Source: Metridium senile
Lineage: Eukaryota; Cnidaria; Anthozoa; Actiniaria; Metridiidae
Length of the DNA: 64,000 nucleotides
Direction of reading: 5' to 3'
Assembly: GCA_949775045.1 (NCBI GenBank)
Contig: OX459096.1
Location: 42,652,379-42,716,378 of the forward strand
How positions within the stretch are numbered: the first letter of the stretch is position 1; the number at the start of each line of letters is the position of its first letter. The notes beneath the pieces were generated by a model. That model searched no databases and was not told where the DNA came from. It saw only the letters and a program-made list of their open reading frames with translations. The translations under genes were made by a program, and so were the position numbers. Shown here in pieces: positions 1 to 64,000 of this stretch.

Positions 1-49
1 ATGTTAACGTATATATGCAGGTTACATGCTTTTTGTTTTAAACTATTAT

Positions 50-1464
50 TTACAAACGTAGTCTAATAGGTGCTTTGATAGCACGTCCATATCTAGTAGT
101 ATACATTGATTGTTCGTTCCCGCCTTTTGTAGCTTCACTCGTCTTCGCGATCGGTATTTCTTGAACCGGATCTGATGCCGGTGGTTTACTATAGCTAAAT
201 AAGTTTGGATGCTCTTGTGCGTTAGGTGCAGGTTGTATCTTTAGATAAAGTCTTTTTGCTGGTTCATGAGGCTGGCTTGGTCTTGGTCTTAGATGCTCTC
301 TGGTTCTTTGGTAGAGTTTACCGTTCATCTCAATTATGTATGTCCTCGGTTCACTTATTGGACTCGGTATTCTTGAGACTTCACTTTTGTCCCACGTTGC
401 TTTATGTGTGTTGTACACATACACTGGTTCTTTGGCGAGTAAGGGTCTCTTGTCAAATTTACTTACTTTCTTGTTGTAGAACAGTTCTTGTTTCTCTTGG
501 GACATTCTGTTTGCTTCCTTGTGTTGATCGTTGTCTGGATGTGAAGACTGTAGGGCGTGGTTGCTGCTTGGGATAAGTAGTTTGGGTTTGCGTCCGTATA
601 ATAGCTCATAAGGTGATGGCATACTACTTGACAGGTGTGTAATTCTGTACATCCAAAGTGCTGTGTTAGGGCATTTCTTCTCGTCCTTAGCTTTCCTCCA
701 TAAGGATTTACATGTTCCAACTGCTCTTTCAGCTACACTGTTCGCTTGGTGATGGTAGGGTGAACTAAATGTTAACTTGATTCCGCTGTTTTCACATTTC
801 TCGCGGAACTCTTTGCTAATGTACTGTGTACCAAAGTCAGCGTGGATGTGCGATGGTAGTCCATATTCTGCCAACACGTGCTGGAAGTGATTGCAAATGG
901 TGTTAGCCGTTATGTTAGCCATGAGGCGTACCACTGGAAAGCTGGAGTAGTGCAGTGGTCGACAATCATAAGATACTTTGACCCGTTGAATTCAAAGATA
1001 TCAGTTCCTAATTTCTCCCATGGTCTAGAGGGAAGATCTGGTTGCATGATTGGTAATCTGGGTTGGGCTGGTTGGTGCTTGTTGCAAGCCTCACATTCCT
1101 TTACCATTTGTCTGAAATCATATTGATCCCTGGCCAGAACACTGCTTCTCAAGCCAGCAAAATGCATTTCGTCTCTCCTTGGTGCCCTCGGTGAATTGCA
1201 TCTAGTACTTGTTTCCTCAGTGATGCTGGTATAAGGATTCTGTCACCTTTAAGGATTAGTCCGTCTTCTAGGACAAGGTCACATCTAAAGTTCCAGAAAT
1301 CTACTACCTCTTGCGGGCATTCTTTTCTGTGAGCAGGCCATCTTTTGAAACACTCCTTGGTGCCCTCGGTGAAATGCATCTAGTATTTGTTTCCTCAGTG
1401 ATGCTGGTATAAGGATTCTGTCACATTTAAGGATTAGTCCGTCTTCTAGGACAAGGTCACATCT
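50..1464 (-). pseudogene. pol: integrase, with internal tandem duplication and frameshift
   Basis: The zinc-binding region ends in CEACNKHQ. The catalytic core shows the first Asp in KLGTDIFEFNGSKYL, the second in HIHADFGTQYISKEF and the Glu in NSVAERAVGTCK, a DD(35)E arrangement. The C-terminal part ends in the usual YQRTREHLRP block. The frame breaks near 940 between the first and second Asp. About 180 bp of the N-terminal coding region is present twice (roughly 1179-1358 and 1359-1464, the second copy continuing at 1833 beyond the solo LTR). There is no chromodomain before the stop at about 50. Confidence 0.88.
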
Positions 1465-1537
1465 TGTAACGTCCTTCGGATAAACAGCTATCCGCACGTC
1501 TTGTAATGTGATTCAGTCGAGTCGGATTGACATGTGC

Positions 1538-1583
<46 letters not shown>

Positions 1584-1827
1584 TTTTTTTTAGTTAATAA
1601 ATCTCCTCTTTAATTCCTTGATTATTCGACTTTAACTTGATCTACAATTGTGTGGTTTTCTATGATTAATTAAATAAGATAATAATCAGACAAATATATA
1701 TGAAAAATTAAAAGAAAATAACGAAATGTTTACAATAACAAAAAACCTACCGAACTCTTGTCAAACTCGAACTAAATAAATTAATATATAATAGCCCATG
1801 ATCCTTAGCGGTGGTATGGTAGTCACA
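1465..1827. mobile_element. solo LTR inserted in the integrase region
   Basis: A 363-bp insert begins TGTAAC, ends GTCACA and is flanked by a 5-bp duplication CATCT (1460-1464 and 1828-1832). The uninterrupted sequence exists at about 1268-1285, so the insertion point is unambiguous. It contains a (CAA)n microsatellite at 1537-1582. On the minus strand an AT-rich TATATA stretch lies near one end, as expected for an LTR promoter. It has no coding capacity and differs from the host element's LTR. Confidence 0.75.
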
Positions 1828-2498
1828 CATCTAAAGTTCCAGAAATCTGCTACCTCTTGCGGGCATTCTTTTCTGTGAGCAGGCCATCCTTTGTAAACAG
1901 TATCCTTAAGCTTAATCATCTCTGGATCTAGTGCGGTTGCAGATTTCAGTAGGTTGACGTCGACAGGGCAAGGGGTGTCTGTGACGAAGTGGATTTCCTT
2001 TTGTTGTTTACGATCTGGCGGTGTCTTCCTGTCGAAGCATACTCTTGACAGTGCGTCCGCGACTGGGATAGTTTTGCCTGGCTTGTATTGGACTTTAACA
2101 TCAAATCTGAGGCATCTTAGTAGTAATCTTTGGAGCCTTCCCGGGGCTTGTGCAATGTTCTTCTTGAAGATCTGTTCAAGGGGTGAGTGGTCAGTTTCTA
2201 CGATTGTTGTCCGTCCCAGTAAGTAGTATTCGAACTTCTCAAGACCATACGTCACAGCTAAGCATTCACGCTCGATGTTTGAATATCTCTTTTCTGTTTC
2301 TGTAAGTGATCTGGATGACATCGCGATGATTCTTTCGTTACCTTCTGAATCGATTTGTCGAATCCACGCGGCTAGTCCTTCCTGGCTTGCGTCAGATTGG
2401 AGGACAGTGGTTGGTTCTGGATCGTAATAGGTAATACTGGTGCTGAACAGATTTCTTCTTTTATCTTGTCGAGTGCGTCCTGGTGACGTTGTTCCCAT
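1828..2498 (-). pseudogene. pol: RNase H domain and start of integrase
   Basis: Catalytic residues of the Ty3/gypsy RNase H are visible: LQSDASQEGL, NIERECLAV, VETDHSPLEQ and VADALSRV. It would remove the RNA strand during cDNA synthesis. Downstream the frame enters the integrase N-terminal region (GWPAHRKECPQEV) and is cut by the solo LTR at 1827; the coding sequence resumes beyond that insertion. Confidence 0.9.
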
Positions 2499-3435
2499 CT
2501 GAAGTGTGTATTTTTCTTTGTTAGCTCTCCTAGAGGTGCCGTCAGGTGTGCGAGCTTCGTTGAATACCTGTTGAGGTAAGTGATTAACCCGAGAGTGCTT
2601 AAAAGTTCCTTGGCGTTGGTGGGTGCTTGAATGTTCTTAATCGCCTCTAGTTTACTGCCTGATGGCTTGATTCCTTCTGACGTTAGTGTATGTCCGTAGA
2701 AGTTTACGCTTTGCTGTTTGAACTGAAGTTTTTCTGAATTTAGGCTTACATTGTTCTTCCTTGTTGTTTCGAGCATTTTCATAAATGCCTGATCGTGTTC
2801 TTGCTGCGTCGATCCTGCGATGATGATGTCATCTGCGATTCCGGTGACGTTTGGTATGTCTTTGTATACTTCGTCTAGTTTGCGTTGGAAGATGTCTTGA
2901 GATACGCTCACTCCAAAGGGTAAGCGTTTGAATCTGTACCTGCCGAACGGCGTGTTGAAGGTGCATAGAAGACTTGATGCGTGGTCTAGTTCAACGTGCC
3001 GGTAACCTTTCTTTGTGTCAGCTACTGAGAAGAATTCCTTTCCGTGTAGTTGCGGTAGTATCTCGTCTATTGTCCTGCTATAGTAATGTTCACGTCGTAT
3101 GTTCTTGTTTAAGTCCTTGGGGTCAAGGCATAGTCTCACTTTTTGCTTTCCATCTTCGGTCTTGTTTACGTTGCAGACTATTGAGTTGACCCATTCCGTT
3201 GGTTCGGTGACCTCTGTAATGATATCATCGTCGATCATCTTGTCTAGTTCTGTTTTATAGAGTGGTAAGATGTGTACTGGGACTGTGCGTGGTGGGTGCA
3301 CGACTGGTTTTGGGTCGTCAACTAACTGGATGTGTTATTGTTCTCCTGGTAATCGTCCTACTTTATCAAAACAATCTTTAAAGTCATCCTTAACAATTGA
3401 TTTAGAAAGGTTCTGTGCGTTGCTCGTTGATAGAG
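2372..3435 (-). pseudogene. pol: reverse transcriptase domain
   Basis: Conserved blocks are in order: RLCLDPKDLNK, FSVADTKKGYRHVELD (first catalytic Asp), TPFGRYRFKRLPFGV, and the catalytic box GIADDIII. The box has Ile-Ala before the Asp pair where YxDD is usual; both catalytic Asp are kept. An in-frame TAA at 3335-3337 lies just before the domain. The frame runs on through the thumb/connection (FYGHTLTSEGIKPS) and is lost near 2380, where RNase H continues in another frame. Confidence 0.93.
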
Positions 3436-3957
3436 TTAAGTTCGTCGAAACACGGTTACTATTCCAAGGTCCTGCGCTTGCTCGCAACCGATCATCGAGG
3501 GACTACCTGGTGCATCAACTACGTTGAATTTTGCTTCGATGGACTTCTTGTTGTATGTGACTTTTAGCTTTGTGGTTCCCAGGTTTTGAATCTTGGATCC
3601 TCCGTAGCCTCTCAAGATGCTGTCTGATGGTTCTAAGTTGATTGAGATTGGTAGTATCTGGAGGTCGTCGGTCGTTAGTATATAGGTGTCGGCTCCAGTG
3701 TCTATTTTCATGTTAACATCACATTTGTGATTGAGTTTGATGCGTTTGTAGATCCTGCTCTTGTGGCTGTCTATGTTGTGTATAGTGTTCTCGGTTGAGA
3801 TAGATCCTAATATGACGGTTATTGGTTCAGTGTCGCTGCAACCTTCTTCTTCGTAAGTGTAGGCGTTACTAGGGTACTCTGTAGTGTCGTCATGCTGTAT
3901 GTGTATGTCTTGACCTTCGTAGCTTGGGTCGTCCACTATCTCATGTAGTTGTTTAAC
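3436..3957 (-). pseudogene. retrotransposon aspartic protease region
   Basis: An open stretch directly after the zinc knuckles carries the active-site triad in MKIDTGADTYIL, with the flap-like GYGGS and the second hydrophobic strand before MIGCEQAQDLGI. This is the retropepsin pattern of Ty3/gypsy Pol and would cut the Gag-Pol polyprotein. The frame ends at 3436, shortly after the domain, and runs into a damaged linker to reverse transcriptase. Confidence 0.88.
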
Positions 3958-4760
3958 TTTCCTCTTCATACAAACTTTAAGAAAGTGTCCTTTCTTTTTA
4001 CAGAATTTGCATGTTGCACTTATAGCCGGACAGGCTGCTTGTTTTTCATGGTCTCCGCCACATCGAAAGCATCCATTGAACTTGAAGTCGAATTTCCTTG
4101 GTTTAGGATTGAAAGTGCCTTTCCGTTTTCCCGCCGTTTGTGGGGTTCCTGTGGTTTTGAACTTGGCATTTTGCTTCGAATGGAGTGTGCTTCTTTGTTG
4201 TCAATTTCACTGCCTTGAGTGATAATTTTCATGTGAGCTCTGGTGCTCTCTTCTGTTTTGGCTAGGTCGTAGACTTGTTGAAATGTTAGCTTATTTCCGA
4301 GAGATATGGCGTCCTTTCGTGCTTTGTCAGATTTAATTCCAAATACCAGAGTGTCGCGTAATGTCTCGTCTTTGAACTGTTGATCGTATCCGCCATCGTC
4401 AATAAGACTTCGTGCTTTCGTTACAAATTCTTCTAATAGCATATCTCCTTGCTTTAGACATCGAAGTTGAAATCGTGCTAAGATGTGATTGCTTTTTGGC
4501 TTGGTATAAGCTTCTCAATGTTGAAATACAGGGTCTAACTTTAACTCGTCGCCGTCGTTAGCCCACGTTGCTGTGTTGTATATTTCAAGACCTTTATCGC
4601 CGATCCATAACAATAAAAATCTTACTTTTTTCTGCTCTGCTGATTTTTCCAATGGTCCATCGAATATCCGTTGACATTTTTGCTTGAAAAGTTTATATCT
4701 CTTGTGGATATCGCCCGGACTCGACCAGTCCATGGTTGGTGGTGTGAATCTATCCGCCAT
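3958..4760 (-). pseudogene. gag: gag-like protein with two CCHC zinc knuckles (frameshifted)
   Basis: The reading frame opens at 4760 with MADRF. It has the capsid-like helical composition usual for gypsy gag, is broken near 4440-4515 and changes frame again near 4120. Two zinc knuckles follow in the recovered frame, CFRCGGDHEKQAAC (about 4026-4068) and CKFCKKKGHFLKVC (about 3969-4011); both fit C-x2-C-x4-H-x4-C. In a working element this protein would form the particle and bind the genomic RNA. The breaks mean this copy could not make it. Confidence 0.85.
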
Positions 4761-4868
4761 GATTGAAGTCTTGAACTTGAATATCGAAATTTAGCGTCTT
4801 GAAAGTGTTGAAAGTTGAAATTTGAACTACTTGAGTGGTAGTATCTTGAGTTGCTTGGATTATGCCCA

Positions 4869-4882
4869 CGATCCTGCCACCA
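4869..4882 (-). promoter_or_regulatory. primer binding site for a host tRNA
   Basis: Reads TGGTGGCAGGATCG on the minus strand, immediately after the LTR terminal CA. TGG complements the CCA tail of a tRNA. The rest resembles the 3' end of a tRNA-Leu type acceptor arm, but the exact tRNA cannot be settled by eye. Confidence 0.65.
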
Positions 4883-5017
4883 TGTCAAAGTTTAGGAGTT
4901 CTTTTATCTGTTTATTCAAGCAACTAGAATCATCATACTACATCATGCTCTCGCGAGCCGTACTGATTATGCAATCAAGTTTGGTCTATGACCATATATG
5001 GGGTACATACTACGACA
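4883..5017 (-). mobile_element. 5' LTR of the Ty3/gypsy element (135 bp)
   Basis: On the plus strand it begins TGTCAAAG and ends TACGACA, the TG...CA form of an LTR. The primer binding site abuts its inner edge. Its outer edge is set by the sudden start of tRNA-Asp repeat flank (CTACTTATAACTG) at 5018. The length is short for the family, and the second LTR is outside the window, so the boundary rests on the junctions alone. Confidence 0.7.
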
Positions 5018-5095
5018 CTACTTATAACTGAACTTGCGTTGATGAGCAGTATTTGATAGCATGTGTAACTGAAGTATTTAAAAAAATGTGACCCT

Positions 5096-5167
5096 CTCCC
5101 CGGCGGGGAATCGAACCCCTGTCTCCCGCGTGACAGGCGGGGATACTCACCACTATACTACCGAGGA
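5096..5167 (-). tRNA. tRNA-Asp(GTC), unit 1
   Basis: A box TAGTATAGTGG and B box GGTTCGATTCC are intact and the acceptor stem TCCTCGG/CCGGGGA pairs. One change turns the first T-stem pair from C-G into an A-G mismatch; units 10 and 21 share it. It is the unit next to the retrotransposon. Confidence 0.95.
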
Positions 5168-5246
5168 TCTACTTATAACTGAACTTGCGTTGATGAGCAG
5201 TATTTGATAGCATGTGTAATTGACTTATTTAAAAAATTGTGACCCT

Positions 5247-5318
5247 CTCCCCGGCGGGGAATCGAACCCCGGTCTCCCGCGTGACAGGCGGGGATACTCA
5301 CCACTATACTACCGAGGA
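5247..5318 (-). tRNA. tRNA-Asp(GTC), unit 2
   Basis: Consensus gene body, all four stems pair, no intron; T6 run downstream. Confidence 0.96.
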
Positions 5319-5397
5319 TCTTCTTATAACTGAACTTGCGTTGATGAGCAGTATTTGATAGCATGTGTAACTGAAGTATTTTAAAAAATGTGACCCT

Positions 5398-5469
5398 CTC
5401 CCCGGCGGGAAATCGAACCCCGGTCTCCCGCGTGACAGGCGGGGATACTCACCACTATACTACCGAGGA
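5398..5469 (-). tRNA. tRNA-Asp(GTC), unit 3
   Basis: One C-to-T change in the 3' side of the T stem gives a G-U pair; otherwise consensus. Confidence 0.95.
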
Positions 5470-5548
5470 TCTACTTATAACTGAACTTGCGTTGATGAGC
5501 AGTATTTGATAGCATGTGTAATTGACTTATTTAAAAAATTGTGACCCT

Positions 5549-5620
5549 CTCCCCGGCGGGGAATCGAACCCCGGTCTCCCGCGTGACAGGCGGGGATACT
5601 CACCACTATACTACCGAGGA
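5549..5620 (-). tRNA. tRNA-Asp(GTC), unit 4
   Basis: Consensus gene body with anticodon loop CTGTCAC. Confidence 0.96.
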
Positions 5621-5699
5621 TCTTCTTATAACTGAACTTGCGTTGATGAGCAGTATTTGATAGCATGTGTAACTGAATTATTTAAAAAAATGTGACCCT

Positions 5700-5771
5700 C
5701 TCCCCGGCGGGGAATCGAACCCCGGTCTCCCGCGTGACAGGCGGGGATACTCACCACTATACTACCGAGGA
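5700..5771 (-). tRNA. tRNA-Asp(GTC), unit 5
   Basis: Consensus gene body; trailer with T7. Confidence 0.96.
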
Positions 5772-5850
5772 TCTACTTATAACTGAACTTTCGTTGATGA
5801 ACAGTATTTGATAGCATGTGTAATTGACTTATTTAAAAAATTGTGACCCT

Positions 5851-5922
5851 CTCCCCGGCGGGGAATCGAACCCCGGTCTCCCGCGTGACAGGCGGGGATA
5901 CTCACCACTATACTACCGAGGA
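5851..5922 (-). tRNA. tRNA-Asp(GTC), unit 6
   Basis: Consensus gene body. Confidence 0.96.
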
Positions 5923-6001
5923 TCTACTTATAACTGAACTTTCGTTGATGAGCAGTATTTGATAGCATGTGTAATTGACTTATTTAAAAAATTGTGACCC
6001 T

Positions 6002-6073
6002 CTCCCCGGCGGGGAATCGAACCCCGGTCTCCCGCGTGACAGGCGGGGATACTCACCACTATACTACCAAGGA
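6002..6073 (-). tRNA. tRNA-Asp(GTC), unit 7
   Basis: Acceptor position 5 is T instead of C, giving a G-U pair; otherwise consensus. Confidence 0.95.
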
Positions 6074-6152
6074 TCTACTTATAACTGAACTTTCGTTGAT
6101 GAGCAGTATTTGATAGCATGTGTAACTGAATTATTTAAAAAATTGTGACCCT

Positions 6153-6224
6153 CTCCCCGGCGGGGAATCGAACCCCGGTCTCCCGCGTGACAGGCGGGGA
6201 TACTCACCACTATACTACCGAGGA
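6153..6224 (-). tRNA. tRNA-Asp(GTC), unit 8
   Basis: Consensus gene body. Confidence 0.96.
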
Positions 6225-6301
6225 TCTTCTTATAACTGTATTTCGTTGATGAGCAGTATTTGATAGCATGTGTAACTGAATTATTTAAAAAAATTATGAC
6301 C

Positions 6302-6373
6302 CTCCCCGGCGGGGAATCGAACCCCGGTCTCCCGCGTGACAGGCGGGGATACTCACCACTATACTACCGAGGA
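6302..6373 (-). tRNA. tRNA-Asp(GTC), unit 9
   Basis: Consensus gene body; the trailer lacks a 2-bp CT step, as in unit 20. Confidence 0.96.
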
Positions 6374-6451
6374 TCTACTTATAACTGTATTTCGTTGATG
6401 AGCAGTATTTGATAGCATGTGTAATTGACTGATTTAAAAAATTGTGACCCT

Positions 6452-6523
6452 CTCCCCGGCGGGGAATCGAACCCCTGTCTCCCGCGTGACAGGCGGGGAT
6501 ACTCACCACTATACTACCGAGGA
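6452..6523 (-). tRNA. tRNA-Asp(GTC), unit 10
   Basis: Carries the same T-stem A-G mismatch as units 1 and 21; the trailer variant ACTGATTT is shared with units 21 and 27. Confidence 0.95.
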
Positions 6524-6602
6524 TCTTCTTATAACTGAACTTGCGTTGATGAGCAGTATTTGATAGCATGTGTAATTGACTTATTTAAAAAATTGTGACC
6601 CT

Positions 6603-6674
6603 CTCCCCGGCGGGGAATCGAACCCCGGTCTCCCGCGTGACAGGCGGGGATACTCACCACTATACTACCGAGGA
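6603..6674 (-). tRNA. tRNA-Asp(GTC), unit 11
   Basis: Consensus gene body; its spacer matches unit 22. Confidence 0.96.
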
Positions 6675-6753
6675 TCTACTTATAACTGAACTTGCGTTGA
6701 TGAGCAGTATTTGATAGCATGTGTAACTGAAGTATTTTAAAAAATGTGACCCT

Positions 6754-6825
6754 CTCCCCGGCGGGGAATCGAACCCCGGTCTCCCGCGTGACAGGCGGGG
6801 ATACTCACCACTATACTACCGAGGA
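6754..6825 (-). tRNA. tRNA-Asp(GTC), unit 12
   Basis: Consensus gene body; trailer variant GAAGTATTTT is shared with units 3 and 23. Confidence 0.96.
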
Positions 6826-6904
6826 TCTACTTATAACTGAACTTGCGTTGATGAGCAGTATTTGATAGCATGTGTAATTGACTTATTTAAAAAATTGTGA
6901 CCCT

Positions 6905-6976
6905 CTCCCCGGCGGGGAATCGAACCCCGGTCTCCCGCGTGACAGGCGGGGATACTCACCACTATACTACCGAGGA
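6905..6976 (-). tRNA. tRNA-Asp(GTC), unit 13
   Basis: Consensus gene body; matches unit 24. Confidence 0.96.
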
Positions 6977-7055
6977 TCTACTTATAACTGAACTTTCGTT
7001 GATGAGCAGTATTTGATAGCATGTGTAACTGAATTATTTAAAAAAATGTGACCCT

Positions 7056-7127
7056 CTCCCCGGCGGGGAATCGAACCCCGGTCTCCCGCGTGACAGGCGG
7101 GGATACTCACCACTATACTACCGAGGA
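7056..7127 (-). tRNA. tRNA-Asp(GTC), unit 14
   Basis: Consensus gene body; T7 trailer. Confidence 0.96.
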
Positions 7128-7206
7128 TCTACTTATAACTGAACTTTCGTTGATGAGAAGTATTTGATAGCATGTGTAATTGACTTATTTAAAAAATTGT
7201 GACCCT

Positions 7207-7278
7207 CTCCCCGGCGGGGAATCGAACCCCGGTCTCCCGCGTGACAGGCGGGGATACTCACCACTATACTACCGAGGA
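7207..7278 (-). tRNA. tRNA-Asp(GTC), unit 15
   Basis: Consensus gene body; the spacer on its left has a private change (GAGAAG for GAGCAG). Confidence 0.96.
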
Positions 7279-7357
7279 TCTACTTATAACTGAACTTTCG
7301 TTGATGAGCAGTATTTGATAGCATGTGTAACTGAATTATTTAAAAAATTGTGACCCT

Positions 7358-7429
7358 CTCCCCGGCGGGGAATCGAACCCCGGTCTCCCGCGTGACAGGC
7401 GGGGATACTCACCACTATACTACCGAGGA
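7358..7429 (-). tRNA. tRNA-Asp(GTC), unit 16
   Basis: Consensus gene body; with unit 17 it resembles units 25-26. Confidence 0.96.
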
Positions 7430-7508
7430 TCTTCTTATAACTGTATTTCGTTGATGAGCAGTATTTGATAGCATGTGTAACTGAATTATTTAAAAAAATT
7501 ATGACCCT

Positions 7509-7580
7509 CTCCCCGGCGGGGAATCGAACCCCGGTCTCCCGCGTGACAGGCGGGGATACTCACCACTATACTACCGAGGA
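7509..7580 (-). tRNA. tRNA-Asp(GTC), unit 17
   Basis: Consensus gene body; trailer variant AATTATGACC. Confidence 0.96.
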
Positions 7581-7659
7581 TCTTCTTATAACTGAACTTG
7601 CGTTGATGAGCAGTATTTGATAGCATGTGTAATTGACTTATTTAAAAAATTGTGACCCT

Positions 7660-7731
7660 CTCCCCGGCGGGGAATCGAACCCCGGTCTCCCGCGTGACAG
7701 GCGGGGATACTCACCACTATACTACCGAGGA
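7660..7731 (-). tRNA. tRNA-Asp(GTC), unit 18
   Basis: Consensus gene body. Confidence 0.96.
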
Positions 7732-7810
7732 TCTACTTATAACTGAACTTTCGTTGATGAGCAGTATTTGATAGCATGTGTAATTGACTTATTTAAAAAA
7801 TTGTGACCCT

Positions 7811-7882
7811 CTCCCCGGCGGGGAATCGAACCCCGGTCTCCCGCGTGACAGGCGGGGATACTCACCACTATACTACCGAGGA
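7811..7882 (-). tRNA. tRNA-Asp(GTC), unit 19
   Basis: Consensus gene body. Confidence 0.96.
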
Positions 7883-7959
7883 TCTTCTTATAACTGTATT
7901 TCGTTGATGAGCAGTATTTGATAGCATGTGTAACTGAATTATTTAAAAAAATTATGACC

Positions 7960-8031
7960 CTCCCCGGCGGGGAATCGAACCCCGGTCTCCCGCGTGACAG
8001 GCGGGGATACTCACCACTATACTACCGAGGA
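7960..8031 (-). tRNA. tRNA-Asp(GTC), unit 20
   Basis: Consensus gene body; shares the 2-bp trailer deletion of unit 9, marking the second copy of the 11-unit block. Confidence 0.96.
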
Positions 8032-8109
8032 TCTACTTATAACTGTATTTCGTTGATGAGCAGTATTTGATAGCATGTGTAATTGACTGATTTAAAAAAT
8101 TGTGATCCT

Positions 8110-8181
8110 CTCCCCGGCGGGGAATCGAACCCCTGTCTCCCGCGTGACAGGCGGGGATACTCACCACTATACTACCGAGGA
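8110..8181 (-). tRNA. tRNA-Asp(GTC), unit 21
   Basis: Has the T-stem A-G mismatch of unit 10 plus a private C-to-T change just beyond the 3' end. Confidence 0.95.
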
Positions 8182-8260
8182 TCTTCTTATAACTGAACTT
8201 GCGTTGATGAGCAGTATTTGATAGCATGTGTAATTGACTTATTTAAAAAATTGTGACCCT

Positions 8261-8332
8261 CTCCCCGGCGGGGAATCGAACCCCGGTCTCCCGCGTGACA
8301 GGCGGGGATACTCACCACTATACTACCGAGGA
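8261..8332 (-). tRNA. tRNA-Asp(GTC), unit 22
   Basis: Consensus gene body. Confidence 0.96.
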
Positions 8333-8411
8333 TCTACTTATAACTGAACTTGCGTTGATGAGCAGTATTTGATAGCATGTGTAACTGAAGTATTTTAAAA
8401 AATGTGACCCT

Positions 8412-8483
8412 CTCCCCGGCGGGGAATCGAACCCCGGTCTCCCGCGTGACAGGCGGGGATACTCACCACTATACTACCGAGGA
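8412..8483 (-). tRNA. tRNA-Asp(GTC), unit 23
   Basis: Consensus gene body. Confidence 0.96.
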
Positions 8484-8562
8484 TCTACTTATAACTGAAC
8501 TTGCGTTGATGAGCAGTATTTGATAGCATGTGTAATTGACTTATTTAAAAAATTGTGACCCT

Positions 8563-8634
8563 CTCCCCGGCGGGGAATCGAACCCCGGTCTCCCGCGTGA
8601 CAGGCGGGGATACTCACCACTATACTACCGAGGA
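8563..8634 (-). tRNA. tRNA-Asp(GTC), unit 24
   Basis: Consensus gene body. Confidence 0.96.
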
Positions 8635-8713
8635 TCTACTTATAACTGAACTTTCGTTGATGAGCAGTATTTGATAGCATGTGTAACTGAATTATTTAAA
8701 AAATTGTGACCCT

Positions 8714-8785
8714 CTCCCCGGCGGGGAATCGAACCCCGGTCTCCCGCGTGACAGGCGGGGATACTCACCACTATACTACCGAGGA
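8714..8785 (-). tRNA. tRNA-Asp(GTC), unit 25
   Basis: Consensus gene body. Confidence 0.96.
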
Positions 8786-8864
8786 TCTTCTTATAACTGT
8801 ATTTCGTTGATGAGCAGTATTTGATAGCATGTGTAACTGAATTATTTAAAAAAATTATGACCCT

Positions 8865-8936
8865 CTCCCCGGCGGGGAATCGAACCCCGGTCTCCCGCGT
8901 GACAGGCGGGGATACTCACCACTATACTACCGAGGA
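8865..8936 (-). tRNA. tRNA-Asp(GTC), unit 26
   Basis: Consensus gene body. Confidence 0.96.
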
Positions 8937-9014
8937 TCTACTTATAACTGTATTTCGTTGATGAGCAGTATTTGATAGCATGTGTAATTGACTGATTTAA
9001 AAAATTGTGACCCT

Positions 9015-9086
9015 CTCCCCGGCGGGGAATCGAACCCCGATCTCCCGCGTGACAGTCGGGGATACTCACCACTATACTACCGAGGA
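9015..9086 (-). tRNA. tRNA-Asp(GTC), unit 27 (most diverged)
   Basis: Two substitutions: the innermost anticodon-stem pair becomes an A-G mismatch, and the last variable-loop base is T. The anticodon is still GTC. It may be less active. Confidence 0.9.
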
Positions 9087-9165
9087 TCTTCTTATAACTG
9101 AACTTGCGTTGATGAGCAGTATTTGATAGCATGTGTAACTGAATTATTTAAAAAAATGTGACCCT

Positions 9166-9237
9166 CTCCCCGGCGGGGAATCGAACCCCGGTCTCCCGCG
9201 TGACAGGCGGGGATACTCACCACTATACTACCGAGGA
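9166..9237 (-). tRNA. tRNA-Asp(GTC), unit 28
   Basis: Consensus gene body. Confidence 0.96.
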
Positions 9238-9316
9238 TCTACTTATAACTGAACTTGCGTTGATGAGCAGTATTTGATAGCATGTGTAATTGACTTATTT
9301 AAAAATTTGTGACCCT

Positions 9317-9388
9317 CTCCCCGGCGGGGAATCGAACCCCGGTCTCCCGCGTGACAGGCGGGGATACTCACCACTATACTACCGAGGA
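9317..9388 (-). tRNA. tRNA-Asp(GTC), unit 29, last of array
   Basis: Consensus gene body. The 5' flank leaves the array consensus about 15 bp upstream, where the repeat ends and unique intron sequence begins. Confidence 0.96.
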
Positions 9389-9482
9389 TCTACTTATTAC
9401 TGTCATGTTTCTCTATCTCATTCCCACAATCGGTCATCTCGTTCTTGTTCTCTTACTTCAATTTGTAATGCTTAAATTATAG

Positions 9483-9643
9483 ATCTACTCTTACTTTTGA
9501 CAACTGGGCGAAGAATGAACCAGATAAAGGCTCCCAAGCAGATGTCAAGGACTGCGTTCTGCTAGTGGTTAACGTTGATAATGGTACATGGGCTACTCAG
9601 AACTGTTCTTACCAACGTACCTATGTGTGTAAGATGAACAGAG
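9483..9643 (+). CDS. receptor exon: C-terminal half of CTLD-1
   Basis: Follows acceptor TTATAG and ends AGA-G before GTTAGT. The residues are a CTLD second half: FDNWAKNEPDKG, then DCVLL, WATQNC and YVCKM, with the conserved Cys of the domain end. The calcium motif reads EPD and the usual WND is WAT, so sugar binding is doubtful. It begins with the last base of a split codon (phase 2). Its missing first half must lie on the far side of the tRNA array and retrotransposon, outside the window. Confidence 0.85.
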
Positions 9644-12600
9644 GTTAGTACAACGTTATCACAAAATGCTTTCATTCGCTGATTAATAAATGATTAATAA
9701 ATCGAGGTTCATTCAAATCGTAATTTCTGACTACGGCTGTGCCATGCGCAGACATGTTGGATAACCCTCTACCTTTCAAGATGGCGCAGGGAACTGTGAA
9801 GGGGAATATTGTGTCTGCGCTTGTGTCGCCAGTGTGAACCATAGGTTTCGATGCCTTCAAAGGGCAATTAACACTGAAAGAAATAAATTTTGAAAGAAAT
9901 ATTGGAATGATATATTCTGTACTTTGTGTACTTTGTGTACTGTAGTCTGTATTCTTTCATAGCAATAATAACTCACATGCTGATGTCATATCTTTTAAGG
10001 GCATGGTCAGTGTAATTCACCCCTTGGTATGCAGACACTGCAAATTTCTGACTCCCAGGTAACTGCGAGCAGTATGATAAATGGTCTCTCACTACCTTCC
10101 CAAGCCAGACTTAACCTCAAACCTTCTAAAACGTCTGTTGGTGCTTGGTGTGCTAAACAAAACGTTAAGGTATGTTCAAAAACTCGACAAAGAAAGATAT
10201 TTAGCTTTTATATACTGATATTTATATATAGCTTTATACAACTTTTATACATTGGTACAACTTTGATACAACTTTCCACCAGTGGGCAACGAAATTGTAC
10301 CGAAATACAAACACAAAGCATTCGCAAGAACATTTATGTCACTAAAAAGGGGTTGTTCAAGGCAGTCATTGGGAAATTGTATGTGTCAGTATAACTTTAA
10401 AAAAGCGCTGTCCTTTGTCATCTTTTGTTTGCTTGTTTTTAGTTTTATCCTATTCTGTTTTGTAAGTGTGTTTGTTTGATTGTTTTTATTTCTATCCAGT
10501 TCTGTTTTGTCAGTCTGTTTGTTTGATTGTTTTTAGTTCTATCCTGTTCTGATTAGTTTTGTCAGTCTGTTTGTTTGTTTGATTAATTTTAGTTATTTTC
10601 TGTTCTGTTTCTGTTTTGTCAGTCTATTTGTTTGATTGATTCAGTTTAGTTCTGTTGTGTTTCTGTTTTGTCAGTCTGTTTGATTGTTTTTAGTTCTATC
10701 CTGTTTTGTTTTGTCAGTCTGCTTGTTTGATTGTTGGCACGTTTGTACGTTTGATTTTTTGTTTGTTCAATTGTGTGTTCGTACGGAAGCGCTGAGGGGA
10801 CTTCAGACTTCAGACTTCAGACTTTTAAAAGACTTAACAGAGACGGGAAGAGGGGGTTCCAATCACAAATCACGGGCCGTTTTTCATAAATTCACGGATC
10901 ACAGAGTTAAGTAAAGCCTTTTCACAAATCTGACAAATATACAAACAACAAGAATGTATGACTTCAGACTTCAGACTTCAGACTTCAGACTTTCGATTTT
11001 GGGCCTGAGAGATCGCGGGCGCAGCATTCAAGATGGCGGAGGCGAATTAACGTACATGTTTGCAGAATTCTTTTTTTCTCACAGTTCGTTTCGTGCGTGA
11101 TATTATTTGCATTAGACTTATGGGTTTCTATTATTTTATTCTTTCTATTATTTGTAGATTATCCATATATTATCGTTGTCAAACAAAACAAGGCTGCTAA
11201 AATTATATTAGATAAACCATTGTACTCGTCAGCTACAGAAGCACTTACTGCTTTAAAGTGGATTCCTCTAGTTAAAAGACGTTTTAAAAGAAGGTGTATT
11301 TTTATTTATAAGTGCCTTCATGGATTAGTAAATAGCCATCTAACATTAGAAACTCAAAAAGAACAACATAATTATAATACTAGAAATAGCGATCACTTAA
11401 GGCTTCCTAAAGTCACTAGAAATTGGGGAAAGCAAAAAACAAGTTATCAATAAGTCAAAGATTTTAATTCGTTAAGTAAAGACATTAGAAATTTAGAAAA
11501 TATTAGTATTTTTAAGAAAAACATTTTCTCTCATAATCAATAAATTTTTAATTTTTAATTATACAATATTCTTAGATTTTATTCGTATTTTATTCTTTAT
11601 ATATATAGCTTATAATATTTTTAATTGTGATTAGTACCTTTATATTTTAGATTATTTATTTTATTTCATTCATATTGTTATTTATTTATTCTTTTATTTT
11701 GAGGTCCTTTTTGAAAATAATGTAAATGAAAAAGTTTTCCTCAATGAAGATTATTATTATTATAAACTGTGTTTTGCCAATATAAAGAAGACCTCCAAAT
11801 AAGCGAAGCGATACGAGGCTACTTTTCTCAAGGATATCAAAATGCCGAAATGACTTGCAATTTTGAAAGAGACTCTATTTACAAAAACAATCATATAAGC
11901 TTGTACATTTGCATTGAACTCCCAACAGTACAAAGATAATAAAAATATAATACAACAACAATAACAGAGTAATACTGAATAATGAGAAATAAAATAAAGA
12001 TAAAAGACGAGAGAACTAGATTAGAGGCACTATCTCTATATAGGCCACTAGAAGTGTTTATAATATAATGTAGTTTTAAGGTAGCATCACTATCAAGATA
12101 GCTTTTTCCTCGACAGTACTCGAACAAAAAATCCAAATTTTAGTTATTTCTGACAAAAAGGAAGGCCAAAATAAGATCAAACTATACCCTCGAGTTTATC
12201 CATCTACTCCTACTACACAAATCTGTGTATTCAAAAATAAATAAATGTCAAGTTACAAGAAGAACTTTACATGTACGTAAAAATATATACCCCATTCGTC
12301 TCCGCCATCTTGTATGTTGCGCCCGCGATCTCTCAAGATCCAAGTCTGAAGTCTGAAGTCTGAAGTCTGAAGTCTGAAGTCTGAAGTCTGAAGTCTGAAG
12401 TCCCCTCAGCGCTTCCGTATGTTCGTTCATATGTGTTGATTGCTGATTTTTTGTTTGTTCATATTTTTATTTGTTCATTCGTTCGTACGTTTGTTTGTTT
12501 AGTTTGTTGATATATGTATATGTTTGCTTGTTTTTTTGTTCATTTGATTGTTCGTTCAAGTTTTTTTTTGTTTACTTGTTTGTTCCTTCTTTTGTTTTGT

Positions 12601-15600
12601 TTGTTCTTTTGTTTGTTTGTTCTTTTGTTTGTTTGTTCTTTTGTTTGTTTGTTCTTTTGTTTGTTTGTTCTTTTGTTTGTTTGTTCTTTTGTTTGTTTGT
12701 TCTTTTGTGTGTTTGTTTGTATTGTTTGTTTGTTCTTTTGTTTGTTTTTTCTTTTGTTTGTTTGTTCTTTTGTTTGTTTGTTCTTTTGTTTGTTTGTTCT
12801 TTTGTTTGTTTGTTCTTTTGTTTGTTTGTTCTTTTGTTTGTTTGTTCTTTTGTTTGTTTGTTCTTTTGTTTGTTTGTTTGTATTGTTTGTTGTTTTCTTT
12901 TGTTTGTTTGTTGTTTTCTTTTGTTTGTTTGTTTCTTCTTTTGTTGGTTTGTTTCTTGTTTTGTTTGTTCCTTCTTTTGTTTGTTTGTTCCTTCTTTTGT
13001 TGGTTTGTTGTTTTGTTTGTTTGTTTGTTTGTTGTTTTCTTTGTTTGTTCTTTGTTTGTTTGCATTTATATCGGATATTTCATGTTGAATAATTATGCAA
13101 ATCAATGTGCATAGTAGTAAGAATACACTTGCAGAAAACCACCGTAACATCATATGCTTGCGGCTCATAGACCCGACAACAACAACAAACATTACAAATT
13201 TGTAGAATCTACTGGTGTGCCATTTAGTACTTTGCAATATGTACAATATAAAATACCGTGCTATACACCGTATCGAAATATGGCGGCCAATTTGTATAAC
13301 AATTCTTCTTGACTGCCCAGCCTCGCATATATGTGAAAACTCTATTGTTTTCCAACGTGAACACGAGGCTAGACAGTCAAGAACAATAAGAGTATACCAT
13401 ATTTTGATTCGGTCTATATGCAACAATATCAAGGAACCCCCTTTTTAATAGCTATATAACTTGCTAATTCTAGGGTGAATACCTCCAAATCGACTTTGGT
13501 GCAGTTAGAAAGGTTACACATCTAGCTGTCCAGGGAAAACCCAAATCAAAAGACTTTGTTAAAAACTTCTACATCAGATATGGTAATAATGGACAAAACT
13601 TCATCAACTATGGAGAAAACGCAACGCAATCATATGCGGTAAGTGTTTTTCTCTATAGTATAGAGTTAGAGCGAAAACACTAGAACCATGAAACAAAATC
13701 AAATTGTTAGTGTGTAATAGTTCTTATTTAGCGACTATTAGTTACTATAAAAGACAAGTAAAGTTGTAATGAGGTATTGTTTCCTTTTGTATTAGATGTT
13801 TCTGGTTGAGTGATACTGACACTAAATAAAAACTATTAGTTAGTAACTATTTTGTTTTTATTTCATGGTTCTATTGTTTTCGCTCTAGTTACTGCTTGCT
13901 GCAAATCATTACTTTACAGTCAAAATTAAACATTGTAAACTTTCAGTTAGGCACTTGCTAGCCATGGATCATGCAATGGTTTTTCTATGAGCCCGCGATA
14001 CAGACCAAGAGTGTCCATAAAATGCCCTATTGTCATGGCCGATACGTCTTATTATTGACTTAAAATAGCAACAAAGTTATAATCATTTAATAATTGTTTT
14101 GACATATTCAATATTTATACTGTATATTCTTTGCTCCTGTCAGGTGTTGTCTGGTAGCACCAACGCTGATAAAACTGCTAATATAATCCTAGCAGATGCT
14201 ATCAACTGCAGGTTTATCAGATTCTATCCCCTTCAATGGAGCAACAATATTTGTATGAGAACAGAAATCTACGGCTGTGATGGCCAAGGTCAGCTATGTG
14301 ATTATATATATTAAATAATGACGATAATTAACGAGCTTATTTGTTATTATTACCAGTATGTAGTCAATGTATCGATTATGATTTTTTAGGAAGTTAAGGC
14401 AACAACTCGTCACATCGCGACGTATCACGACGCGCATTTTAAATTGATTGACTCATTGACCGACTGGCTTACTGACTGGCGGACAGCTGACTGATCGACT
14501 GACTGACATACAGGCTAGCTGACTGACTGATGGATCCACTGATCACTGACTGACATACAGGCTAGCTGATGGACTGGCGGACAGCTGACTGACCAACTGA
14601 CTGACTTACTGACTGACGGACAGCTGACGGATCGACTGGCGGACAGCTGACTGATCGACTGACATACAGCCGACTGGCTGAATGAATGATGCACCCACTG
14701 ACTGACTGACATACAGGCTAGCTGACTGACTGATGGAACCACTGATCACTGACTGACATAAAGGCTAGCTGACTGACCGACTTACTGACTTAAAGTGCAC
14801 CTGACGCCTTTCATAATATTTTGCAAATCTGTTTGGCATAAGGTGTATAATAAGTGTACTTACTTATTTTTCTTCATGTCGACATCTCGTTTCTGAGATA
14901 TAAGCATTTGAAATCTGAAAATGCAAATGAAGTGACGTCTACCCAGGCCTCGTTAAATATACAAAAGTTCTCTGGAAATAATTATTGCACTTTTTTAAAG
15001 CTCAATATCTTTATTACTAATATTTACACTACCATTAACATTTTTACTTCTTTACAAAAACAAGCTTGCTGTCAGCTTTGAAACAAAACTTTGACAAATT
15101 CCTGGGATGACGTCACCTCATTTGCATTTTCAGATTTCAAATGTTTATATCTCAGAAAGGAGAGGTCGACATCAAAAACTATTAAGTACACTTATTATAC
15201 ACTTCATGTAAAACAGATTTGCCAAATTTCATGAAGGGCTTCAGGTGCACTTTAATGACTGACAGAGGGACCCACTGACTGACTGACTGGCATATAGGCT
15301 AGCTGACTGGCTGACTGATGGGCCCACTGATCACTGACTGACATACAGGCTAGCTGACTGACTGATGGGCCCACTGATCACTGACTGACATACAGGCTAG
15401 CTGACTGACCGACTAACTAACTTACTGACTGACGGAGAGACCCACTGACCCACTGACTGACTGACTGACTGATGCATGGATTAGAGTAATAAAAATGTCT
15501 ACTTTTAAAAAGATTCAAATTGTTACGACGTTACGATGTTTAGTGACTTCTACCAAGTGTCGCGCTGGATGGGAGGAAGGACCAGACAACACATGCTATC

Positions 15601-18600
15601 AGTATAATACCAATCGTTACAAGCTATGGGCAGGTTAGTTCAAGTCAAAATCTTTAATATTCGTATTCCTCCAGTTTTGCTTGCTTTTGCTTGCTTTTGC
15701 TTGCTTTTGCTTGCTTTTGCTTGCTTTTGCTTGCTTTTGCTTGCTTTTGCTTGCTTTTGCTTGCTTTTTCTTGCTTTTGCTTGCTTTTGCTTGCAATTTG
15801 CTTGCTTTTGCTTGCTTTTGCTTGCTTTTGCTTGCTTTTGCTTGCTTTTTCTGCTGATCTAGAAGCCTGAGCGTCTTGCTTATATTTTGTTACATAGTAA
15901 TCGTTTAGTGTTATAATCCTGTTAAAGTAGTCTTTCGTAGTTTTAATCCCCGGGGGGGGGGGGGGGGGGGAGACTCCCTTAAAAAATGAATAGGGGTGCT
16001 CGACGGACGGTTTTGAGAATGACCCTAAAAGGTACGCATAAATTAACTCAGATACTGATTTTAGACCCTAAAAGCTACGACCACATTTAAAATTTTTCAA
16101 TATGTGTAATCTTAAGTTCGGAAACTGACCCTAAAAGGTACGGTGCCAGTTCGAGACCCTATAAGGTCTCAGTTATCGACCATAAAAGGTCCATCGAGCA
16201 CCCCTATCCATTTTCTAAGGCCCCGGGGTTTTGATTACCAAACGTAGTTTAATTCTTGTGGCTGTTTTTGATATCAGATGCCCGCGCGTCGTGCACAAGC
16301 CAAGGTGGGGACCTGTTGAGTATTGTGACCAACAAGGAAAGGATCTTCATTGACAACAGAATGAAAGCTTTGGCTAGCTCAGTAAACTCTTTCTGGATAG
16401 GACTCAACGACAGAGAAACAAACCGATTGTTTCAGTGGAGTGATCAAAGTCCACTTGTATTGACCAGATGGGATTCTGGGTACCCGAAGGATGTATCTAG
16501 TAAGTAGTGAAGACACATAATAAAAACAAATGATTAGCATTCCACAAAAAGCATTTTCGCACGACCACTAACGACGGCCATATTGGAATCCTGGACAATT
16601 TAATATTTTTTTTAGAAATTGTCTTCATTGTTGTCATTGTTTCTCAGTTCTATCCAACATGGTCGGTCGTGCAATGGATGTTCTATTTCAGTTTAATTTG
16701 TACTGAACACTACCAAAATAATTTAACTTCCCCAAAAAAACTCCCAGTCAGGCCATCTCCCTAAAAGCGATGTATGTCTAACTTTGGTTTAATGTATCCC
16801 TGCTGTTTAAATGATAATTACTATTTCGGCAGCCACACACACCATACTATAAATTACTTTTTTTAATGTAATTTATTTACTGATGTAAATATATATTTGT
16901 ACCTTTTTTTTTCATAATACCTGTCAAATATAAATTGTGTGTGAATAAATAAAAGTCTAAAGTCTTAACAGATAATTATCCCAAAATGTAAGGAAAAATA
17001 GGATAACATTAAATCACAACGCTTTATTTGACAAATAAACAAAACAGATATTTCGAAGGTGTAATGATCTTATGTAACTCTAATCGACCTGATTTTCTAA
17101 TATATTTTTATTTCAGATGCAAAAGCTTGCATTGAGTTGGTTCCAAGTCGACTGGCTTGGAGGGATATTGATTGTGGACAGTACAGACCTTACATATGTA
17201 AAAGAAATCTAGGTAATGTATTTGAAACTGGATCTTTCGTCCCCAGACGTTTCGTCCCCTTACTGACTACAGCAACCATGAAATGCAATCTAAGAAAGTA
17301 CTAACAAATAGCATTGAGATTATATTGTACAAATAGACGTCGATAATTACAAATGACATAACAGTCGAGAATACTCACCACAATACTAATGAGGATCTCA
17401 ACATTCATGAGTATTTTTGACCAATGTTAAAGCACAAAATGGTAGAAAAACTATCATGTGGAAGGTTTCAATTTAAAACAAATATTGTTTTCAACTGTTT
17501 TAAGTGTAGATATACCACACCAAAACTCGGATACTATTATATGCAACTATCAATTTGACAAAAGCATATCATCATTTTAAACATTCTTGTTCGTTCTTTT
17601 TACAGCTTCAGTACACACTAAAAAGTATTCAATGACAGCAAGTAAGTTTGAATTAATTTTTACTTATTGAAAGTACATATAGTTTAGATTTGAGTACTTT
17701 ATCAGTACTTTTTGCAGTACTGACTTTTTCAGATGCGTGTTTAAAGGCTTGCTATATCAACGACTTCGGATCTATTGTCGTCTTTACAACCTATTCCGGT
17801 CCTTAAACACACATTGCAACTGAATACACATTGAAATAACAAGATGATTCTTCAGTTGTAACTGCATTTGTTTATAATCAACGAATCAATAAAGTTTTAA
17901 ACAAATGTTACGTTCATTGATTTCTAATGATTCTTATTAGACTGGATCAGTACAACAGATGCTTACTGGCCGCTGAATGGACTAGTCAACGGCAACGTAC
18001 TAGGTACGTTTCCAGCACAAGTACATGGTAGCGTCACCAAAGCCATGTTTCCAAACAAAAAGTCCGCTTTGAGGCTAAGTACTTCTAATTCATATACACA
18101 AGTTGGAGAATACCCAAATCAATGTATTGGCGATGCTGATGCTTGTTCTGCTGGTATAAGTGTCTCCATAAATGTGAATCTGAACGCTTCTTCTTCAATA
18201 TGGAAGCCAAGGACTTTTCTTGTCGATTCGATTGGCGATAGTACCTTGTCAAAATCACGCGGATTTGCTATATATATTGAACAAGGCCAAGTCAAAGTGA
18301 CGGTGTTTACGACTAAGATGAGTTGGCATGCGTCGACTCCTTTGAGTATTGGGGAGTGGCATCACGTAGCGCTAACTTGGTTAATGGGTTTGGGGCTACG
18401 ATTGTATGTTGATGGAAAACAAAAGTAAGTCAATTATTGTTAATTATAAAGAATTGAAATGCATTCGGTTTAATAACGTCTGGCCTTGGCGGGACTAGTG
18501 ATAATTTTCTCATGCATCTGTACTGTTTATAATTTAAAGACAATCTGTGGCATCTTAATTAATCTGAATGGGAATACGTGTTTTTCGGGATCAGGCTACT

Positions 18601-21600
18601 AATTTCGCGCATTTATCATGTGAACGTAATTTTTCTGTGTGATACAGACAATTTTGTATTATCAGATGGTCCTTCCCCTCTCCACTAGTATTAGACTTAG
18701 TATAGTATAGGACTTTTTGTTAAACATTTTTAAAAAGCAGCCGCTATGAGGGTAAAAGCCTCGGACGACCTGCTTACTCTGAAACTGCGTTGTTATTTCC
18801 AAAGCCTAATAGAAAGCAAAAGTATCAGATAAAATATCATTCGCAGCTTTTTCCCGGCTTTATTGTTTTTTTTTGGGAAAAAATTCTGAACATGCTTGAA
18901 GAATATAATTAATCAACAGGAAAAATCCCCACATTAACTTGAAAAGTCATCCATTATTCTAGGGCTTCAGATGCGTTAGGGTCAACATTGACACCATCTC
19001 ATACTTTAAACAACTACATATTAACGGTGGGAAGCAAGTCAAGTCAGTCTCAAGGAGGGATGTACTATATACGATCATTGGGTGTCTGGAAAAGAATGCT
19101 TGATCCATCAGAAGTTATAGATATATATCTCGCAGGTAAACCAAAAACACGTATTTCACAAGTTCATTATAAATATGGCAAAGCTGCAAAATATGCAACG
19201 CCTGGTAGCGTTTGTTTAACGTGTTTATGACGTGTAATAAAATGTTTAACAACACGTCTTTTAACAGTTTACTCCATTTTGTTCGTATTAACAAAGCAAA
19301 TGATCGATTTTTTGCCCCATGGACGATCAGACCCCAGACGTTTCGTGCCCTTTGCGGCCCATTGGTCACCTTTGTTCTATTCATTCTAATCCTACTAGTA
19401 GTGATGTATCACCAGTGGTCCCCTTTGTCCCCTTTGTTCTATTCCTACTAGTAGTGATGTATCACCAGTGGTCCCCTTTGTTCTATTCATTCTATTCCTA
19501 CTAGTAGTGATGTATCACCAGTGGTCCCCTTTGTCCCCTTTGTTCTATTCCTACTAGTAGTGATGTATCACCAGTGGTCCCCTTTGTTCTATTCATTCTA
19601 TTCCTACTAGTAGTGATGTATCACCAGTGGTCCCCTTTGTCCCCTTTGTTCTATTCCTACTAGTAGTGATGTATCACCAGTGGTCCCCTTTGTTCTATTC
19701 ATTCTATTCCTACTAGTAGTGATGTATCACCAGTGGTCCCCTTTGTTCTATTCATTCTATTCCTACTAGTAGTGATGTATCACCAGTGGTCCCCTTTGTC
19801 CCCTTTGTTCTATTCATTCTATTCCTACTAGTAGTGATGTATCACCAGTGGTCCCCTTTGTTCTATTCATTCTATTCCTACTAGTAGTGTGTATCACCAG
19901 TGGTCCCCTTTGTTCTATTCATTCTATTCCAACTAGTAGTGATGTATCACCAGTGGTCCCCTTTGTTCTATTCATTCTATTCCTACTAGTAGTGATGTAA
20001 CACCATTGGTCACCTTTGTTCTATTCATTCTAATCCTACTAGTAGTGATGTAACACCATTGGTCCCCTTTGTTCTATTCATTCTATTCCTACTAGTAGTG
20101 ATGTATCACCAGTGGTCCCCTTTGTTCTATTCATTCTATTCCTACTAGTAGTGATGTATCACCAGTGGTCCCCTTTGTTCTATTCATTCTATTCCTACTA
20201 GTAGTGATGTATCACCAGTGGTCCCCTTTGTTCTATTCATTCTATTCCTACTAGTAGTGATGTATCACCAGTGGTCCCCTTTGTTCTATTCATTCTATTC
20301 CTACTAGTAGTGATGTATCACCAGTGGTCCCCTTTGTTCTATTCATTCTATTCCAACTAGTAGTGATGTATCACCAGTGGTCCCCTTTGTCCCCTTTGTT
20401 CTATTCATTCTATTCCTACTAGTAGTGATGTATCACCAGTGGTCCCCTTTGTTCTATTCATTCTATTCCAACTAGTAGTGATGTATCACCAGTGGTCCCC
20501 TTTGTCCCCTTTGTTCTATTCATTCTATTCCTACTAGTAGTGATGTATCACCAGTGGTCCCCTTTGTTCTATTCATTCTATTCCTACTAGTAGTGATGTA
20601 TCACCATTGGTCCCCTTTGTTCTATTCATTCTATTCCAACTAGTAGTGATGTATCACCAGTGGTCCCCTTTGTCCCCTTTGTTCTATTCATTCTATTTCA
20701 ACTAGTAGTGATGTATCACCAGTGGTCCCCTTTGTTCTATTCATTCTATTCCTACTAGTAGTGATGTAACACCATTGGTCACCTTTGTTCTATTCATTCT
20801 AATCCTACTAGTAGTGATGTAACACCAGTGGTCCCCTTTGTTCTATTCATTCTATTCCTACTAGTAGTGATGTAACACCATTGGTCCCCTTTGTTCTATT
20901 CATTCTATTCCTACTAGTAGTGATGTATCACCAGTGGTCCCCTTTGTTCTATTCATTATATTCCTACTAGTAGTGATGTATCACCAGTGGTGCAATTTGC
21001 AACAACAACAACGACTTGCTGACAAAAATGATTGGCTGACTAACTCACTGACACACTGTGGCCTTACCAATCTTACCAATTGTTTGATGAAACTTTTGTT
21101 TTTAGAACTGGGAGAATGCAGCTTAGGATGGAAAGAGTTTGGCCAATATTGCTACCAGTTTAATACTGACAAAAAGAACTGGCTCCGAGCGAGAACAAAT
21201 TGTCAAAATCAAGGAGGCGATTTGGTCAGCATAACATCTCCAGTTGAGCAAGCACATATAACATTGGAAGTATTTTTTTCTTTGAAATTGTATGCCTGGA
21301 TTGGTATGTAGTATCTCAACAACACAATGACAAGCATGAGAATAGATCATTTTACGGTTCGTGTCGATAAACCTCAGCCTTTATAGCTTGTAATGTATTC
21401 TTTAGAATTTGACTACAGCTCACGGAATTTTAAGGAATGTACACATTTATATCGAACAATTGCAAAGCACTTAAAAATTCAAACGGTATTGAGGTTGAGG
21501 TTGATCGACTAGAGCGGTAAAATGGTCTATTACAATGAAAATGGCATAGGGATAACGATTATGACGATAGAGATAATCTAATTATGATATTTATAATTTA

Positions 21601-24600
21601 AATAATTGAGAGTCATCAACCATTTTTTGGAGTAATTTTTTTTGGAGTAAATATAATAATAAAAAAAAGTTGATGACTCTCAATTATTCAAACAATGATT
21701 CCAACCTACTAACCTACACTAGAATATATTTATAATTGTTGATATTTATTGTCAGGTTTTCACGACAGATCTCTGGAAAGTGTGTGGGAGTGGAGCGATG
21801 GTTCACCGGCCAGGTTCACTAACTGGAATATGTACCAGCCAGATAACTATTACTGGCATGGTGAGGACTGTGGTCACGTCTATCATCAGCCATCTATCAT
21901 GGGTCGCTGGAATGATATTCTATGCACTACTAACATGGCTTCAATATGCAAACGTAAAAAAGGTATACCCATACAGGCAGTCGAAATTTACGTCAAATGA
22001 AGTACGCTGAGAAGCTTCGATTTCCTTTTATTTGCGATATAAATGTTAATCATAACTATTACAATTTCCTCGAATCTGATTGGTTGACAGACTGCTCTAT
22101 TTTCCACTAATCAATCTTGTTTTTGTAATCGGACAGTGTAATCGGATAGTTGGCTGTAAAATCGGACAGTTGTTATCGGACAGTTTTATGAGCCAATGAT
22201 TTTACTGCTTCCAGATTAATCAACCAATCACTGAATTGATACAAATCACTATAGCAACGAAAATTATTCTCCAAAAATTAGTTTTTTTCAAAAATGGAGG
22301 ATATTTTCATTTTTATTAGAAACCCCACACATTTTTCTCTGAACTGTAATAGTAATGATTAATTGGTAATCAAACTTTGTGTCGTCCAATTCTGTCTGTA
22401 ATCATACTCGTGATAAACAATACGCGGTCGTCCGATTTTGTAATCACTCGTATGATTACAGATTTTAATACCATCATTAATCTCGACCATCGGTAACATT
22501 ACTACCAGGTGATTTCGCGCGGCTAGTATAAGCCAATCAGAAGCATTTTTGTCGCATCGTCACCAGTTCCAAATTGACGTTGTTTGAAAAAGTTATAAAT
22601 TTTCAATAAAAAATTATATGTATCTTGGACAACAAAAGCTCTCTGCTACTCTATCAGTAATGAAAAAGAATAAAAACAAAACGTAAACGTCTAAAAGTAA
22701 CTAAATCGATGCTGTCTCGAGACGCCATACTGTTCGTTTTGACAAACAATCCATTGCGAGCTTCGAAGCGAGATCACCTGGTAGAGATATCAAACTGTTA
22801 AAAAAAATCCAAATAATTGATCTTGACACGAATGGAACCGAGTGATATCAAAATGATAGTAATCACAAGCACTGAGATATGCGTATAGTCCACTGTACAA
22901 ACTTTATCCAATCACTGTTTACTCGTCTAAATGAAAGAAAAACCTTTGAGTTTGTTTGAATCCAAGAGAACGAATGAATTATATATTGTTTGTTTTTCCA
23001 GTTATACCTACAGTCGGAAGTACTCCTTCATTAGGTAAGAAACAAATACACGTTATTATTATTGTTCAGACGTTCATATTATAGTCAGAAAATTTATTCA
23101 GTCGGTCGGTCAGTCGGACTGTAAGTCACTTCTACAGTTAGTTGAAGCTTGTGCCCTAATGTGAATTGAATTTACAATTTCTTAAATATTTACCCTTTTT
23201 CTATGAGTTCCTCCATCGTTTACTGGAAACCTATAATTGTATTATTTGCTTGCTTTGTTCTATTGTTTAATTTGAAGGTTTTTTTTTTTTGCTTTTTTGT
23301 ATTGAATAACGTAGAATAGCTGTGTCCCGTACACGAGGAGATGCTATTCTATGTTTGAGTCATTAGAGCTGGTGGTTTTCATTAACCCGTGAAAAAAGTG
23401 TATTAGTTAAAGTGTAATAGTCAAATAACAACAAAAACACAATGGAATTAGAGTGCATTAAAGAGTGATACACTAAAGAGTGTTTTAAAGTTGCTGCTAG
23501 GAAGGTTCATATTGTTACAATTAGATTGGTTTTGATACTTGCATTTAAATTACAACGATAAGTTCTCAGACGTTTCGATCAAGTCTATGATCATCTTCAG
23601 TACAATCTTATTGTAACAATACTAAAGAAGAGTGTGTTTCACGGGTTAACGAAAACCACTCTATTATCGTAATCGTGTGCCATAAGTGATCTTTTTCGTC
23701 CTTTCAAGCAACACGTCAACAGATTATTTGTGAAAGATCATTGGATAGTCTTAACTGCCCATCGTCTACGGTAATCTCCGTACAGAATGCAAAATATGGC
23801 CGTTCTGACAAAGTAACTTGTGGCCGTTACAGCCAAAACAACTGCTTGGTTAATGTTACGGCAAAAATTAGGAACCAGTGCGATGGATCTTCCTATTGCC
23901 CCATCACACCCACAAACGCAATGTTTGGTAAAGATCCTTGTATGTATGTCAGAAAATACTTAGATGTGTCGTACAAGTGTGTCAAAGGTATGTAATGAAT
24001 ATAACCATGACTACCAACGATATCATCATCGTCATAACTACCACAGACTATTATAATGTAAAAACGGCTCAAAATATTGAGTAAATCATTGCATTCAGGA
24101 TCATGGACACAATATAGTGAGTAAACCCAACTCATCACAAAGAGTAAACGTAGATGTAGATGTACCATTGAGTAAAATGCACCCAACGAAGGGTTGGAAC
24201 AACGTATTTAGAAAAAATGTCCGTTTTTGCAGTGTACTATCAGCAGCATCAACATCAGCATCAATGTCCTCATCATTAACGACATCACCACAACAACTAA
24301 AGATATTATCGTTACTGTCTGACAATCACCACCTTTATCATAACCTTTATCACCATCGCCACCATTAACATCATCAACAGCAGCATCACCAATACAATAA
24401 TCATATCATGAGCACTACTGGCACCACCATCAAATTAACAGTAATCATCATATCATCATCATCATCAACAACAGCAGCACTACCAATACAATTATCATGT
24501 CATCGTTATCATTGTTATCATAACACTACTGACACCACCATCACCATAGTGACCGTCATCATCATCATCATCATCAATCATTTTATAGTATAACTTAATT

Positions 24601-24915
24601 AATATTAGTATATTTATTACTGGGATAGTTCAAATCATAATTGTACATTTTTTCTAATTTTTCTATAGTTTTTATATATAGTATTTGAACATTTATATTT
24701 GTATTTATAGATTTTAATATATTTATTTGTTTGTATGTTATTTGAGGGCCACAAGTTTATTACTAGTCTATTTAGACTATTTAGTGTCACCCTCTCAAGT
24801 CTCGAGTCTACTACTACTACTATCATCAACGGCAGCATTACCAATACAATAATCATGACTATCTTTATCATTGTTATCATAGACACTACTGACACCGCCT
24901 TCACCATAGTGACCG

Positions 24916-24946
<31 letters not shown>

Positions 24947-25037
24947 CATCACCATCAGCATTACCAATACAATAATCATATCATCTTTATTATTGTTATC
25001 ATAAACACTACTGACACCGCCTTCACCATAGTGACCG

Positions 25038-25068
<31 letters not shown>

Positions 25069-28000
25069 CACCATCAGCATTACCAATACAATAATCATAT
25101 CATCTTTATTATTGTTATGATAAACACTACTGACACCGCCTTCATCATATTAACCGTAATCATCATATTATCACCATCATCATCATCATCAACAGCAGCA
25201 TTACCAATACAATAATCATATCATCTTTATTATTGTTATCATAAACACTACTGACACCGCCTTCATCAAATTAACCGTAACCATCATATTATCACCATCA
25301 TCATCATCAACAGCAGTATTACCAATACAATAATCATAACTATCTTTATCATTGTTATCATAAACACTACTGACACCGCCTTCACCATAGTGACCATAGT
25401 GACAAACACACAGTTATATTTAAAATGATGTATTTTCAGGAATCAAAAACCCTAAATGCCCGCCAGGCTGGCAACGAAATCGTGACGGAACCGTCTGCTA
25501 TGGTCTTATGTTGGACAAAAAGAACTGGTTTGGTGCTCGTGACTCGTGCAAGAAAAGTGGAGGAGAGTTAGCCAGTATTCACTCGGGGTAAGAACTTTTA
25601 TCAGTCAGTCAGTCATCTACTCTAAGTCAGTCCGTCAGTCAGTTAGTCAGCTAGCTGCTAAGTCAGTAAGTTGCTAAGTCAGTCCATCAGTCAATTAGTC
25701 AGCTAGGAGCTAGTAAGTTCAGTCACCCAAGGAGCACTAATCAAGTTATCGGCCTATTTATTAATTAGCAGTGTCACTAATGAGTAATCAGTCAGTCAGT
25801 CAGTCAGTCAGTCAGTCAGTCAATCAGTCAGTCAGTCAGTCAGTCAGTCAGTCAGTCAGTCAGTCAGTCAGTCAGTCAGTCAGTCAGTCAGTCAGTCAGT
25901 CATTTAGAGTCTCACTAACGAGTCTCACTATTAGAGTATCACTTAATCAAATGCTATTTGTTATTGTTAAGCTGGGAAAGTGCACTAGTAACAAGTCTGT
26001 TAGTGACGTCATGGGATGCTGGTGACGTATGGATTGGACTGACAGATCAAGGTCAACGTGGTGTATACCGCTGGGATGATAAAAGCCCTGTAGACTTCAC
26101 TCATTGGTGGAATGGTCAACCAAACGATAGGAATGTTAATGGAAGCTGTGTACGAGCAACTATGACTATTAGTAGTAGAGACTGGATGTACTGGGTGGAT
26201 GATGATTGTACTAGTAACAATCTTGCTTATATATGCAAGAAGTTTACAGGTATGATATACTGCAAAAACGGCTGAGTAGATACAACTCAAAATATTACAT
26301 CATGGTAACACTTTAAAGATGTGCCATTGAGAACAATGTACTCATTATATTAAGTTTGACCTCACTTTTACTCACTTTAGAGTTGTGTTTACTCGCTATA
26401 AAAAGTCAATACATCCTTAATGCATGATTTACTCAACGTTTTGAGTTGTATCTACTCAGCCGGTTTTTTAAAAAAATAACGTCCTTTTATTTTATTAATA
26501 TCGCCCTGGGATAGTTGCCCTATATACTTCATTAACCGGCTGCGTTTCCAACGTGGTTGGTCCTTGTGGTGTAGTGGTTAACACATCGAACTAGTTAGCC
26601 GTAACCGTGGGTTCGAGTTGATATTTTTCTCATGTATCTGTACTTCACTCATACGCTGAACGCTATTCATGATCAAGTCATTTTTGTATTGTGGTTTGTT
26701 TGTTTGTTACACAACGAACTAAAGCTTATCATTATCATTATGTTTTATTCAGCTGGTAACACTCCTCCGCCCTTAAGACCAACTACAAGTAAGTTCTTAT
26801 TGACACCCCATAAATCTGTATTATCTAGCTACTGGAGTGCAATAGCATTAGACATCAATTATTTATGTATTATGGATGATAGACAATAAAATGAAATTAG
26901 TCACAAAAAATAATACTTAACTTTTCCGACGATTCGAGCTTTAGCCCTTCATCGAAGTAAAAGAGCATTCATTTACTTATGAGAGCGTCTCCGTATAACC
27001 CACTTTTAAAATGCAAATGAGAATATGTGTGAAATAACATGCTAATTAGGTGTACGCTGTCGGCATTAAATAAAACATGATTGACAACGAAAACATTTAT
27101 AGATTTCCTCGTAGCCACTTTTATCAATGTTTTCCACAATGGCTTGTGGCTCAAGCAAATAGCTACAAGCACACCTCATTAGCATTTATTTCACACATAT
27201 GCTCATTCAGTTTATTTTAAAAGTGGGTTATACGAAAACGCTCTATTAATTAACTAAGAATTCACTAATACAAAAACCACACAATGCATGTTACAATGAA
27301 TGATACCATATTTACACTGTCATGCTCCACTAATAACCACAAGTTTGTACAAAACACAGACATTCAGTAGAATAAAAGATGAAATAGTTTTTCAAAAAAT
27401 GTTCACTCTCTTTATCTGTAAAGTTCCTGGAGGGGCGTGTCCTAATGGATGGAAAACATACATATCTGGATGCTACAAGGTTTTCATGCAAAAGTAAGTA
27501 CACATTATATATTTAAGAAATAGAAGACGATTTTCCATGTTATATAGCCTGATCTAAACACGCGTGATGTTGGGAGAACACGAGAGAGCGTAGGAAAAGC
27601 ACGAGCCGTTAGGCGTTAGGTTATTTTTGAGGCTAAATCGGCATTTTAATTGCTGATAAGAATAGCAATTCTCAATACGCGCTCCATCAATACGCGCGCG
27701 CATGTTTAGATAGCCTCATCCAACACGGTTTTTGACCAATCAGAGCGCGCGTACTATCTAAATTATTTTATAATGACGATTATAAAATAATTTAGATAGT
27801 ACGCGCGCGTATTGATGGCACGCGTATTGAGAATTGCTATTCTTATCAGCAATTAAAATGCCGATTTAGCCTCAAAAAATATTTTATAAAATCAATAGAA
27901 GACGGTTTTCCGTGTTATATTACCTGATCTAAACACTTGTGATGTTGGGAGAACACTCGAGACCTGGAAAAGAACTCGCCTAACGGCTCGTGCTTTTCCT

Positions 28001-29143
28001 ACGCTCTCTCGTGTTCTCCCAACATCACGCGTGTTTAGATCAGGCTATATAACACGGAAAATCGTCTTCTATTTCTTAAATATAAGACAGAACGCTTATT
28101 TTATCTTATATTATCAAAATTATTGTTGTATTATCTTTTTATTATGACATTGCAGATTAGATCTGAAAAATTCTTTGTTAGTTTCTAATAAAGTTATTAT
28201 TATTATTGTTGGGAAGTTTTGCTGCTTGAATTCTTATTATCCATAGTGCATTTCGGCCTTGATGTGCAACATGCAACAAAAACCTTTGCCAGCCCTTTTT
28301 TGGGCTGTATGCAAAAAGAAAAACACATTCACACAAAAGTAAATGGTTATCCTCTAAGCAGGGATCACAGGAACTTAATGTAATGTGCATCTCCGTTAGA
28401 AATGTGTGTCACTTATGTGACTGCTGATATATTAAAGCGCATGTTTGTACTGCGAGGGAAAGGTATGCCAGATACAGCTCTATCAGTACATGACTGGATA
28501 TACGAATGGATTCATTAAACGTCTATTGTATGTTTTTTTTTAATGATTTATTCTGTAGAAAAACTTGGACGTCTGCTCGAGATGCATGCCGGGCATTCTC
28601 AAACACAAACCTTGTCAGTATTCACGATTCGGCAGAGAACAATTTTGTACGAGGTTTGACCAATACTTCGTATGATGCTTGGATTGGACTTAACGATAGG
28701 GGAATGCTTTCAGGTATACAATTAAAATAATAATATTTTTTGTAAAAGTTTACTAAAATCATCTTTTAACAGCGATGGTAACGAGCGTTTCGGACAGATC
28801 ATGTAGCACAAAGCAAATTGTCACTATGTATAAATAATCCTATATCATCATCATGTGTGACTTTTCAAGTCATTGTAAATTCCATTGTAGATCATCATCA
28901 TCATCATTTCATCATTTGTGTTTTTACCAGGTCATGTCTGGACTGATGGTACTGCAGTACGATTCACTAAGTGGGGACCAGTACAACCTGACAGTCATTC
29001 TGGTCAGCAGCCATGCGTTGTAGTCACGTCAACAGGCAACTGGAATGATGTAGGCTGCTTTTCAACCAGGCCTTATATTTGTAAAATGAAAAGACGTGAG
29101 TCGAATCGAATGTATATAATATTAAGTACATTTCGGCTTTCTC

Positions 29144-29175
<32 letters not shown>

Positions 29176-32100
29176 CTTCTTCTTCTTCTTCTTCTTCTTC
29201 TTCTTCTGCTTCTTCTCAGTATATTTGCAAATTGCGTTGTTGATTTTGATGTTGTTAATTGCCACTTATGGAAAATGTTACGAAAATTAAATAAATTCAT
29301 AGCGACCAGTTCATATGTTAAAATACTTATTCCTACCAATATTATTGCTATCATTTCTACTAATGATATTTTGTTATTTCTGTGTTGAACAGCTTCCATA
29401 AAAGTCCCTACTACAAGGCCAACAACCGCCCCACCTCCACCTACCGCACGTAAGTTTTCTCACTCATACCCAAAAAATGCCTTACAAAAAATAGTACGAT
29501 CATTTCAAGACGGGAAATAATTATCTGTGCCAATACTAGTGAGGTGTGGTAACGGAATAATTCACATAAAACTGAAATGACAACTTTTCTCCTCTCTCTC
29601 TGTTTGCTTTTAAACTGCATTCCTAAAAAAAAACATATTAAACATCAATTTGTTTTGATAGCGGCTGGTACATGTGATTCCGGTTGGTTGTACTGGAACC
29701 AAATGTGCTATTTATTCAGTAAAGACACAGTGGCGACCAGGCTCTCATGGTTCAATGCCAGGAGTGCATGTAGAAAGACTGGAGGAGACTTGGTCAGTAT
29801 ACTGAGTCCTGCAGAAACTTCTTACATATCTTCCAAGCTGTACAAGTAGTAAGTAGTGTTCACTATTTTATAGAATAATTAGGTCTCTCTGTAGGATGAT
29901 GTATCTCCTTTATGGTCTCCAGATGTCATTTGTTTGACAAAACGTTTGTTTGAATGATGTGCCTAGTATATGATTTGCATTTCTGTGTCGTCATGATGTT
30001 TGTTTGTTGTTGTATTTGTTTTGTTGTTGTATTTGTTTGTTGTTGTATTTGTTTGTTGTTGTATTTGTTTGTTGTTGTATTTGTTTGTTGTTGTATTTGT
30101 TTGTTGCTGTATTTGTTTGTTGTTGTGATTTGTTTGTTTTTTGTATTTGTTTGTTGCTGTATTTGTTTATTATTGTATTTGTTTTGTTGTTGTATTTGTT
30201 TGTTGTTGTATTTGTTTGTTGTTGTAATTGTTTGTTGTTGTATTTGTTTGTTGTTGTATTTGTTTGTTGTTGTATTTGTTTGTTGTTGTATTTGTTTGTT
30301 GTTGTATTTGTTTGTTGTTGTATTTGTTTGTTGTTGTATTTGTTTGTTGTTGTATTTGTTTGTTGTTGTAATTGTTTGTTGTTGTATTTGTTTGTTGTTG
30401 TATTTGTTTGTTGTTGTATTTGTTTGTTGTTGTATTTGTTTGTTGTTGTATTTGTTTGTTGTTGTATTTGTTTGTTGTTGTAATTGTTTGTTGTTGTATT
30501 TGTTTGTTGTTGTATTTGTTTATTATTGTATTTGTTTTGTTGTTGTATTTGTTTGTTGTTGTATTTGTTTGTTGTTGTAATTGTTTGTTGTTGTATTTGT
30601 TTGTTGTTGTATTTGTTTGTTGTTGTATTTGTTTGTTGTTGTATTTGTTTGTTGTTGTATTTGTTTGTTGTTGTATTTGTTTGTTGTTGTATTTGTTTGT
30701 TGTTGTATTTGTTTGTTGTTGTATTTGTTTGTTGTTGTATTTGTTTGTTGTTGTAATTGTTTGTTGTTGTATTTGTTTGTTGTTGTATTTGTTTGTTGTT
30801 GTAATTGTTTGTTGTTGTATTTGTTTGTTGTTGTATTTGTTTGTTGTTGTATTTGTTTGTTGTTGTATTTGTTTGTTGTTGTATTTGTTTGTTGTTGTAT
30901 TTGTTTGTTGTTGTATTTGTTTGTTGTTGTATTTGTTTGTTGTTGTATTTGTTTGTTGTTGTATTTGTTTGTTGTTGTATTTGTTTGTTGTTGTATTTGT
31001 TTGTTGTTGTATTTATTTCTTGCTGTATTTGTTTGTTGTATTTGCTTGTTGTTGTATTTGTTTTTCTGTTTGCGTGTTTATGTTGCGTTAGATCTGCAAG
31101 TGTGTTTGTTTGTTTTCTCTTTGAATTTTTTGTGTTTATTTGTTTGATTATTTGAACTTTTGTTGATGTTTTGTTGATTCAAATTTTCATTCATGTATTT
31201 GTTCGTTGGTTGTTATATATTTATGTATGTTATCTATTTTGTTTGCTTATTAAATGGTGCGTATTGTTGTTTCATTGCTTGTTTGCTCGCCTGGTTTTCG
31301 ATTGTTTAGTTATTGTTTTTTTGACTTAGACATATGTTTTTTTTCTAGTTTTCGTTCCTATTACATTTGGATAGGGCTAAACGACTTGGGCGTTGAAGGC
31401 AATTATAAATGGAGTGATGGAAGCCCAGTAGCATACACTAATCATGGCTGGAGAGAACCCAATGACTGGAATGGCCAGGAAGATTGTATTCATTTGATTA
31501 AGTGGAATGGCCAATGGAATGATAACCAGTGTGGCAGGCCTTATCCATATATCTGTAAAAAACACAACAGTAAGTTAATGAACAGACAAACAGACAGTAA
31601 GGCACGCAGCGTAGCCAAAACAGAGATATAGGAGAAAGGGCATTTAGTGTATCATTGTTGTGCCTATTGCATTCATCGTGTTTATTATTATCTATTTCAG
31701 ATACATTCACGCCACCAACAACTATTGCACCTACCCCAGGACCTGGTATGAATTCTACATTTTTAAAGCACAAATGGATTACCTAATATTTTAAATATTG
31801 CCATTGATAATGACGATTTTTTGTTTTGACATTTTTCATTAAAAGATTCATTGTGATGAATTCGAAGATGATGTAATGTTGGTTTATTATATAACGATAG
31901 TAATGGCAATGGCGATATTATGATAATGGGGGTCACTCCAATTTCTTAACTAATCTGCGTCTAAAAGATGGATAATGATGAGGATAGTGATGAGGATGGT
32001 GTAGTTTAATTTAATCCTACTATTAATCGATAATTGGGCCGCCCAAATAATGTAATGAAATAAAACCTGCGCGGATTTAGAAAGACGTTCTAGCTTAAAG

Positions 32101-35100
32101 AGTATCATAATTCAAAGGGGATCTCAATGGCGCGAGCCGTCATGCGTCAAACGGCCTAAATTTTAAACGCCAAAAAAATACGCTGAAAAAAACATTTTTT
32201 CTCAAAATACTCGCATAAAACATCGAGTAAGGTTTCAATCCTTAAAAACGTCCTGTAACGTGAGATACAGCCAAAAGTTGATCCTATCATAATATCTCAC
32301 TACTTTTGTTTTGTTTAGCTTTGGGGAAATGTGATCCAGGATGGATCAATTACGACAAGAGATGTTACAAATTCGCTGACACTGATTTACAGACATGGTC
32401 CAAAGCACGAGATAGTTGCCAGATGAAAGTAGGAAATTCAACAATGAGCGGTTACTTACTGTCCGTTAACAACCAGTAAGTATTACAGCGTTATTGTCAA
32501 CGTTAGCTGTTTTAAAACTAGCTAAAAAGGACCATCGTCAACATCATCGGTATAATCATCATCATCAGCATCACCATCTTGGTCATTATTCATACCACTG
32601 ATTACTATTATCATCAATATTCATCGTCATCTTTATTGCTGTTGTCGTTACCCAATTCTCATGATTGTCCAAGTGATAGGGGTTATCGTCGTACCTTTCA
32701 GGAATTAGTTTTCTTCCTAGATTTTTTTCTTCTATTGTTTACAATTATTTTGTTTACAACTGCTTTGTTGCTAAAAGTAAGCTTGGCTGGCAAGAACATC
32801 CCACAGCCGTACCTTTTAGTAGTCTTTAATTAACAGTTATTCATCTGTGTATTTTATGTCACAGCGAAAAATACTAAAATTGCAATAACCTCATCAATAT
32901 TCTATGTGCTAAAATATATTTTGGAACCCAAATGACTATTAAGGCCCAAGCAAACGCACGCAACTTTGTTGGCCAACATTGTTGCGATACGGTTTGTTGA
33001 ACACGAGAACAACAAAAAATGTTGGATGAGTTTCATCAAACATCATCAAACAGAGTGTTTAAACGGGCCCAACATGTTGGAGCAACCATGTTGGCGGGTG
33101 TGTGCAAACATTGTTGTGAGTTTTTGTGCGATGTTGGCGGGTTTGTGCAAATGCTCGCAACAAGCCCCAACATGTTGGGCGCTCCGATGATAATACAAAG
33201 GATTCTGGGACACAAATACCCACAATTCCCAACAAACCACTGCTTGTTGGGGCTCCATGTTGAGTCATGGTTGACTATCTTGCTCACTGTTGAATTTCAA
33301 GTCGTTTTTTAATGTTGATTTTTTTTATTTGGTTATATTTGTTTTTTCTAAGCGATATATATTTTTCTTTTGAATTTTTTTTCTTTTCTTTTTTTTGTTT
33401 TAAAATCATTTCTTAATTATTCATTGTATTTTTTTATGGAAAAATTCCAAATTAGTTTGATTTTGCTGACATTTCCCTATGATAACGATGGGCCACCATA
33501 GTGTAGTGGGCGTGCGCCAGCGCAACATTGTTGGATGTGCTGTGCAAACGAACGCAACATTGTTGGGCTACGCTTTGATGACCGCGAAACGAAAGAAATA
33601 TTGGGACTTGTTGGCTCTGAAGTTTGACCAGTTTCAAACTTCATCCAACAACATACAACAACATACAACAAGATACGTATGTGGGTCTGATCCGCGGTTA
33701 TGTGATGTGTGTATGATTATGATCGTCGCGGAGATCATAATCATACACACAACATCCAACAAGTTGCAACAACACGCAACATGGTGTTGGACCCAACATT
33801 GTTGCGTGTTGTTGGCCAACAATGTTGCTTGCGTTTTCACGGGCCTTAACATTTTGAGTTGAAAATAATTACAATTTGGTGGTCAAGTGACCAGGAAGGC
33901 TGCAAAACGGAAATTTGAAAACGGGGTTAATTTATTGCAATAATTTCAAATATTTTTATGTTTTAAAATGTTAAAGTCATATTGTTCAATATGTTCTGGC
34001 CCAGAATGAATGACGTCATTTAAACGGTAAAGAGAAAAATGCACATTTGTGAATATGTTGATTGGTCACGTGACCCTTTTAGGCAAATATCTAAAACATC
34101 AAAAAAAATATCCTAAACAATCAATGATGGACAACCATTCTAGGCCAAGTTTGAATGACATTTACAAAAGTAACCTAATAACATATATTGCATCAATTTG
34201 GCTGGTAACTCTATCTACCCCATTTTGCTATGAAATTTTGAGCTTTTCTGGACTATATAGCTGATCACGTGACCAATGGTATGTCATGCTGGCAACAAAA
34301 AATTGACACTTTGATTAAAAACTAACATGTACCTAAGTTAAATGATTTAACCTTTGAAACAAGATTGAAATCAGTATAACTAACATTTTATTAAAATGGC
34401 TGCCTGACCCAGACCTTAACTCACTTGAGTTTAGGCGGGTCATTTCTAAAACCTCCGCCGATCCGATCCACTTGGACAAAGGGTAAAGCCCCCCAAACCC
34501 AACCCAACCCCCCCCCCCCCCCCCCCCCTACCCCCAAGGTTGTTACCATTCTCAATTACTATCATTATTATTATTATTATTATTTTAATTGCATCATCAT
34601 GTTTATCAACAACGTCATGTTCATCATAATTATGGTGGTCATATATCGATCATCATAATCAGAATGCTTTGGTTTGTTCGCTTACTGACACTTCTACTAT
34701 TATAACTTGATTATTCTATATTATTTCTTTAAGGTATGAACAGGCGTTCATCACTAGTTTACTACGTAAATACAAAGTACAATCACAAGGCTTTTGGATT
34801 GGACTGAACGACAAGCACACAGAAAACTTGTTCACTTGGATAAACAATGATCCTGTTACTTATACTCACTGGCGTAAAGGCCAACCTGTCCGAAATTGGT
34901 TACTTGACTGTGTGGATTTGTGGAAGGGTAACTGGGATGTGGGGCGGTGGGTAGTACGCCCATGCTCTGCTAAACAGAGATATATTTGTGAAGCACGTAA
35001 GTATAGCACATATGCAGCGTTTAGTTAATATTCATAATAAACATTATGTTATTGAGTAGGTTATCTGGACTTAGTCATAATTCCTTCGTTTTTCTCTTCT

Positions 35101-36463
35101 GGCTTTTGTCCGTTCGCCGCCATAACTACTATTAAAATTAAATATTTGGCACAAATAGGATTTTTATGTTTCATGCCGATATTATTATATGATCAAAGGC
35201 ATGAAAACATAAAAGATTATTACGGTGCAATTTTCTTTGCAAGAAAATTGCGAGACAAGTTGCACAGTTTGTGGCTACACGGTGCAACGGAAACGCAATC
35301 GTTGCAAAAGTAAAAACGAATTCTACTTTTGCAACGATTGCTGCAACTTCAGCAGTTTTCTCGCAACATTTCTTTCAAATAGACCCATTCAGCTTCAATG
35401 TTTATTTTCCTATTTCAAACCACGTGTACATTCTCTTTGGAGTTAATCATTTGTTATGTATAAATATTTTAATACTTGACATAAAATAACAACTCTCAGG
35501 GGAATGCCATGTGGTCTGAAATGTGCAATTTGCATACAGAACTAAAAGGGTCTATTGCGCTGTAGGTTACATGCTGCAATGCATCGTGCAACTTGCATGC
35601 GAGACAAGTTGCAGAGAAAATTGCACCGTGTTATCACGCCTTAACACGTTTGCTTTTTTTATGTTTTATTATTATTCTTTTTCTTTTTTCAGCTGCTCTA
35701 CCGTTAGGGCCAACACCAGGTGGGAAACGAGTTTCGAAACCTTCTAAAGATTTCTCGCATATTTGTCACTAATTTAGGTTTCAGGCCAGGAAATTTATTT
35801 CCAGGAAAGGAACACGTGGCACGTATTTACATATACCATCCACGCAAATGTATATTTATTGTTTTTAATGTAACTTATTATTATCGGATATTTACCAAAT
35901 CGCACATAGTTTTTCATTGTCTGTCCTGTTATTGATCATAGATGGCGTCAAAAAATGTTCAAAACTCAAGTGGAACCACGAGCGTAGCGACATATGTTAA
36001 ATTGATTTAATTTCAATTGTATTTTAATTATCATTGGACATTATCATTGGAAATTAGTGTTTTAAAAAGCTAAAATATTCCCGTTTGATAACATTCAGTA
36101 TCATAGTTTTTATTATTACACTAAGCCTGCAGAATTTTATAGAATTGAATCATTGTATTTTTTCGCATCAAGTGACGAGTTTGATCCCGATTTTCTTTGC
36201 AACCAGTAACTCCAACTCCAAATCCCGACTGTCCCTCACCGTTTGTCAAAGTTGGTACTAACCAGTGCTTGTCGATGTTCTACTCAAAACTGACATGGAA
36301 TGAGGCAAGAGAAGTGTGCAGTAAATATGATGCCGACCTCATAAGCCTACACAGCTTATATGATCAAGGTAACATAAACGCAGTTTACACTTTTCGATTA
36401 ATTGAAGGATAAATTAATGACTAGCTGGCTGGCTGGCTACATGGATTGCCTGTTTGTGAATGG

Positions 36464-36496
<33 letters not shown>

Positions 36497-36522
36497 GGAT
36501 GGATTGATGGATTGGTTTGTGG

Positions 36523-36563
<41 letters not shown>

Positions 36564-39500
36564 CGATCGATTGATTGATTCATCGATTAATTTTTTGATT
36601 GATTGATGGATTGGTTTGTGGTTGATTGATTGATTGATTGATTTTTGTATTGATTGATCGATTAATTTTTTGATTGGTTGATTGATTGGTTTGTGGTTGA
36701 TTGATTGATTGTTTAATTGATTGATAAAATGATTGAATGATTAATAGAATGATTATTTGTATAAATCGTCAGCTTATTTGGTGAGTAAAATGTTCCATTT
36801 TCCTGGTAATGTTTGGATTGGCCTGTCACGTGAAGCCAACGCACAGCAGTTCAAATGGTCCGACCTGAGTGTCCAGGAATACACTCATTGGTCCAAAGGT
36901 CAACCGGGAGCGCCTGGATCGAGCAAAATGTGTGTCCTTGCAAGCAATTCTACAAATAATGATGGACGATGGACTGTAGCTGATTGTGGACAAAAAAACG
37001 GCTTCATGTGCCAAATTTGGAAAGGTAGGATTGAACATTCTTATCTTAAAGACATACACAATATGTTCCAAAGAAATTCAGTGCTTCATTTGGATTGATC
37101 ATGTGTGATCATTTTTTTCATGTCAGTTGTTTGAAGGATAATCTTCGCGTTTTATTACAATCATACAACTTGATTTTGTTATTCTTCTTCTAACCAACAG
37201 GAGATCAACACGTCACACCAGTTGGTAAGTTGTTGCTTGTTCAGTTATGAGTTATTTTCATTACTTGCTTGGGACTTTTGTAAACTACTAGATACAATTA
37301 TTTAAGTCCTCAATTTGGTGTAAAAATGTTTGGCAATGCATGAGGCCTACTTGAGGTTACCTCATTTGGTAACATTTATTTGTTAAGAAATAAAATTAAA
37401 TAAAACATCGTAAAAGTTTATTTTCGCCTTTAAAACGAGAGCATTTTTGTGAAGGTTGATGCGAATAATGATCACAAAATTATAAAAGTAATTGAAAACA
37501 ATTATAAACGTTGTTGCCCAAGATTGTAAGGCCTGATGTTATAAACATTGGAAAACACGTGTTAACATTTGGTTAGGTAAATGTCATGCCTGATTGCGCG
37601 CGTGTCAGCCCATACAAACAGGGCTCAACCTAAAAAAAAAAACACTCAAAACCGTGGTTTTTGGATCTTTTTCTCGAAATAAGTGCAGAAAAGTATATAA
37701 AAAGTAGCCATGGCTACAGCTAATTCAATCTTTTATTTACCTTATTACAATTAATAGAGGGGCGTGATGGTCTAGTGGTCAGTGGATCGGATTCTGGGCC
37801 TACTGGTCTGGGTTCGATTCCTGACCCGGGCGATTGCGTTGTGTCCTTGGGCAAGACACTTTACTCTCTATGTGCCTCGTCTTCTCGGATAAAGACGTAA
37901 AGCCGGAGGTCCCGTCTGCTTTCACTCTAATTCTATATAAGGTGGACGTTAAAGATCCTGTTGTGCTATGTTCGCAAAGAGTAGGGGATTGTCTCCCGGT
38001 ACAACAGTCAGGCCTCGGAGGCATTCACTAACAACACTCATGATTGTAAACTGCTGGTTTACAGCAGTCCGATAAGTCCTCCTTATACACATTAGTAAAT
38101 AGTAAAGCGCTATGAGCTATTCGAGAGATATAGCGCTATATAAATTGAGGCATTTTGCCCTATATTCCGTGCAAAAAGGACAAGTACTTGATTAGTTGAA
38201 AGCGCCGGAACGGTTTGATCACTTTTACAAGAGACATTGTGCCAAAATTCTTATGTCGAGTTACAATATGGGCTACATTTTAAATTAAACAGACCCTATC
38301 ACAAATGCAGTGGATTCAAAACCACCATGCTTTCACTGACGTTTTGATGTGTGATACATGGCTATGCGTGAAGAAAAACATAATAATTTCTAATCGTTAT
38401 CGCTGTATTCTCTCAGTCATTCTCTTATAAGACTCATTCAAATCGAGGAGACTGTAGAGCCTCGAAAACTCTTTGAATGATATAGATGTTTTTTGACATA
38501 TTTCTACCGCCGGTTATAGGTCGTCTGAGTATATTTAATCATATTATGCTGTGACAGGCTTCTCTGGATGTGTAATTGTTTTAATAGCGGGTTTCTGCTT
38601 GATAAAGTTCAAATGTTCATAGTCATAGACCTATGTTTCCGATGAAAAGTTGTTTTTCATGTTATAATTTCAGAACACGGAACTTGCCTTCCTGGCTGGA
38701 AGAAGTTTGACAAGTCGTGTTACTTGTTTAAAGTATGGGACAAGCAGCCATGGTCCACAGCCCGGTATCTCTGTAATAAACAGGGAGGAGATCTTGTCAG
38801 CATTTTAAACCAACAGGAGCAAGATTTCCTTTACTATCAATCTAAATATTTGCGTTGGAAGCCTTGGGTCTGGATCGGTAAGTCGCAGTCGCAGTTACTA
38901 TCACAGTATGTTGCCTTCACAGTTGCAATCACAGTTGCAGTCACAGTTGCAAATCGCAGCCACAGTTGCAGTTGCAGTCACAGTTGCAGTTACAGTTGCA
39001 GTCACAATCACAGTTGCAGTCGCAGTTGCAGTTGCAGTCACAGTTGCAGTCACAGTCGCAGTCACAGTCACAGTCACAGTCACAGTCACAGTCACAGTCA
39101 CAGTCACAGTCACAGTCACAGTCACAGTCACAGTCACAGTCACAGTCACAGTCACAGTCACAGTCACAGTCACAGTCACAGTCACAGTCACAGTCACAGT
39201 CACAGTCACAGTCACAGACACAGTCACAGTCACAGTCACAGTCACAGTCACAGTCACAGTCACAGACACAGACACAGTTGCAGTTGCAGTCACAGTTGCA
39301 GTTACAGTTGCAGTCACAATCACAGTTGCAGTCGCAGTGGCAGTTGCAGTCACAGTTGCAGTCGCAGTCACAGTCACAGTCACAGTCACAGTCACAGTCA
39401 CAGTCACAGTCACAGTCACAGTCACAGTCACAGTCACAGACACAGTCACAATCACAGACACAGACACAGTTGCAGTTACTGTCACAGTCACAGTCACAGA

Positions 39501-42500
39501 CACAGTTGCAGTCACAGTTGCAGGCACTGTCACAGTCACAGTCACAGTCACAGACACAGTCACAATCACAGTCACAGACACAGTTGCAGTCACAGTTGCA
39601 GTTACAGTTGCAGTCACAATCACAGTTGCAGTCGCAGTTGCAGTTGCAGTTGCAGTTACAGTTGCAGTCACAATCACAGTTGCAGTCGCAGTTGCAGTTG
39701 CAGTTGCAGTTACAGTTGCAGTCACAATCACAGTTGCAGTCGCAGTTGCAGTTGCAGTCACAGTTGCAGTCGCAGTCACAGTCACAGCCACAGTCACAAT
39801 CAGTCATAACCACAGTTGCAGTCACAGTCACAGTCACAGTCACAGTCACAGTCACAGTCACAGTCACAGTCACAGTCACAGTCACAGTCACAGTCACAGA
39901 CACAGTCACAATCACAGACACAGACACAGTTGCAGTTACTGTCACAGTCACAGTCACAGTTGCAGTCACAGTTGCAGTCACAGTCACAGTCACAGACACA
40001 GTCACAATCACAGTTGCAGTCGCAGTTGCAGTTGCAGTTGCAGTTACAGTTGCAGTCACAATCACAGTTGCAGTCGCAGTTGCAGTTGCAGTCACAGTTG
40101 CAGTCGCAGTCACAGTCACAGCCACAGTCACAATCAGTCATAACCACAGTTGCAGTCACAGTCACAGTCACAGTCACAGTCACAGTCACAGTCACAGTCA
40201 CAGTCACAGTCACAGTCACAGTCACAGACACAGTCACAATCACAGACACAGACACAGTTGCAGTTACTGTCACAGTCACAGTCACAGTTGCAGTCACAGT
40301 TGCAGTCGCAGTCACAGTCACAGCCACAGTCACAATCAGTCATAACCACAGTCACAGTCACAGTCACAGTCACAGTCACAGTCACAGTCACAGTCACAGT
40401 CACAGTCACAGACACAGTCACAATCACAGACACAGACACAGTTGCAGTTACTGTCACAGTCACAGTCACAGTTGCAGTCACAGTTGCAGTCACAGTTGCA
40501 GTCACAGTCACAGTCACAATCACAGTCACAGACACAGTTGCAGTCACAGTCACAGTCACAGTCACAGTCACATTCACTGTCACAGACACAGTTACAGTCA
40601 CAGTCACAGTTACAGTCACTGTCACAGTCACAATCACAGTCACAGACACAGTTGCAGTCACAGTTGCAGGCACTGTCACAGTCACAGTCACAGACACAGT
40701 CACAATCACAGTCACAGACACAGTTGCAGTCACAGTTGCAGTTACAGTTGCAGTCACAATCACAGTTGCAGTCGCAGTTGCAGTTGCAGTTGCAGTTACA
40801 GTTGCAGTCACAATCACAGTTGCAGTCGCAGTTGCAGTTGCAGTCACAGTTGCAGTCGCAGTCACAGTCACAGCCACAGTCACAATCAGTCATAACCACA
40901 GTTGCAGTCGCAATCACAGTTGCATTCACATTTGCAGTCACATTTGCAGTCACAATCACAGTTGCAGTCGCAGTCATAACCACAGTTGCAGTTGCATTCA
41001 CATTTGCAGTCACAATCACAGTTGCAGTCGCAGTCATAACCACAGTTACAGTCACAGTTGCAGTCACAATTGCAATCACAATCACAGTTGCAGTCACTGT
41101 TGCAGTCACAGTCACAGTTGCAGTCACAATCACTGTTGCAGTCGCAGTCGCAGTCACAGTTGCAGTCACAATCGCAGTTGCAGTCACTGTTGCAGTCACA
41201 GTTGCAGTCACAATCACAGTTGCAGTTGCAGTCACAATCACAGTTGCAATCAGAATCACAGCTGCAGTCAGAATCACAGTTGCAGTCATAATCACAGTTG
41301 CAGTCATAATCACAGTTGCAGTCACAGCTGCAGTTACAGTTGTCATAGGTGCAGTTTCCTGATTTACCTTATTGTGGTTTAAGGACTCAACGACCGTTCA
41401 TTTGAGCAAGGTTATGTATGGAGCGATGGTAGTCCCGTGTCGTACACACATTGGTCAGGCAATCAGCCCAATGATAATCAAGGTACTGAGAACTGTGTTG
41501 ACATGTGGTCAGGCTCTGGGGACTGGACTGATAGAGTCTGTACTTGGAAAAGGGGTTATATTTGCAAAGCCAAACTTGGTAAGTAGACCTCAGCCACCTA
41601 CAGACCATGATTATTTTCGTTTATTCATTGCATAGCCTGAGCCTTGATAGGACTTAATATATATCCTTTATAGTATTCCGTGGCAAGGCAAGAAATGCAT
41701 GTACCATTAGGAACACATAAAAATACCTCGTGATTTTCTTTACTATTAAACTTATCGGTAATGATAAGGTTGGGTACCTCAATGCTGCCCCACAAGGACG
41801 CGCATGTCCCTGGCGACAAGACAGTAACCATGGTAACCATCCACGGTCCACTGCCTGACACCCGTCACACTGACTCAGTCAGTGGAAATGTATACTTACC
41901 TAAGAGAACATACTTACCAGGGAGAGGAGGGTGGGAGCAGCAAAACTATGCATACACAGCGAGGATCAACAAGATCTGAGCAGCATGCTCACTTGCAGGC
42001 CCCTGCACAGCTCGGGATGACCCCCGCACAGACAACAACCGCTGACCATCGTTTGCATATAAGACTCGGCTACTGGAATCCAAAGATGCAAGCAATTGCC
42101 TCTAGTTTAACCTCGCCTAAATTACATTTAGCCACATTAGTATTTTGTCTTTTATAATGTACACTGTAGAAATTCACTCGAATCTGATTGGGCAAGACGA
42201 GTACAATTAAATCGTAAATTGTACTCGCCTAAAAGGCCTAAAAGGTTCGTCCAATTTTGAAAACTTTCAAAACATCACTCGTACTTATTGATTACTAATT
42301 GTACTCAACATCGTGCGATTTCCTATACTAATTATCAATCGAGGCCAAGACTCATTAATGAATCGTTTTTAATTAGTTCTTTATCCACACTGGCTTTGTC
42401 CACGTTTGTTGACTTATTGTCACAAATGCACATTTGTAATATTACGATATCCCACCTTCTTATGTTTTTATTAATTTCTTTGAACTTCCTAAATTGAAAG

Positions 42501-45500
42501 AAAAGAATTATCTAGCACACAATGTCATTTGATATTCATATCAGTATTGAAGGAATTTATATATTTGTATTGTTGATGTTATAGAATGTTCGTCTCCACT
42601 TGGAATGTCCAGTGGTAATATAACCAATGCCCAGATAAATGCAACATCATTCCTTGATGTCTTGCATACCCCTGTAATGGCTAGAATCAATGGAACTAGT
42701 GGTTGGTGTGCAGCTGATAAAGACAAAACCCCGTATTTTGAGGTAAATATCGAAATTTTTATAGGTATTATTCTCTGACAAAACAATTTAAATATTTTTA
42801 ATACTTATTTAAACATTACATCCACCCAGCTATAATTGTTTGTATTTATGCTACCATATTACAAATGAGACGAAATATAATAAATCATCAGGGATGAGAT
42901 GGCAGGTCAAGAGAGGTCAATCTATTCCAATCCAATCTTCAAAGACGCGATTTTCTTGCGCTCGATTCTCGAAAAAAAAATGTTTTGGCGAGAAACTCGA
43001 ACGCAAAAAATCGAGTTTTCAAAGCAGTTCATTCAAAGTTTTATTTGAATCAAGAATTTTGAAGGCGGCCTGTCGTCCCCATCATCTCGAAACAAACTGA
43101 CTTCTTTTTGTCATGGCTATATTGTATGCTGCTGTAGAAACATTTGCCTTAATACAAACGTATTGATGTGTATTGATTATCTATACAGGTAGATTTGATG
43201 GATCAGATGGAGATCGCTAAGATAGGAGTCCAAGGTGTCATGCTATATACTACACAATTCTTTATAAAATCGTTTATTCTGTCATATGCAGAATATAAGG
43301 GCCAATGGATGCCCTATCAAGTCAATGGCGTCAATAGGGTAAGGACTTTGGATTGCACATTGTGTGCAAAAATACATTAACAAAACACTTAGCAGTAGAC
43401 GTCGGAGTTCCATCTGAACGTATATGGTTATCATAATTGTTTGCATCAGTTATAAGTCATCATCAATATTATTTTCATTATACCATTATTATCATCATCA
43501 TCATCATTATCATCCAGTTGTAATCAGTGCTGACTCGTACACAGTCGTCTCTACGTGCGTCCAAGAATGTGCGTGTCACTAAGGAATCCGCCATCTTCGA
43601 ATTTCCCAGTTGCCTCTCTTTTATCCCTAAATCCTTTGCGCGCATGAGGAGAAAGGGTATCATAATAATCATTATATTAATCGTCCATTTTGACGTTTTT
43701 GATAATCATTGTAATAATCAGTATATTTTGAAACATTCAATTGTAATGCATTCCTTTACGTCATGGCTTCACTATATAATTTGTGTTAATTTGAATGTAT
43801 TTGCTCCGTCTTTTTCATATTTTAAGCTGTTTACGGCGAATACCAATTCCAAGCAAATCTCCTACCCTACTGCTGATCCACCAATCAAGGCTCGCTTCAT
43901 AAGAATACAACCGAAAACGTGGAATGTTAAAGCCTGCGCCAAATTTGAATTCTATGGATGTGTACTCGGTTAGTAATACCCGACATCTACTGTATGATCA
44001 CTTTAACTTATGCAAATACTAAAAACATGCAACACAATTCATATCACCAAATGGTGCTATCTCTATTGATTTCTTTTGTCTACTGATATACCTTTCTCTT
44101 GGAGTTGCTCATCATATGTATATGCCTGGCAAGCCACACTTTAATGTAAACCGTCTGAAAAACGGTCCAAAACAAAGATAATAATAATAGTTTTTGGGGG
44201 GATTTAATTTATTATTATAATAATTATTATTTGGCTGTTTTTTTTTTTTTACTAGAGTGCCAAAAACCACTAGGTATCCAATCCAGGCTGATTAGAGATG
44301 AATTGATCAACGCTTCGTCAGAAGCTTCCTCTCACGCTGCTTCTCAAGCCAGGCCTGGTATTGGAAGGGGCTGGTGCCCATTGGTAGGTTAACAACACGG
44401 GAAATAATAGATTTACGTAGGTTACGTAGTAATTACATGTAGAGGATATGTGTATTTTAATGATAAAAATATCCTTGGCAATAAGCAAACATTATTAAAA
44501 ATATCTTTTTAATTAAAACCATTCTGTTTTGTTTAGACAACTGACAAAAACCCTTGGCTTCAATTAACCTGGCCTGGTTTTGCTAAGAGAATTACAAAGA
44601 TAGGGACTTGGGGGACTGGGCCAGGACAGACCACTTACGTCACAAGATACAAGCTGGCATTCAGTGACAATGGTCAAGTGTTTACAGAATACCAAGAGAG
44701 AGGCGTCTCAAGGGTAAGGCGTCAGGCGCAAAGCCCAAAAGTGTGACCGCAGATAATTTATTCACATTCTTTTGACATGTTTGTCTGTAGTTGCTTTGGA
44801 TTCAAATGAACTTAATTCTAGCTATTTTAACCTCAAAATTCATCTGAAGATTGACAAGAAATGTTGACATTTAATCTAGAGGAGTTGATTGAAAAGGTGT
44901 AGAGAAAATATGAATAAATTATCGCCGGTCATTCTTTTGGGCTTTGCGCTGTAATATTGTCCATGGTTTTACTACATGACGTCACAGCAACGTATACATT
45001 TGTAAGGTGAAGGTGACGTCATCTACAATTCATTAGACTTCACGTCTTCACAATAAGGACCGTAGGTCCCGTTTCTCCACACACAATGTACTGGAGGGAC
45101 GTAAAAGAACCCACACCACTTAAAGTAGGAGCTCCCAGTGCTGTGGTCTGACATTACATATCTACATTACAGGGCCTTGACACTGTCATGGTGCCAAGCC
45201 GTTGTAGCATATCCCATAGCCTTTGTACGAAAGAAATGCAATAAAAGCTAAGACTACATTTAACAATGTTTTTTATTTAATTAGGTTTTCCGTGGTAACT
45301 CCGAACCCATCTCTCAGATCGTTCATGCGTTGCTAGATCCAATCAAAACCCAATACTTCCGCATATATCCGCTGGCAGGTGGTCCTGGCGGTATGTGTCT
45401 AAGGTTTGAAATCTACGGATGTGCTAGTGGTAAGTTAAAATTGAAGACAAATAGCGATTGCATCATGCAGTGGAAACATGATTTTAACTTTGCCTTTATT

Positions 45501-48500
45501 GTACATCGTTAACAGGCTGCATTGACCCGCTCGGTCTGGAGACTGGTACCATAGAAGACTCATGGCTAACATCATCTTCAAAACTTGATGACCAACATAC
45601 TCCTGACATGGCTCGTCTAAATGCCCCACGGGGATGGTGTGCGGCACCGACTGACAAAAAACCTTTCCTACGGGTACGAATACAACTCTGTTATAACAAT
45701 TCATGTTTGGATATACAGACCTTATAATAAATATGTTCCTAGATAAAAAAAAAAAGAACCACATTGCACTTGTCCATATGGTTTTGTCCATGGTTTTGAA
45801 ATGCTGCATTATTTTACATTAATTTATGGAGAAAAGCTTTTCACTCAGTTATATTTTTAACGAAAACATTCTACAAAACTGCCACTAATTGTCATTTTCT
45901 AGTGCTAGTCCACAGATAACCTGCATGACATATGCTATTAGTGCATTTCAAGCACTTGTGGCGTAGGCTGCTTGTTTCCTAAGACGACAAAACACACGGC
46001 TGCATTAAAATTGGAAATAAAAATGGATGCTTTTAAATATCCATCAGGAAAACGAACATATATATATATATGAAAATTTATTTTTCAATTTAGCTGCACC
46101 GACACACATGAGATTTGCTGTATATCTTACAGAATCTTTTCTATTGCTATAGGTTTCCCTTGGTAGGATATATCGAATCAGAAAGGTTTCTACACAGGGG
46201 TCACCTGACGGTAAAGGCTATGTCACCTCATTTTATTTGCGGTCCTTCTTCAAAAATGTATGGACGTTTTACCGAGAACTTGGAGACAAATACGTAAGTC
46301 TTTTGTCGTATAGTTAATCTTAATCTTGTACCGGACACAATCAATGAAATAGAAACAACTAGACGCTCTATGAGCGTGAAGTCGGGCTAGTCATTAAATC
46401 AACACAGGAGGCTAAACAATTCTACTTTGGGTTTCCTGTGTTCGTTCCCAAAGCATCATGGGAGACTATACGCGACATGACAGATAGATACATACATGTA
46501 TTGACTAAAAGGTTAACCTAGAGTCGGGCCTTCTAGCCCGACTAACAAGCTAAACAATTGAGTAAAGCTAACCTGAAAAAAAAAACACAGCATGTTTCCA
46601 GTACGTGGGAGCTTTAGTCTATTTCTAACTCAGAACTAAATTAATTAGCATCAACTTTGCTGATCATCTTCCCTGCTAGCAGAGTCAGTCTCGTTTCGAT
46701 TCGGCTTGTCAGATATCACAACGAGAGAGACTCTTATATCAGGGAACTCAGAATCAAACAAAAAGCGAAAGCTGGAACGTCAGCAAACTGGTTTTTAATA
46801 GAATTCTTGATGGTGTCCGACAGATTTTGGGGATAGTCAGTTTAGCATTTTGAACATAAACAATCATGCAAAATGACAGGAATTGATCTCAATTATTTAA
46901 AGATCTGTAAATGTATAGTTTTAATTAAACTGCAGTTTTCGGCTGTCTAGAATTGAAAGTTGTTTACCCATGATGCACTGTTTTTCAGATGTTTACCGCC
47001 AACCACGATGGTTCCACTGTGATATCCAAAACCTTTTACTCTCCTAACCGAGCCGTTCAAGTAGAGTTTCGACCCCAGAAATGGTCTAAAGATGGTCCTT
47101 GCTTGAGAGTAGAGATATTTGGATGCATACCAAGTAAGTAATACACTGATCAAACTATAAAAGGGAAGGGGTATTACAGACACTCGAACCGTCAACACTT
47201 TTGAAAGTTTTTTTGACATGAATTATCGCTTCAAGCCAATCCAAGACATCCTTCTAAACAATACAGATGGAATTTTTTTACAACAACCAATCACGAGTTA
47301 GATCGTTTGCATCTACCGCGGCCCTGTCCGAAATGGAGGGGTTTCACTGTATATCCGGGGTACCGTATGGTAATAGTCTAATGTATTTAATTAATAGAAA
47401 GACAAGAACCGTTTGTGACAGAGCAGATTTCGTATGGCTGTGGAAAGTTCAGTGCCGTGTGCGTGTTTTTTTTTTTTTTTTACAGTTTTAATGTGCCTTG
47501 CCGTGCCTTGACCGCGTTCGTGTCATGATCTTTTCATAGTCATACGACATCTCCTCTATTAGTACATAGATGTTGTTTATTGATTGACGCGTGTTTGTTC
47601 ATAGATAATGTTGTACCCGCTACAAAACGACCAAGTATCGCGCCGACTGGGTCTGTAATACCTACTACATCGCAAAGAGGTAAATATCAATCACAACATA
47701 CCTAAATGACATAACAATTGGGGTTGATTTCTGCTGCAAATATGTCATATTCTATGAAAAGATAGTGGTGATAGGAATTGAGGGCGAGTGGATAAAGAGA
47801 TGTGAGACCCACGAGGAATAAGACAAGATACAAATGGCGAAGATATGAAGAAAAGATCAAAACAGGTGTTATACTTGTTATAAGCCATTTTTTCAAACAT
47901 TTTTACTAGTAGATATTTCGGTCATCATTCGATGAACATCTTCAGAAATACATTGATAAGGTGTTATACTATAGAGACATCAAGGTAAAAGCAGCACTTG
48001 AAAGTAAGAAACTTAACTGAACTTTTTCCTCCAATAAATTGCAGATCTGTCCTACAAAGTAACATTTAAAGTCACTAATGTACAATGGAAAGATGACTAT
48101 TCTGATCGAAAAACTACTTCTTACAAGAGACTTTCTGATAAAATCATTAGCGAGGTATGTTTACTTGAATATTGTGAAAGGACCAATGCTTCTGTATGTG
48201 CGGCTAAAATGTATCGACAGTACTTTGTATATAGTCCATGGGCCAGAGGGGGTCCACGGTACCAGTCAGAGGGACAAATTGTGACCTATATCAGATGAAA
48301 GTTTATCTTATGGTGTTTATAAATTCAAGTGATAGCAATCCTGAAGCGGTAGCTTTTACGTATTTTTTTATATATCTTTTTTTTCAAAATTTCATTTTAG
48401 CATGAAAACGAGGCTGGTGTTATATTTGTTTGTAAAAAATATTTGATGATATTTAAAATATGTTTCAACATCCCAGGTAGCTCACAAACACATAGTTACA

Positions 48501-51500
48501 CAATGTTAAGTCATAAAATCCCGTAAATTCCTTCCAAAAGAAAGTTTTATCCGAAAAATCGAGTACTTAAAAAGTCGCAAAGCATCATGGGACATTTCCA
48601 AGATGGCGGAAAGCATGCATGGTAAGTACCTGAAAAGTCTTTAGTTTTTCAACACTTTATACTACTTTCTTTGCAAATTAACAACTAAACTAACTTGATA
48701 AGTTCCCAAAAACACATTTTTGGAAGAAATTCATGCCTGGCTTAGTCATTTAGGAAAGCAAAACTTACAGAGATTCTAAGTCGGTTCGTAAACGAAGTTA
48801 CTAAAAGGAGCAATATAAATGAGCTACAATGACCTAAAATGACCTACAATAAAGTACAATGAGCTACTATAAGTTGTAGTTACTACAATCCAGACACACT
48901 TCCTTCCAGACAAGCATGAAAACGATGTAAAAACTGCCAATTAATTGCCATTAATTTTACTCACCAACGAAGGCCGTATTTTCTTTGATGCGTTCTCTCT
49001 CGTAACCATAAATTAATAATAAGCTGGAATTATTTGTTATAGTGATTAAAAATACGAGATTCTGCTGAAAATAAAAAAAAAAATGAGTGAAAAAAGCGTA
49101 TATTCCGAACCTGAAGTTCATGATTTGATTCATCCGGTGATGCCTGCATGGTTGTTTTGATCGTATGCCAAAGGAAACCCGCGATCTGAACGAATCACGA
49201 ACATGAAAATATACGCTTTTTTCAATTAAATTTATCACTTTCAGTAGAATCTCGTATTTTTTTTAACTATAACAAATAATTCCAGCTTCTTTTTAATTTG
49301 AATTGTCACGAGAAAGAACGCCTCGAAGAAAATACGTCGTTCGTAGATGAGTGAAGTAAATAGTGGTTCTTAGATTGTTTTTCATGCTTTTCTGGCTTGT
49401 ATTGTGTCTGGCTCGTAATAACTACAACTCACAGTTGCAATTGCTCATTGTAGCATATTGAAGGTCATTGTAGGTCATTGTACCTTATTGTAGGCCATTG
49501 TATACGTAGGTCATCGTAGGTCAGTGTAGCTCATTGCGCCTTTTAGTAACTACGAGTTCGTAATTCGATAAGCAAAACAAAACTAAAAAGAAAACGTTTT
49601 TTTTTTTCATTTTAACAGATTTTGTGAAGCGTCCTCGATTAGAAAAGTGCATCATTCATTGTACTGATGATAATAGTGAAACCTTGACGTCTCCTCAGGA
49701 CATTGAATCATGGAATACATTAGTTAATGCTGCCACAATTAGAAACTACCAACCTGTGCTAGATTTAGCCAAAACCGTAGGCGCACAAGGAGTCCCACAC
49801 ATTTTTTACCATAGAAAATGTCGCAGTATTTTTACGATGAAGCGAGAGTTAGTTAAGTTGTCACAAGGTTACCAGGGAGTTTCCCATACCACCATGGAAA
49901 GTCAAAGTCAAAGACCTGTATCAACTAGACAGGCACCAAACCAAAGTACAACTCTTGACTACATTTGCATTTTCTGTGACAAGAAAAAGAAATACCTCAA
50001 ATGCTCAAGAAGTCGAGAAGCACTAGTTCAATGCACTGACTTGCGTGCTGATCAGTCTGTAAGAACCACAGCCATTGCAAAGGGAGACAGTAAACTCATT
50101 GCTATTGTAACTAGAGAACTGGTAGCCGCTGAAGCATGTTATCACAGGTCATGCTACCGTGAATACACAAGACCCCAAAAAGTAAGCAGCACTGTGCCAG
50201 AAACCGAAACTGAAGGCGACGACAACTATAAAACCATAGAGTCCAAAGCGTTTGAGAAGCTGTTCGAATATATAAGAGTGGATTTACTGGAAAATCCAAG
50301 GTTGATAAAGATGGTTGTGCTAAGAGACCTATTGGCGACTTTCATGCAGTCAATTGGTGCTACTGAAATCACAGAGTCAACCAAAAAACACTTCCGGAGG
50401 AAGTTAGAAGCAGAATTCGGCAACTTGCTGCAGTTTGAGGATTTGTTAGAGAATAACAAGTTGTTTATTATTCCTGCAAATCTTTCAAAGCTGCAGCTGG
50501 CTCGAGAGGTGACACAGCTTACACAACAAAAGGAAAAAGTGGATGTACCTTCGAGAATAACAAATATCCAAGAAGCAGGACTCTGTATTCGAGATGCAAT
50601 CCTTGCCAATACTGCTGAAATGTCATGGCCTCCTAAACCCTCAGAGTTGCGAGAGAGAGATATAAATTTGCCTATGGAACTCACAGCTTTCCTTCACACG
50701 GTGTTAACGGGTAACACAAATATACCAACGGAATCCCCCCAGAGAATTCAGCGCCTTATCAACTCTTTTGGACAAGACATCATATATGGAGTGAGCGGTG
50801 GGCGCCAGAAACCACCAAAACAAATTCTGCTACCATATGCCGTTAAGTCCTTAACCAACAATGTTGAACTGATTCAAATGTTAAACCGATGTGGACATGG
50901 TATCGCTTATTCTCAGCTAGAGGAAATGAATACTGCTCTTTGTCTGCATAAAATGGCTTCCACAACCGAGAATGAAATTCCCTTACCCGAGAATATTCAG
51001 CCATATATAAACACAACACTAGCATGGGACAATATAGATCGACTAGAGGAGACTTTGTCTGGTGCTGGAACCTCCCATCGTGTAAACGGTATTGCTGTTC
51101 AGGCTAGACATTTTGGTCCAAGTCTACCCCCGAAACCAGTAGCAGAGTTAGTAAGAACAAGGAGAAGAAGTATAGATCCTGTTATACACACCGCAGTTCC
51201 CCATTACAACGCTGGAGAGCGATGTGGTCCTCGTGCTAGAGGATATGTTAAAGTTACAGCAGAACAGTTGGAAGCAAATGCACGACAGAAAAACTTGCTT
51301 TGGATCTTGGTACGTCTCCATGCCAAAGAGAGACAGAGGGTCAGCAGTTGGACAGGGTTCAATATTTCTGTTCGCAACAAAGTTCAAGTCTCAAAGGACA
51401 ACATTGGATACCTACCAACCATCAATTCTCCTGCTACAGACATCGCTACAGTGCACGAGGTATTATTGCAGTCACTGAAAATAAAGAACAGTCTTCAGCT

Positions 51501-54500
51501 AAAGAGCATCGTTCTTGTCTTTGATCAAGCACTTTATGCAAAAGCAACAGAGATTCAGTGGAAACATGCTGAAAAGTTTAAAGACCTTGTGCTACGAATG
51601 GGAGTGTTCCATACAGCCTGTACCATGTTGTCTATAATTGGTAAACGTTTCCAGGATGCCGGCCTGCGGGACATTTGTGTTGAATCTGGAGTGGTAGCAG
51701 AAGGATCAGTTTCTGGTGTGCTGGATGGGCGCAGGTATAACCGTGGTGTAAGGTTCCATAAGCTAATGTATGAAGCTCTGATGAGACTCGTTTGGAAAGG
51801 TTTTCTGCCCTGGATCGAAGAAAATCATAAAGATTCCAAAGCTTCAATTAATGGTTTTTTCCATGATCTAGAAGAGATGTATGACAACGTTTGTGAAGAA
51901 GAGTTCAAGAGGAACATGACCAGTGATTCGTTTGCGGAATTTGCCAAAATGTTCGAACTATACATGGACTTTCTTCGACAGTCAAACGGTAAACTCTCAC
52001 AATTCTGGATGTCATACATTGACATGATAGAGATTCTCCTAGGAATGTTAAGAGCGTCTAGAGAAGGTAACTGGGAACTTCATGTATCTTCAATTCGAAG
52101 AATGATCCCATGGTGTTTTGCTTATGACCATTTGAACTATGCTAGATATCTATCTGCATACCTATCTGAAATGTCACACCTCGAAGAAGAGCATCCAGAT
52201 GTTTTGGCGTATTTCAGGTCTGGTGGTTTTTCCGTTCAGCTGGGAGACAAGAACCCCTTTGGAAGAGTACCAGTCGACCAGACTTGTGAGGAGACAGTAA
52301 ACAAAGACACTCAGACACCAGGAGGGACCAAGGGCTTCAGCTTGAAACCAAGAGCCGTGAGTAAATATTATCTCATAGCTGAGTACAGGAGCATATTCAT
52401 GCGTCAGCTCAAGGACATGCTTCATTTGGGTACATCCAACTACCAACACACCGATCTTCAGCCAAGTCGAATTTTGAGAGATGAGGCAGACGTGAAGGCT
52501 GTGATGTCTGTACTGGAGGAAAGCTGGATCAACCCATTCAAACGTGAAACACAAGATCTAGTGTGCCTATCAACAGGAAAACTTGCAACTCAAGAAATAG
52601 AAGAAGACTTGATACGAGCGCAAGATACAGGGGAGCAGTCCTACAGGAGTTTCAGTAAAGACAGACTAGAGTCCGACCCTCCAAAAAGCAAGCTCAATGA
52701 TAAAATGACAAAACTCAAGTTGAAAACGTTTGCTGATCTAGCCAAGAAGATGAAAATCCAAAGACAGACTGGCAAAGAAGTCATACTCATGGCAGATCGA
52801 AAGTTATTTGCACAGATGATCATTATAGCTGAGAACAGGAAGCTTAAGATGAGCGATGTTCTGTGCCACCCACTTGGACCTCTACCCTGGGCTTTAGCTT
52901 CTGCTGATGGGACGCCTCGGAAGACCAATAAGGCATCGCTTGCTAAGGCGCTTAAGAAGGACATTAGAGCAGCAGATGTGATACCACAACCAAGCACAAG
53001 AATCATCGATGGAATGGCAATGGTACAGAAAATAAAAGGCGACCAGAAAACATTTGCTGAAGTAGCTGATTGTGTTTTGTCTATGGCCCTAAGTGAAGGA
53101 ATTGATAGCCAGCGTATTGATGTGGTCTTCGATGTTTACAGAAAAGAATCAATCAAGAATACTGAAAGAGAGAAAAGAGGGTCTGAAAGTGGACACGAAT
53201 TCAGAAATATAAAGGCAGAGCACAAGATCCATCAATGGCGAAAGTTCCTATCCAATTCCCAAAATAAATCACTGCTTATTAAGTTCATCGTTGAAGAGTG
53301 GCAAAAGGAGAACTCCAGAAAGAAATTAGCTGAAAAGATTTTGTTTGTAACCACAGAAGATCGTTGCTTTGCAATAACGGTAGGAGGAGCAACAGAGAGG
53401 GTAGAATTACAGTCAACACAAGAAGAGGCAGACACCAGAATGCTACTTCATGCTGCTCACGCAGCAATGGAAGGGTATGTGACAGTGGTCATATCGTCGG
53501 ATGACACAGACGTGCTCATTCTCTGCTTGGCTTTTCACAGTTGTATCACATGCACATTGTTTGTGAAGTGTAGTTCGCAAAGTCGGACAATGTACATCAA
53601 TGTTTCTGATGTGGCACATATGTTTGGCTCAGACCTTTGTAAATGTCTACCAGGTGTTCATGCCTTCACTGGTTGTGATAGTGTTAGTGCGTTTGCAGGT
53701 AAGGGAAAGCTAACAGCATTGAAGATTGTAAAGAAGAACAGGAGGTTTCAATGCTTGTTCCAGCAGGTTGGAATGCAGTGGGAGCTTTCAGACGAGCTTT
53801 TCACTCAGCTTCAGGAGTTCACTTGCCTCTTGTATAGTGCCAACCCAGGGACTACTGATGTAAATGAGCTACGCTACAGACTGTTCTGTTCAAAGAAAGG
53901 AGGGCTTGACTCACATCAGCTTCCTCCTTGTACAGACTGCCTAAAACTGCACTCTTTAAGAGCTAACTATCAGGCAGCTATCTGGAGAAGGAGCCTACAA
54001 GCGAGTCCAGTTATTCCTCTCCCTATTGGACATGGATGGATACATGAGGAAGATAGCCTTGTTATCAAGTGGATGAGTGGAGAACCAGCCCCGATGGCCG
54101 TCCTGGAATTCCTCTCCTGCACGTGTGCAAGAACATGCAAGCCACCAAACTGCTCATGTATAGCCAATGGTCTAAGGTGTACCGATATGTGCCGGTTGCA
54201 AGAATGTGATAACCGAGCCGAGGAAGAAGTAGCTGACTTTTCTGATGATGATGATGAGACAGATGAAGATTAAGGTGGCTATGAACACTAGCAAGCAATT
54301 TTAGTATAAATGTAGACCTCACAATTGTTTGTGAAGCATGAAAAACTGAATTAGTAAAACAGAACAGTTAAAACTATGACAATAAAGCAATGCTCTTATA
54401 AATATTTCTACAAAGTGAACAATAGGTTGCCATGGCAACGAAATATGTTGTAAGTTATCCTTAAACTTCTTGATTGTGTCTTTTATACCTTTCTTGCACT

Positions 54501-56979
54501 TTCTCGATATGAAGTGTGCAAATGAAGTAAATTTAATTGCAATAAACACTTAATCATTTAAGATAAGGAAATGTTTAATAATACTGATGACGTCATAAAA
54601 CCACGTGATAAAAGCAGAAAAGCTACCGTTTCAGCATTGCTATCACCCATAATCATAAACTACAGGCTCCAAGGATTAAAAAGATATATGATAGCATTTG
54701 TCCCTCCGAGTGGTACCGAAACACATATTTGAGGGGTCTTGGCCCATGGACTAATACATTTAATGGCAAATGCAATGATGTTATCTTCGCAGGTCACTGC
54801 CTTGTACAGCAAAGAAGATGAGGCTTCGTTAGCTTTCGAGCGAGTGCAGATTATAAGATTCAGGTAAGTTACTCTAGGGTTATATAATACAAGGTTTCAC
54901 GTTCCAGTAACATTGGCGGTCCGCCTGCTGTCACTCACATGAAATTTAAACATAAAGAGCTCAACAGACATGTATTCACTTTCTTATGGATAGAGGTCCA
55001 GTTAAACTCTCATGACATGGGAAAGAACATCAGATCAAACAAACCAAAGTCACATTTGATCGATGCCCGAGTCGGGACTTAAACCTATTTCACAGTGGAG
55101 ATCGGCGGAGAGGCGGCGAGCTGTAACCCACCTACGCCACTGCGACAAGCGACACCGCACAGTGTCATCTTGTCCAACACACCAGTCCAATCCAGACGGA
55201 ACTACTGCGACATGTAGATTGACGCAGTTACATGCAACACACAACCTGAAATAGCTATACAAAATTGACATTGACATGTTATTATTATTACAGATCTGGG
55301 AGCGTTATTGTCGATTTCAACATCACATTCTTTGCGGACATTGCTAAAGGTGCCAATGTTATGCAGCGAGTCAAAGATACTGTCAACAATGGTTCCCTTG
55401 GAAACCTTACAGTTGACCCAGACTCCCTTACCATCGAACAGATAAGTAAGTTATCAGACATCCTTAAGCTTAGTGTAGTATTATAACTGTATGTTTAACA
55501 CTTCAGATCCAAACACACTCCCAGTATACGCTCACTATCAGCACAACATATTACCCATAGACAGGAAAAAGCCTTTCAATTGCAGTTTCTCAGATTTTAT
55601 AAATAAAAATAAATGAATCATTAATGTTTTAATTTACGACGAAATACAGGGAGTCCTACCAAATCTCCCTAGCTATTCGACATACTCACTACCCCTATGT
55701 TAATATTTTAGCACACATCACTTCTCACATGTAGATTTTTGCGGAGGGAGGAAATCCTTAGAGAACAACACACCGAACAAACTATATTCACTTGTTGCAC
55801 GAGTCGGGAATCGAACCCAGGTTACAGTGATGAAAGTCTAACGCTCTCATCCATGTCATTCAGTTTTTTAATTTAAATTTTTCATTTTCCTATTATCAAA
55901 AGAACCACCAGGTGGAGATACTAGTGCACAAAAACAAGGTAAGCCAACCAACAAACCAATGAAACCCAACCACCAACCAACAAACCAACGGACCCCAACC
56001 ATCAACCAACAAACCAATGAAACCCAGCCACCAACCAACAAACCAATGAAACCCAACCACCAACCACCAAACAAATGAAACCCAGCCACCAACCAACAAA
56101 CAAATGAAACCCAACCACTAACCAACAAACCAATGAAACCCACCCACCAACCAACAAACCAATGAAACACAACAACCAACCAGCAAACCAATGAACCCCA
56201 TCCACCAACCAACAAACCAATGAAACCCAGCCACCAACGTTAACAAACAAACCTATGAAACCCAACCACCAACCAATGAAACCCAACCACCAACCAACAA
56301 ACCAATGAAACCCAACCACCAAACCAATAAAACCCAACCACCAACGTACCAACAAACCGACCCTCCTCCACCAACAACCAACAACCAACAACCAACAACC
56401 AACAAACCAATGAAACCCAACCACCAACCAACAAACCGACCCTCCCCCACCAACAACCAACAACCAACAACCAACGGACCCCAATTACCACCCAATTAAC
56501 CAATTGACCTAGTCACTAACCAACAAAACAACCAACTACACCACCATGCGCCCCACAATACAACCAATTGACCGACTTACCAACCAACCAACCGAAAACA
56601 ACTAACCAACCGAAAACAACCAACCAACCAATAAACAAAAACATTAACAGAAAGTTAAAAAACTATCGAGCTTGAGTGGTAAAATCTGCCGTCCATGAGA
56701 CATGTTATTTGCATTACGCTATGTGGTTAATCTTGTTAATACAAAGAATGTTGTTTAGGTGCTAAGGGTGGACTATCAGCTGGTGCCAAGGCCGGTATCA
56801 GTATTGTAGTCATACTAGTTATAGCTAGTGGGGTGTTGCTTGGTTTGTGGTGGTTCCGTAAGAAAAGAGCTCAAGCAGCTGGGGACTCGGTCTTGAAACA
56901 TCAACAGTTTGATAACCCCATACACTTCTCATCTAAAGCGTACGACTTTGATGATCCAGTGGATTCATCAACTGCATGA
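9483..56979 (+). CDS. giant mosaic lectin receptor, type I membrane protein (3' 47 exons)
   Basis: Forty-seven exons with consensus splice sites join into one frame of 7114 nt (about 2370 residues) ending at TGA 56977-56979. The order in the visible part is half CTLD (1-54), F5/8C (54-214), CTLD (214-350), LamG-like (362-581), CTLD (581-716), SUEL lectin (727-820), CTLDs at 820-962, 974-1104, 1123-1259, 1274-1414, 1423-1561 and 1569-1702, F5/8C at 1702-1852, 1852-2002 and 2002-2150, SEA (2175-2286), transmembrane helix and tail (2298-2370). The start codon and signal peptide lie before the window. CTLD, F5/8C and SUEL modules bind sugars, lipids or matrix, so a cell-surface recognition or adhesion receptor is likely. 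The multi-CTLD plan recalls the mannose receptor family, but that family has neither discoidin, SUEL nor SEA modules. Ligand and role are unknown. Confidence 0.9.
10000..14288 (+). CDS. receptor exons: F5/8 type C (discoidin) domain 1
   Basis: Three exons, 10000-10169, 13474-13638 and 14144-14288, with intron phases 1-0-0-1. The domain opens with CNSPLGMQ and DSQVTASS, continues with EYLQIDFGAVRKVTHLAVQG and FYIRYGNNGQNF, and closes with FIRFYPLQW and CMRTEIYGCDG. These are the standard blocks of the family, including the terminal disulphide pair. Such domains bind phospholipid, glycan or collagen through loops at one end of the barrel. Intron 1 (3.3 kb) holds a LINE fragment and minisatellites. 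Confidence 0.93.
10431..10735 (+). repeat. degenerate minisatellite, about 55-bp unit
   Basis: Repeats of TTTTGTCAGTCTGTTTG followed by TTTTTAGTTCTATCCTG, five to six imperfect copies, directly before the inverted-repeat element. Confidence 0.75.
10782..12419. mobile_element. inverted-repeat element with (ACTTCAG)n termini and a nested LINE end
   Basis: The left end reads TACGGAAGCGCTGAGGGG, then (ACTTCAG)n; the right end is the reverse complement ending CCCCTCAGCGCTTCCGTA. A second inverted block, GAGATCGCGGGCGC with AAGATGGCGGA (11003-11047), is mirrored at 12294-12335. The heptamer repeat is therefore part of the terminal inverted repeats. The interior carries the 3' end of a LINE. No target duplication is clear. 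Confidence 0.7.
11150..11770 (+). pseudogene. 3' end of a CR1/L2-like LINE (RT C-terminus)
   Basis: The frame to a stop at 11453 reads KQNKAAKIILD, ALKWIPLVKRRF, IYKCLHGLVN and YNTRNSDHLRLP. This is the typical C-terminal end of non-LTR reverse transcriptases, past the catalytic region. An AT-rich 3' stretch follows, ending in (ATT)n at 11748-11763, the usual microsatellite tail of such LINEs. It is 5' truncated. Confidence 0.8.
12595..13060 (+). repeat. 16-bp minisatellite TTTGTTTGTTTGTTCT
   Basis: About 28 units. The three plus-strand frames and two minus-strand frames are open only because the unit lacks stops; there is no coding signal. Confidence 0.92.
13222..13432. mobile_element. small fold-back element (MITE-like)
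   Basis: CTTGACTG...AGCCTCG is mirrored by CGAGGCT...CAGTCAAG, and CCGTATCGAAATATGG by CCATATTTTGATTCGG. The arms are imperfect, about 90 bp each. Confidence 0.6.
14445..15480 (+). repeat. (GACT)n-rich minisatellite split by a TTAA element
   Basis: Units such as CATACAGGCTAGCTGACTGA and CACTGATCACTGACTGA occur at 14445-14789 and resume at 15256-15480. The gap is the inverted-repeat element at 14794-15251, so the array predates that insertion. Confidence 0.85.
14794..15251. mobile_element. 458-bp inverted-repeat element flanked by TTAA
   Basis: Ends AGTGCACCTGA and TCAGGTGCACT with TTAA on both sides (14790-14793, 15252-15255). The inverted arms continue inward over about 150 bp (GACGTCA, TTTGCATTTTCAGATTTCAAAT). 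TTAA target duplication is used by piggyBac and Kolobok-type transposases; this copy has no transposase. Confidence 0.8.
15544..17212 (+). CDS. receptor exons: CTLD-2
   Basis: Exons 15544-15633, 16278-16499 and 17117-17212, all separated by phase-1 introns. The first acceptor is placed at TTTAG 15543 because only that joins the frame, giving VTSTKCRAGW. The domain then shows CYQYN, ASCTSQGGDLLSI, FWIGLND, FQWSD, DIDCGQYRPYICK. The calcium sites are lost: there is no EPN/QPD (SGYPKD instead) and WND is replaced by WRDID. It is therefore more likely a protein-binding or structural CTLD. Confidence 0.9.
15674..15850 (+). repeat. 10-bp minisatellite TTTTGCTTGC
   Basis: About 17 units with two variants; it begins 40 bp after the donor of the first CTLD-2 exon. 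Confidence 0.93.
15949..16232. repeat. interspersed element with inverted ends and ACCCTAAAAGGTACG repeats
   Basis: A G-run (15953-15970) precedes GAATAGGGGTGCTCGA, which is mirrored by TCGAGCACCCCTATCC at about 16190-16210, with CCCCGGGG at both margins. Inside, the motif ACCCTAAAAGGTACG recurs in degenerate form. Confidence 0.6.
17213..17605. other. receptor intron without recognised features except the tRNA fossil
   Basis: AT-rich intron. CGTCCCCAGACGTTTCGTCCCC (17240) resembles the head of the 53-bp minisatellite at 19322. Nothing coding is seen. Confidence 0.5.
17357..17398 (-). pseudogene. fossil 5' half of a tRNA-Asp repeat unit
   Basis: The plus-strand stretch AATACTCACCACAATACTAA followed by GAGGATCT matches the D-arm/acceptor half of the array unit with about 7 mismatches in 42. 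The T-arm half and the anticodon stem partner are missing, so it is not a tRNA gene. Confidence 0.7.
17606..17641 (+). CDS. receptor micro-exon: 12-residue linker
   Basis: A 36-nt exon between phase-1 introns (TTTTTACAG before, GTAAGT after) encodes a Ser/Thr/Lys-rich spacer ASVHTKKYSMTA between CTLD-2 and the LamG-like module. It keeps the frame and is supported mainly by its splice sites and phase. Confidence 0.75.
17941..19135 (+). CDS. receptor exons: LamG-like (concanavalin-type) domain
   Basis: Exons 17941-18424 and 18963-19135 (phases 1-2-1), 219 residues. Signature: YWPLNGLVNGNVLG at the start, ISVSINVNL, GFAIYIEQGQVKV, then EWHHVALTW and LRLYVDGKQ, closing with YYIRSLGVWKRMLDPSEV. 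This is the laminin-G/pentraxin-like beta sandwich (LamG-like jelly roll). The WHHVALTW-DG block is diagnostic. Binding properties cannot be read from the sequence. The following intron is filled by a 53-bp minisatellite. Confidence 0.9.
18425..18962. other. receptor intron inside the LamG-like module
   Basis: 538 bp with good splice sites. TTTTCTCATGCATCTGTACT near 18510 resembles sequence after the tRNA-like SINE head at 26640. Nothing else is recognised. Confidence 0.5.
19323..20990 (+). repeat. 53-bp minisatellite filling the LamG/CTLD-3 intron
   Basis: The unit contains CCTACTAGTAGTGATGTATC and ACCAGTGGTCCCCTTTGTTC; the length is 53 bp, with 10-bp expansions of TTTGTCCCC and TTCTATTCA. 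There are about 30 copies. CTACTAGTAG is itself a palindrome. Confidence 0.95.
21106..21962 (+). CDS. receptor exons: CTLD-3 (QPD type, intact calcium motifs)
   Basis: Exons 21106-21303 and 21756-21962, with one phase-1 intron directly after WIG. Key residues: CSLGWKEFGQYCYQF, NCQNQGGDLVSI, AWIG, WEWSDGS, QPDN and GRWNDILC. QPD plus WND is the galactose/GalNAc-type calcium-binding set in known CTLDs, so this module is predicted to bind sugar. Confidence 0.93.
21304..21755. other. CTLD-3 intron with short hairpin
   Basis: Inverted arms AATAATTGAGAGTCATCAAC (21601-21620) and its complement (21669-21688) surround a 48-bp AT-rich loop; a small MITE-like hairpin. The rest is unremarkable. Confidence 0.65.
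21963..23001. other. 1-kb receptor intron, no gene recognised
   Basis: Contains local repeats of AATCGGACAGT at 22128-22190 and of CCAATCA. CTCGAATCTGATTGG at 22072 recurs at 42178, suggesting an old interspersed repeat. Confidence 0.5.
23002..23034 (+). CDS. receptor micro-exon: 11-residue linker
   Basis: A 33-nt exon with strong sites (TTTTTCCAG, GTAAGA), phase 1 on both sides, encodes VIPTVGSTPSL between CTLD-3 and the SUEL module. Confidence 0.75.
   Translation, partial: LYLQSEVLLH
23363..23663. mobile_element. 300-bp inverted-repeat element
   Basis: TGGTTTTCATTAACCCGTGAA (left) and its near complement TTCACGGGTTAACGAAAACCA (right) are about 25-bp terminal repeats. GACGTTTCGATCAAG inside resembles tails of other elements here. 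Confidence 0.6.
23709..23987 (+). CDS. receptor exon: SUEL-type (galactose/rhamnose-binding) lectin domain
   Basis: A single phase 1-1 exon encodes 93 residues with the family pattern: IICERSLDSLNCPS, then the ANYGR-like motif AKYGRSD, CLVNVTAKIRNQCDG, and the closing DPC motif KDPCMYVRKYLDVSYKC. The Cys spacing fits rhamnose-binding egg lectins and the RBL domain of latrophilins. It probably binds L-rhamnose or D-galactose. The acceptor is CTTTCAAG, the only one that keeps the frame from the preceding linker. Confidence 0.92.
24360..25410 (+). repeat. (ATC)n-rich minisatellite, about 120-bp unit
   Basis: Blocks built of CATCATCACC, AGCATTACCAATACAATAAT and CACTACTGACACCGCC recur at about 119-122 bp (24891, 25013, 25132, 25253, 25372), with an older block before. 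A stretch at 24060-24200 resembles the MITE at 26264. Confidence 0.85.
25440..26249 (+). CDS. receptor exons: CTLD-4
   Basis: Exons 25440-25587 and 25972-26249 (phases 1-2-1). Residues include CPPGWQRNRDGTVCYG, SCKKSGGELASIHS, DVWIGLTDQG, YRWDDKSP, GQPNDRN, YWVDDDC and AYICKK. The first calcium motif reads QPN and the second is VDD instead of WND, so calcium binding is possible but altered. The intron within is a (GTCA)n array. The split at SIHS-GW is the same place and phase as in CTLD-7. Confidence 0.9.
25600..25905 (+). repeat. (GTCA)n array in the CTLD-4 intron
   Basis: Pure (GTCA)n from about 25784 to 25902, preceded by degenerate copies. Confidence 0.93.
26264..26468. mobile_element. 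205-bp MITE with 24-bp perfect inverted repeats
   Basis: CGGCTGAGTAGATACAACTC at the left and its exact complement at the right end (26444-26463). No coding. Confidence 0.8.
26560..26680 (+). mobile_element. tRNA-derived SINE head (candidate)
   Basis: TGGTGTAGTGGTTAAC is an A-box type sequence and GGGTTCGAGTT a B-box type sequence, 34 bp apart as in tRNA. The acceptor stem does not pair, so it is a SINE head or pseudogene. Confidence 0.5.
26753..26788 (+). CDS. receptor micro-exon: Pro/Thr linker
   Basis: A 36-nt phase 1-1 exon encodes AGNTPPPLRPTT, a probable O-glycosylated stalk piece between CTLD-4 and CTLD-5. Confidence 0.75.
26981..27246. mobile_element. 266-bp inverted-repeat element
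   Basis: Starts AGAGCGTCTCCGTATAACCC and ends with the matching GGGTTATACGAAAACGCTCT; the arms run about 60 bp inward (CACTTTTAAAAT, CATATGTGTGAAAT). Confidence 0.8.
27424..29095 (+). CDS. receptor exons: CTLD-5 (QPD type)
   Basis: Exons 27424-27493, 28559-28713 and 28931-29095 (phases 1-2-1-1). The module reads GACPNGWKTYISGCYKVF, TWTSARDACRAF, NLVSIHDSAEN, AWIGLND, VWTDGT, QPDSHSG, GNWNDVGC and PYICKMK. QPD and WND are both intact, predicting galactose-type sugar binding. Its first intron holds a 570-bp near-perfect hairpin. Confidence 0.92.
27511..28082. mobile_element. 570-bp near-perfect fold-back element
   Basis: About 105 bp at each end (27511-27615 and 27977-28082) are almost exact inverted copies, from ATTTAAGAAATAGAAGACG to GCACGAGCCGTTAGGCG. 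Inside, a second nested inverted pair (AGGCTAAATCGGCATTTTAA) surrounds a third (TTATAAAATAATTTAGATAG). The transcript of the intron would fold into a long hairpin. Confidence 0.88.
28083..28558. other. rest of CTLD-5 intron 1
   Basis: TTTCTAATAAAGTTATTATTATTATTG at 28180-28206 looks like the tail of a truncated LINE. No other feature is seen. Confidence 0.45.
29147..29217 (+). repeat. (TTG)n(TTC)n microsatellite
   Basis: About 9 TTG followed by about 12 TTC triplets, 50 bp after the last CTLD-5 exon. Confidence 0.95.
29393..29449 (+). CDS. receptor micro-exon: Pro/Thr-rich linker
   Basis: A 57-nt phase 1-1 exon encodes PSIKVPTTRPTTAPPPPTA, a mucin-like spacer between CTLD-5 and CTLD-6. Confidence 0.8.
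29662..31569 (+). CDS. receptor exons: CTLD-6 (EPN type)
   Basis: Exons 29662-29848 and 31349-31569 (phases 1-2-1). Residues: TCDSGWLYWNQMCYLF, WFNARSACRKTGGDLVSIL, YYIWIGLNDLG, YKWSDGSP, WREPNDWNGQEDC, GQWNDNQC and YPYICKK. EPN with WND is the mannose/glucose-type set, the only one in the visible gene. The donor is GTAAGT at 29849, one codon step after an alternative GTAGTA, and is required by phase. The intron is a 16-bp minisatellite of more than 1 kb. Confidence 0.92.
29996..31070 (+). repeat. 16-bp minisatellite TATTTGTTTGTTGTTG, about 65 copies
   Basis: Very homogeneous array in the CTLD-6 intron. It leaves all three plus frames open but lies between two halves of a domain and has no coding signal. 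Confidence 0.96.
31701..31745 (+). CDS. receptor micro-exon: Pro/Thr linker
   Basis: A 45-nt phase 1-1 exon encodes NTFTPPTTIAPTPGP. Confidence 0.78.
31746..32318. other. receptor intron, nothing recognised
   Basis: AT-rich with scattered GATGAT runs; no gene or repeat family identified. Confidence 0.5.
32319..34996 (+). CDS. receptor exons: CTLD-7
   Basis: Exons 32319-32475 and 34734-34996 (phases 1-2-1). Residues: KCDPGWINYDKRCYKF, WSKARDSCQ, LLSVNNQ, FWIGLNDKH, FTWINNDP, THWRKGQPVRN, DCVDLW and RYICEA. The QPD/EPN position reads QPV and WND is absent, so the calcium-dependent sugar site is lost. A 0.9-kb TTAA-flanked inverted-repeat element lies in the intron. Confidence 0.9.
32943..33845. 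mobile_element. 903-bp inverted-repeat element flanked by TTAA
   Basis: TTAA at 32939-32942 and 33846-33849; termini GGCCCAAGCAAACGCACGCA and its near complement GCTTGCGTTTTCACGGGCC. The interior is studded with CCAACATTGTTGG-like 13-mers, themselves palindromic. There is no transposase; it is a non-autonomous TTAA-type element. Confidence 0.82.
33850..34733. other. rest of CTLD-7 intron
   Basis: Includes a C-run (34508-34528) and an (ATT)n stretch (34564-34586). No gene seen. Confidence 0.5.
35216..35640. mobile_element. 425-bp inverted-repeat element with TTGCAAC motifs
   Basis: ACGGTGCAATTTTC near the left end and GAAAATTGCACCGT near the right are inverted copies, as are CGAGACAAGTTGCA segments. 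A central hairpin (GCAATCGTTGCAAAAGTA) lies at 35296-35350. Confidence 0.7.
35693..35719 (+). CDS. receptor micro-exon: 9-residue linker
   Basis: A 27-nt phase 1-1 exon encodes PALPLGPTP. The acceptor TTTTTTCAG is strong; the donor GTGGGA is weak. It is called because it keeps frame and matches the linker pattern elsewhere. Confidence 0.6.
36207..37024 (+). CDS. receptor exons: CTLD-8
   Basis: Exons 36207-36368 and 36773-37024, phase 1 throughout. Residues: NPDCPSPFVKV, QCLSMFYSKLTWNEAREVC, DADLISLHS, NVWIGLSRE, FKWSDLS, HWSKGQPGAPG, CVLAS, RWTVADC and GFMCQIWK. QPG replaces QPD and WTV replaces WND, so calcium-dependent sugar binding is unlikely. The second exon starts at CAG 36772, the only acceptor that keeps the frame. 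A (TTGA)n array fills the intron. Confidence 0.88.
36452..36740 (+). repeat. (TTGA)n array in the CTLD-8 intron
   Basis: (ATTG)n with local higher units around GGATTGGTTTGTGG; it fills most of the intron. Confidence 0.92.
37201..37224 (+). CDS. receptor micro-exon: 8-residue linker
   Basis: A 24-nt phase 1-1 exon encodes GDQHVTPV, with good acceptor TAACCAACAG and donor GTAAGT. It is the shortest exon called. Confidence 0.6.
37225..37757. other. intron before the SINE
   Basis: No feature recognised. Confidence 0.4.
37758..38155 (+). mobile_element. full-length tRNA-derived SINE
   Basis: The head has A box TGGTCTAGTGG and B box GGTTCGATTCC. A central domain follows (TTGTGTCCTTGGGCAAGACA), then TAAAGCGCTATGAG and GCGCTATATAAAT near the 3' end. 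This order is typical of metazoan V-/DC-type SINEs with a conserved core; the exact family is not settled. Confidence 0.8.
38156..38673. other. intron between the SINE and CTLD-9
   Basis: No feature recognised beyond the strong acceptor TAATTTCAG. Confidence 0.4.
38674..41578 (+). CDS. receptor exons: CTLD-9
   Basis: Exons 38674-38877 and 41384-41578 with one phase-1 intron after WIG, the same place as in CTLD-3. Residues: TCLPGWKKFDKSCYLF, WSTARYLCNKQGGDLVSIL, WVWIG, GLNDRSFEQGYVWSDGSP, NQPNDNQG, NCVDMW, GDWTDRVC and YICKAK. QPN and WTD are near-canonical calcium residues, so binding is possible. The intron is a 2.4-kb hexanucleotide array in which the upstream reading frame stays open. Confidence 0.92.
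38886..41345 (+). repeat. 2.4-kb hexanucleotide array (CAGTCA)n with CAGTTG variants
   Basis: Starts eight bases into the CTLD-9 intron and ends 38 bp before its acceptor. Variant hexamers form higher-order blocks of a few hundred bp; the marker CACAATCAGTCATAACC recurs near 39796, 40130, 40330 and 40884. A hexamer with no stop in any frame leaves long open frames on both strands (Ser-His, Thr-Val, Gln-Ser and Cys-Asp repeats); these are read as artefacts. Confidence 0.96.
41579..42584. other. intron between CTLD-9 and F5/8C domain 2
   Basis: Contains a locally GC-rich stretch (41790-42060) of unknown origin with two ATACTTACC motifs, and CTCGAATCTGATTGG at 42178. No supported gene. Confidence 0.45.
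42585..43968 (+). CDS. receptor exons: F5/8 type C domain 2
   Basis: Exons 42585-42742, 43189-43338 and 43827-43968 (phases 1-0-0-1, 150 residues). Blocks: ECSSPLGMSSG, WCAADKDKTPYFEVDL, IAKIGVQGVM, FILSYAEYKGQW, RFIRIQPKTW and CAKFEFYGCVL. It follows CTLD-9 with no linker exon. Confidence 0.92.
43339..43826. other. F5/8C domain 2 intron
   Basis: A (CAT)n run at 43490-43512. On the minus strand AAGATGGCGGATTCC (43590) opens a short frame, judged chance or a repeat remnant. Confidence 0.45.
44256..45429 (+). CDS. receptor exons: F5/8 type C domain 3
   Basis: Exons 44256-44383, 44537-44713 and 45285-45429, same phase pattern. Blocks: ECQKPLGIQS, GRGWCPL, WLQLTWPGFAKRITKIGTWG, RYKLAFSDNGQVF, QYFRIYPLAG and CLRFEIYGCAS. 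Divergence from domain 2 shows the duplication is not recent. The last intron contains a SINE-like fragment. Confidence 0.92.
45035..45190 (+). mobile_element. SINE body fragment
   Basis: CGTCTTCACAATAAGGACCGTAGGTCCCG followed by GGGACGTAAAAGAACCCACA matches the order of the body of the SINE at 37880-37920 and related elements; the tRNA head is missing. Confidence 0.6.
45516..47133 (+). CDS. receptor exons: F5/8 type C domain 4
   Basis: Exons 45516-45673, 46153-46293 and 46989-47133, same phase pattern. Blocks: GCIDPLGLETG, RGWCAAPTDKKPFLRVSLG, RIRKVSTQGS, VEFRPQKW and CLRVEIFGCIP. The middle exon diverges most from the family but keeps frame and splice sites. Confidence 0.9.
46294..46988. 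other. F5/8C domain 4 intron
   Basis: Segments GTCGGGCTAGT (46381) and GTCGGGCC...GCCCGAC (46523-46542) suggest a small interspersed repeat. No gene. Confidence 0.4.
47134..48044. other. introns flanking the stalk exon
   Basis: Apart from the stalk exon at 47605-47679, no feature is seen. CATCATTCGATGAACATCTTCAG (47922) resembles tails of old elements. Confidence 0.4.
47605..47679 (+). CDS. receptor exon: Pro/Thr/Ser stalk
   Basis: A 75-nt phase 1-1 exon encodes 25 residues rich in Pro, Thr and Ser (VVPATKRP, IAPTGSVIPTTS) between the last F5/8C domain and the SEA domain; probably an O-glycosylated stalk. Confidence 0.78.
48045..55445 (+). CDS. receptor exons: SEA domain with GSVIV cleavage motif
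   Basis: Exons 48045-48154, 54793-54863 and 55294-55445 (phases 1-0-2-1, 111 residues). The fold signature is YKVTFKVTNVQW, VTALYSKEDEASLAFERVQI, then RSGSVIVDFNITF and the last helices. In mucins and several receptors the sequence G-S-V-V/I-V between these strands is cut by the domain itself, leaving two tightly bound chains; GSVIV fits. The exon join falls just before the cleavage motif. The first intron (6.6 kb) contains the nested nuclease-like gene. Confidence 0.88.
48603..54273 (+). CDS. FEN1/PIN-like nuclease with zinc modules and CXC motif (family not named)
   Basis: Two exons, 48603-48621 and 49619-54273, give 1557 residues. The start ATG is in AAGATGGCGG; the 19-nt exon encodes MAESMH and half a codon, followed by GTAAGT, and the large exon follows TTTTAACAG. 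Without this exon the large frame has no ATG at its head. Residues 17-74 (CIIHC...YHRKC) and 123-185 (CIFC...YHRSCYREYT) look like two related zinc modules. From about 1130 the order matches the FEN1/XPG fold: IIDGMAMVQ (D1137), VVFDVYRKESIKNTERE (D1178), QEEADTRMLLHA (E1276, D1278), SSDDTDVLIL (D1301, D1304) and TGCDSVSAFAGKGK (D1360). The end has a Cys-rich CXC-like stretch (about 1507-1538) and an acidic tail. I do not recognise a named family; it may be a domesticated or mobile-element protein. The large intronless exon and placement inside another gene suit arrival by insertion. Confidence 0.82.
48780..49566. repeat. imperfect 780-bp palindrome filling the nested gene's intron
   Basis: The left arm reads through AGTTACTAAAAGG, repeats of GACCTACAAT, CTCACCAACG and AAGCTGGAATTATTTGTTA. 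The right arm gives the reverse complements TAACAAATAATTCCAGCTT, AGGTCATTGTAGG and CCTTTTAGTAACT in mirrored order. The centre is near 49170. The arms are clearly related but diverged. It is a fold-back or MITE-like structure between a 19-nt exon and a 4.6-kb exon. Confidence 0.8.
54381..54386 (+). terminator. candidate polyadenylation signal of the nested gene
   Basis: AATAAA lies 108 nt after the stop; a second AATAAA is at about 54540. Either would end the nested transcript before the next receptor exon at 54793. Confidence 0.55.
54960..55215 (-). mobile_element. tRNA-derived SINE (candidate)
   Basis: On the minus strand GTGGCGTAGGTGGGTTAC and TTTAAGTCCCGACTCGG lie about 45 bp apart like degenerate A and B boxes, followed by GTTCTTTCCCATGTCATGAG. 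The family is not known to me. Confidence 0.5.
55690..55858 (-). mobile_element. tRNA-derived SINE with conserved body
   Basis: On the minus strand GAGAGCGTTAGACTTTC and a clean B box GGTTCGATTCC are followed by TGTTGTTCTCTAAGGATTTC and CCTCCGCAAAAATCTACA, a body layout I know from invertebrate SINEs. Confidence 0.6.
55903..55938 (+). CDS. receptor micro-exon: juxtamembrane linker
   Basis: A 36-nt phase 1-1 exon encodes KPPGGDTSAQKQ between the SEA domain and the transmembrane exon. The donor GTAAGC runs straight into the CCAAC-rich minisatellite. Confidence 0.75.
55939..56640 (+). repeat. CCAAC-rich minisatellite, about 30-bp unit
   Basis: The unit is AACCAACAAACCAATGAAACCCAACCACC with many variants. 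The donor GTAAGCCAACC of the preceding exon is its first unit. Confidence 0.93.
56759..56979 (+). CDS. receptor terminal exon: transmembrane helix and cytoplasmic tail
   Basis: After AKGGLSAGAKAG comes a hydrophobic helix (ISIVVILVIASGVLLGLWWF), a basic stop-transfer RKKR and a tail of about 39 residues. The tail has FDNPIHF, close to the FxNPxY endocytosis signal with Phe for Tyr, and acidic YDFDDP. The protein ends at TGA 56977-56979. Topology is type I, with all lectin domains outside the cell. Confidence 0.92.
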
Positions 56980-57184
56980 ACACCCAGCTTCAACCAAGGG
57001 ATATTAGTAAAAGTGGTAACTTACGAGCGCCTTACTCTCTCTAGGTCGAATTTAGAGGATGCGCGACCATTTTTTTGAGTTTGTCTACACAACTGATTAA
57101 TCAATTCACAACTGATTAATCAATTGCATGGTTGTTTGCTTCACTGTTTGAATGACTGGACGGCTGAACCGTTTGGTTGATTTG

Positions 57185-57190
57185 AATAAA
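57185..57190 (+). terminator. candidate polyadenylation signal of the receptor gene
   Basis: AATAAA lies 206 nt after the stop codon, with a T-rich stretch downstream (57206-57240). This gives a 3' UTR of about 0.2 kb. Confidence 0.6.
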
Positions 57191-58135
57191 TGATTTAGTG
57201 TTGCCTTTTTGAGTTACCATTTTTACTGAAACTATTTCCTTAGAAACGACGCAGTTATTGTCATTGTTAGTGAAGAGGGGAAGTTTGATAACTTAGTATT
57301 TCTTAAGATTAAAGTGCTATTCTGACGAAATTTGCACATTTTTTAAGTGTGATATATGCTCTCAAAAACTCTAAAATTGTGTTCGTCATTACTCGATCTT
57401 GATACTGTTAAGCGGTTATACATTTTAATGTGTGACGTCATTAGCGCAAGAAGCTTCTTGTCGATATTACATTTCTCAGTAATATTTGCATAAAATGGCG
57501 TCTGTTCCGGATGATTATACAACCATTATTTAAAGATTTGATAAATATTGATGATCCTGACAACTGAACATAAATAACAAAGGTTGATTAGCCGCGAACA
57601 TTTCAAGCGTTGCGCATATGACGTCACTTCCTTTTATGACTAGCCAGCTCACAAGAACGCGATCGATTAATGGCGGACGCAAAGTGCCGAACTTCAAAAG
57701 CTAAAAACCGCACTTTCTTGGTCTCGTAGGAAAATAAAATTTGGAAAGTGATAGTTACACCATCTGAAGTTTTAAAAGTTATAATTTATAGAGATTTTTT
57801 CATTTTCGTCCGACTATCACTTAAATAGTATATAGATTAGAATTTGTAGAATTTCAGTGCTAAAATACGTTCAAAAGTTGTTATTTAGTATATAGTGAGT
57901 GTCAATCTTAGGTTGAACTTGAAATAGTATTGAATTGTATATCACTTCTCGCATGTCTGTTACGGGTAGTATTATAGTATCGTTGTAATTGTACCAAGTA
58001 CCAATAAATTGCATGGATTCAAAACAATTTGATTTTTGGCTGCAATTTATAAAACGAATGGTGTTAAGTTTAGTGGATACAATTGCCACTTGTACTTTGT
58101 TTCAAGAAGCACCAACACAGTCCATACTAGTTGGC
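57191..58135. other. intergenic, nothing recognised
   Basis: AT-rich DNA after the receptor gene with scattered ATGGCG motifs; no frame above chance. Confidence 0.5.
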
Positions 58136-58735
58136 GGCTAAATATCGTACATTTACTTACACCGACCCATGCATCCCACACTAGTGTAACCGCTAGTTAT
58201 TGTACATTTGTACTCCAACTGTTTCCTAGCTTAAAGACGACGACCCATCCCACAAAGTTTAACCGCTAGTTATCGTATATTTGTACTCCAACTGTTTCCT
58301 AGCTTAAAAACGACGACCCATCCCACACTAGTTTAACCGCTAGTTATTGTACATTTGTACTCCAACTGTTTCCTAGCTTAAAGACGACGACCCATCCCAC
58401 ACTAGTTTAACCGCTAGTTATCGTACATTTGTACTCCAACTGTTTCCTTAAAAACGACGGCCCACCCCACACTAGTTTAACCGCTAGTTATCGTACATTT
58501 GTACTCCAACTGTTTCCTTAAAAACGACGGCCCATCCCACACTAGTTTAACCGCTAGTTATCGTACATTTGTACTCCGACTATTTCCTTAAAACGACGTC
58601 CAATCCCACACTAGTTTAACCGCTAGTTATCATACATTTGTACTCCAAATGTTTCTTTTAAAAACGACGACCCATCCCACACCAGTTTAACAGCTAGTTA
58701 TCGTACATTTGTACTCCAACTGCTTCCTTAATCAA
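58136..58735 (+). repeat. 70-bp satellite unit, first array
   Basis: Unit core CCCACACTAGTTTAACCGCT then AGTTATCGTACATTTGTACT; about 8-9 copies, the early ones longer by TAGC. The same unit forms a second array at 60500. Confidence 0.93.
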
Positions 58736-59785
58736 AGGCCACCTATGGCCAACTCGTGGATCATAATTAGTACATTTTGAAAGCGCTTACAGTTTAGACC
58801 GCTCCATTACGATTATGTAATTATTTTCTCGGATTAGCTTGAGATGATTTGAAGCGAAAAATAAGTATTCAATGTTGTTGTTTTATTTGTATTTTTTTGG
58901 TTGTCGTCCGTTTCCCTTACGGTCCGTCGTTCCGTCAGTCCGTGATCCACTGACAAGTCTGATATTTACCTGGTTCGATCTTCGGTTCGTGCAGAGATAC
59001 ATGCGAGTTCAAAGAGTGTCTAAGAAACAGTGTTATTAAGTTGTTCTTGCAAAATAAACGCCAGAAAAAGCAAAATAGATAGTCATTGAAGCAATTGGTG
59101 TTATATTTGAGGCGATTTGGGCTGTTGGGTGTAGTTTTTAGAGAGGCCGTTTTAGCTGTTTATTTGTTGTTGTCGAGGTCAACCTGGAGGTTTAAAACCG
59201 ATCACGTTATCTCACATATTGTAAAGAAAGAAATATTACTTTCATCTACATATACATAGATCGTTAAGTTGAACTGCTAGATAATAGGGTGAAGCGATTT
59301 AAGTTTTGCGAATAAGTTTGTTGTTCTGTGCAAGAAGCTAAGAGCTCGAGAATCGCCTGTTTCAATCGCCGTTCGAATTTGTACGAATTAATAGTAGTCA
59401 ATAAAATTAAACTATTCACAGATAAACTGGTTACTTTAATCAAAAATATAAAATAAATAATTACAATAAGCAATATATTTACCCTACAACATCACTAAAC
59501 TATTATACTGTTGTTGTCTTCACTTCTAGTGTGTATCGTACTCTCTAAGAATGCTTACCGGAAATACTGTTAAATATCCAGTAATAACAGCTTCGTCCTT
59601 TGTAACTGGTTGTGAATCAATTCCATAGCATTATGAAAGGATGGATAAAAAGTAGCTTCTGTTTATAGCAGGGAAGATATCTCGATAAATTTGATCATAA
59701 TAAGTTGGCTCGCTTATATAGTTCGCTCGTAAATTGCATGATCTTTAGTAAAATTCACAGTGACCATTTCCGAATTTATCGAACT
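58736..59785. other. DNA between satellite and fold-back element
   Basis: No gene recognised. Confidence 0.45.
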
Positions 59786-60206
59786 GACTAAACATCCGGC
59801 AGCCGGAGACGGTCTTCAAAAAACTAAGCGTCCGGCAGTCTGAACATTTCTTATATTTCTCTTTGAAATCTGCTAACTTTTCTTTCAAGACTGTTGAACG
59901 CGAAGAAGAGAAATATAAAGAAATGTTCAGACTGCCGGACGTTTAGTTTTTTGAAGACCATTTCCGGCAGCGTCCGAGAAAAAATATCGAAGTGTCGCAC
60001 TTAGATCGTTCGTACTCTATGTACAGGATTAACCAAAAATCCAAAGCTCGGTTTTTTTAGTTTTCTAGAAGCGCTTGGGGATTCTGAATAAAAATAAACA
60101 GTCTTGAAAGAAAAGTTAGCAGATTTCAAAGAGAAATATAAGAAATGTTCAGACTGCCGGACGTTTAGTTTTTTGAAGACCGTCTCCGGCTGCCGGATGT
60201 TTAGTC
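59786..60206. mobile_element. 421-bp element with about 115-bp inverted repeats
   Basis: Ends GACTAAACATCCGGCAGCCG and its complement; ACT is repeated on both flanks (59783-59785, 60207-60209), a possible 3-bp duplication. A third, inner copy of the arm lies at 59905-59975. No coding. Confidence 0.8.
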
Positions 60207-60396
60207 ACTTCGTTTCCGAAAACATTCGACATAAACTTATGTGTAATTCTACTGCGAATCGTGTGGCGTGAGCACATAAAATATGAGAGTATTCGCGATT
60301 ACTTCGACCGAAAAATCATTCCTTCAGACGAATCAAATATCCATGTGCTCGAAGTACGCTGACCGAGATCTTGGGGCTCAAAAGTTTACACTGACG

Positions 60397-60443
60397 ATCT
60401 AGTGAGTGAGCGAGTGAGTGAGTGAGTGAGTGAGTGAGTGAGT
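60397..60443 (+). repeat. (GAGT)n microsatellite
   Basis: About 11 units. Confidence 0.95.
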
Positions 60444-60499
60444 GACACTTCCGGTTCAAAAGCCCCATCCCAATAACTCGAGGATCTTCGATCCACGAG

Positions 60500-61045
60500 T
60501 TAAAAACGACGACCCATCCCACACCAGTTAAACAGCTAGTTATCGTATATTTGTACTCCAACTGTTTCCTTAAAAACGACGACCCATCCCACACTAGTTT
60601 AACCGCTAGTTATCGTACATTTGTACTCCGACTATTTCCTTAAAAACGACGACCCACCCCACACTAGTTTAACCGCTAGTTATCGTACATTTGTACTCCA
60701 ACTATTTCCTTAAAAACGACGACCCACCCCACACTAGTTTAACCGCTAGTTATCGTACATTTGTACTCCGACTATTTCCTTAAAAACGACGACCCATCCC
60801 ACACTAGTTTAACCGCTAGTTATCGTATATTTGTACTCCAACTATTTCCTTAAAAACGACGACCCATCCCACACTAGTTTAACCGCTAGTTATCGTACAT
60901 TTGTACTCCAACTATTTCCTTAAAAACGACGACCCATCCCACACTAGTTTAACCGCTAGTTATCGTACATTTGTACTCCAACTATTTCCTTAAAAACGAC
61001 GACCCATCCCACACTAGTTTAACCACTATTTATCGTACATTTTAA
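60500..61045 (+). repeat. 70-bp satellite unit, second array
   Basis: Seven to eight copies in the same orientation as the array 2 kb upstream, more homogeneous there (exactly 70-bp steps, for example 60661 and 60731). Confidence 0.93.
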
Positions 61046-62289
61046 AATATGGAAAAACATAATTCAGGCATGCGCCTAACAGTTTTATTACAAACAATAT
61101 GTTCTTCATGTATTCTTTACACTTCTTAAATATAAAAATAGTATTGTTTTAAAAGTAAACCTTTGACAGTTCATTATTGATTTACAGCTGCTAAATTATA
61201 ATATCTAGTATTAGTACTATGACAGGGAAATTACCTTAACATCTAAATGTTGACCTGAAAACTGAATATTGTCATTCCAAGACCTAAAGGCATTTTTGGT
61301 CTTTAAATAAAAATACTTTCACAATAACCATAATGCCTTCTGATTTTTTTGGGGTAGATATTGTAATTCAAACCAAAAGTAATTGTTATTCCAATTAAAC
61401 AAATTTGAAATACAATATCTATGCCCAAAAACAGGGAATTATTGTTATGTGAAAGAATAGATAGATTTGCTTTCTATATGGAGTTTTTTTGTTGAGTATG
61501 CACTAAATGAAGTAAATTATAACTGAGCTTCCAACAATCACATACGATACATTCCGGTCTTGGAATGCATTGTTCACTTTTCTCAAGGCAACCTTTTTGA
61601 GACAGCGATACATTTAGTTCGGACATTTACGTCTTCTCCTACTTACAGATTGAAAATATCTTATTATTATCTATAACAAATTGTGATAAACATGGCTTAT
61701 AGCATGCTAACGAAAATCCTTTTGAACCCCTTTTAGATGTTCACTCTCATAGTTAATAGGACATTTGTACATAGGGGTTTATAGTAACAATCACATGCTG
61801 GAGTTAAACTAACGAAAAAGGCGACGCCGTAACAAGAGTTCAACCCTGTAAGTCGCGATGACTACTTTAACTAAACTACTCTAGAACTGTTGTAAAAGTA
61901 AAATCCGTATATAAAAAAATAGAATCATACATTAACATTTCGTCTAATACGAATTTACATTTAACTGCTTTTCTAGCTTTTTGATAAAACTACAACATTG
62001 TTCCCAAGGGGAATTTTTCACAATTTAAACATTTCACAACTTCAACTTAGAATTGCTAAGTACACTTTCAGTGCACCGGGGAACATCAGACCGTTTCATT
62101 TTACCATGGAGAGATCCACTTCCATTCTATATAGTTCATTCTATCTATTTTAAGATTTCACATTCTATTCCATTCCTTATTCCATTTCATATACCATTCC
62201 ATCCGATTATCCATTCAGTTCCTATTCCATTCCACATTTCTTCCATTTTCCATCACACTTCATTAGTAATCCTATACAAATTGTCCATT
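61046..62289. other. probable 3' UTR/flank of the integrin gene
   Basis: The minus strand after the integrin stop is low in features. AATAAA on that strand occurs at 61083-61088. A GGAATGG-rich stretch (62150-62260) is a degenerate pentamer repeat. Confidence 0.4.
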
Positions 62290-62974
62290 TCACTTGCCAC
62301 CATATGTTGGGTTTTGGAAAGTTGTCGTTGCTTGCTTGAAGATTGGGTTCTCGCCCTGAAAAGGTTCAAACAAACCGATAAACATTGATATATGCCTTGA
62401 CTTTCAACAATGTTCTACATGATGTAAATGTTAACTACACTACTGGGTACAGTTGTACGAAGCCTGGATAAAGTTATTGACTAGATAAGAGTTATCAAGG
62501 GTATATTATTTGAATGGAAACTAGCGAGTAAACTAGTATAGGCTGCGTCGGAAGGACTTAAGCTCGAAACGTCAGTAAAGTTAAGTCAACATTTTTACGG
62601 TGTTACAAATTTCATTATATTGTATATAATTTGTATTGGTTTCATCCATTGAATATAGGGATTGATCCGGTGGATAACGCTATTCAGGTACAACTGGGAA
62701 ATAAAGCTTCTATAAAAGTGGTGTATTGAAAAGGCGTCCCGAAATCGTTCAGAAGTTGAGAAGCAACTTTTATCAAAAAATCGTGGTTGAGAAAGTCTCT
62801 TGTTTGTGGTAGTTTTAGGACAATACCGTTGAAAAGACATTGTGCACACTCTGTGAATGCTTGAAACTGAGAGGAATGATAAATTGACAATGTACATTGA
62901 GGTATTTTTATTCTCACCGTGTCCCATTTTGCATTTTGTCTTTCTGATTCAAACTTAGCAAATTCTCGTCGATC
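62290..62974 (-). CDS. integrin beta subunit, last two exons (cytoplasmic tail)
   Basis: The minus-strand exon 62918-62974, between TTTGTTGCAG and GTGAGA, encodes DRREFAKFESERQNAKWDT. Exon 62290-62355, after CTTTTCAG, encodes GENPIFK and NPTYGGK and then a stop. Together they are the conserved integrin beta tail: the membrane-proximal HDRREF-type block that binds talin and kindlin adaptors, and the two NPxY-type motifs (NPIF and NPTY). The phase-0 split at WDT-GEN is the position I recall from vertebrate integrin beta genes. The transmembrane exon was not found and is probably right of the window. The gene is convergent with the receptor gene. Confidence 0.93.
62356..62917. other. integrin beta intron at the WDT-GEN junction
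   Basis: 562 bp with GTGAGA donor and CTTTTCAG acceptor on the minus strand. CTTAAGCTCGAAACGTCAGT (62558) resembles a mobile-element tail. Confidence 0.6.
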
Positions 62975-64000
62975 CTGCAACAAAAAACAAAACAAATTAT
63001 TACAGACCCTATTAATAAAGAGCAAAAGACTGGGACCGAGCATCACGAACAATAGAAATATTTTTCCTTCACAAGAAAGAGCATTTAAAGATATGGTATC
63101 TTTATGGCAACGCCTTTCTGCATAGGGTGTTCAGATCAGTATATTTCCTCTTGAGCAGTCCGGGAGATTACCAGTTTTGGTAATCATTTTGACGTCACAT
63201 ATCTATTGTTTCCGGCTGTCACGAAATATATTCAGCTGTATTCTACTTCAACATTGTTCAACCAATATTATCGCTTGTTCCAAGCGTACATACAGGATTT
63301 TAACTATGCAAATTATCACAGGAAGGTGTAATGGCGGACTTCTGAAAGTTTCGTGCCGATAGAATGAGAGTTTTTAGTTGAAATTGTCTTCTTTGTGATC
63401 GCTGTTGATGCCATTTTTGCTTAATAACTGGTAAGTAACTAACTTTAATGCCTATTTAGTGCCTGTTAAAGATTTGTTGGGGAAATGGGAGTATTTTTCC
63501 TCGAATTACAAAGATACAATGTGCTCACATTCAAAATTTCGTAGCGTGCAACCCTCTAGGAGCGCGCGCGTGCAACCGTTTGAGAAGATCGATGAGAAGA
63601 AAACCTAATGTCATCTAATATCGTAATATGGCGCGAAAGTCTCGCTTATTGTTGGAATACACAAGGATAGCATTCTGTGAATATTTTCTTTATATTATTC
63701 GTTAGCAATAAGTTACGATTTCGAGTCTTTTTAATCAAGTCGAAAAAATAGAAGTAAGCGACCGAAGAAAGACTTAATTTTGTTGATTGTATAGCCTATA
63801 TTTTCAAAATATAATTTCTGCATCCATGTCTTTTTTACAGATATTCTTATGCTCACAATTGACTGTACTGTAAATGGACCACATCGTGGCATCCTTGGAA
63901 AGTCCTCTCGTGTTTGTGGAAAACAACTGCAACTATTATTTATTGATGTATTCAAATATAAATACGAACCAGGCGCTCATATAACTAAACTATGATCTAA
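62975..64000. other. upstream integrin intron and unexplained DNA
   Basis: No integrin transmembrane exon was found on the minus strand. On the plus strand GTAAGTAAC (63431) and TTTTTTACAG (63831-63840) could be splice sites of another transcript, but the sequence between ATG 63872 and the next stop is only 36 codons. Left unassigned. Confidence 0.35.

What the first reader, a model, noticed from the sequence alone, without database searches (positions are those of the whole stretch)
9483..56979. Undescribed receptor architecture: nine CTLDs with discoidin, LamG, SUEL and SEA modules on one membrane protein
All 47 exons join in frame, with sizes and phases that close exactly at every module. 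The result is a type I receptor with at least four different classes of ligand-binding module and a self-cleaving stalk. Known multi-CTLD receptors (mannose receptor family) do not carry SUEL, discoidin and SEA modules together. A role in self/non-self recognition, symbiont or microbe capture, or cell adhesion is possible; that is inference.
Basis: partly seen in the sequence, partly recalled or inferred. Interest (0 to 1): 0.88.

Follow-up and report, generated by a model that had tools for sequence, protein, structure and literature searches.

The report
Ancient multi-lectin receptor in a cnidarian
This genome, likely a sea anemone's, carries a gene predicted to make a giant membrane receptor with eleven C-type lectin domains and four other kinds of module, in the same order as in a stony coral and an octocoral; the order of its lectin domains also follows that in several bilaterian receptors, so it is likely an old relative of the vertebrate mannose receptor that would capture and take in sugar-coated material.

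Summary
The 47 exons join without a stop into 2,364 aa; Pfam finds C-type lectin (CTLD), discoidin, LamG, SUEL and SEA domains. But the window cuts off the 5' end: two and a half more CTLDs lie upstream, beyond a 2,500-N stretch, giving 11. A head-to-head paralogue, gene B, has the same module string. The architecture is not unique: Nematostella, Pocillopora and the octocoral Dendronephthya share the identical string, under names such as 'uncharacterized' or 'macrophage mannose receptor 1-like'. Fish and amphioxus homologues also join CTLDs, SUEL and discoidin; a Fugu gene of this type was predicted in 2004. SEA appeared only in cnidarian-type hits. New here: the CTLDs align in order with bilaterian receptors (0 of 2,000 shuffles in 5 of 7 groups; weaker on domain cores), and the tail keeps the FxN core of the mannose-receptor uptake motif, mostly without its tyrosine. 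Best reading: an endocytic glycan receptor of the mannose-receptor lineage, older than the cnidarian-bilaterian split. Uptake, ligands and SEA self-cleavage are untested.

The parts
9483..9643 (+). exon 1 of the window model: C-terminal half of CTLD3 (its N-half is upstream of the window, at about -8565 to -8310)
10000..14288 (+). discoidin domain 1 (exons 2-4: 10000-10169, 13474-13638, 14144-14288)
15544..17212 (+). CTLD4 (exons 5-7: 15544-15633, 16278-16499, 17117-17212); EPN/WND motif degenerate (YPK, WRD)
17606..17641 (+). linker exon 8
17941..19135 (+). LamG / concanavalin-like domain (exons 9-10: 17941-18424, 18963-19135)
21106..21953 (+). CTLD5 (exons 11-12: 21106-21303, 21756-21953); QPD + WND
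23002..23034 (+). linker exon 13
23709..23987 (+). SUEL (rhamnose/galactose-binding type) domain, one exon (14), with YGR and KYL
25440..26249 (+). CTLD6 (exons 15-16: 25440-25587, 25972-26249)
26753..26788 (+). linker exon 17
27424..29095 (+). CTLD7 (exons 18-20: 27424-27493, 28559-28713, 28931-29095); QPD + WND
29393..29449 (+). linker exon 21
29662..31569 (+). CTLD8 (exons 22-23: 29662-29848, 31349-31569); EPN + WND in all four species compared
31701..31745 (+). linker exon 24
32319..34996 (+). CTLD9 (exons 25-26: 32319-32475, 34734-34996); degenerate
35693..35719 (+). linker exon 27
36207..37024 (+). CTLD10 (exons 28-29: 36207-36368, 36773-37024); degenerate
37201..37224 (+). linker exon 30
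38674..41578 (+). CTLD11 (exons 31-32: 38674-38877, 41384-41578); QPN + WTD
42585..43968 (+). discoidin domain 2 (exons 33-35: 42585-42742, 43189-43338, 43827-43968)
44256..45429 (+). discoidin domain 3 (exons 36-38: 44256-44383, 44537-44713, 45285-45429)
45516..47133 (+). discoidin domain 4 (exons 39-41: 45516-45673, 46153-46293, 46989-47133)
47605..47679 (+). linker exon 42
48045..55445 (+). SEA domain (exons 43-45: 48045-48154, 54793-54863, 55294-55445) with GSVIV at the place of the MUC1 GSVVV self-cleavage site; a TIR element sits in the intron after exon 43
55912..55938 (+). linker exon 46
56759..56979 (+). exon 47: transmembrane helix and cytoplasmic tail with FDNPIHF, stop codon

Best explanation
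The gene is predicted to encode a type I membrane receptor of at least 2,732 residues (11 CTLDs, 4 discoidin domains, one LamG, one SUEL, one SEA, one TM helix, short tail) that is likely a cnidarian representative of the lineage that gave rise to the vertebrate mannose-receptor family, and that would work as an endocytic glycan receptor. Shown by calls: one open spliced frame; the module order, identical in Nematostella, Pocillopora and Dendronephthya; a head-to-head paralogue with the same order; CTLD order that follows bilaterian receptors in most tests; an FxNP core in the tail. Inferred: CTLDs 1, 2 and 8 (EPN+WND) would bind mannose-like sugars with calcium and CTLDs 5 and 7 (QPD+WND) galactose-like sugars; SUEL, LamG and discoidin modules would widen the ligand range; the SEA domain would cut itself at G|SVIV into two chains held together, so that the ectodomain can be released; and the tail motif would engage clathrin adaptors and carry ligands to endosomes.
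For: Gene. Upstream CTLDs. Same module string CCCDCLCSCCCCCCDDDE in the window gene, P0001, P0003, P0009 and in gene B (joined matches). One-mRNA support from relatives: P0010 (2,236 aa) and P0014 (2,598 aa) are open frames on contigs of only 8,435 and 7,953 bases, which fits cDNA rather than intron-rich genes (contig type not stated, so inference). CTLD order: comparison of 11 cnidarian position profiles with bilaterian receptors gives 1>1, 2>2, 3>3, 4>5, 6>7, 7>8, 8>9, 9>10, 10>11, 11>12 as the recurrent path (fish lack 2>2 and echinoderms 7>8), 0 of 2,000 shuffles for fish, lophotrochozoan-DDD, mollusc/nemertean, echinoderm/hemichordate and amphioxus sets. Fish CTLDs 5-12 are the best matches of MRC1 CTLDs 1-8 in 7 of 8 (two MRC1 proteins). 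Tail: F.N..[YF] in 88 of 99 non-cnidarian homologues with a clear TM and tail, 2.0 expected by shuffling; FxNP in 9 of 9 cnidarian-type tails. The mannose-receptor FENTLY motif mediates clathrin-dependent uptake (PMC8551360 passage). CTLD8's top solved matches by whole-chain score are PLA2R1, a yolk-sac IgY receptor, LY75, MRC2 and MRC1 (that score adds up several CTLDs per chain, which favours such receptors).
Against: No expression, localisation, ligand or uptake data. The critical tyrosine of the motif is H or S in 7 of 9 cnidarian-type tails, so uptake may be weak or use another adaptor. The vertebrate family's ricin-B and FN2 domains are absent. CTLD order was not significant in 3 of 18 core-only comparisons (hexacoral vs fish 358/2,000, hexacoral vs lamprey 367, window gene vs lamprey 453), nor against arthropods (p 0.13) and only weakly against MRC1 (p 0.034). 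The path is unsure around CTLD4-5: core-only tests pair cnidarian 4 with bilaterian 5 in 12 of 18 and cnidarian 5 with bilaterian 5 in 5 of 18. Single-domain best hits were significantly in order in only 5 of 27 bilaterian proteins and 1 of 8 vertebrate ones. The SUEL tree neither supports nor rejects a shared origin of the receptor SUELs. The N-terminal exons are linked only by homology across a 2,500-N stretch.
Confidence: 0.6

Rival explanations
1. Independent assembly: cnidarians and bilaterians each strung CTLDs, SUEL and discoidin modules together by exon shuffling, and the similarity of order is chance or parallel selection.
For: All 25 module boundaries are phase 1, the hallmark of shuffled exons; SUEL sits after CTLD5 by count in both, but the commoner path pairs cnidarian CTLD4 with bilaterian 5 and CTLD6 with 7, so the SUEL slot may not be the same; SUEL tree inconclusive; the LamG-type hit of amphioxus P0019 lies at a different place.
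Against: CTLD order beats all 2,000 shuffles in five of seven group comparisons; forward order beats reversed order in 17 of 18 core-only comparisons; shared FxN tail core.
Confidence: 0.2
2. A cell-adhesion or matrix receptor (or allorecognition molecule): the modules bind neighbouring cells or matrix and the tail motif is a docking site, not an uptake signal.
For: Tyrosine of the uptake motif is missing in most cnidarian-type tails; discoidin and LamG modules are common in adhesion proteins (general knowledge).
Against: Modules are conserved in order between hexacorals and an octocoral and none stands out as hypervariable: identities of 48-75% to Nematostella and 28-50% to the octocoral, unlike what strong diversifying selection would give; no within-species data.
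Confidence: 0.17
3. A sheddable decoy: the SEA domain releases the lectin ectodomain into mucus to coat microbes, and the membrane form is only a precursor.
For: GS[VI] at the cleavage place in 9 of 9 SEA-bearing proteins examined; mannose receptor is also shed (PMC8551360 passages).
Against: The tail is conserved as well, from Nematostella to octocoral, which a mere precursor would not need.
Confidence: 0.12
4. Gene-model artefact: two or more neighbouring genes read as one.
For: No cDNA from this species; the upstream part crosses a 2,500-N stretch with a 3,537-base exact duplicate beside it.
Against: The same string in three other species and in gene B; probable transcript contigs P0010 and P0014; one TM near the C-terminus and no internal stop.
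Confidence: 0.03

Closest known systems
Nematostella vectensis LOC5521688 and LOC5521691 (uncharacterized), Pocillopora 'macrophage mannose receptor 1-like', Dendronephthya LOC114519267
   Same: Homologues with 55, 51, 44 and 33% identity over 99-100% of the window's part; same order of modules (LOC5521691 model lacks the first CTLD); tree pairs the window gene with LOC5521688 (99/98) and gene B with LOC5521691 (100/100)
   Different: Sequence only; none has a described function in the papers I searched
Fish, lamprey and amphioxus 'macrophage mannose receptor 1-like' (Fugu 'DEC-205-FUSE', Zelensky & Gready 2004, PMC514892, passages read)
   Same: Large CTLD array with discoidin and SUEL inside it (SUEL seen here, not mentioned in the passages), short tail, F.N..[YF] in most; order of CTLDs colinear in most tests, lamprey excepted
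   Different: 12 CTLDs in the 42 proteins of the commonest string (CCCCC-S-D-CCCCCCC) and in amphioxus P0019; LCCL domain in both that I Pfam-scanned (P0019, P0025); no SEA, no three C-terminal discoidins
Vertebrate mannose-receptor family (MRC1, MRC2, LY75, PLA2R1)
   Same: Tandem CTLDs, one TM, short tail with FxN uptake motif; CTLD8's top solved matches belong to this family
   Different: No ricin-B or FN2 domain found here; 11 CTLDs instead of 8 or 10; extra modules; tyrosine of the motif replaced
LePin of Xenia symbiotic cells (PMC7332420, passages read)
   Same: Cnidarian multi-domain lectin
   Different: Described with H- and C-type lectin and Kazal domains, a different architecture

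Membership tests
Mannose-receptor family (group VI: MRC1, MRC2, LY75, PLA2R1) | tandem array of 8 or more CTLDs | tested here: met
   11 CTLDs
Mannose-receptor family (group VI: MRC1, MRC2, LY75, PLA2R1) | N-terminal ricin-B-like cysteine-rich domain | tested here: not met
   not found in the window part; absent from the Pfam list of Nematostella orthologue P0001, whose sequence starts with a hydrophobic leader then a CTLD. The upstream exons of the window gene were not Pfam-scanned and its first exon was not found
Mannose-receptor family (group VI: MRC1, MRC2, LY75, PLA2R1) | fibronectin type II domain | tested here: not met
   PF00040 absent in the window part and from P0001's list
Mannose-receptor family (group VI: MRC1, MRC2, LY75, PLA2R1) | cytoplasmic uptake motif (bulky residue)-x-N-x-x-Y | tested here: inconclusive
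   FxNP core kept in 9 of 9 cnidarian-type tails, but the Y position is Y or F in only 2 of 9; FDNPIHF in the window gene. A Tyr-to-His change in one lizard gene of the MRC1L-B clade is noted in PMC4229073
Mannose-receptor family (group VI: MRC1, MRC2, LY75, PLA2R1) | CTLD-by-CTLD correspondence in order | tested here: inconclusive
   direct test against two 8-CTLD proteins p 0.034; via larger bilaterian receptors 0 of 2,000 in five of seven groups, 3 of 18 not significant without flanks
Fish DEC-205-FUSE type (CTLD5-SUEL-discoidin-LCCL-CTLD7) | SUEL and discoidin inside the CTLD array | tested here: met
   both inside the array, though discoidin is after CTLD3, not after SUEL
Fish DEC-205-FUSE type (CTLD5-SUEL-discoidin-LCCL-CTLD7) | LCCL domain | tested here: not met
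   no PF03815 in the window part or in P0001's list
Calcium-dependent sugar-binding CTLDs | EPN or QPD plus WND (specificities recalled) | tested here: met
   CTLD1, 2, 8 EPN+WND in all four species; CTLD5 and 7 QPD+WND in the window gene; 3, 4, 9, 10 degenerate in it; 6 and 11 partial
SUEL (rhamnose-binding type) lectins | Pfam SUEL profile and YGR / KYL motifs (motifs recalled) | tested here: met
   E 1.3e-19; best solved match a rhamnose-binding lectin, whole-chain E 2.4e-31
Self-cleaving SEA domains | G|S site as in MUC1 GSVVV | tested here: met
   GSVIV; GS[VI] in 9 of 9 SEA-bearing proteins; MUC1 site in PMC4456727 passages
Self-cleaving SEA domains | actual cleavage | not testable with these tools
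   needs protein

The most novel reading that the evidence does not exclude
The mannose-receptor family did not arise in vertebrates: its CTLD array, domain by domain, and its tail motif already existed in the common ancestor of cnidarians and bilaterians as an 11-12-CTLD endocytic lectin receptor that also carried discoidin and possibly SUEL modules. Tetrapod MRC1 would be the last eight CTLDs of that ancestor.
Probability: 0.62. Interest if true: 0.7.

Novelty: new variant of a known kind. Interest (0 to 1): 0.6.

Why it matters
Cnidarian lectin receptors are proposed gatekeepers for microbes and algal symbionts, but most are catalogued as 'C-type lectins' without a link to vertebrate receptors. 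A conserved, full-length candidate with a likely uptake tail is a concrete target. [quoted passage not shown]

Tried and rejected
Rejected: gene fusion artefact (same string in three other species and gene B). Rejected: 'unique architecture' (database homologues). Rejected: LamG as an ancestral module shared with amphioxus; in P0019 the Laminin_G_3 hit overlaps a pentraxin hit at residues 1933-2120. Single-domain best hits gave weak order for bilaterians (of 32 proteins listed, the five cnidarian-type ones are fully in order; of the other 27, 5 have shuffle p below 0.05), so I moved to profile comparison. SUEL tree of 29 rows: uninformative (p-AU 0.11 for all receptor SUELs as one clade, 0.166 cnidarian, 0.057 bilaterian). 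A search with the C-terminal part of P0001 (65 hits) returned mostly other discoidin proteins and no new full-length relative. The signal-peptide scan for the window gene gave only one poor candidate. PMC9478142 was opened for the SEA motif and the terms were not found. Structure prediction was not tried: the spliced domains are mostly not contiguous in the window and the full-length homologues exceed the size limit.

Rows left out: 13 of 121 proteins had no clear TM or tail and were excluded (listed there). rest on the best 120 of 746 hits. In one search groups were restricted to proteins with a fixed number of CTLDs (7 cnidarian-type, 42 fish-type, 10, 7, 4, 6, 1 and 2); the 42, the 10 and the 6 include three, three and one proteins from unnamed sources, placed by their string.

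Full report
The other two frames of the same joined exons hold 183 and 111 stops. Of 46 introns 31 are phase 1, 9 phase 0 and 6 phase 2, and all 25 borders between modules or linkers are phase 1. Pfam finds Lectin_C (3+2+4 stretches), F5_F8_type_C (1+3), Laminin_G_3, SUEL_Lectin and SEA above the curated cut-offs. Further hits to UL45, Laminin_G_2, F5_F8_type_C_2, Xlink and VSP overlap these domains or the TM and are taken as cross-matches. The genome that holds the window is available (G000, window at C2:42,652,379-42,716,378) and is unnamed.

THE GENE IS LONGER THAN THE WINDOW. Upstream DNA contains, on the same strand and in order, CTLD1 (one exon, about -47830 to -47429), a linker (-46562 to -46515), CTLD2 (two exons, -24034 to -23162) and the N-half of CTLD3 (-8565 to -8310), whose C-half is exon 1 of the window; Nematostella LOC5521688 aligns across them without a break in order. 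The joined protein is 2,732 aa without signal peptide. A 2,500-N stretch (assembly gap or withheld; not known) ends at the window start, and the CTLD3 exon lies in a 3,537-base exact duplicate 5,354 bases apart whose second copy ends beside that stretch, probably an assembly artefact (inference).

A PARALOGUE. On the opposite strand, head to head (first CTLD exon at about 42,599,050), a second gene (B) runs to about 42,541,239 with matches to every kind of module in order. Its joined matches give the same string, CCCDCLCSCCCCCCDDDE, and its 11 CTLDs each score best on the same cnidarian position. I did not make an exon model of B, and its joined row contains some intron read-through. In B the second half of CTLD6, CTLD7 and the start of CTLD8 lie in one open stretch of 948 bases, so B has lost introns there relative to the window gene. 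A maximum-likelihood tree of 12 proteins pairs the window gene with Nematostella LOC5521688 (99/98) and B with LOC5521691 (100/100), with the corals outside (drawn with a midpoint root): the duplication is older than the split from Nematostella and younger than that from the stony corals sampled. This is why I call the organism likely a sea anemone.

NOT UNIQUE. Of 746 database hits I examined the best 120. Using profiles built from the window gene's own modules, the window gene, Nematostella P0001, Pocillopora P0003 and the octocoral Dendronephthya P0009 have the identical string of 18 modules. Other Acropora, Montipora and Stylophora proteins and three unnamed-source ones (P0008, P0010, P0014) have it with differences: the Acropora models P0004 and P0006 lack SUEL, P0005 has one extra discoidin, P0014 lacks SEA, and several are incomplete. 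The named ones are called 'uncharacterized' or 'macrophage mannose receptor 1(-like)' (or 'unnamed protein product'). P0010 and P0014 are long open frames on contigs scarcely longer than the frames, as cDNA would be (inference from lengths). By the same profiles 42 proteins (fish and a lamprey where named, three unnamed) read CCCCC-S-D-CCCCCCC; of five amphioxus proteins three start CCC-D-CC-S-D, one CC-D-CC-S-D and P0019 reads CCC-D-CC-S-C7; ten read CCCCC-DDD-CCCCCCC (six molluscs, one annelid, three unnamed); five of six named crustaceans have 14 C; two reptile MRC1 have 8 C. SEA was found in 9 of 121 proteins, all in the cnidarian-type set.

CTLD ORDER. For each CTLD position I built a cnidarian profile (7 proteins) and compared it with each position of bilaterian groups. 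A monotone alignment of the centred score matrix beat all 2,000 column shuffles for the fish, lophotrochozoan-DDD, mollusc/nemertean, echinoderm/hemichordate and amphioxus (one protein) sets; arthropods p 0.13, MRC1 p 0.034. The recurrent path pairs cnidarian 1, 2, 3, 4 with bilaterian 1, 2, 3, 5 and cnidarian 6 to 11 with 7 to 12; cnidarian 5 and bilaterian 4 and 6 have weak or no partners. Repeated with domain cores only and with subsets (18 comparisons), 12 of 18 had at most 22 of 2,000 shuffles as good, 3 more had 58 to 98, and 3 were not significant (hexacorals vs fish 358, vs lamprey 367, window gene vs lamprey 453); fish against the three non-hexacoral proteins gave 10. Cnidarian 4 pairs with bilaterian 5 in 12 of 18 and cnidarian 5 with bilaterian 5 in 5 of 18; in the second case the SUEL slot would be the same on both sides, in the first it would be off by one. 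The true order scored higher than the reversed order in 17 of 18. So correspondence is well supported with amphioxus and, more unevenly, with lophotrochozoans, echinoderms and fish, and not with the lamprey. In the fish-MRC1 comparison the best fish positions for MRC1 CTLDs 1-8 are 5, 6, 7, 8, 12, 10, 11, 12, which makes MRC1 the last eight of the larger array. The groups are related to each other, so these are not independent tests.

THE TAIL. Among 99 non-cnidarian homologues with a clear TM and tail, 88 carry F.N..[YF] in the tail, against 2.0 expected when tails are shuffled. All 9 cnidarian-type tails carry FxNP followed by two residues and, in 8 of 9, an aromatic residue (FDNPIHF here; FENPMSF in the octocoral; FHNPIYF in Acropora), but the tyrosine position holds Y or F in only 2 of 9. 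Gene B also has FDNPIHF. In mammals FENTLY drives clathrin-dependent uptake and the overlapping YF pair sorts the receptor to early endosomes (PMC8551360, passages); PMC4229073 (passages) writes the motif as bulky-x-N-x-x-Y and notes a Tyr-to-His change in one lizard gene. The function of the cnidarian version is therefore inferred, not shown.

LIGANDS AND STALK. Aligned CTLDs of four species: 1, 2 and 8 have EPN and WND in all; 5 is QPD+WND in the hexacorals and EPN+WSD in the octocoral; 7 is QPD or QPN with WND, WGD or WSD; 11 is EPN or QPN with WND or WTD; 6 is QPN, EPN or QPD with WVD, WQD or WKD; 3, 4, 9 and 10 are degenerate (isolated EPD, APD and QPD matches aside). That EPN means mannose-type and QPD galactose-type specificity is recalled knowledge. 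SUEL is closest to solved rhamnose-binding lectins. The SEA domain matches solved SEA-bearing chains only weakly (best E 0.00096) but Pfam firmly, with GS[VI] at the MUC1-like site in 9 of 9 SEA-bearing proteins.

LITERATURE. Ten searches of the open library found no description of this architecture. Zelensky & Gready 2004 (PMC514892, passages) predicted a Fugu gene with 5 CTLDs, LCCL, discoidin and 7-10 CTLDs, without cDNA and without human orthologue; the present hits show that such proteins are predicted in many fish. A cnidarian survey (PMC8260672, passages) lists domains found with CTLD but not, in the passages seen, this combination; an actiniarian survey (PMC5094078, passages) counts CTLD genes without architectures. 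An Acropora palmata study (PMC7580945, passages) reports a 'macrophage mannose receptor 1' among differentially expressed lectins in disease, and a nudibranch study (PMC12205514, passages) a 'macrophage mannose receptor 1' in cells that take up nematocysts; I cannot say whether either is this kind of gene. I also saw passages of PMC11788884, PMC4456727 and PMC7332420. Of the other papers named in the searches I saw the listing and start of the abstract only.

VERDICT. A real, large, conserved receptor gene; not a new class, but a lineage with no described function that ties cnidarian and vertebrate lectin receptors together. Function is inferred throughout.

Noticed in passing
window 5018-9402, - strand: 29 tandem tRNA-Asp (GTC) genes in a 151-base repeat, all found by both ARAGORN and Rfam, sitting inside the intron between CTLD3's two exons and on the opposite strand.
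   Followed up: partly
window 48226-54758: A DNA-transposon-like element with terminal inverted repeats of 132 and 141 bases (alignment score 59, best of 200 shuffles 32) and one intact 1,569-aa frame (49564-54273) without a Pfam match at E 0.01, inside the SEA-domain intron of the receptor.
   Followed up: partly
upstream of window, -11405 to -7869 and 5,354 bases further on: A 3,537-base exact duplicate holding the N-half exon of CTLD3, its second copy ending beside a 2,500-N stretch at the window start; probably an assembly duplicate, but a true duplicated exon cassette is not excluded.
   Followed up: partly
G000:C2 about 42,562,987-42,565,389, - strand (gene B): Gene B reads through the second half of CTLD6, CTLD7 and the start of CTLD8 in one open stretch, and the rest of CTLD8 with CTLD9 in another, where the window gene has introns: local intron loss, perhaps by partial cDNA-mediated gene conversion.
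   Followed up: partly
window 38917-41327: 2.4 kb of an imperfect TCACAG hexamer array inside the intron that splits CTLD11.
   Followed up: no
window 58172-58731 and 60500-61042: Two arrays of one 70-base unit in the 3' flank of the gene.
   Followed up: no
window 1761-3334, - strand: Long open stretches of 291 and 320 aa on the minus strand upstream of the tRNA array, not identified.
   Followed up: no
G000:C3 15.74-15.82 Mb and C7 9.24-9.58 Mb: Clusters of SUEL domains (C3) and of CTLDs that are mostly whole in one open frame (C7) elsewhere in this genome.
   Followed up: no
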